A stretch of DNA of 22,195 nt, taken from positions 1 through 22,195 of the forward strand of contig JAGUYV010000052.1 in NCBI GenBank assembly GCA_020061125.1. The letters are read 5' to 3'. The translations under genes and the position numbers were made by a program. Position 1 is the first letter of the stretch. Each line of letters starts with the position of its first letter. Shown piece after piece: positions 1 through 22,195 of the stretch. Origin of the DNA: a bacterium (lineage in GTDB: Bacteria; UBP15; UBA6099; DSWB01). The notes beneath the pieces were generated by a model. The model saw nothing but the letters and a program-made list of their open reading frames with translations, had not been told where the DNA came from and ran no database searches.

Positions 1-767
1 CCATGATTGATGTGTGCCGCGACAACAATGTCAAGCTGCACCTCGGATTCCACATGCGCTGCGACGCGGGCATCCAGCGCGTGCGCGACATGGTGCGCGG
101 CGAAAAATTCGGCGCGTGCTTCCAGGCCGCCTTCGAGTGGTTCGGGCTGTCCACCATGGGAAATGTGCCCGCCATAAAGAACGCGTGGAAACTCCTGGGC
201 GCCATGGGCGTGTCCGACAAGGGCTTCAGCCCGGACTGGCGTTTCGAGGACCCGCGCATCCCCGGCGGCGTCATGGAGGTCTTCTGCCACATCATTGATC
301 TGGCCCTGTGGATCTTCGGCGAACCCGAGGATGTGGTGGCCAAAACGCAAACCATCTCCCCGGACGCCAGGAAGCCCGAGCACGGCGTGCTCCTGCTCAC
401 CTTCCCCGGCGGCGTCACCGCGTATCTGAACATGAGCTCAAAAGCGCTGTCCCTGCGGGAGAGCAACCGCGCGCGATTCTATTGCGAAAACGGGAACATC
501 ATTTACGAAACCGACTCGAACCGGCAATCGTTTCTGCCCGGAAAGATCACACTGGAAACGGACCGCGGCCTTGCGGGCCGGCGCACGGGATTGCCCGCGC
601 TGCCGCCCCTCGAAAAGGGTCCGGCCATGTTCCCCCACTACCGCAAGATCCACAACTTCATCCGCGATGTGCAGGGCCGCCTCGACCCCGCGGAAGCGGA
701 CATCGTGGCCCGCGGCGAAGACGGCCTGGCCGTGGACAGGATAGTTCAGAAGCTCATGGGCGGATAG
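1..767 (+). CDS. Gfo/Idh/MocA-family oxidoreductase, C-terminal part (5' truncated)
   Basis: The reading frame is open from the window edge and ends with TAG at 765-767, giving about 254 residues. The visible part matches the C-terminal alpha/beta substrate domain of NAD(P)-dependent Gfo/Idh/MocA dehydrogenases. It opens with the helix-strand element 'CRDNNVKLHLGFHMR', which in this family follows the Rossmann domain, and contains 'GGVMEVFCHIIDLALWIFG', corresponding to the family's conserved G-x(n)-H-x(2)-D-x(3)-W/F-x(2)-G helix (His and Asp of the active site). It ends with the usual 'HYRKIHNFI' and 'GLAVDRIVQKL' helices. The Rossmann GxGxxG and the catalytic EKP motif lie outside the window, so the ATG at position 3 is not taken as the start. 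The substrate, probably a sugar or polyol, cannot be told. The gene converges on the lipoprotein gene with a gap of only 34 bp. Confidence 0.85.
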   Translation, partial: MIDVCRDNNVKLHLGFHMRCDAGIQRVRDMVRGEKFGACFQAAFEWFGLSTMGNVPAIKNAWKLLGAMGVSDKGFSPDWRFEDPRIPGGVMEVFCHIIDLALWIFGEPEDVVAKTQTISPDARKPEHGVLLLTFPGGVTAYLNMSSKALSLRESNRARFYCENGNIIYETDSNRQSFLPGKITLETDRGLAGRRTGLPALPPLEKGPAMFPHYRKIHNFIRDVQGRLDPAEADIVARGEDGLAVDRIVQKLMGG

Positions 768-783
768 GCCCAACCCGAATCTC

Positions 784-797
784 GTATGTTCACATAC
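784..797. terminator. Short hairpin in the 34-bp gap between convergent genes (weak terminator candidate)
   Basis: A perfect 6-bp inverted repeat, GTATGT / ACATAC with a 2-nt loop, sits in the gap between the two convergent genes. No T-run follows on either strand, so it would be a poor intrinsic terminator. It may be chance. Confidence 0.25.
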
Positions 798-801
798 CCC
801 G

Positions 802-3800
802 TCAATCTATGGTCGTAAAGTTGCCTGTGGCCGGTATGTTTGTGACCGGATCCGCGGCGTTGCCCGCGGGATCGCGCAGACCCGCGGGCACGAAGCGCGC
901 GGTGATGTTGTATGTGGTGGACGGGTACAGGCGCTTGAGTCCCATGCCCGTGAGAATGGCGTTGCTGCGCAGGGTGAAGGCCAGGGTGTCGCTGGTAATG
1001 AACATGTTCGTCCAGAAGAAGGTGCCGTAGGCCAGGGCGTTGGAGCTGTCTATGGTCATGCTCATGCCCGTGGAAGCGTTCTGGATGGTGATGCTGAAGC
1101 CCGACGCTAAAAGCGTGGCCGGGTCGTTCATGTTCACGGTGGTGTCCATGGTTTCATTGAAAATCACATTGAATGTGGGCTGGTTGTAGGGCACGAACAC
1201 ATTGCCGCTCGCCGGGAAAAACCCTATGACATTGGGAGAATCCTCATCAAGGATGTTGGAGCAGGCCGCGACGCAAGTGGACGGGTTGGTGCAGGTGTCA
1301 ACGGTGGCCGGATTTCCGTCGTTGCAGGCCGCATCCGAGCTGCACGCCGGGGTGCAGGGCGTGCTGGAGCAGGCCGCGGCGCATGTGCCGGGGCTGCCGC
1401 AGGCGTCGCTTGTGAGCGAGTCGCCGTCGTCGCAGTCGGCGTTCGAGAAACACGCCGGGAAACAGGCGTTGTTGGAGCACGCGGCGTCGCATGTGCCGGG
1501 ATTCACGCAGACATCAGTGGTCAGTGGATTGTCGTCATTGCAATTTGCCGAAGAGTTACAAACCGGCGTGCAGGGGGCGTACGAACAGGATGCGCTGCAT
1601 GTGCCGGGATTCACACAGGTGTCGGCGGTCTGGGAATTGCCGTCGCTGCACTGGGCGTTCGAGCTGCACGCCACGCTGCATGTATTGTGCGTGCAGGCCG
1701 CGGAGCAGGTTCCCTGATTCACGCATGCGTCCGTGGTCATGGGATTGTCGTCGTCGCACTGGGCGTCCGAAGAACAGGCGACCGTGCATGCGGGATTCGA
1801 GCAGTAGGCGTCGCAGGAAGTGGAGTTGTTGCAGATGTCCTGGGTCGCCGCATTGCCGTCGCTGCACTGGGAATTCTGGGTGCACTCCGGGGTGCATGAA
1901 GTGAAACCGCACGATGCGGCGCATGTGCTGGGATTCGAGCATGTGGCGCGCGTGTAGGGGCTGGAATCTTCGGGGCACCCGGAGTCGGCGGTGCAGGCCG
2001 GCGTACAGGGGCTGTAGCTGCATGCGGCGCTGCATGAACCCGGAGAAACGCAACTGTTGGTTGTGAGCGGATTGCCGTCGTCGCAGTCCGTGTTCGAGGA
2101 ACAGGCCACGGTGCAGGTGTGGTAACAGGAAGCGTAATACATTCCCGGATAATTGCAGTAATCCCTGTTCTTGGCATTGCCATCGTCGCAGTCCGCGTTG
2201 GAATTGCATTCGGGGATAATGGCGTGTGTGCAGTACGCGCCGCACTGGCCGCCGTAGTTGCACGAATCCTCGGTGTTGCTTCGGCCGTCGTCGCAATCCG
2301 CATTGGTATTGCATCCGACTTTGCAGGAATAGCAATAAGCGGAGCATGTGCCCGCGCCGCGGCATGTATCCACGGTTGTGGCGTCGTTGTCGTTGCAGCT
2401 TGCGTCCGAAGTGCATTTGGGCGTGCACGAAGCGCAACTCGAAAATTGCATTCCTCCCCAATAACATGTGTTGATCGTGGCGGTATTTCCGTCTTCGCAG
2501 TCGCTGTTTTCGAAACATGCGATTTTGGTGTTGTAGCATTTGGAATACCTGCTGCCGGGGCTGCTGCAATAATCAAGAGTCATGCGATCCCCGTCGTCGC
2601 AGCCCGCGTCGCTTGTGCATGCGATGGTGTAATTGTCGCAGCGCGAGTAATAGCACTGGCCCGGATTCACACAGTCGTCAATGGTGGCGGAATTGTTGTC
2701 ATTGCAGTCGCTCGCGCTGTTGCACGCCACATTACAGGATCTGCAAGCCGAATAGCATGTATTCGGGTTGTAGCAGGTGTTTTTCGTCATTGGATTTCCG
2801 TCGTCGCACGCGGCGTCATCGCCACACGCGGACTGGCAATTGCGGCAGTAGGCGCTGGCCATGCCGGGATTGAAACAAGTGTCCAGCGTTCCGCTGTTTC
2901 CGTCGTCGCACCCCGCGTCATTGCCGCATTTCGGCACAACATTCATGCATCTTGAATAATACATGCCGGGATTTTGGCAGTAATCTATGGTGTCACTCCT
3001 CTGGTCCACGCATTCTTCGTCGGCTTTACAGGGCGGTGAGTAATAATAGCAGTAGGCAGCGCATGTTCCTGACGATTGACAATAATCTGTTGTGCGAGCG
3101 TTTCCGTCATCGCATTCGGAATCGGAACCGCATGCAACCGGGCAATCGGTATGTACGCATCGTGAACATGACGCGCCGAATGCATAGCACCTGTCATAAG
3201 TCTCCGCATTGCCGTCACTGCAATCCGCATTACTTGTGCATTCATTCACGCATTGCGTGTTTATTTCGAGATACGATTCCCCTGCGCCGGTTCTGCTGTC
3301 GGCGCATGCATGAACCACAACAACCTCGGATGTATACCCGTCCTTGGAGGCCCAGATTTCCAGATCCACATCCGCAGGAACGCGGATAAGCTGAAGGGAG
3401 CCGTCATAGGATTTTATTTGCTCGTGAATGTAATATCCATTGGCGTAGGCGTAGAATTGCGCTCCTGGAATTCGGTTCCCCTGGGAATCAACGATGTAAA
3501 CGAAGTAAGCCTGGGAACAGGCTTTACCGAAATAATCAAGATTGAACCATGTCAGGTGAGTTATCGAGAATTGCACGAACATGCCATGCTCGTCCATCAT
3601 GACCGAGGCGCGCATGACGGATCCGTCGCCGTTGTATTCCACGACCCATTCCCCGGTGGTTTCGTTGAACACGAAAATGGGGATTGTGTCGCCCACCCTG
3701 GTGTCCAGCCCGGTTTCCGGGTTCTGGATTCCCTGGGGAACTCGCATGGTGATCTGCACGGACATGCCGTCGGGGAACTGTGTGACGGGATTTCCGTTTT

Positions 3801-4653
3801 CGTCCGTGAGATTGATGCTGGCGAACCCGGCGCTGATGAGCAGGCTTTCCTGTTGCCCGTTTCCCACATCGCTGTTTGTGGTGAAATCGCCCGGGAAAAA
3901 CGAAAGCGCATCCGAATCCGTGGGATCGCCGTAGGATATGGATCCGCGCACGGCGCCGGAGAAGCCCAAAACCTCGGCCGCGCGGTCGCCCGTGCCCGAG
4001 GGGTTACCGATGGTCAGGGTAACATCCGCGGGGTCGGACCCGCTCACGGGCGTGGAGAATTCCACGGCCAGGTCGTCCGGCGAAACCACGATTTCGGTCA
4101 CGGCCATCTGTAGGCCGGTGTCCGGGTCCGTGATGACCAGGGGCTGGGCCTGCGAAGTTGTTCCGTCCGAGCGGTAGATTTTGCCCTGCGTGGCCTGGTC
4201 CGCGGTCTGGGGCAGGCGCTTCATGAGCAGGCTCTGCTCGAACACGCCGTTTTCGTGCCCGTTGGGCATCAGGGTCACGGTTTTAAACAGCGGCTCGTAT
4301 GTGTTTTTCAACACCTTGATTTTCACGGCCGTGCCGGTGTCCGCAACCGAGCCAATGCTGGAAGAAAACCGCCCCTCGCCGTCGGTGGTCATGGCCGCGG
4401 TTCCGTTCACGGTCACGCTTGCGTTGGGCACGGGATTGCCGTCCGTGTCCGTGACCGTGGCGGCCAGAACGAATGCGCCTTCTCTGGCGGCATCGGAATT
4501 GTCCGTGGGCGTGGTTGTGGCCGGGGTCCCGGTTTTCCAGGTGGCCCCGCCGCCGCCTCCGCCGCCGCACCCGCAGATTACGCCCATCCACAGGCACAGG
4601 CCAAATATTGCCATTGACAAACGAACATCACACATTGCATGTGGCGATCGCAT
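802..4653 (-). CDS. Large cysteine-rich repeat lipoprotein, 1283 aa
   Basis: Predicted exported, lipid-anchored surface protein of unknown function. I choose the ATG at 4653: a GGGGGGA Shine-Dalgarno lies 6 nt upstream and a hydrophobic segment ends in the lipobox-like I-C-G-C (Cys29). The in-frame ATG at 4722 lacks an SD and lies inside a promoter. After Cys29 comes a run of seven glycines, then a carboxypeptidase-regulatory-like or Ig-like domain (about residues 55-145, 'VTDTDGNPVPNASVTVNG'). Next is a long beta-rich region (about 150-465) with a second 'D-S-Q-G-N-R-I-P-G-A' segment, then 19 tandem Cys-rich repeats (468-1131), and finally a Big_5/SbsA-type Ig-like domain (about 1140-1283, 'PASGNVFVPYNQPTFNVIFNE', shortened here to its hallmark start). 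The repeats resemble the C-x(5)-C-x-DGN type seen in large secreted proteins of deltaproteobacteria and Myxococcota. Adhesion or cell-surface structure is inference. Confidence 0.85.
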   Translation of the reverse strand: MRSPHAMCDVRLSMAIFGLCLWMGVICGCGGGGGGGATWKTGTPATTTPTDNSDAAREGAFVLAATVTDTDGNPVPNASVTVNGTAAMTTDGEGRFSSSIGSVADTGTAVKIKVLKNTYEPLFKTVTLMPNGHENGVFEQSLLMKRLPQTADQATQGKIYRSDGTTSQAQPLVITDPDTGLQMAVTEIVVSPDDLAVEFSTPVSGSDPADVTLTIGNPSGTGDRAAEVLGFSGAVRGSISYGDPTDSDALSFFPGDFTTNSDVGNGQQESLLISAGFASINLTDENGNPVTQFPDGMSVQITMRVPQGIQNPETGLDTRVGDTIPIFVFNETTGEWVVEYNGDGSVMRASVMMDEHGMFVQFSITHLTWFNLDYFGKACSQAYFVYIVDSQGNRIPGAQFYAYANGYYIHEQIKSYDGSLQLIRVPADVDLEIWASKDGYTSEVVVVHACADSRTGAGESYLEINTQCVNECTSNADCSDGNAETYDRCYAFGASCSRCVHTDCPVACGSDSECDDGNARTTDYCQSSGTCAAYCYYYSPPCKADEECVDQRSDTIDYCQNPGMYYSRCMNVVPKCGNDAGCDDGNSGTLDTCFNPGMASAYCRNCQSACGDDAACDDGNPMTKNTCYNPNTCYSACRSCNVACNSASDCNDNNSATIDDCVNPGQCYYSRCDNYTIACTSDAGCDDGDRMTLDYCSSPGSRYSKCYNTKIACFENSDCEDGNTATINTCYWGGMQFSSCASCTPKCTSDASCNDNDATTVDTCRGAGTCSAYCYSCKVGCNTNADCDDGRSNTEDSCNYGGQCGAYCTHAIIPECNSNADCDDGNAKNRDYCNYPGMYYASCYHTCTVACSSNTDCDDGNPLTTNSCVSPGSCSAACSYSPCTPACTADSGCPEDSSPYTRATCSNPSTCAASCGFTSCTPECTQNSQCSDGNAATQDICNNSTSCDAYCSNPACTVACSSDAQCDDDNPMTTDACVNQGTCSAACTHNTCSVACSSNAQCSDGNSQTADTCVNPGTCSASCSYAPCTPVCNSSANCNDDNPLTTDVCVNPGTCDAACSNNACFPACFSNADCDDGDSLTSDACGSPGTCAAACSSTPCTPACSSDAACNDGNPATVDTCTNPSTCVAACSNILDEDSPNVIGFFPASGNVFVPYNQPTFNVIFNETMDTTVNMNDPATLLASGFSITIQNASTGMSMTIDSSNALAYGTFFWTNMFITSDTLAFTLRSNAILTGMGLKRLYPSTTYNITARFVPAGLRDPAGNAADPVTNIPATGNFTTID
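1261..3252 (-). repeat. Nineteen tandem about 35-residue Cys-rich repeats within the lipoprotein
   Basis: The unit reads roughly C-x-S-[ND]-A-x-C-[DNS]-D-G-N-x-x-T-x-D-x-C-x-N-P-G-T-C-x-A-x-C, typically six cysteines per unit. I count 19 units between residues 468 and 1131. The last eight or so (nearest the C-terminus) are the most alike, with 'CTPAC' joints. The earlier ones are more diverged and some have Tyr-Tyr or Met-Tyr in place of the fifth Cys, which suggests expansion from the 3' part of the array. The DNA repeats are not identical, so this is an old array, not a recent slippage product. Confidence 0.85.
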
Positions 4654-4699
4654 GAGTGTCCCCCCGGCTGATAAAATTCCGTTGCTTGCCGTTGTCTGA

Positions 4700-4727
4700 A
4701 TTCTACCCTGCGGCGATTTCATGTAAA
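4700..4727 (-). promoter_or_regulatory. Sigma70-type promoter of the lipoprotein gene
   Basis: On the minus strand, TTTACA (4727-4722) and TAGAAT (4705-4700) are separated by 16 bp. Transcription would start near 4693. This is downstream of the in-frame ATG at 4722 and 40 nt upstream of the ATG at 4653, which supports the shorter protein. Confidence 0.55.
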
Positions 4728-4816
4728 CAAGCGGTGAAAAATAAATCTTTGTATGTCAAACGCAGGCCGCAATCCATTTATTACGCATGGCGCAATATTT
4801 TGAGCAACGGCCGCGC

Positions 4817-4846
4817 TTGACACGCCGCGCCGCGGCCCGGTAGCAT
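4817..4846 (+). promoter_or_regulatory. Sigma70-type promoter of the SRPBCC-like gene
   Basis: A consensus TTGACA (4817-4822) and TAGCAT (4841-4846) are separated by 18 bp. The -10 box overlaps the in-frame ATG at 4845, so that ATG would not be in the mRNA. The transcript would begin near 4853, about 30 nt before the TTG start at 4884. Confidence 0.6.
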
Positions 4847-4883
4847 GAAACCGGGATTCCATGCTTGCCAGAGGAGCGGACGG

Positions 4884-5372
4884 TTGGGCCGTATTCGTGT
4901 GAAACAGGTGGTGTGCGCGCCGCCCGAGGCCGTGGCCGCGCTGGCGCGGGACATCAACCTGTATCCCTCGTTCATGCCCTCGTTGCGGCGCATCGAGCTG
5001 CTGGAGACCGACGCCGACGGACTGGGCGGGCGCACGCGCTGGCACGCCGAACACAGGGTGTTCGCGGCCCGGCGCGCCATGTCCTGGGTTCAGCGCGAGC
5101 GCTGGGATCCCGGCGGCCTGTGCTGCCGCTTCGAACTCGACCCGTCTGAACCGGGCCGGTACAAAAAACTCAAGGGCCGCTGGCTCTTCAACCCCCACCC
5201 GGACGGCGCGGAGCTGATCGTGGACATTGATTTCCTTCTCGATCACCCGGCGCTGAACCCCGCCATCCACAGGGTTCTGGACATGCTCATGGAGCGCAAC
5301 AACCGCGCCCTGCTCAAGGCCATGAAACACGCCGCGGAAACCTCGTGCGTGCAGCCCCGTCCCCAGATCTGA
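4884..5372 (+). CDS. SRPBCC (START-like) protein, COQ10/polyketide-cyclase type
   Basis: A protein of 162-163 residues with the START-like hydrophobic-pocket fold as judged by sequence pattern: an N-terminal strand 'IRVKQVVCAPPEAVAALARDI', then 'YPSFMPSLRRIELLE' (the conserved Y-P-x-F motif of COQ10/aromatase-cyclase proteins), alternating strands, and a long C-terminal helix 'HRVLDMLMERNNRALLKAM'. Relatives bind ubiquinone or other hydrophobic ligands; the ligand here is unknown. I choose the TTG at 4884 because an AGAGGAG Shine-Dalgarno lies 7 nt upstream. The ATG at 4845 has no SD and overlaps the -10 box of a good promoter. The gene is divergent from the lipoprotein gene and is probably monocistronic. 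Confidence 0.75.
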   Translation: MGRIRVKQVVCAPPEAVAALARDINLYPSFMPSLRRIELLETDADGLGGRTRWHAEHRVFAARRAMSWVQRERWDPGGLCCRFELDPSEPGRYKKLKGRWLFNPHPDGAELIVDIDFLLDHPALNPAIHRVLDMLMERNNRALLKAMKHAAETSCVQPRPQI

Positions 5373-5390
5373 CGCAATTTTCAAAATATC

Positions 5391-5418
5391 AAAAATCCCC
5401 TGTTTTACTGGATTTTTT
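5391..5418 (+). terminator. A/U-rich hairpin after the SRPBCC-like gene
   Basis: AAAAATCC (5391-5398) and GGATTTTT (5410-5417) form an 8-bp stem with an 11-nt loop, ending in a T-run, 18 nt after the stop codon. The GC content of the stem is low, so termination may be weak. Confidence 0.45.
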
Positions 5419-5439
5419 CGCGTCATAAAAAATATACAC

Positions 5440-5468
5440 TTGATCATCTTTGAATATGTCAATATACA
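5440..5468 (+). promoter_or_regulatory. Sigma70-type promoter of the CoA-transferase gene
   Basis: TTGATC (5440-5445) and TATACA (5463-5468) are separated by 17 bp in a markedly AT-rich stretch (5373-5534). Transcription would start near 5475, leaving a leader of about 60 nt before the GTG start at 5535. Confidence 0.5.
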
Positions 5469-5534
5469 TGTTTGGGGTGGTGTATCTTTTTTTATATTAA
5501 TCAATTAGAAACAGGGTGAAAGGGTGGAACCACA

Positions 5535-7736
5535 GTGACGGTCAAATCCGAAACCATGGAACAGAAAATGCCCGCCATGCACAGCAATGTGCAGGAAATG
5601 GTGGACGCCGTGATCGAGGACATCGGCACGGACATCCGTATGGGGCTGCCCATCGGCGTTGGCAAGCCAACGATTCTGGCCAATGAAATCTACCGCCGGG
5701 CCAAAGAGAATCCCAACATCAAGCTCAAGATTTTCAGCGGCCTGTCCCTGTGCGTGCCCCAGGGCAAGTCCGACCTCGAAAAACGGTTCCTCGGTCCCTT
5801 GGTCAAACGCCTGTTCCCGGACTACCCGGACCCGCAATTCACTATTGACTCGTTCAAGGGCAAGCTGCCGGACAATGTGGAGATCTCGGATTTCTACATC
5901 ACGCCCGGCGCGTATGTGGGCAACCGGTTCGTGCAGCAGGGCTACATTTCGTCGAACTACTCGCATGTGCCGCGCGATGTGATTGACGCGGGCGTGAATG
6001 TGGCTGCGGGCCTGGTGTGCCGCAAGACCGTGGACGGCCGCGAGATGTACAGCTTGAGCAGCAACGCGGACGCGCCCCTCGACACCGTGTGGAAACTCCA
6101 GGAAATGCGACGCACCATCGGAAAAAAAGTCGCCATCATCGGACAGGTCAACCAGAACCTGCCCTTCATGTACGGCACGGCCGCGGCCTACCCCGAAACC
6201 TGGGACTACATCCTCGACAACCCGGATTATTACCACCAGCTTTTCGGCCCGCCCCGCGAGGCCATCAACACCACGGACTACATGATCGGCATCAACGCCA
6301 GCACGCTCATCCGCGACGGCGGCTCCATCCAGATCGGCATCGGCTCCCTGGGCGACGCCATCACCATCGGCCTGGTCATGCGCCACAAGAACAATCCCCT
6401 GTACCGCGAGTTCGTGGAAAAGGCCGGAATTTACGAACGCTACGGCGCTTCCATTGACAAAATCGGCGGCCTGGACACCTTCGAAAAAGGACTCTACGGC
6501 GTCACCGAACTCATGGTGGACGGGTTCATTCAGCTCATTAAAAACGACATCATCAAGCGCAAGGTCTACGACAACCGCTACCTGCAAAAACTCATAAATG
6601 AAGGCCACATCACCGAGCAAGTGACCCCGCGCACCCTGGAACTGCTCCTCGATGAAGGCGCGATCAGCCCGCAGCTCAACGAAGAGGATGTGATCTTCCT
6701 CAAGGACTTCGGCGTGCTGCGCGAAGACATCCGCCTGGAGAACAGGCAGTTGCTCAACGGCGACGGAACCGGGTTCCTCGCGGACCTGTCCGACGGCGCG
6801 GCCATGGACGGCATCTGCAAGAAATTCCTCGGGGACAGGCTCAAGAAGGGCGTGCTCGTGCACGCCAGCTTCTTCGTCGGCCCCCCCACCTTTTACCAGG
6901 CTCTGCGGGACATGTCCGAGGAAGAACGCTGGCGCATCCAGATGCGCGAGATCAGCTTCTGCAACACCCTGCGCGGCGACGAGCAGCTCAAGCTGGCCCA
7001 GCGCCAGAGCGCCCGGTTCGTGAATGTCGCCCTCATGCAGACCCTGCTCGGCAACACGGTCAGCGACGGACTCGAAAACGGACAGGTCATCAGCGGCGTG
7101 GGCGGCCAGTTCGATTTCGTGACCATGGCCCACGGCCTGCCCGGCGGCCGCAGCATCATCCTTCTGCGCAGCACAAAACAGCAGAAGGATTCCCTTACAA
7201 GCAACATCCGCTGGAACTACGGCCACTGCACCGTGCCGCGCCACATGCGCGACTTCGTGGTCACAGAGTACGGCATCGCCGACCTGCGCGGCATGCCCGA
7301 CCGCAAGGTCATCGCCAACCTCATCAACATCGCCGATTCCCGCTTCCAGGAAGAGCTTCTTGCCAAGGCCAAGGAAGCCCAGAAGATTCCGGACAGCTAC
7401 AAAATTCCGCAATCCTACCGCCAGAACTACCCCGAGCGGCTCGAAAAGGAACTCAAGCCCTTCCGCGAAAAAGGACACTTCAACCCCTTCCCGTTCGGCT
7501 CCCAGTTCACCGACGAGGAGATCACCATCGGCAAGGCCCTGCAATCCCTCAAGGCCACCATGGAGACCAAGAAATTCACCATGCTTCCCATGGACAAGAT
7601 GAAAAAGATCCTGTCCCCGCCGCGCGAGGCTCTGACGCTGCTCCAGCGCCTGGACCTCGACAAGCCCAAAAACGGCAAGGAGAAAATCACGCAGAAACTC
7701 GTGCTCTACGCCCTGGCGCAGACCGGCGCGATTTGA
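5535..7736 (+). CDS. Long-form acetyl-CoA hydrolase / acyl-CoA transferase, 733 aa
   Basis: A member of the acetyl-CoA hydrolase/transferase family, whose members move CoA between acetyl-CoA and a carboxylate or release acetate. Recognisable parts are an N-terminal 'GLPIGVGKPTILANEI', 'IQIGIGSLGDAITIGL', 'YGVTELMVDG' with Glu325 at the position expected for the family's catalytic glutamate, 'GVGGQFDFV' (about residue 521), and the hallmark 'VTEYGIADLRG' (Glu578). At 733 residues it is much longer than the roughly 430-510 of most members: about 170 extra residues lie between the catalytic Glu and the GVGGQFDF motif, and there is a tail of about 140 residues. The start is GTG, with a purine-rich AGGGTGGA upstream. 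Cytoplasmic. With the pyruvate:ferredoxin oxidoreductase nearby it could complete acetate formation (inference). The exact acceptor is unknown. Confidence 0.85.
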   Translation: MTVKSETMEQKMPAMHSNVQEMVDAVIEDIGTDIRMGLPIGVGKPTILANEIYRRAKENPNIKLKIFSGLSLCVPQGKSDLEKRFLGPLVKRLFPDYPDPQFTIDSFKGKLPDNVEISDFYITPGAYVGNRFVQQGYISSNYSHVPRDVIDAGVNVAAGLVCRKTVDGREMYSLSSNADAPLDTVWKLQEMRRTIGKKVAIIGQVNQNLPFMYGTAAAYPETWDYILDNPDYYHQLFGPPREAINTTDYMIGINASTLIRDGGSIQIGIGSLGDAITIGLVMRHKNNPLYREFVEKAGIYERYGASIDKIGGLDTFEKGLYGVTELMVDGFIQLIKNDIIKRKVYDNRYLQKLINEGHITEQVTPRTLELLLDEGAISPQLNEEDVIFLKDFGVLREDIRLENRQLLNGDGTGFLADLSDGAAMDGICKKFLGDRLKKGVLVHASFFVGPPTFYQALRDMSEEERWRIQMREISFCNTLRGDEQLKLAQRQSARFVNVALMQTLLGNTVSDGLENGQVISGVGGQFDFVTMAHGLPGGRSIILLRSTKQQKDSLTSNIRWNYGHCTVPRHMRDFVVTEYGIADLRGMPDRKVIANLINIADSRFQEELLAKAKEAQKIPDSYKIPQSYRQNYPERLEKELKPFREKGHFNPFPFGSQFTDEEITIGKALQSLKATMETKKFTMLPMDKMKKILSPPREALTLLQRLDLDKPKNGKEKITQKLVLYALAQTGAI

Positions 7737-7762
7737 GCGCATTATTCACATTGACTGACAAC

Positions 7763-7796
7763 GCGCCGCGCGGACCGAACTCTGCGCGGTGTTTTT
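7763..7796 (+). terminator. Rho-independent terminator after the CoA-transferase gene
   Basis: CCGCGC (7766-7771) pairs with GCGCGG (7784-7789) around a 12-nt loop. The stem extends three pairs outward with G-T wobbles and is followed by TTTTT (7792-7796). It lies 26 nt after the stop codon, so the permease gene downstream is probably a separate unit. Confidence 0.7.
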
Positions 7797-7871
7797 CTAC
7801 ACCATATCCTATGTTTCTGGTAAGATATAAAACACACAACATGGAAACCCCGCTGCCGGAGGCCTCCGCCC

Positions 7872-8810
7872 ATGCACTTTGAAACCGCCGGAATAACCGT
7901 TGCGCCATGGATTCCGCCGCTCGTGGCGTTTGTGATTTCGTTCTTCACATCCATGGGCGGCGTGTCGGGCGCGTTTCTGATCCTGCCGTTCCAGGTGTCC
8001 GTACTGGGCTTCACCAACCCGTCGGTGAGTTCCACGAACCAGCTTTACAACATCGTGGCCATCCCCAGCGGCGTGTACCGGTACATCCGCGAGGGCCGCA
8101 TGGTGTGGCCGCTCACATGGGTGGTCATCGTCGGCACCCTGCCCGGCGTGTTCATCGGCGCGTGGCTGCGCGTGGAGTACCTGCCCGACCCGCGCAACTT
8201 CAAGCTGTTCGCGGCCCTGGTCCTGCTCTACATCGGCGTCAGGCTCATCAAGGATCTTCTCGCTAAAAAGACACAGGCGAACGCGGACGCCGAGAAACGG
8301 TTTCAGGAAATGGTGTCCCGGCACAGGCAGAACAAACAGGGCGGCGAACCCCTGGCCGCAGTGCGCGTGCTCCAGTTTTCGCTCACGCGCATCGAGTACG
8401 AATTCTACGGCGAGAAATTCGGCTTTCCCGTATGGGGAATCATGACCTTGAGTTTTATCGTGGGCATCGTGGGCGGGGTGTACGGCATCGGCGGCGGGGC
8501 CATCATCGCGCCGTTTTTTGTGACCTTCTTCAAGCTGCCCGTGTACACCGTGGCCGGGGCCGCGCTCATGGGCACCTTCATCACATCCGTGGCCGGAGTC
8601 ATCTTCTACCAGCTCATCGCGCCGTATTACCCGGGCATGTCCGTGGCGCCGGACTGGATGCTGGGCCTGCTGTTCGGCCTCGGCGGAATGGCGGGCATGT
8701 ACATGGGCGCAAGACTCCAGAAATTCGTTCCCGCCAAATTCATCAAATGGATGCTCGGCGCCATCATCACCTTCACCGCGCTCAAATACATTCTGGAATT
8801 TGTGAAATAA
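7872..8810 (+). CDS. TauE/SafE-family permease (sulfite/organosulfonate exporter type)
   Basis: A 312-residue polytopic inner-membrane protein. The N-terminal half carries about four hydrophobic segments, beginning 'PPLVAFVISFFTSMGGVSGAF'-like (residues 12-32) with 'SSTNQLYNIVAIPSG'. A hydrophilic cytoplasmic loop (about 135-180) precedes a second half with 'GIVGGVYGIGGGAIIAP', the repeated G-x-x-G-I-G-G-G-x-x-x-x-P signature of TauE/SafE permeases, and further segments to the C-terminus. The family includes exporters for sulfite, sulfoacetate and other anions; substrates are rarely predictable. Start: ATG with GGAGG 9 nt upstream. That SD is half of the perfect palindrome GGAGGCCTCC (7858-7867). 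The gene converges on the glycyl radical enzyme with a 50-bp gap. A role in exporting an anion made by that enzyme is only a guess. Confidence 0.85.
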   Translation: MHFETAGITVAPWIPPLVAFVISFFTSMGGVSGAFLILPFQVSVLGFTNPSVSSTNQLYNIVAIPSGVYRYIREGRMVWPLTWVVIVGTLPGVFIGAWLRVEYLPDPRNFKLFAALVLLYIGVRLIKDLLAKKTQANADAEKRFQEMVSRHRQNKQGGEPLAAVRVLQFSLTRIEYEFYGEKFGFPVWGIMTLSFIVGIVGGVYGIGGGAIIAPFFVTFFKLPVYTVAGAALMGTFITSVAGVIFYQLIAPYYPGMSVAPDWMLGLLFGLGGMAGMYMGARLQKFVPAKFIKWMLGAIITFTALKYILEFVK

Positions 8811-8860
8811 CGAACCGCCGTACCGCACAATCGCGTGATCAGCACCGGCCTTGATGCGGC

Positions 8861-11692
8861 TCATTTTATGGCATCGTGATTCCCGTACCGGCCGATCATT
8901 TCGAGTTGCGCGCCGATGGAGAGGTCAACAAAGCGTGCGTTGTAGCCGGAGACGCGGACGATGAGGTTGGTGTGGTTTTCGGGGTGCTTCATGGCGTCGC
9001 GCAGGGTGGCTTCGCTGTGCGCGGTGATCTGCACCTGCATGCCTTCGAGCTGCGCGAAGTACACCTGGAGCATGGCGATCATGCTGGGTTCGAGCAGGGT
9101 TTCGGGATCCATGATGAGGTTGACGGCGATGCCGTTGGCGGGCCGCAGCCCGGCGGTGGCGCGCAGAATTTCCACGGTTCCGGCCTCGGTGCCCTTGTGC
9201 GAAGGGGTGACGCCGGAGGTGAGGTGGCTGCCCGCGAGGCGGCCGTCGGGCGTGGCCCCGGTCATGGCGCCCGCGCCCGCGTGGTACGACATGCTCCAGT
9301 TGCCGGTCAGGTGCCTTTCGCCCCGCGGCCCGATGATGGTGTGGAAGGTGTCCGCAAACAGCTTTTCCACATCAAGCGCCATGAGCGTTGCTTCTTCATC
9401 CCTGCCGAATTTGGGCGCTTTGTTCAGCAGCAGCGCGCGGATCACCTGTCCCTTTTCAGTTTCATAATTTTTCAACAGCGCCTCTTCGAGGTCCGCGGGG
9501 CTGATGAGCTTCTTTTCGTAAACCAGTTCCTTGATGGCGCACAGGGAGTCCACGACATTGACCATGCCGATGAGCGTGACGCCCGACGAGTTGTATTTTG
9601 CGCCGCCGCGCGTGACATCGCGGCCTTTGTCCCAGGTTCCCTTGATGAACGCGGACAGCAGGGGCGTGGGGCAGAGCTTCTGGTGCGCCTTCCACAGCCA
9701 CATGCTGCCGATGCCCGCGCTCCGGCATATCTGGTTCATCTGCACGCAGAAATTGGCGTAGAATTCCTCGAAGGTTTCGCACTGGGACAGGGGCGTGGTG
9801 GCGCGGGTGACGATGCATTGCGCCAGATGGTGCCACCCGCCGAACACGGCCAGTTCCATGATCGAGGCCGCGTTGAGCATGATGGAGCCGGAATGCGCGT
9901 AGGAATCGCCGTTGCCGGTCGGCTCCACGCAGCCCACGATGCCGTAGCCCCGCGCGTCTTCTTGCGACAGGCCCGCGCCCGCGAGGGCCGCAATGTTGGC
10001 CTTGTCTCCGAACAGCGCAAGCGACGCGCCGGTCTTGCCGATCACATCCACGCACAATTTGAGCAGCTCGTCCGAGCCGTTGTTGCGCACGCACAGGTTC
10101 GGCTCGAGCAGGTTGCACTTGGTGGCTTCAAGAATCAGGCGCGCGCATTCGTTGAGGTCCGGGCCGATGGTCACGGCCTGGTTGGGCGGCGTGCCGCCGA
10201 GGATGATGGTCGCGGAATCCGGCACCAGCGGCATCACATCGTTGAGCCTGATGAGAAAACTCGCGATCAGTTCGAACGCGCGCTCACGCGTTATTCTGCC
10301 GCTCTGGATGTCCTGCTCATAGTAGGGATTGATGAGGGTGTCGAGCCGGCCGATGCTCAACCCGGAGCAGAAATTTTCCTGGTTGAGGGCCACGCGCAGC
10401 ATGTTCATGGCCAGCAGGGCTTCATGCAATGAGCGCGCGGGATGCGCCGGGGCGTTGCGCAGGCATTGCGCGATCTCGATCAACTCTTCGCGCCGCGCGC
10501 CCGGCTCGCTCCGCGCCTGCTCCTCGCATGCGTCCGCGTACCGCCGCGACAGCGCGAGTACGCCCTGGAGCACGATGGCCTGGGATTTGAAAAACGATGC
10601 GCGGTCCGCATCCCCGGCGCTCTGGGCCGCAGACTGTTTCTCACCCGCCTCCCGGATCATGTCGAGCAGGCCCCTCTTGAGAATGAACTCGTAATTCGGG
10701 ATGATGTGGCTCGCCATCTGCACGAGCGTCAGCATGTAAAACGCCAGCATTTCGCTCTGGTGGAAACTCTTGTAACTCCCGTTGCGATCCGCCTTGTTCT
10801 TGGCCCAGGCGTAGGGGTTGTTGTCCGCCCAGAAAGGAAAGATGTCCGTGACGAGCGTTTCGATTTGCGCATCGTCAATGAAAGTGGGATCCTTTTCGCG
10901 CCGGTTGAGAGTGGTCAGGTCGGGCATGATGTTGCTGCCGAAAAGCCATGGGAAAACCGCAGTGCTGATGAGGTGCTCTCCCACGCTGCCCACGATGGGG
11001 CCGTCATTGAGCCGGATCGTGCGCCGTTCGAAGGAATGCTTGAGAGCGCCGGCCCAGAGTTCGTTGACGGGAACGCTCCCCTGGTTCTTTTTGAAATATT
11101 CGGTGATGAAGCGCGCATTTTCGATGCTCACATGCGGGCGCGTGTGGCGCATCTCTTCGGCGAGGCGCTCGACCGTGGTCATGCCGGCGCAGTCCGGCAC
11201 GGCCCACTGCTTTTTCGGCGTTTGCTCTTTCTTGTCCCTTTTCGCGGACCGGGACACGCCCATGAGATCCAGCAGCGCGAAAAAGGCCGGCTCGTGGGCC
11301 TCGAAATAAGGCCGCGCCTCGCTGAAAAAATAGCCCAGCAGAAAAAGGTAATAAGGGTTCTTCCGCCCGTCGGTTCTAATCTTCCCTGAAATCATGAGGT
11401 CCAGGACATTTTTCGGATTCTCCAGCATGCCGGCCAGCGCCTTGCCCAGATTCACGAATTCGATGGTGTAAACCATTTCCTTTTCGGACAACGCATAACT
11501 TTTGAAAGAAACCGAACCCTCGATGTCCCGGTAACGGAAAACATATTTGATGCGCTTGTTGGCCGCCACGGCCGCTCTAAGCCTGGGATTGGCCACGGTC
11601 GCAACCGTGAAAATTGTCTGCAATGCGGCCATGGACCCATGGAACAGAACGCGGTCCTTTATGCTCGCTTTTTCAGTTTGTGTTTCAGGCAC
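8861..11692 (-). CDS. Glycyl radical enzyme (PFL-like) with N-terminal extension, 943 aa
   Basis: An oxygen-sensitive glycyl radical enzyme. The PFL-like barrel starts near residue 165 ('ERLAEEMRHTRPHVSIENAR') and includes the active-site loop 'VGCVEPTGNG' with Cys588 and Glu590, and near the C-terminus the radical loop 'RVSGYNARF' with Gly916. A single Cys in a G-C-V-E context, not Cys-Cys, argues against pyruvate formate-lyase itself. The loop after Cys588 also differs from the G-W-H-D run of glycerol and diol dehydratases as I remember them, so the substrate class is open. Residues 1 to about 160 are extra; 'YRDIEGSVSFKSYAL' to 'LMISGKIRTDGRKNPYY' has the look of an SCP2-like lipid-binding fold (inference). 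GTG start with AAGGAG 8 nt upstream. No radical-SAM activase is present in the window; one must be encoded elsewhere. Confidence 0.9.
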   Translation of the reverse strand: MPETQTEKASIKDRVLFHGSMAALQTIFTVATVANPRLRAAVAANKRIKYVFRYRDIEGSVSFKSYALSEKEMVYTIEFVNLGKALAGMLENPKNVLDLMISGKIRTDGRKNPYYLFLLGYFFSEARPYFEAHEPAFFALLDLMGVSRSAKRDKKEQTPKKQWAVPDCAGMTTVERLAEEMRHTRPHVSIENARFITEYFKKNQGSVPVNELWAGALKHSFERRTIRLNDGPIVGSVGEHLISTAVFPWLFGSNIMPDLTTLNRREKDPTFIDDAQIETLVTDIFPFWADNNPYAWAKNKADRNGSYKSFHQSEMLAFYMLTLVQMASHIIPNYEFILKRGLLDMIREAGEKQSAAQSAGDADRASFFKSQAIVLQGVLALSRRYADACEEQARSEPGARREELIEIAQCLRNAPAHPARSLHEALLAMNMLRVALNQENFCSGLSIGRLDTLINPYYEQDIQSGRITRERAFELIASFLIRLNDVMPLVPDSATIILGGTPPNQAVTIGPDLNECARLILEATKCNLLEPNLCVRNNGSDELLKLCVDVIGKTGASLALFGDKANIAALAGAGLSQEDARGYGIVGCVEPTGNGDSYAHSGSIMLNAASIMELAVFGGWHHLAQCIVTRATTPLSQCETFEEFYANFCVQMNQICRSAGIGSMWLWKAHQKLCPTPLLSAFIKGTWDKGRDVTRGGAKYNSSGVTLIGMVNVVDSLCAIKELVYEKKLISPADLEEALLKNYETEKGQVIRALLLNKAPKFGRDEEATLMALDVEKLFADTFHTIIGPRGERHLTGNWSMSYHAGAGAMTGATPDGRLAGSHLTSGVTPSHKGTEAGTVEILRATAGLRPANGIAVNLIMDPETLLEPSMIAMLQVYFAQLEGMQVQITAHSEATLRDAMKHPENHTNLIVRVSGYNARFVDLSIGAQLEMIGRYGNHDAIK

Positions 11693-11716
11693 GGAATGAA
11701 CTCCTTGAAAATGACA

Positions 11717-11732
11717 ATCACGATGTAGTGAT
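11717..11732. promoter_or_regulatory. Candidate operator at the start of the glycyl radical enzyme transcript
   Basis: The inverted repeat ATCAC-N6-GTGAT lies just downstream of the predicted promoter, at about +1 to +16 of the transcript, a typical repressor position. Arms are only 5 bp, and the half-sites are not those of CRP (GTGA-N6-TCAC) or FNR (TTGAT-N4-ATCAA). Confidence 0.35.
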
Positions 11733-11739
11733 CATGGTT

Positions 11740-11768
11740 GTTATATTAAACCCTGGCCGTGATATCAA
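11740..11768 (-). promoter_or_regulatory. Sigma70-type promoter of the glycyl radical enzyme gene
   Basis: On the minus strand TTGATA (11768-11763) and TATAAC (11745-11740) are separated by 17 bp. Transcription would start near 11733, about 40 nt before the GTG start. Confidence 0.55.
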
Positions 11769-11964
11769 CACCGGCCGCATGCAGGAACGCGGGCGCCGGT
11801 GAACAGTTCATTATAAGACGGGTGCGCGCATACGCAATCATGCTCTGCAAGCGAATTGCGTGACATCTGAAAACAACAGGGGTACAGGCAATTTGAACAT
11901 TTTGCCGCTTTTACTCGATTTACTCGAATATAGCGGGCGGTGCATAATTGAAAAGATTTTGTAT

Positions 11965-12047
11965 GGAGTGCGGCGATTTATCGCCGCTTTTTGGATTAGC
12001 CGGGAATCAATTCCCGGCGTGAAAGCGTCAATGAATTGACGCACTCC
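11965..12047. repeat. Nested palindromic repeat (REP/MITE-like, three hairpins inside a terminal stem)
   Basis: The ends GGAGTGCG (11965-11972) and CGCACTCC (12040-12047) are perfect 8-bp inverted repeats. Between them lie three near-perfect palindromes, each with a 2-nt loop: an 8-bp stem at 11970-11987 (GCGGCGAT / ATCGCCGC), a 9-bp stem at 11999-12018 (GCCGGGAAT / ATTCCCGGC) and an 8-bp stem at 12025-12042 (GCGTCAAT / ATTGACGC). The first and third share bases with the terminal arms, so the element can fold either as a closed cloverleaf-like form or as three separate hairpins. This is the organisation of dispersed REP-like or non-autonomous elements; copy number cannot be judged from one window. 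Confidence 0.75.
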
Positions 12048-12148
12048 AAATCGCGAAAAATGCGCCGTTTGCGACATGGTTTGTTTGGAATCCCGCTAAA
12101 GCCGCAATGTTTGAGTTGATTTAGCAAACCTGACATTCAAGATTTATG

Positions 12149-12228
12149 GCGCATAGTGCCGGAAACAAGGCAGGGTTTGGTTTTTGTTAAGGGCTTGTTG
12201 TCTGTTTGTTAATGGCCGCACTATGCGC
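12149..12228. repeat. 11-bp perfect inverted repeat pair spaced by 58 bp upstream of the phosphofructokinase promoter
   Basis: GCGCATAGTGC (12149-12159) and GCACTATGCGC (12218-12228) are exact reverse complements. The 58 bp between them is GT-rich. The second arm ends 16 bp before the -35 box at 12245. It may be a looping operator pair, the ends of a small element or a long-range hairpin. Confidence 0.5.
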
Positions 12229-12244
12229 ATGAATCGAGATTATT

Positions 12245-12273
12245 TTGACAAAAATCAGGGCATTTACTATGAT
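12245..12273 (+). promoter_or_regulatory. Strong sigma70-type promoter of the phosphofructokinase gene
   Basis: Consensus TTGACA (12245-12250), 17-bp spacer, TATGAT (12268-12273). Transcription would start near 12280, about 78 nt before the ATG at 12358. Confidence 0.65.
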
Positions 12274-12357
12274 CGTTTCAATGCTGTTTCTGCCGCATGA
12301 GACGCGGAAATCATGCGATGGAAGCGAAAAACAACTGCAAATGAGAGGAAAAATCAC

Positions 12358-13506
12358 ATGGCGATCAAAAAAGCGCGAATCGGAATCCTGACCGGCGGGG
12401 GCGACTGCGCGGGGCTGAACCCGGCCATTAAATGGGTCACCAAGGGCCTTCTGGACAAGGACATGAGCCGCCTGTTCCGGCGCAAATTCGAAGTTGTGGG
12501 CATCCGCAACGGCTGGGCCGGGCTGGTAAACGGCAAGCCCATGCAGCGCGGGCTGAACAAGGATCACTTCTGGATTCTGGACGAAGCCACGGTGCGCACC
12601 TGGGACCGGCTCGGCGGCACCAACCTGGGATCGTCGCGCACCAACCCGCTCAAGGACGAGGCGCTGCTCAAGAAAGTCATTGACAATGTTGACAAGAACA
12701 AATTCGAGGCCATCGTGGCCATCGGCGGCGAGGACACGCAGAGCGTGGCCGAGGGCCTGCGCCAGAGCGGCGTGAATGTGGTGGGCATTCCCAAAACCAT
12801 AGACAAGGATCTCCGGGGCACGGATTACACGCTCGGGTTCTCGACCGCGGTCGAGGTGATCCGGCAGGAAATCGGCCGTCTGCGCACCACGGCCGGGTCG
12901 CACCAGCGCCTGTTCGTGGTGGAGACCATGGGGCGCCACGCCGGGCACCTGGCCCTGCAGGGCGGCATCGCGGGCGGCGCGTGCATGATTCTGATCCCCG
13001 AAGTGGATTTCGAGATGGACAGAGTCATCGAAACCCTCAAGAAACGCAAGTCCAGCGGCGCGCGCTACGACATCCTGGTGGTAGCCGAGGGCGCCAAGCC
13101 CGTGAGCCGCACCTACGAGGTCGTGCAGAGCCGCGAGAAGGACGACTTCGGACATGTGATGCTGGGCGGCATCGGCGACCAGCTCAAAGACGCAATCAAA
13201 CAGTCGGGGATCAGCGAAGTGCGCAGCGTGGTGTTGAGCCACCTGCAGCGAGGCGGCGAGCCGAACGGCTACGATGTGCGCATGGGCCGCGCGTTCGGCC
13301 TGGCCGCATCGGAACTCATCCACGCCGGGTCCTACGGCAACATGGTGGCGCTGCGCGACAACCGCATCGTGTCCATCCCCTTCACCGAAGCCATCCAGCG
13401 CAACGAAAAGGGCGAGGTCATTCTCAACCTGGTGAATGTGGAAATGGAATACGACGAAAAACGCTACATCGGCAAACGCCGCACCCTCAACACCAAGTTC
13501 ATCTGA
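12358..13506 (+). CDS. pfp: 6-phosphofructokinase, PPi-type signature (mixed-substrate group)
   Basis: Phosphorylates fructose 6-phosphate to the 1,6-bisphosphate in glycolysis; cytoplasmic, 382 residues. Motifs: N-terminal 'ILTGGGDCAGLNPAI', the donor-site 'GGEDT' with Asp126, and 'PKTIDKD' with Lys146 and the catalytic Asp149 and Asp151. ATP-dependent enzymes have Gly at the positions of Asp126 and Lys146; the Asp plus Lys pair is the established mark of PPi-dependent enzymes, and GGED places it in the mixed-substrate group that includes actinobacterial and Thermoproteus enzymes. 'METMGRHAGH' (here 'VETMGRHAGHLAL') and 'LSHLQRGGEPNGYD' are also typical. Lys150 replaces the Asn usual in TIDND. 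The ATG at 12358 is chosen over 12313 because of an AGAGGAA SD. PPi use is inferred, not shown. Confidence 0.9.
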   Translation: MAIKKARIGILTGGGDCAGLNPAIKWVTKGLLDKDMSRLFRRKFEVVGIRNGWAGLVNGKPMQRGLNKDHFWILDEATVRTWDRLGGTNLGSSRTNPLKDEALLKKVIDNVDKNKFEAIVAIGGEDTQSVAEGLRQSGVNVVGIPKTIDKDLRGTDYTLGFSTAVEVIRQEIGRLRTTAGSHQRLFVVETMGRHAGHLALQGGIAGGACMILIPEVDFEMDRVIETLKKRKSSGARYDILVVAEGAKPVSRTYEVVQSREKDDFGHVMLGGIGDQLKDAIKQSGISEVRSVVLSHLQRGGEPNGYDVRMGRAFGLAASELIHAGSYGNMVALRDNRIVSIPFTEAIQRNEKGEVILNLVNVEMEYDEKRYIGKRRTLNTKFI

Positions 13507-13542
13507 TTGACAATCGCGTCAACGGAACTGTTCAGACCATAA

Positions 13543-13570
13543 AAAAGCCCCGCCGCGAGGCGGGGCTTTT
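13543..13570. terminator. Bidirectional rho-independent terminator
   Basis: GCCCCGCC (13547-13554) and GGCGGGGC (13559-13566) form an 8-bp GC stem with a GCGA tetraloop, flanked by A-run and T-run on either side. It lies between the convergent phosphofructokinase and oxidoreductase genes and can serve both. Confidence 0.9.
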
Positions 13571-13602
13571 GTGTGCTCGGAGAGTATTCCCGAACCGGTG
13601 GA

Positions 13603-15885
13603 TTACAGGACCGGGCTTTCGTGCATGGCCTTGAGGCGCTGCCAGCGGCGCTCGACCTCGGCCTCGTGCCGGGCCAGCAGTTCCGCGTAGGAGTCCTTGG
13701 TGAAGTGCCGGGTCTTGCCCATGAGCTTGAGCCACTCGATGAGCGGGATGCGCTTGTTCTTCTTTTCGGGATCGTAGGTGATGGTCGTGACGCCCTTTTC
13801 GATCTCGTAGAGCGGGAAGAAGCAGGTGTCAATGGCGGCCTGCATGATTTGTCGCGCGTCCTGTTCGCGGCATTTCCAGTTCAGGGGGCAGAAGGAGAAA
13901 ATCTTGCCGTACACGAACCCATATTCGCGGGCGTAGTATTGCGCCTTGGCGGCTTTCTTGGTGAGGTCCACATGCTGGGCCTCGCATCCGGTGAACACAT
14001 AGGGGATGTGGCATGCGGCCATGATCTGCGCGGTGTCCTTGTTGTGGGAACTTTTGCCGGCCTGCGCCTTGCCCACATGGCTGGTGCTGGTGGCGTGTCC
14101 CAGAGGAGTGCTGAACGACAACTGGTTTCCGGTGTTCATGTAGCCTTCGTTGTCGTATTCGAGCTGGATCATGTTGTGACCGCGCAGGGCCGCGCCGATG
14201 GAAGGCCCCATGCCGATGTCGTTGCCGCCGTCGCCGGTCACATGGATGAAGGTGATGGGCCGGTCCGGGAGTTCGCCGCGGCGGATGCGTTCCTTGTATG
14301 CGTCCACGATGCCGCTCATGGTGGCGGCGCCGTTCTGGAACAGGTTGTGGACATATGTGACGCGGTGCGCGCTGAAGGGGTAGCCGGAGCCGATGATCAT
14401 GCCGCAGCCCGTGTGGAACAGGACCACGACCGGGCCTTCGATGCCGCGCATGAAATTGTTCAGGGATGGAATGATGCCGCAGCCCGGGCAAGCGCCATGG
14501 CCCGGGGCCAGGCGTTTGGGCATCTGCGTGAGCTTGCGCGCATTCGCCCCGGACACCTTGAGCTTGCCCGTGCCCTCGTCCACTTCCACGGACACGATGC
14601 CGGGGGTCTGGTCCGCGGCGGTAAGAGGTTTTTCCACGCGCTCGGGCTTGTAGGTCTCATCGCCCTCGAACGCGCCCACATATTCGTAGGGAACCTTGAT
14701 GCCGGATTTGCCGTACTCGATGGCTTCCTCGATGATTTCCACGACTTCTTCGAGATAGATTTCCAGGCCGCCGAGACCGTAGATGCGGCTGTAGACCCGG
14801 GTTTTGTTTTCGGGATCGTCCTTGAGCGCGGCCTTGATTTCCAGGCTCATGCTGCCGCCGCCCGTGCCGTAGGTGTCCTGCCGGTCGCCCACGCACAGAA
14901 TTTTGACATTTTTCAAAACGGCCTGAAGTTCCTCTTTGGGGAACGGGCGCAGCACGGCCAGGTTCACGGCGCCCACTTTGTGGCCGCGGTCGCGCATGAT
15001 GTCCACGGCCTCGCACGCGGTGTCGAAGCTGCTGTTGAGGAAGAACACGGCTACCTCGGCGTCTTCCATGCGGTAGGTGTGCAGGAAGTCGTATTTGCGG
15101 CCCGAGATTTTCGCGTATTCCTCGAAGACCTGTTTGATGACGGCTTTTGCGTTGACCATGGCCATGGCCTGCTGGCGGCGGTTGTTGATGAGATCGTCGT
15201 TCATGTACGGGCCGATGGTCACGGGGTTGTCGGGATCCACGGAAATGTAGCCGGGCTTGTTTTCGCCGATGAAGTCCTGAACCACCTGGCGGTCGCTGAA
15301 GATGTAGGCGCGGCGTTTCTGGTGGCTGGTGACGAAGCCGTCGTAAGACACGATGGCGGGCAGGCGCACCTCGGGGTGCTCGGCCACTTTGAGGGCGATG
15401 ATATCCATGTCGTAGACCATCTGCGGGTCTTTGGCCATGAAGGTGAGCCAGCCTGTGGTGAGGGTGTAGACCAGATCGGAGTGGTCGCCGCGGATGTTGA
15501 GCGGGCCGCTGACCGCGCGGTTGATGAGGTTCAGAAGCATGGGGAAACGGGAGCCGCTCTGCACGGGGAGCTGTTCGAGCGCGTAGAGCAGGCCGTTGGC
15601 GCTGGTGGCGTTGAACACGCGCGCGCCGGTGGTGGTAGCGCCGAAGCAGATGCCCGCGGCTCCGTGTTCGCCGTCGCCGGGGATCATGTGCACATCGTGC
15701 ACGCCCGCGGCTTTCATGGCGTCAAGTTCCTCGGGCACGGCCGTGGACGGCGTGATAGGAAAGTAGCCCATGACATGGAAATTTATCTGGCTGGCGGCGT
15801 GCGCGGCCAGTTCGTTGCCGTTGAGCACGACTTTGGTCTGTTCTGGCATTCCATTGGCTGATGTGGCGGCTGCCTGTGGGGTCAT
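13603..15885 (-). CDS. porAB: Pyruvate:ferredoxin oxidoreductase, fused alpha-beta subunits
   Basis: A 760-residue fusion of PorA and PorB, which oxidise pyruvate with CoA to acetyl-CoA and CO2, using thiamine diphosphate and ferredoxin. Residues about 18-430 are the alpha part: 'GNELAAHAASQINFHVMGYF' and 'PITPST' start the PYR domain, with 'GDGEHGAAG' and 'RGDHSD'. After a linker rich in charged residues, the beta part (about 455-760) has the TPP-binding 'GDGGNDIGMG' and the proximal [4Fe-4S] ligands: 'CPGC' (Cys466, Cys469), Cys494 in 'HTGCG' at the family spacing C-x2-C-x24-C, and a distal Cys in 'FSFCPLNW'. ATG start with AGGAGG 9 nt upstream. It lies 73 bp after the gamma-delta gene in one operon. 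Other 2-oxoacids are possible substrates. Confidence 0.9.
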   Translation of the reverse strand: MTPQAAATSANGMPEQTKVVLNGNELAAHAASQINFHVMGYFPITPSTAVPEELDAMKAAGVHDVHMIPGDGEHGAAGICFGATTTGARVFNATSANGLLYALEQLPVQSGSRFPMLLNLINRAVSGPLNIRGDHSDLVYTLTTGWLTFMAKDPQMVYDMDIIALKVAEHPEVRLPAIVSYDGFVTSHQKRRAYIFSDRQVVQDFIGENKPGYISVDPDNPVTIGPYMNDDLINNRRQQAMAMVNAKAVIKQVFEEYAKISGRKYDFLHTYRMEDAEVAVFFLNSSFDTACEAVDIMRDRGHKVGAVNLAVLRPFPKEELQAVLKNVKILCVGDRQDTYGTGGGSMSLEIKAALKDDPENKTRVYSRIYGLGGLEIYLEEVVEIIEEAIEYGKSGIKVPYEYVGAFEGDETYKPERVEKPLTAADQTPGIVSVEVDEGTGKLKVSGANARKLTQMPKRLAPGHGACPGCGIIPSLNNFMRGIEGPVVVLFHTGCGMIIGSGYPFSAHRVTYVHNLFQNGAATMSGIVDAYKERIRRGELPDRPITFIHVTGDGGNDIGMGPSIGAALRGHNMIQLEYDNEGYMNTGNQLSFSTPLGHATSTSHVGKAQAGKSSHNKDTAQIMAACHIPYVFTGCEAQHVDLTKKAAKAQYYAREYGFVYGKIFSFCPLNWKCREQDARQIMQAAIDTCFFPLYEIEKGVTTITYDPEKKNKRIPLIEWLKLMGKTRHFTKDSYAELLARHEAEVERRWQRLKAMHESPVL

Positions 15886-15958
15886 TGAAAGAATCCTCCT
15901 CGATGGCCGGGCCGTTTCGCGCCCGGACTCTTTTCGAAATGTGTCCGGCTGTGCGGCG

Positions 15959-16927
15959 TCACTCGGTTTCGCGCTCTGCGGTCAGCGCCTGCTTGGGGCA
16001 CACATCCACACAGCGCATGCAGCCCTTGCAATACTGAAGGTTCACGCCGGTCATGAAGCGCTTGTCCTCGCCCTTGTCGTCTTTGCGGGTCACAAAAATC
16101 ATGGCCTGGTCCGGGCACACGCTGTCGCACTCGCCGCAGTTGATGCACAGATCCTCGTGCCATACGGGATAGAATCCCGAGCGGGACATGCTCATGTCAT
16201 TGAGCGCGGTGTTGCCGGGATTGGGGATCACGCCTCCGATGGGCGCGTTCTTCCAGCCCAGTTTTGGGCGGAACGGCGTGAACGGCTGCACCGGATACTT
16301 GCCGTCGTCCGGCACTTCGAGGATGTCCACTTCTTCATGGCCGCGCTCGAAGGCGTTGAGGTTGGGTTCGAGCAGATGGGGATACTTGTGCCCGAAAATG
16401 TCTTTGATGGAAGCGTGCACCGCGTCTTTGGTGAGGAAATCCACGGCGCGGCAGATGGTGCCCATGATGGTGGTGTTGATACGCACCTTTTCTTCCACGG
16501 AGATCTTCATGGCGTCAACGCAGTAGAGAGTCACGCCGCCGGGCACCTGGAGCAGATCGCGCACTTCGTCGCATTTTTTCGGGGTGTTGACGATGACGGC
16601 GGCGCCGGGTTTCACGCCCTGCATGACCGCCACCTTGCCCGCCAGGTTGGTGTGGAACACCACCAGAAGGTGCGGCTCCACAACCGGGCTGTTTACGCGA
16701 ATGTCCCTGTCCGGTTCCGAAAACTTGATGAACGACTTGACCGGCGTGCCCTTTTTCTCGGACCCGTAGCTTGCGAAATTCACGCCGTTGAGGCCCATGT
16801 GCAGGATACCGGCGTCGGCCAGGATCTTGCCCGCCAGGTTCGCGCCCTGGCCGCCGACGCTCTCCATGCGGATCTCGTAATACCCGTATTCGTTCTTCTG
16901 TTTGAGGATTTCGGTCTGTTGAGCCAA
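15959..16927 (-). CDS. porGD: Pyruvate:ferredoxin oxidoreductase, fused gamma-delta subunits
   Basis: A 322-residue fusion. Residues about 15-190 are the gamma subunit ('MESVGGQGANLAGKIL', the GGQG motif that helps bind CoA or the partner subunit in this family). The C-terminal part (about 225-322) is the delta, ferredoxin-like subunit with two [4Fe-4S] motifs, C261-x2-C264-x2-C267-x3-C271-P and C300-x2-C303-x2-C306-x3-C310-P, which pass electrons to soluble ferredoxin. The 'KNAPIGGVIPNPGNT' linker stretch before the clusters is typical of PorD. Start codon TTG, chosen because GGGGGAG lies 6 nt upstream and the reading continues with 'AQQTEILKQK'. It is the promoter-proximal gene of the operon, followed by the alpha-beta gene. 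Confidence 0.9.
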   Translation of the reverse strand: MAQQTEILKQKNEYGYYEIRMESVGGQGANLAGKILADAGILHMGLNGVNFASYGSEKKGTPVKSFIKFSEPDRDIRVNSPVVEPHLLVVFHTNLAGKVAVMQGVKPGAAVIVNTPKKCDEVRDLLQVPGGVTLYCVDAMKISVEEKVRINTTIMGTICRAVDFLTKDAVHASIKDIFGHKYPHLLEPNLNAFERGHEEVDILEVPDDGKYPVQPFTPFRPKLGWKNAPIGGVIPNPGNTALNDMSMSRSGFYPVWHEDLCINCGECDSVCPDQAMIFVTRKDDKGEDKRFMTGVNLQYCKGCMRCVDVCPKQALTAERETE

Positions 16928-16978
16928 TGATTTCTCCCCCTTGAAACCCTTTCGGGAAACTTTTCACAATCTGGATAT

Positions 16979-17005
16979 ATTATAGAAAACTCGAACCTCT
17001 GGCAA
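16979..17005 (-). promoter_or_regulatory. Promoter of the pyruvate:ferredoxin oxidoreductase operon
   Basis: A consensus TATAAT (16984-16979, minus strand) lies about 50 nt before the TTG start. The best -35 candidate is TTGCCA (17005-17000), with a short 15-bp spacer. A second TATAAT on the same strand occurs at 17132-17127 without a clear -35 and could be an upstream start. Confidence 0.5.
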
Positions 17006-17030
17006 TTGCAAATGGAAAATCGCTGTGACA

Positions 17031-17054
17031 ACGGGCCGGGCTGAACAGGCCCGT
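17031..17054 (-). terminator. Hairpin after the DUF362 gene (weak terminator candidate)
   Basis: ACGGGCC (17031-17037) and GGCCCGT (17048-17054) form a 7-bp stem with a 10-nt loop, about 100 nt after the stop codon. There is no T-run directly after it on the minus strand, so the role is uncertain. Confidence 0.3.
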
Positions 17055-17150
17055 GCGGACAGGTGTTTCAGACCCGGATACGCATGAGCGCGGCGGTACG
17101 CCGGAAACACTACGGAACTTGTCAGCATTATAGCGAGAATCCGGCGCGCG

Positions 17151-18254
17151 TCACCTGATTTTCACAAGATTGTAGCGGCGGGAACCGCAGCCCATGGCCT
17201 CGGCCGCGGCCACATGCGGCTGCCAGTCCACATTGTGCAGGGCCACGAACTTGTCCGCGGCGTCCGGAGTCTTGAGCTTGTGAGGGTAAGGAGTCCAGGG
17301 GGACTGGTTGATGAGGTCCGCGGACGCCTGGTCCACGGCCACGGGGTCGCGCGAGGCCAGCACGCCCGCGTCCGCAACGAACGGCGCATCGGTCCAGTCC
17401 ACACAATCGCAATCCGGGGTGATGTTGGTGGCGAAGTTCAGAAACGCGCATTTGTTTTCCTTGCCCGCCAGCGCGCCGCGCGCGTATTCAGCCATCTTTT
17501 CCTGAAGAAGCGAGGCTTCGCTTTCCCACTCCACCTCGATGGCGCCGGGACACACCACCACGCACTCGGCGCAGCCGATGCACCTTGTTTTATCAATCTG
17601 CGCCTTTTTGTCCTTGCGGCGCGAAATGGCCGCGGCCGGGCACACTTTCATGCACGAACCGCACGCAATGCACTTTTCCGCGTCCACGCTGGGCTTGACA
17701 TCCGAGTGCATGTTCTGTTTGCCTGCGGGCGAGGCGCAGCCCATGGATATGTTCTTGAGCGCGCCGCCCATGCCCGTGGCCAGGTGGCCTTTGGCGTGCG
17801 ATATCACGATCATGGCTTTGGCGTAGTGGATGCCGCCCGCGATCTTCACGCTTTTGAAATGCTTGCCCTTGACCGGCACTTCCACGAAATCGTGCCCATA
17901 CAGCCCATCGGCCACGATCACGGGCGCGTGAACCACCGAGGGAGCGAATCCGTTTTCGATGGCGGTCATGATGTTGTCCGGCGCGATGCGGCGCGTGCCC
18001 CGGTACAGTGTGTTGGTGTCCGTGATAAAGGGCTTACCCCCGAGGTCCCGCACGGCGTCAACCACAAGGCGCGCCACCTGCGGGGATATGTAACCCGTGT
18101 TGCCCTTTTCTCCCCAGTGCACCTTGATGGCGACCGTGTCTCCGGCGTTCACCATGTCCCGCAGATTCAGCTTTTTGAGGAGCTTCGCGGTTTTGTTGAA
18201 AAGATTCTTTCCGTAAGTTTCCCTGGCGTCGGCGAAAAACACATCAGACGGCAT
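17151..18254 (-). CDS. DUF362 protein with two [4Fe-4S] cluster motifs
   Basis: A 367-residue cytoplasmic iron-sulfur protein of the DUF362 family; its function is not known. The N-terminal DUF362 part has 'DTVAIKVHWGEKGNTGYISP', 'FITDTNTLYRGTR' and 'VISHAKGHLATGMGGALKNI', the family's conserved core with candidate metal or substrate ligands (His, Lys). A ferredoxin insert follows: C195-x2-C198-x2-C201-x3-C205-P and C225-x2-C228-x2-C231-x3-C235-P. The C-terminal part returns to the DUF362 fold ('FVADAGVLASRDPVAVDQASADL'-type motif). Start: ATG with a GGGAG 11 nt upstream. It has its own extended -10 promoter, so it is probably not read only from the phosphatase gene. An electron-transfer role is inferred from the clusters. 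Confidence 0.88.
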   Translation of the reverse strand: MPSDVFFADARETYGKNLFNKTAKLLKKLNLRDMVNAGDTVAIKVHWGEKGNTGYISPQVARLVVDAVRDLGGKPFITDTNTLYRGTRRIAPDNIMTAIENGFAPSVVHAPVIVADGLYGHDFVEVPVKGKHFKSVKIAGGIHYAKAMIVISHAKGHLATGMGGALKNISMGCASPAGKQNMHSDVKPSVDAEKCIACGSCMKVCPAAAISRRKDKKAQIDKTRCIGCAECVVVCPGAIEVEWESEASLLQEKMAEYARGALAGKENKCAFLNFATNITPDCDCVDWTDAPFVADAGVLASRDPVAVDQASADLINQSPWTPYPHKLKTPDAADKFVALHNVDWQPHVAAAEAMGCGSRRYNLVKIR

Positions 18255-18289
18255 GGCGGGGGTTCTCCCTTCAGTAGATGCTAATGATC

Positions 18290-18298
18290 ATTATATCA
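18290..18298 (-). promoter_or_regulatory. Extended -10 promoter of the DUF362 gene
   Basis: TGATATAAT (18298-18290, minus strand) matches the extended -10 TGnTATAAT exactly, 35 nt before the start codon. No -35 match is seen, as is usual for this promoter type. Confidence 0.55.
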
Positions 18299-18322
18299 GA
18301 GGCTCGGTTGCGGCCCGCACTG

Positions 18323-19024
18323 TCATGAGAGGATTTTCTTGTTCACGGGGTCGTAATACATGCGTTTCGCGCGTTCCTGCACGATGCGATCCTCTTCGAG
18401 CACCCAGGCGGTGAGCGAGTTTCCGTACACGCATCCGGTGTCGAGTCCCAGGGCCACGAGTCTGCCGTTGCGCTCGCTGCGCACCAGACCGCCGCGCGCG
18501 TCGTGGCCGAAAACCACAAGTTTCGGCCCCTCGTACAGCTCGTGCCAGTGCGGCTGGTCCGGATTGTCGTAATCCGGGAATGTGCGAATGGTGAGGGCCG
18601 CGCGCGCGTCCGTGCCTATTGAGCCAAGAAGCGGATGCACGCCCGCATGCACCAGAATCCAGCGCAGGCCGATGATGGCGATGGGGCAGCTTGCGATGAA
18701 CGATGCGAATTCCGCGGCGCGCCCGCCCATGCGTTCGCAGGCCTTTATCTGCGATTTGCTGAAATCCTCGTCTGCGTATTTCCCCGTGGCGCGGTGCAGC
18801 AGGCAGCGGTGGATTTTCCAGTCGTGGTTGCCGAGCACGCTCTTTGCGCGCGCGCGCACCATGAGGTCCAGGGTGCGGCCGGGATCCGGACCGCGCGCGA
18901 AATTGTCGCCGGTCAGATACAGACGGTCCAGAACCGGATCGTAATCCAGTTTCTTGAGAATGTTTTCGAATTCCAGGGCGCAGCCGTGAATGTCGCCCAC
19001 GAATATGGTGCGGGATGGCCGCAT
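18323..19024 (-). CDS. ApaH/PrpE-like metallophosphatase
   Basis: A 233-residue calcineurin-like phosphoesterase of the bis(5'-nucleosyl)-tetraphosphatase group. All dinuclear metal motifs are present in order: 'GDIHGC' (Asp11, His13), 'GDNFARGPDP' (Asp40; the family usually has GDxxxRGPDS), 'GNHD' (Asn66, His67), 'HAGVHP' (His126), 'FGHDA' (His174), then 'LDTGCVYGN' (195-203), which is diagnostic for this group against general phosphodiesterases. Relatives hydrolyse diadenosine polyphosphates or phosphoprotein substrates; which applies here is not known. The start is the ATG at 19024: the family begins directly before the GDIHG motif, and an AAGGA SD lies 8 nt upstream within the end of the preceding gene. 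Only 4 bp separate it from that gene's stop, so translation is probably coupled. Confidence 0.88.
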   Translation of the reverse strand: MRPSRTIFVGDIHGCALEFENILKKLDYDPVLDRLYLTGDNFARGPDPGRTLDLMVRARAKSVLGNHDWKIHRCLLHRATGKYADEDFSKSQIKACERMGGRAAEFASFIASCPIAIIGLRWILVHAGVHPLLGSIGTDARAALTIRTFPDYDNPDQPHWHELYEGPKLVVFGHDARGGLVRSERNGRLVALGLDTGCVYGNSLTAWVLEEDRIVQERAKRMYYDPVNKKILS

Positions 19025-19028
19025 GCGT

Positions 19029-21788
19029 TCAGTCCTTGATCTTCTTGAGAATGTCCATTTCCCCGGCGCGCACGCGCACCACGGAATCCGCGGGGATGCT
19101 CTGGCCGATCCAGACCACAAGCGTGTCGCTGCCGTAATCGCTCTCGAGAGCCGTGGCGTACTGTATGGGCCGGTTTCCGTTCACGGTGACTTCAGCATCG
19201 GTGTAGGGAAAGTTTTCCAGGAGCAGAACGGGATTGAACAGCATATCCCCGGCCGCGCCCTCGAACTTGAGTTTCACGGTGCGCGCGCCCTGGCACTGCA
19301 CGCGGTAACCGCGCTGGCGGGGTTCGAATTCCACGCTGTCCGCGCCCTCCCAGGCTTTCACGGGCGGGGGATCAATCCATGAGCGCGCCGCGGCCAGGAC
19401 TTCGGCGTCCGGCGCGTCCGTGTTGCCGATGAGCCACGCCCACTCAACGAGTTCGTGGGTCTTGTCCAGCATGCGCCGCCGCAGGGGTTCGGTTTCCACA
19501 GCCGTAAGGGATGCGTGGCCCGGCCGCTCGCGCCACCCCGGCGGCGCCTGCATGCATGTGGGCAGTCCCCGCGTGACCGGGTAATGCACGCCCCAGTAAC
19601 TCGGGCTGACATACCGGCCGTCCTCTTTCCATCCGTCGTACTGAACGATGAAATGCTCGAAGCTGCGGGACACCATGACCGGGGTGTTCGCGTCCTTTTT
19701 GCTCCAGTTGATGCGGAACACGGCCGGGGTTTTCGCGTCCCATTTTCCCGCGGGCTGCGGGTAGGTGATGGACTCCTGCCTTGCGCCGTCCGGGGACAGC
19801 ACGCGCACCGCGCCGGGCGGCAGCACATCGAACGGGTTGATGCCCGAGGGAATAAATACGATGAATTCGTTGGCCTCGTGCCAGGTCATGGGCAGGAAAT
19901 GGCCCACGGCGTGGCGCACGCCGTACCCATCGGGATAAAAGGTGTAGGTTTCCTCGGCCCATTCGTTGTCCGCGATTGTGTATTCGAGGTCAATGAGCGC
20001 GTAACGCCAGTCCACCACGGCGCGCGCGGGCGTGCTGGACACGATGAACGGACGCGAGAACCGCGCTTCCTTGTCCTGCAGCGGCTCAATGCAGTCCACC
20101 AGCCCGCCGCGCTCCCACGCGGCTTCGAGCCATTCATAGGTCATGCCGATATTGGCGCGCGACGCCCAGAACGGCACATTGCTGGACCCGCGCCACCAGA
20201 CGAAGCGGTTGCCGTTGGGAAACGACACCACGATGTCGCGGTGCGGCCCGCGCGTCCACAGGCTGTCCCAGTCCGCCGATGACCAGGTCCCGGTTTTCCG
20301 GTCATGGAGCGGCACCGGCCCTTCGTAGGAAAGCTGCGTGTAGAACGCGCCGAAACCGCGATTTGCGGGCCTTGCGTCCTCGGCGATCAGCCAGCGTTTT
20401 TCTTCAAGCAGAATCCGGCCGTCTCGTTCGAGGGTGAGGATGAGCCGGTACTTGCCCGGCTTGACATCCGCGCCCCGCGCGGACAGCGCGCCGTCGAACG
20501 CTTCGCCCGCCGCGACATTGTGATCACCCTTGAGCTCCAGCACGGTCTCGCCCTGTTTGTTCTGCACGCGGGCGCGCGACACAATTTTTTGCTTCCCGGT
20601 TCCTGGGATGAAGCACCAGAAGCGGATGGAGAGCGATTGTTCGGGGATGAGCAGCACGCGGTCGTGCGGCACAAGAGCGCGGCCAAGGTCCACGGGATTC
20701 ACGGCCGGCTCCGCGGCTACTTCGAAACCTCCGAAAAAATCCGGATCCGAAAGCTGCTTTTTGTCCAATACCTCGCGCTTGCCGCCGGCCGTTATCGAGA
20801 GCGCTATTTCCTGGTCCTGGAAGAACAACGGAATTTCGACATTCTCGCGCATATACAGGCGTTCGCCGCCGGGCAGGGTCACGCGCGCCAGAGCGCGGCC
20901 CTTGTGCAGAATTTCCAGCGCGTATTCGTCCGATGCCCGCGCATTGACATTGAGCACGGAAATCTGGACCTCGCGCGCCATGCCCTTGCCGCGCCGGTGC
21001 GCCAGGGGCCAGAAATCGCTGTCCCGGAACAGATAAATGGACCCGCGCCTTTCGAGGCTTTCGAGCCGCGGCAGAACCCTCGCGGCGACGCGAATCAGGT
21101 CCTGACCCATGTCCCCGGAAAAGTTCGTGATGTTGTTGTCCCACAGGCGGATGAATCCGGGCGCGCCCTTTTTGAATTCTCTGGTCCAGGCCGATGCGTT
21201 GCCGTCCGCGTCCAGGGCCAGCACATTCGTGACCGAGGCGCGGGGCAGCGCGCGCACACTGGTCCAACCACTTTTCAGGCCCCATGTTTTGCCTGTTTCC
21301 GCGGGGGCGGCGCTGCTGCGGCCCTGCCAGTTGCCCACGGTGTCGAAACCCAGCACGCCCCGTCCTCCGAGGTAATCCCACTTTTCCTTGTCCCATTTGC
21401 CCTTGCCCACAAAATAAAAAGGGACATCTCCGGGCCGAATCACGGATCCGCCCGCGTCCAGATATTTACGGAACAGGGCGTCCGCGCCCGGCGCGGTTCC
21501 CACGAGCGTGTCCGGAACCACATCCGACGCCATGATGAGCAGTTTCCCGGCCGCGCCGCGCGCCGTGGCCTGCGCCATCCAGTCCCGCACGGCCTGCGCG
21601 TCCATTTGCGCGAACCCGAGCGCCACGGCGAAATCCCGCAGTTCGGCGCTCGCGCCGCGCGTGATCCACGACACCGGATAGTTCTCGTCATAGTAAACAA
21701 CGGCGTCCGGGAAATCCGCGGCGCGCGCCGCGAACGACAGGGCGAACGCGCACGCCGCGCACAGAGCCGTGGCAATGATTTTCTTCAT
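19029..21788 (-). CDS. Large secreted protein of unknown function, 919 aa
   Basis: Not recognised with confidence. The N-terminus is a classical Sec signal peptide (MKK, hydrophobic core, 'AARA' cleavage after Ala23), so the protein is exported. Residues about 25-235 have the alternating pattern of a ThuA/GATase-like alpha/beta domain ('LLIMASDVVPDTL', 'YLDAGGSVIRPGDVPF'). The middle (about 240-470) is beta-rich. A segment near residue 530 reads 'FVWWRGSSNVPFW', a W-R-G-x-x-x-x-P-x-W motif I associate with uncharacterised secreted beta-sandwich proteins. The C-terminal region has many Trp and Tyr, as in carbohydrate-binding or carbohydrate-active proteins. ATG at 21788 is chosen for its GGAGG SD at 8 nt and because it starts the signal peptide. 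It is the first gene of a unit with the metallophosphatase. Confidence 0.75.
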   Translation of the reverse strand: MKKIIATALCAACAFALSFAARAADFPDAVVYYDENYPVSWITRGASAELRDFAVALGFAQMDAQAVRDWMAQATARGAAGKLLIMASDVVPDTLVGTAPGADALFRKYLDAGGSVIRPGDVPFYFVGKGKWDKEKWDYLGGRGVLGFDTVGNWQGRSSAAPAETGKTWGLKSGWTSVRALPRASVTNVLALDADGNASAWTREFKKGAPGFIRLWDNNITNFSGDMGQDLIRVAARVLPRLESLERRGSIYLFRDSDFWPLAHRRGKGMAREVQISVLNVNARASDEYALEILHKGRALARVTLPGGERLYMRENVEIPLFFQDQEIALSITAGGKREVLDKKQLSDPDFFGGFEVAAEPAVNPVDLGRALVPHDRVLLIPEQSLSIRFWCFIPGTGKQKIVSRARVQNKQGETVLELKGDHNVAAGEAFDGALSARGADVKPGKYRLILTLERDGRILLEEKRWLIAEDARPANRGFGAFYTQLSYEGPVPLHDRKTGTWSSADWDSLWTRGPHRDIVVSFPNGNRFVWWRGSSNVPFWASRANIGMTYEWLEAAWERGGLVDCIEPLQDKEARFSRPFIVSSTPARAVVDWRYALIDLEYTIADNEWAEETYTFYPDGYGVRHAVGHFLPMTWHEANEFIVFIPSGINPFDVLPPGAVRVLSPDGARQESITYPQPAGKWDAKTPAVFRINWSKKDANTPVMVSRSFEHFIVQYDGWKEDGRYVSPSYWGVHYPVTRGLPTCMQAPPGWRERPGHASLTAVETEPLRRRMLDKTHELVEWAWLIGNTDAPDAEVLAAARSWIDPPPVKAWEGADSVEFEPRQRGYRVQCQGARTVKLKFEGAAGDMLFNPVLLLENFPYTDAEVTVNGNRPIQYATALESDYGSDTLVVWIGQSIPADSVVRVRAGEMDILKKIKD

Positions 21789-21823
21789 GGCAACACCCTC
21801 CGCCATCGCTTTCTGGTTCACAG

Positions 21824-21832
21824 ATTATAGCA
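21824..21832 (-). promoter_or_regulatory. Extended -10 promoter of the secreted-protein/phosphatase unit
   Basis: TGCTATAAT (21832-21824, minus strand) is an exact extended -10, TGnTATAAT, 35 nt before the start codon; no -35 match is seen. The spacing is the same as at the DUF362 gene. Confidence 0.6.
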
Positions 21833-21913
21833 TATCGCGCCGCGCGTCCGGCGCCGCAAATTGCGGGATCGTCTGGCCCGCGCTATGATGATCCCGGCAT
21901 GAGGATTCAACCA

Positions 21914-22195
21914 ATGCGCATCATCCCCGCCCTGCTCGCGTTCCTGTTTCTCATGGCCGCACCGTGCGCGCGCGCTATGGCGCAATCCGTGGGCTCCTCG
22001 ACCCCGGAGCAGATCACGGCGCAGGCCGAGGCGCTGGTGGAATCGGGCGCGGCGATTCTGAACGCGGCCGCAACGGACCGCGAGTTCGAGATGGCCGTGA
22101 AGCAGTGGGAACAGGCGCTCGAACTGTACCGCAAGGCCGGAAACCGTGAGGAAGAGGCCAGCCTTTGGGAGTTACTGGCCGAAGCGCACGCGCGG
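21914..22195 (+). CDS. Exported helical (TPR-like) protein, N-terminal part (3' truncated)
   Basis: The frame runs off the window after 94 codons. It begins with a signal peptide ('RIIPALLAFLFLMAAPCARAMA', shortened: hydrophobic core then A-x-A) followed by amphipathic helices. 'AVKQWEQALELYRKAGNREEEA' has the pattern of a tetratricopeptide repeat (W at helix A, Y-K-A-G-N at the turn), so more TPR units probably follow; such arrays often precede a CHAT protease or another effector domain, which cannot be seen here. The ATG at 21914 has GAGGA 8 nt upstream; an in-frame ATG at 21899 has no SD. Divergent from the secreted-protein gene with a 125-bp shared upstream region. Confidence 0.7.
   Translation, partial: MRIIPALLAFLFLMAAPCARAMAQSVGSSTPEQITAQAEALVESGAAILNAAATDREFEMAVKQWEQALELYRKAGNREEEASLWELLAEAHAR

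Follow-up and report, generated by a model that had tools for sequence, protein, structure and literature searches.

Loss of ACGT and other restriction sites from the genome of an uncultured bacterial lineage

The tetranucleotide ACGT does not occur in the stretch of DNA analysed here (the window, 22,195 bases), and it has been almost completely lost from the genome to which the window belongs. Very probably, ACGT was purged from the chromosome by selection against restriction sites, under the pressure of a type II system that cuts this sequence. Together with ACGT, at least four further specificities are avoided, and the genome thus records a restriction repertoire. The phenomenon is restriction-site avoidance, of which the initial annotation of the window had seen one motif of five. 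It is already known from other bacteria; the source genome is an unusually complete case from an uncultured lineage.

The window is contig C467 of the source genome. No restriction-modification genes were recognised within it, and its principal features are as follows.

3..767, plus strand: GFO/IDH/MocA oxidoreductase, truncated by the start of the window
802..4722, minus strand: Cys-rich repeat protein of 1306 aa, with carboxypeptidase-regulatory-like and Ig-like matches
5535..7736, plus strand: acetyl-CoA hydrolase/transferase family protein
8861..11692, minus strand: pyruvate formate-lyase-like glycyl radical enzyme
12313..13506, plus strand: phosphofructokinase
13603..16927, minus strand: 2-oxoacid:ferredoxin oxidoreductase genes

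An exact count of ACGT in the window gives 0, which, as the word is a palindrome, covers both strands. A second-order Markov model built from the window's own trinucleotides predicts 61.1 occurrences. When synonymous codons are permuted inside each gene, a procedure that preserves the proteins and the codon usage of each gene, the coding part of the window is expected to contain 63.0 ACGT (sd 4.8; minimum 50 in 200 shuffles). The complete absence described in the initial annotation is therefore real, and its GC content of roughly 60% agrees with the computed 60.2%; its expectation of about 80 occurrences was derived from composition only. Avoidance also extends across codon boundaries, as had been claimed: Asp, Asn, His and Tyr codons that precede Val are of the NAT form in 62/62 pairs in the window, whereas NAC exceeds NAT by about 3:1 for the same amino acids in front of other residues. 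The further claim that non-coding DNA behaves alike is thinly supported by the window, because its uncalled part comprises only about 1.6 kb; it is borne out by the uncalled DNA of the sampled contigs of the same genome, where 15 ACGT are found vs 148 expected, 6 of them within a 16S rRNA gene. The palindromes listed as present (GATC, TCGA, CATG, GTAC and AGCT) indeed occur in the window, at 0.7-1.3 of expectation. CTAG, a palindrome missing from that list, has 0 occurrences in the window vs about 10 expected.

The source genome is a metagenome-assembled genome (MAG) of 4.12 Mb in 513 contigs and is 79% complete, with about 21% absent from the bin. Motif tables were made from 460 kb sampled out of the 4.12 Mb (the sampled contigs L038 and L042 are N throughout) and were combined with pattern counts over the whole genome. 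The comparison of ACGT with expectation across the genome, which had been proposed together with the original observation, gives the same answer as the window: sampled coding DNA (374 kb) contains 9 ACGT vs 922 expected under a protein-preserving null, a ratio of 0.010. Genome-wide, the pattern ACGTSSSS occurs 40 times per strand vs 2,516 for the reversed control pattern (ratio <0.02). In six relatives from the same order, ACGTSSSS occurs 797 to 1,121 times vs 432 to 1,371 for the reversed pattern. These six relatives have ordinary ACGT. The loss is thus genome-wide and arose inside the source lineage.

ACGT is not lost alone. CTSAG (CTCAG/CTGAG), RTCGAY and CAGCTG are each absent from the whole window, with 19.8, 23.7 and 10.0 occurrences, respectively, expected in its coding part from the codon shuffle, and GRGCYC is reduced to three residual sites in the window (434..439, 20532 and 21991), with 22.4 expected in the coding part. 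CTAG and AAGCTT are absent too, at coding-part expectations (3.0 and 2.0) too low for significance in the window alone. Across the sampled coding DNA, the observed and expected counts under the protein-preserving null are 1/379 for CTSAG, 4/388 for RTCGAY, 2/155 for CAGCTG and 28/535 for GRGCYC, and AAGCTT, CTAG and CATATG are avoided more weakly. Thus, ACGT, CTSAG, RTCGAY and CAGCTG stand at 0.003 to 0.013 of the null. Over the full 4.12 Mb, GTCGAC occurs 11 times vs 2,325 in the relative G001, and CAGCTG 53 times vs 266 in G001; CAGCTG is scarce throughout the order, at 17 to 266 copies per genome. Each relative has an avoided-site list of its own, for example RGATCY, ATGCAT, CATATG and CTAG in G001, or CCWGG, GRGCYC, CYCGRG and CAGCTG in G002. 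The degenerate words avoided in the source genome are documented as restriction or methylation specificities: RTCGAY was filtered as a restriction enzyme site of B. breve UCC2003 (PMC12592239), CTSAG has 263 REBASE entries (PMC10745947), and GRGCYC is a 5mC restriction-modification motif (PMC11649196).

A neutral mutational or codon-pair bias, unconnected to restriction, might also remove a short word such as ACGT, and low frequencies of CTAG and various TA-containing words are common to many genomes, the source genome and G001 among them. This explanation is nevertheless highly improbable. The depleted words match exact restriction specificities, degenerate ones included (RTCGAY, GRGCYC and CTSAG), rather than neighbouring words. 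The degenerate sets are depleted in full (GTCGAC, ATCGAC and ATCGAT for RTCGAY; GAGCTC, GAGCCC and GGGCCC for GRGCYC), and the adjacent 6-mers are retained in a second-order comparison. The relatives, moreover, keep their ACGT.

A second mutational route, methylation of the C of ACGT followed by deamination to ATGT/ACAT, had been offered in the initial annotation; the methylation would be due to an m5C methyltransferase, and mutation alone would erase the sites. Deamination is reported as the main route of ACGT loss in Helicobacter pylori carrying M.Hpy99XI (PMC10423294), and the NAT-GTN form of the Asp/Asn/His/Tyr-Val pairs fits it, yet that form is the sole synonymous escape under any model. 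A further test is provided by Thr codons that precede T. In this position ACG is never used in the source genome, and ACA, ACC and ACT make up 30%, 53% and 17%; Ala, Pro and Ser codons in the same position end in G in 42-44% of cases, and the A:C:T split of Thr resembles theirs. Under an additive model, ACA should reach about 60% if ACG was lost by deamination and 38% if the vacated share was refilled proportionally. The fraction of lost ACG converted to ACA beyond its proportional share is estimated at -0.35 (bootstrap 95% -0.60 to -0.13), and the unrelated genome G065, which also lacks ACGT, likewise shows no ACA excess. The excess of ATGT and ACAT predicted for deamination does not appear in the window, where these words are at 1.08 of expectation. 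In addition, Arg is encoded by CGT in only 0.2% of cases after A, vs 5-12% otherwise. Because deamination of such xxA-CGT sites is non-silent and their loss is equally complete, this too counts against it. Deamination as the main cause of ACGT loss is therefore rejected; the chance that it is correct is very slight.

Most of the few ACGT remaining in the sampled DNA are found in 16S rRNA, at tRNA-Ser and on Mu-like prophage contigs. On contig C30, 6/6 ACGT are inside the 16S rRNA gene (L027 6724-8298), which also contains clustered CTSAG, GRGCYC and CTAG. One of three ACGT on contig C3 is in a tRNA-Ser, with another nearby, and CTSAG is present in a tRNA-Arg. Mu-like phage genes are present on contigs C8 and C259, whose coding DNA contains 16 ACGT vs 28 expected (ratio 0.57), unlike that of the chromosome; this answers a proposal, made along with the first observation, that prophages be checked. 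The same contigs contain CTSAG at 0/10.9, GRGCYC at 1/16.2 and RTCGAY at 1/6.2. Given the ratio of 0.57, restriction at ACGT does not act strongly on the prophage contigs, a point against the restriction explanation. Among the genes of C259 is one for an SPPY-motif methyltransferase; if this enzyme marks ACGT, it would explain why the prophage contigs retain the word. A search for relatives of the phage-borne methyltransferase yielded only distant ones in phages and zero in viral contigs.

Host genomes are known to avoid the sites of orthodox type II systems (PMC4687349), and selection against restriction sites could have operated here as follows. The lineage would live, or until recently have lived, with an orthodox type II restriction-modification system whose endonuclease, the presumed agent, cuts ACGT. 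Remaining ACGT sites would be protected by the cognate methyltransferase. If methylation is imperfect, each unneeded ACGT would carry a slight risk of self-cutting, so that synonymous changes away from ACGT would be favoured and would accumulate over time. At the end of such a process ACGT would persist only at functionally fixed sites (rRNA and tRNA) and in newly arrived DNA.

Whether the system is still present bears on a variant that is compatible with this explanation, namely that the ACGT loss is a relic of a vanished system rather than the mark of a living one. Relics of lost restriction-modification systems are described as common (PMC4687349), the avoided motifs, of at least five specificities, outnumber the restriction operons of the assembly, in which a single full type II operon was found (on C128), and prophage DNA still has ACGT. 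A coding ratio of 0.010, however, leaves scant room for mutational regrowth of sites since any loss, and about 21% of the genome is missing from the bin; a relic is a possibility, though the less probable one. A further reading starts from the contrast between at least five avoided specificities and an assembly with almost no cognate systems. In it, cutting would come not from ordinary type II systems resident in the genome but from poorly binned mobile elements, DNA-exchange neighbours or unrecognised enzyme families, and the Mu-like prophage would escape at ACGT alone because its own methyltransferase marks that word; this reading is unlikely.

The assembly was surveyed for DNA methyltransferases of five families (PF00145, PF01555, PF02384, PF07669 and PF02086), and few were found.

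C128: a C5 methyltransferase, the one in the assembly
C172: a beta-class methyltransferase, conserved across the order
C38 and C78: two D12 enzymes
C259: the phage methyltransferase
C411: a divergent methyltransferase match, weak and C-terminal, of a kind found order-wide

A look for ACGT methyltransferase genes had been suggested at the outset; among these five families in the 79%-complete assembly, several methyltransferases but no ACGT-specific methyltransferase or endonuclease were identified, which counts against the restriction explanation. Of the two causes originally proposed, restriction is supported in kind, the loss being genome-wide, lineage-specific, protein-neutral, free of ATGT/ACAT bias and accompanied by the loss of at least four other sites; the ACGT enzyme itself was not found in the survey. 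The C172 enzyme is excluded, because homologues that are 57-59% identical coexist with normal ACGT in genomes G002-G006. The Dam-like D12 enzyme on C38 was likewise rejected as the agent; GATC is normal.

The C128 operon consists of the C5 methyltransferase, a DUF4928 protein (PADLOC REase_II) and Vsr. The same operon occurs on plasmids and in numerous bacteria, 80 genome loci having been retrieved. No other complete type II operon was found in the assembly, which makes it a candidate for the ACGT system, and G065, an unrelated genome whose methyltransferase is a close homologue (62% identical), similarly lacks ACGT (coding 4/150), as well as RTCGAY. However, in the 13 further carriers for which a closely homologous methyltransferase was retrieved, ACGT ratios range from 0.15 to 1.98 and are mostly ordinary, despite methyltransferases that are all alike in the target-recognition region. 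Comparisons by way of 50 carrier genomes, methyltransferase similarity, the target-recognition region and pooled motif counts gave no consistent ACGT loss; among pooled carriers of distant methyltransferases, depletion of GRGCYC is mild (0.57). No sequence relatives of the DUF4928 protein were found in the PDB. An AlphaFold2 model of a homologue that is 68% identical (mean pLDDT 86) matches EcoT38I from end to end (7edb; Z 12.6, rmsd 5.3, 272 aligned), a protein with which it shares no detectable sequence similarity; the next distinct structures score Z near 7. EcoT38I is specific for GRGCYC. Because the model is EcoT38I-like, GRGCYC is avoided in this genome and most carriers have normal ACGT, the C128 operon is more likely to be a GRGCYC system than an ACGT system, as far as the predicted fold can indicate, and its assignment to ACGT is unlikely.

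The short palindromic and degenerate sites that are under-represented throughout the source genome resemble those described previously, as does the excess of avoided sites over identified systems and the partial sharing of the pattern between close genomes (PMC4687349). The threshold in that work was 0.78, compared with 0.003 to 0.013 for the four strongest motifs here, under a different null; the present case also differs in that the lineage is uncultured and few methyltransferases were identified in it. In H. pylori with M.Hpy99XI the same word is strongly depleted, to about 50 to 400 motifs depending on the population, and losses there are mainly to ATGT/ACAT, read as m5C deamination (PMC10423294), a bias that the source genome does not show. 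What is distinctive here is the completeness of the loss, its clean separation from deamination, and prophage contigs that retain ACGT alone. In contrast to ACGT in H. pylori, this near-complete loss without a deamination signature allows selection and mutation to be cleanly told apart as causes of the loss of a methylated motif. The restriction pressure on this still ungrown lineage can, in addition, be read from the avoided words, which predict the sites to omit or methylate in a vector intended for it and the motifs that a nanopore methylome should show, and the retention of ACGT by the prophage yields a specific, testable guess about the phage methyltransferase. Strong depletion of ACGT is not unique to this genome; unrelated ACGT-poor genomes exist in the sample, such as G019 (8 vs 422).

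Contig C128 of the source genome (G000) carries an operon that combines modification, DUF4928 and repair genes:

L024:417-2871, C5 methyltransferase, DUF4928 protein and Vsr repair endonuclease

The structure model of a homologue 68% identical to this DUF4928 protein resembles EcoT38I (Z 12.6). The resemblance suggests that members of the DUF4928 family fold like restriction endonucleases, possibly with GRGCYC as their target. A close C128-like operon is carried by G065 (locus L113; L247), an uncultured delta proteobacterium unrelated to G000, whose coding DNA is nearly devoid of both ACGT (4 observed, 150 expected) and RTCGAY (3 of an expected 121). The ACA excess at Thr codons that would signal deamination is not seen in G065 either. 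In another unrelated genome, G019, 20 kb of contig C1 (L243) lacks ACGT altogether (none against 90 expected), and no match to the candidate C128 or C172 methyltransferases was found in G019. Several further palindromes are also low in that contig.

Within the order, CAGCTG is strongly depleted in all members examined (G001-G006), so its avoidance is probably older than the loss of ACGT. GTCGAC is also low in G005, with 56 copies.

The Mu-like prophage contigs of G000, C8 (L047) and C259 (L025), retain ACGT (16/28) and, as in the host, avoid CTSAG, RTCGAY and GRGCYC. C259 also contains an SPPY-type DNA methyltransferase gene.

Two of the proteins encoded in the window are:

19029-21821, minus strand, 930 aa, likely signal peptide, no Pfam match
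802-4722, minus strand, 1306 aa, numerous Cys-rich repeats built around a motif of the CDDGNP type, carboxypeptidase-regulatory-like and Ig-like matches

The Cys-rich repeat protein is possibly a surface protein.

Follow-up and report, generated by a model that had tools for sequence, protein, structure and literature searches.

The stretch of DNA analysed here (the window) is an entire contig of 22,195 bp from a genome assembled in 513 contigs at 79% completeness, and it leaves at least 8.8 kb of flanking sequence on either side of the gene in question. According to the list of open reading frames and to Pfam, this gene is a single intact frame for a glycyl radical enzyme (GRE) of 943 residues; its location on the minus strand is supplied by the present analysis and was absent from an earlier, sequence-only reading of the locus. 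The frame opens with GTG at position 11692, and its codon usage is coding-like along the whole length, the N-terminus included. The gene product is an oxygen-sensitive radical enzyme bearing a lipid-carrier-like domain, and its features are compiled in Table 1. Elsewhere on the contig lie genes for two probably exported proteins, one of 1306 residues with many Cys-rich repeats of the type C..DGN..T.D.C.NPGTC.A.C (802-4722, minus strand), the other of 930 residues and with no NCBIfam match (19029-21821, minus strand). A similar run of Cys-rich repeats stands N-terminal to an FGE-sulfatase-like domain on contig C351 (L080, 2-2803).

Table 1. Features of the GRE gene in the window.
Feature	Position	Strand	Basis or remark
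Shine-Dalgarno sequence AAGGAG	11701..11706	-	8 nt 5' of the GTG
SCP2-like domain plus glycyl radical enzyme, 943 aa, GTG start	8861..11692	-	Pfam; clade placement by trees
N-terminal SCP2-like domain, residues ~1-145	11258..11692	-	Homologous to the fused/stand-alone domain family A4 (hhalign E 1.9e-5); A4 matches SCP2
Linker, residues ~146-170, charged, KRDKKEQTPKKQ	11183..11257	-	Sequence; low pLDDT
PFL-like barrel, residues 173-806	9275..11176	-	Pfam PF02901, 1e-126; structural model matches
Glycyl radical domain, residues 825-922	8927..9220	-	Pfam PF01228, 4e-16
His329 codon, clade motif SHxIP	10706..10708	-	Aligned to GDH His164
Cys588 codon, thiyl radical	9929..9931	-	Aligned to GDH Cys433
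Glu590 codon, catalytic base of eliminase-type GREs	9923..9925	-	Aligned to GDH Glu435
Trp799 codon	9296..9298	-	Trp in all SCP2-associated GREs; Tyr/Leu/Ser/Phe in others
Gly916 codon, glycyl radical	8945..8947	-	RVSGYNA loop; alignment

The catalytic part with Cys588, Glu590 and Gly916, as proposed in the sequence-only reading, was confirmed, with GCVEP at 587-591 and RVSGYNA at 913. The PFL-like barrel, the RVxGYxA glycyl loop and the catalytic cysteine of the Cys loop place the protein in the GRE superfamily, and the Cys-x-Glu pair (C588/E590) is that of the eliminase-type enzymes (dehydratases, CutC, IslA). The role of the glutamate beside the catalytic cysteine in GRE chemistry has been discussed (PMC6453916). 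From the set of residues typical of glycerol and diol dehydratases (His164, His281, Asp447 of the GWHD run, and Tyr640; 1r8w numbering), only the equivalent of His164 is retained, Asp447 being replaced by Gly and Tyr640 by Trp. The GWHD run does not follow GCVE, just as had been read from the letters, because the active-site loop GCVEPTGNGDSYAHSGS differs from that of glycerol dehydratase, GCVEPQKPGKTEGWHDSAF. In the window enzyme and in the clade described below alike, Cys433, Glu435 and His164 are kept and His281, Ser282 and Asp447 are lost, so that these enzymes retain the equipment for thiyl chemistry with a base alongside, but not the polar pocket known to hold diols. Membership in the CutC, HypD, sulfopropanediol dehydratase, HPAD, IAD and PFL families was rejected, as every NCBIfam equivalog cutoff was missed, the best score being the 330 bits obtained for the CutC family, whose cutoff is 1050. 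The catalytic part reached 435 bits with the PFL2/dehydratase model, 245 with indoleacetate decarboxylase and 151 with HPAD, and the best structural matches of the full-length model were 2f3o, diol dehydratase, CutC and GDH, with TM (target) ≈ 0.85.

The N-terminal extension of about 160 residues outside the barrel was borne out, the best alignments to GREs of known structure beginning at residue 168 or later. Residues 1-165 alone gave no Pfam match and hence did not reach the gathering score of Pfam SCP2 (PF02036), neither an NCBIfam model nor a GRE of known structure aligned with the N-terminal residues, and pairwise BLAST with the window N-terminus returned no match. A profile of 44 related domains (A4), compared with 177,635 PDB sequences, retrieved three chains, all of them SCP2/nsLTP proteins at weak E-values of 0.055-0.063; with a smaller profile that included the window N-terminus, SCP2/nsLTP chains again came out on top in the PDB (E 0.03). 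When the A4 members were scanned singly, Pfam SCP2 matched 22 of the 44, at best with 2e-5, and each other family matched one. The window domain aligns with the A4 profile at an hhalign probability of 77% and E 1.9e-5, with 89 columns in register, and in a calibration it ranked first of 1,508, outscoring 507 N-termini from natural proteins and 1,000 shuffled sequences, at a modest 11.2 bits (E 0.016). Its motif VLDLMISGKIRTDG..YYLFLLGYFFS corresponds in position and size to VLxLLLKNxLxxxGNLxYLxLFNFxLS of the clade. Homology of the domain family to SCP2 is well supported, and that of the window's own copy, reached via the family profile, moderately so; the comparison of A4 with the PDB, the Pfam matches of half its members and the relationship of the window domain to A4 thus support the earlier guess of an SCP2-like domain. 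A single-sequence AlphaFold (AF2) model of residues 1-165 had a pLDDT of 43, and in a full-length model built with 13 GREs confidence was confined to the barrel, the N-terminus remaining at ≈ 30-60. Because of this low confidence, the N-terminal model was left out of the fold search, and the support for an SCP2 fold comes from sequence comparison.

An SCP2-associated GRE clade is defined here, comprising the GREs that have an SCP2-like protein as a fused domain or as the product of an adjacent gene. A maximum-likelihood tree built from catalytic domains puts the window GRE in this clade with a support of 100/99, and a 70-row tree gave the same placement (99 SH-aLRT). It forms a basal long branch, with the split and fused groups jointly as its sister; its catalytic domain shares ≈ 35-36% identity at most with relatives, the split-form enzymes being nearest. 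Ten of 44 clade-specific positions are retained, as compared to seven at most in outgroups, and these include the active-site neighbours Ser328 (SHxIP), the Cys-loop residue His600, and Trp799 at the site of GDH Tyr640. The protein thus belongs to the clade both by placement of its catalytic domain and by presence of an SCP2-like domain. The enzyme with its extension is not isolated; it branches off deep in a clade in which nearly all known members have the domain, fused or neighbouring, and is a divergent member of an undescribed family in anaerobic bacteria. Since nearly all family members have the lipid-carrier-like domain, the family is suggested to act on greasy molecules. A scan of genome contigs with the window protein found relatives of 30% identity at most, none with the N-terminal domain, and a search of viral contigs returned no match. 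In the open literature (subscription papers lie outside this coverage) no description of a GRE with SCP2 or a sterol carrier was found; a paper on benzene activation, which appeared to be a precedent, concerns a flavin complex instead. Neither the SCP2-like partner nor the clade, with its split and fused forms and its active-site pattern, is described in the open literature searched; the catalytic core is that of a known superfamily.

The window's genome encodes a second GRE of this kind on contig C387, with 986 residues, a similar N-terminal extension, a matching Cys-loop pattern and an adjoining activase. C387-type enzymes occur in the other six genomes of the phylum at 58-80% identity over the full length, and a GRE of ≈ 990 residues with a related N-terminal domain is present in all seven genomes examined of this small phylum. 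A profile built from the N-termini of the phylum and that of the window was matched in 45 of 395 Desulfobacterota genomes, i.e. about one tenth. Some 39 fused loci analysed in this group carry frames of 980-1070 residues whose catalytic part is 47-65% identical to C387, and the complete genome of Desulfoluna limicola holds four fused copies and one split copy. Three further loci were found in Bacillota, a few of which also encode the fused enzyme; in the samples of Verrucomicrobiota and Goldiibacteriota no fused GRE was found and the family was absent. In the split form, known from other Desulfobacterota, a separate SCP2-like protein of 144-187 residues (typically ≈ 155) is encoded directly downstream of a GRE of ≈ 805 residues, often with overlap and usually followed by an activase. 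Such a GRE adjoins 17 of 21 stand-alone SCP2-like loci examined; two of the remaining four lie next to GRE fragments and one next to an activase. One split-form GRE among the 17 (L179, 4453-7062, minus strand) is broken by one TAG codon in frame, at a site where a relative has Arg; pyrrolysine readthrough, a mutation and an assembly error are all possibilities. Fusion in some genomes and adjacency in others, the Rosetta-stone pattern, is strong evidence that the SCP2-like domain and the GRE work together. Furthermore, molybdopterin enzymes of the pyrogallol-transhydroxylase type in Bacillota genome G1098 (L197, 6963-10178, minus strand; L198, 5799-8756, plus strand) carry a related SCP2-like domain at the N-terminus, and L197 also adjoins a GRE and an activase. 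A second family of anaerobic enzymes seems to have put the module to use as well.

No activase gene adjoins the window GRE, as had been stated before, and none lies on the 22,195-bp contig; a genome-wide search located three, all elsewhere (C351, C387, C345). The weight formerly given to this absence did not hold up: the arrangement is ordinary in the clade, because 25 of 46 fused relatives are without an activase within 3 kb and three are available in trans. The incomplete genome (79%) encodes at least seven different GREs and only three clear activases, and several GREs may therefore share one. In Desulfobacterota the recurrent order is TetR - SCP2-GRE - activase (- SDR); of the 39 fused loci, 18 have a TetR gene nearby, 19 an activase, seven an SDR and five a long-chain acyl-CoA-ligase-like gene. 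In two genomes of the window's phylum (G000, the window's own, and G001) the C387-type enzyme forms an operon with an activase and a class III aminotransferase of ≈ 1020 residues, fused to an acyl-ACP-reductase-like part. The fusion scores 345 bits with NCBIfam PigE and matches PigE (4ppm, 8e-18) and AAR (6jzu, 2e-4) in the PDB, and it might convert acyl thioesters into long-chain amines; its genes (L073, 11027-14170; L074, 13243-16305) represent two genera of the phylum. Taken together, the neighbours in the clade point to acyl chains, aldehydes or amines, that is, to acyl or hydrophobic metabolism. The window GRE stands alone, none of its adjoining genes being conserved with clade operons. 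A TauE-like exporter encoded at 7872-8810 of the window shares 62% identity with its counterpart next to the activase gene in a Desulfoluna SCP2-GRE locus (L089), and a CoA-transferase-like protein of 733 residues (5535-7736) is 55% and 45% identical to genes located ≈ 6 kb and ≈ 4 kb from the SCP2-GREs of L076 and L122, respectively; a weak functional link is possible in both cases. Sulfonate chemistry of the IseG type was considered because 51 bp separate the GRE from the gene of the sulfite-exporter-like TauE protein; it was set aside, as TauE is encoded on the opposite strand in a different operon and has a counterpart in few relatives, and it remains a lead only.

On balance, the window protein is probably an eliminase-type GRE, basal in its clade, whose SCP2-like domain would bind a hydrophobic substrate. 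An activase acting in trans, the best candidate being the one on C387 beside the second SCP2-GRE, would install the radical on Gly916, from where it would move to Cys588, which could then take a hydrogen atom from the substrate. Going by the conserved Cys-x-Glu, Glu590 would deprotonate a neighbouring group, leading to C-O, C-N or C-S elimination, and the SCP2-like domain would bind the long-chain or hydrophobic part of the substrate and present it to the barrel. That the substrate is hydrophobic is inferred, and the genomic context strengthens this inference. Against the whole reading stand the divergence of the catalytic part (10 of 44 positions, ≈ 35% identity), the modest score of the N-terminal domain (11 bits), N-terminal models without a usable fold, the lack of any neighbour in common with clade operons, and the fact that some SCP2 domains do not carry lipids.

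Small accessory subunits of a regulatory or structural kind are known from BSS/HPAD-type GREs. With this precedent, the domain could be a structural or docking module that binds no ligand (a dimer contact, a membrane attachment or a landing site for the activase) on an enzyme with an ordinary small substrate; the small gene of the split form does sit between GRE and activase, and the hydrophobic C-terminal helix of the domain, as seen in its sequence, could rest on a membrane. We nevertheless consider such a module unlikely, given that the neighbours are acyl, SDR and TetR genes and not those of small-metabolite pathways, that the polar diol-binding Asp447 and His281 are lost from the active site, and that a related domain is also carried by molybdenum enzymes, which need no GRE activase.

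Cys-x-Glu also occurs in arylacetate decarboxylases, and genes for an acyl-CoA ligase and an acyl reductase lie near some relatives, which would suit a decarboxylase or another C-C lyase acting on a hydrophobic acid, similar to arylacetate or fatty-acid decarboxylases, in place of an eliminase. The scores for HPAD (151 bits) and indoleacetate decarboxylase (245 bits), far below the 435 bits of PFL2/dehydratase, and the structural neighbours 2f3o, diol dehydratase, CutC and GDH make this improbable. Finally, the window N-terminus might be an unrelated extension, acquired separately and similar to the SCP2-like domain of the clade by chance, in line with the missing pairwise BLAST and Pfam matches and the modest HMM score. 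The hhalign result (E 1.9e-5, 89 columns in register), the agreement in position, size and key motif (VLDLMISGKIRTDG..YYLFLLGYFFS), and the catalytic domain falling independently into the same clade leave very little room for coincidence.

The characterised eliminase-type GREs mentioned in this text act on small polar molecules, whereas the hydrocarbon-activating GREs use fumarate addition. An eliminase-type clade tied to an SCP2-like module points to an uncharacterised anaerobic reaction on hydrophobic molecules. Going further, the clade might be a new GRE class that performs radical elimination on membrane-type lipids or long-chain molecules, with the SCP2-like carrier extracting the substrate from the membrane and feeding it to the buried radical site; we offer this tentatively, as a serious but rather doubtful proposal. 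If so, these enzymes would be GREs directed at lipids and served by a carrier of their own, and they would probably belong to an uncharacterised anaerobic lipid pathway of Desulfobacterota and of the window's phylum. The split form provides a simple entry, as its SCP2-like component is small and probably soluble, and a bound ligand would name the substrate.

Among known systems, the B12-independent glycerol and 1,2-propanediol dehydratases (1r8w, 5i2a, 9rco) share with the window GRE the barrel, the Gly and Cys loops, Cys-x-Glu and the His164 equivalent; in the window enzyme, however, His281, Ser282, Asp447 and Tyr640 are replaced and an SCP2-like domain is added, and at 24-28% identity (fold search) it falls outside their clade. 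Choline TMA-lyase CutC, among the best matches in sequence and structure, has the same fold and Cys-x-Glu in common with it, but the choline-pocket residues are missing from the window GRE (330 bits against the cutoff of 1050) and the SCP2 domain from CutC. PFL2 of Archaeoglobus (2f3o) ranks high among the sequence matches and first among the structural ones, at 28% identity and without the N-terminal domain. The alkyl- and benzylsuccinate synthases (BssA, MasD; 4pkc, 9o8u) are likewise GREs with accessory subunits and hydrophobic substrates, the latter a trait that the window enzyme would share; the match to them is weak (≈ 110 bits) and, to our knowledge, their accessory subunits are not SCP2-like. 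The A4 domains are very divergent from SCP2/nsLTP proteins (PF02036; 1c44, 2c0l), with weak matches and with N-terminal helices and a C-terminal hydrophobic helix of their own, but they share with them the strand-helix core FkdGrvrv..p..aDvtl.F.d...l...L...Lk..lrv.GN.
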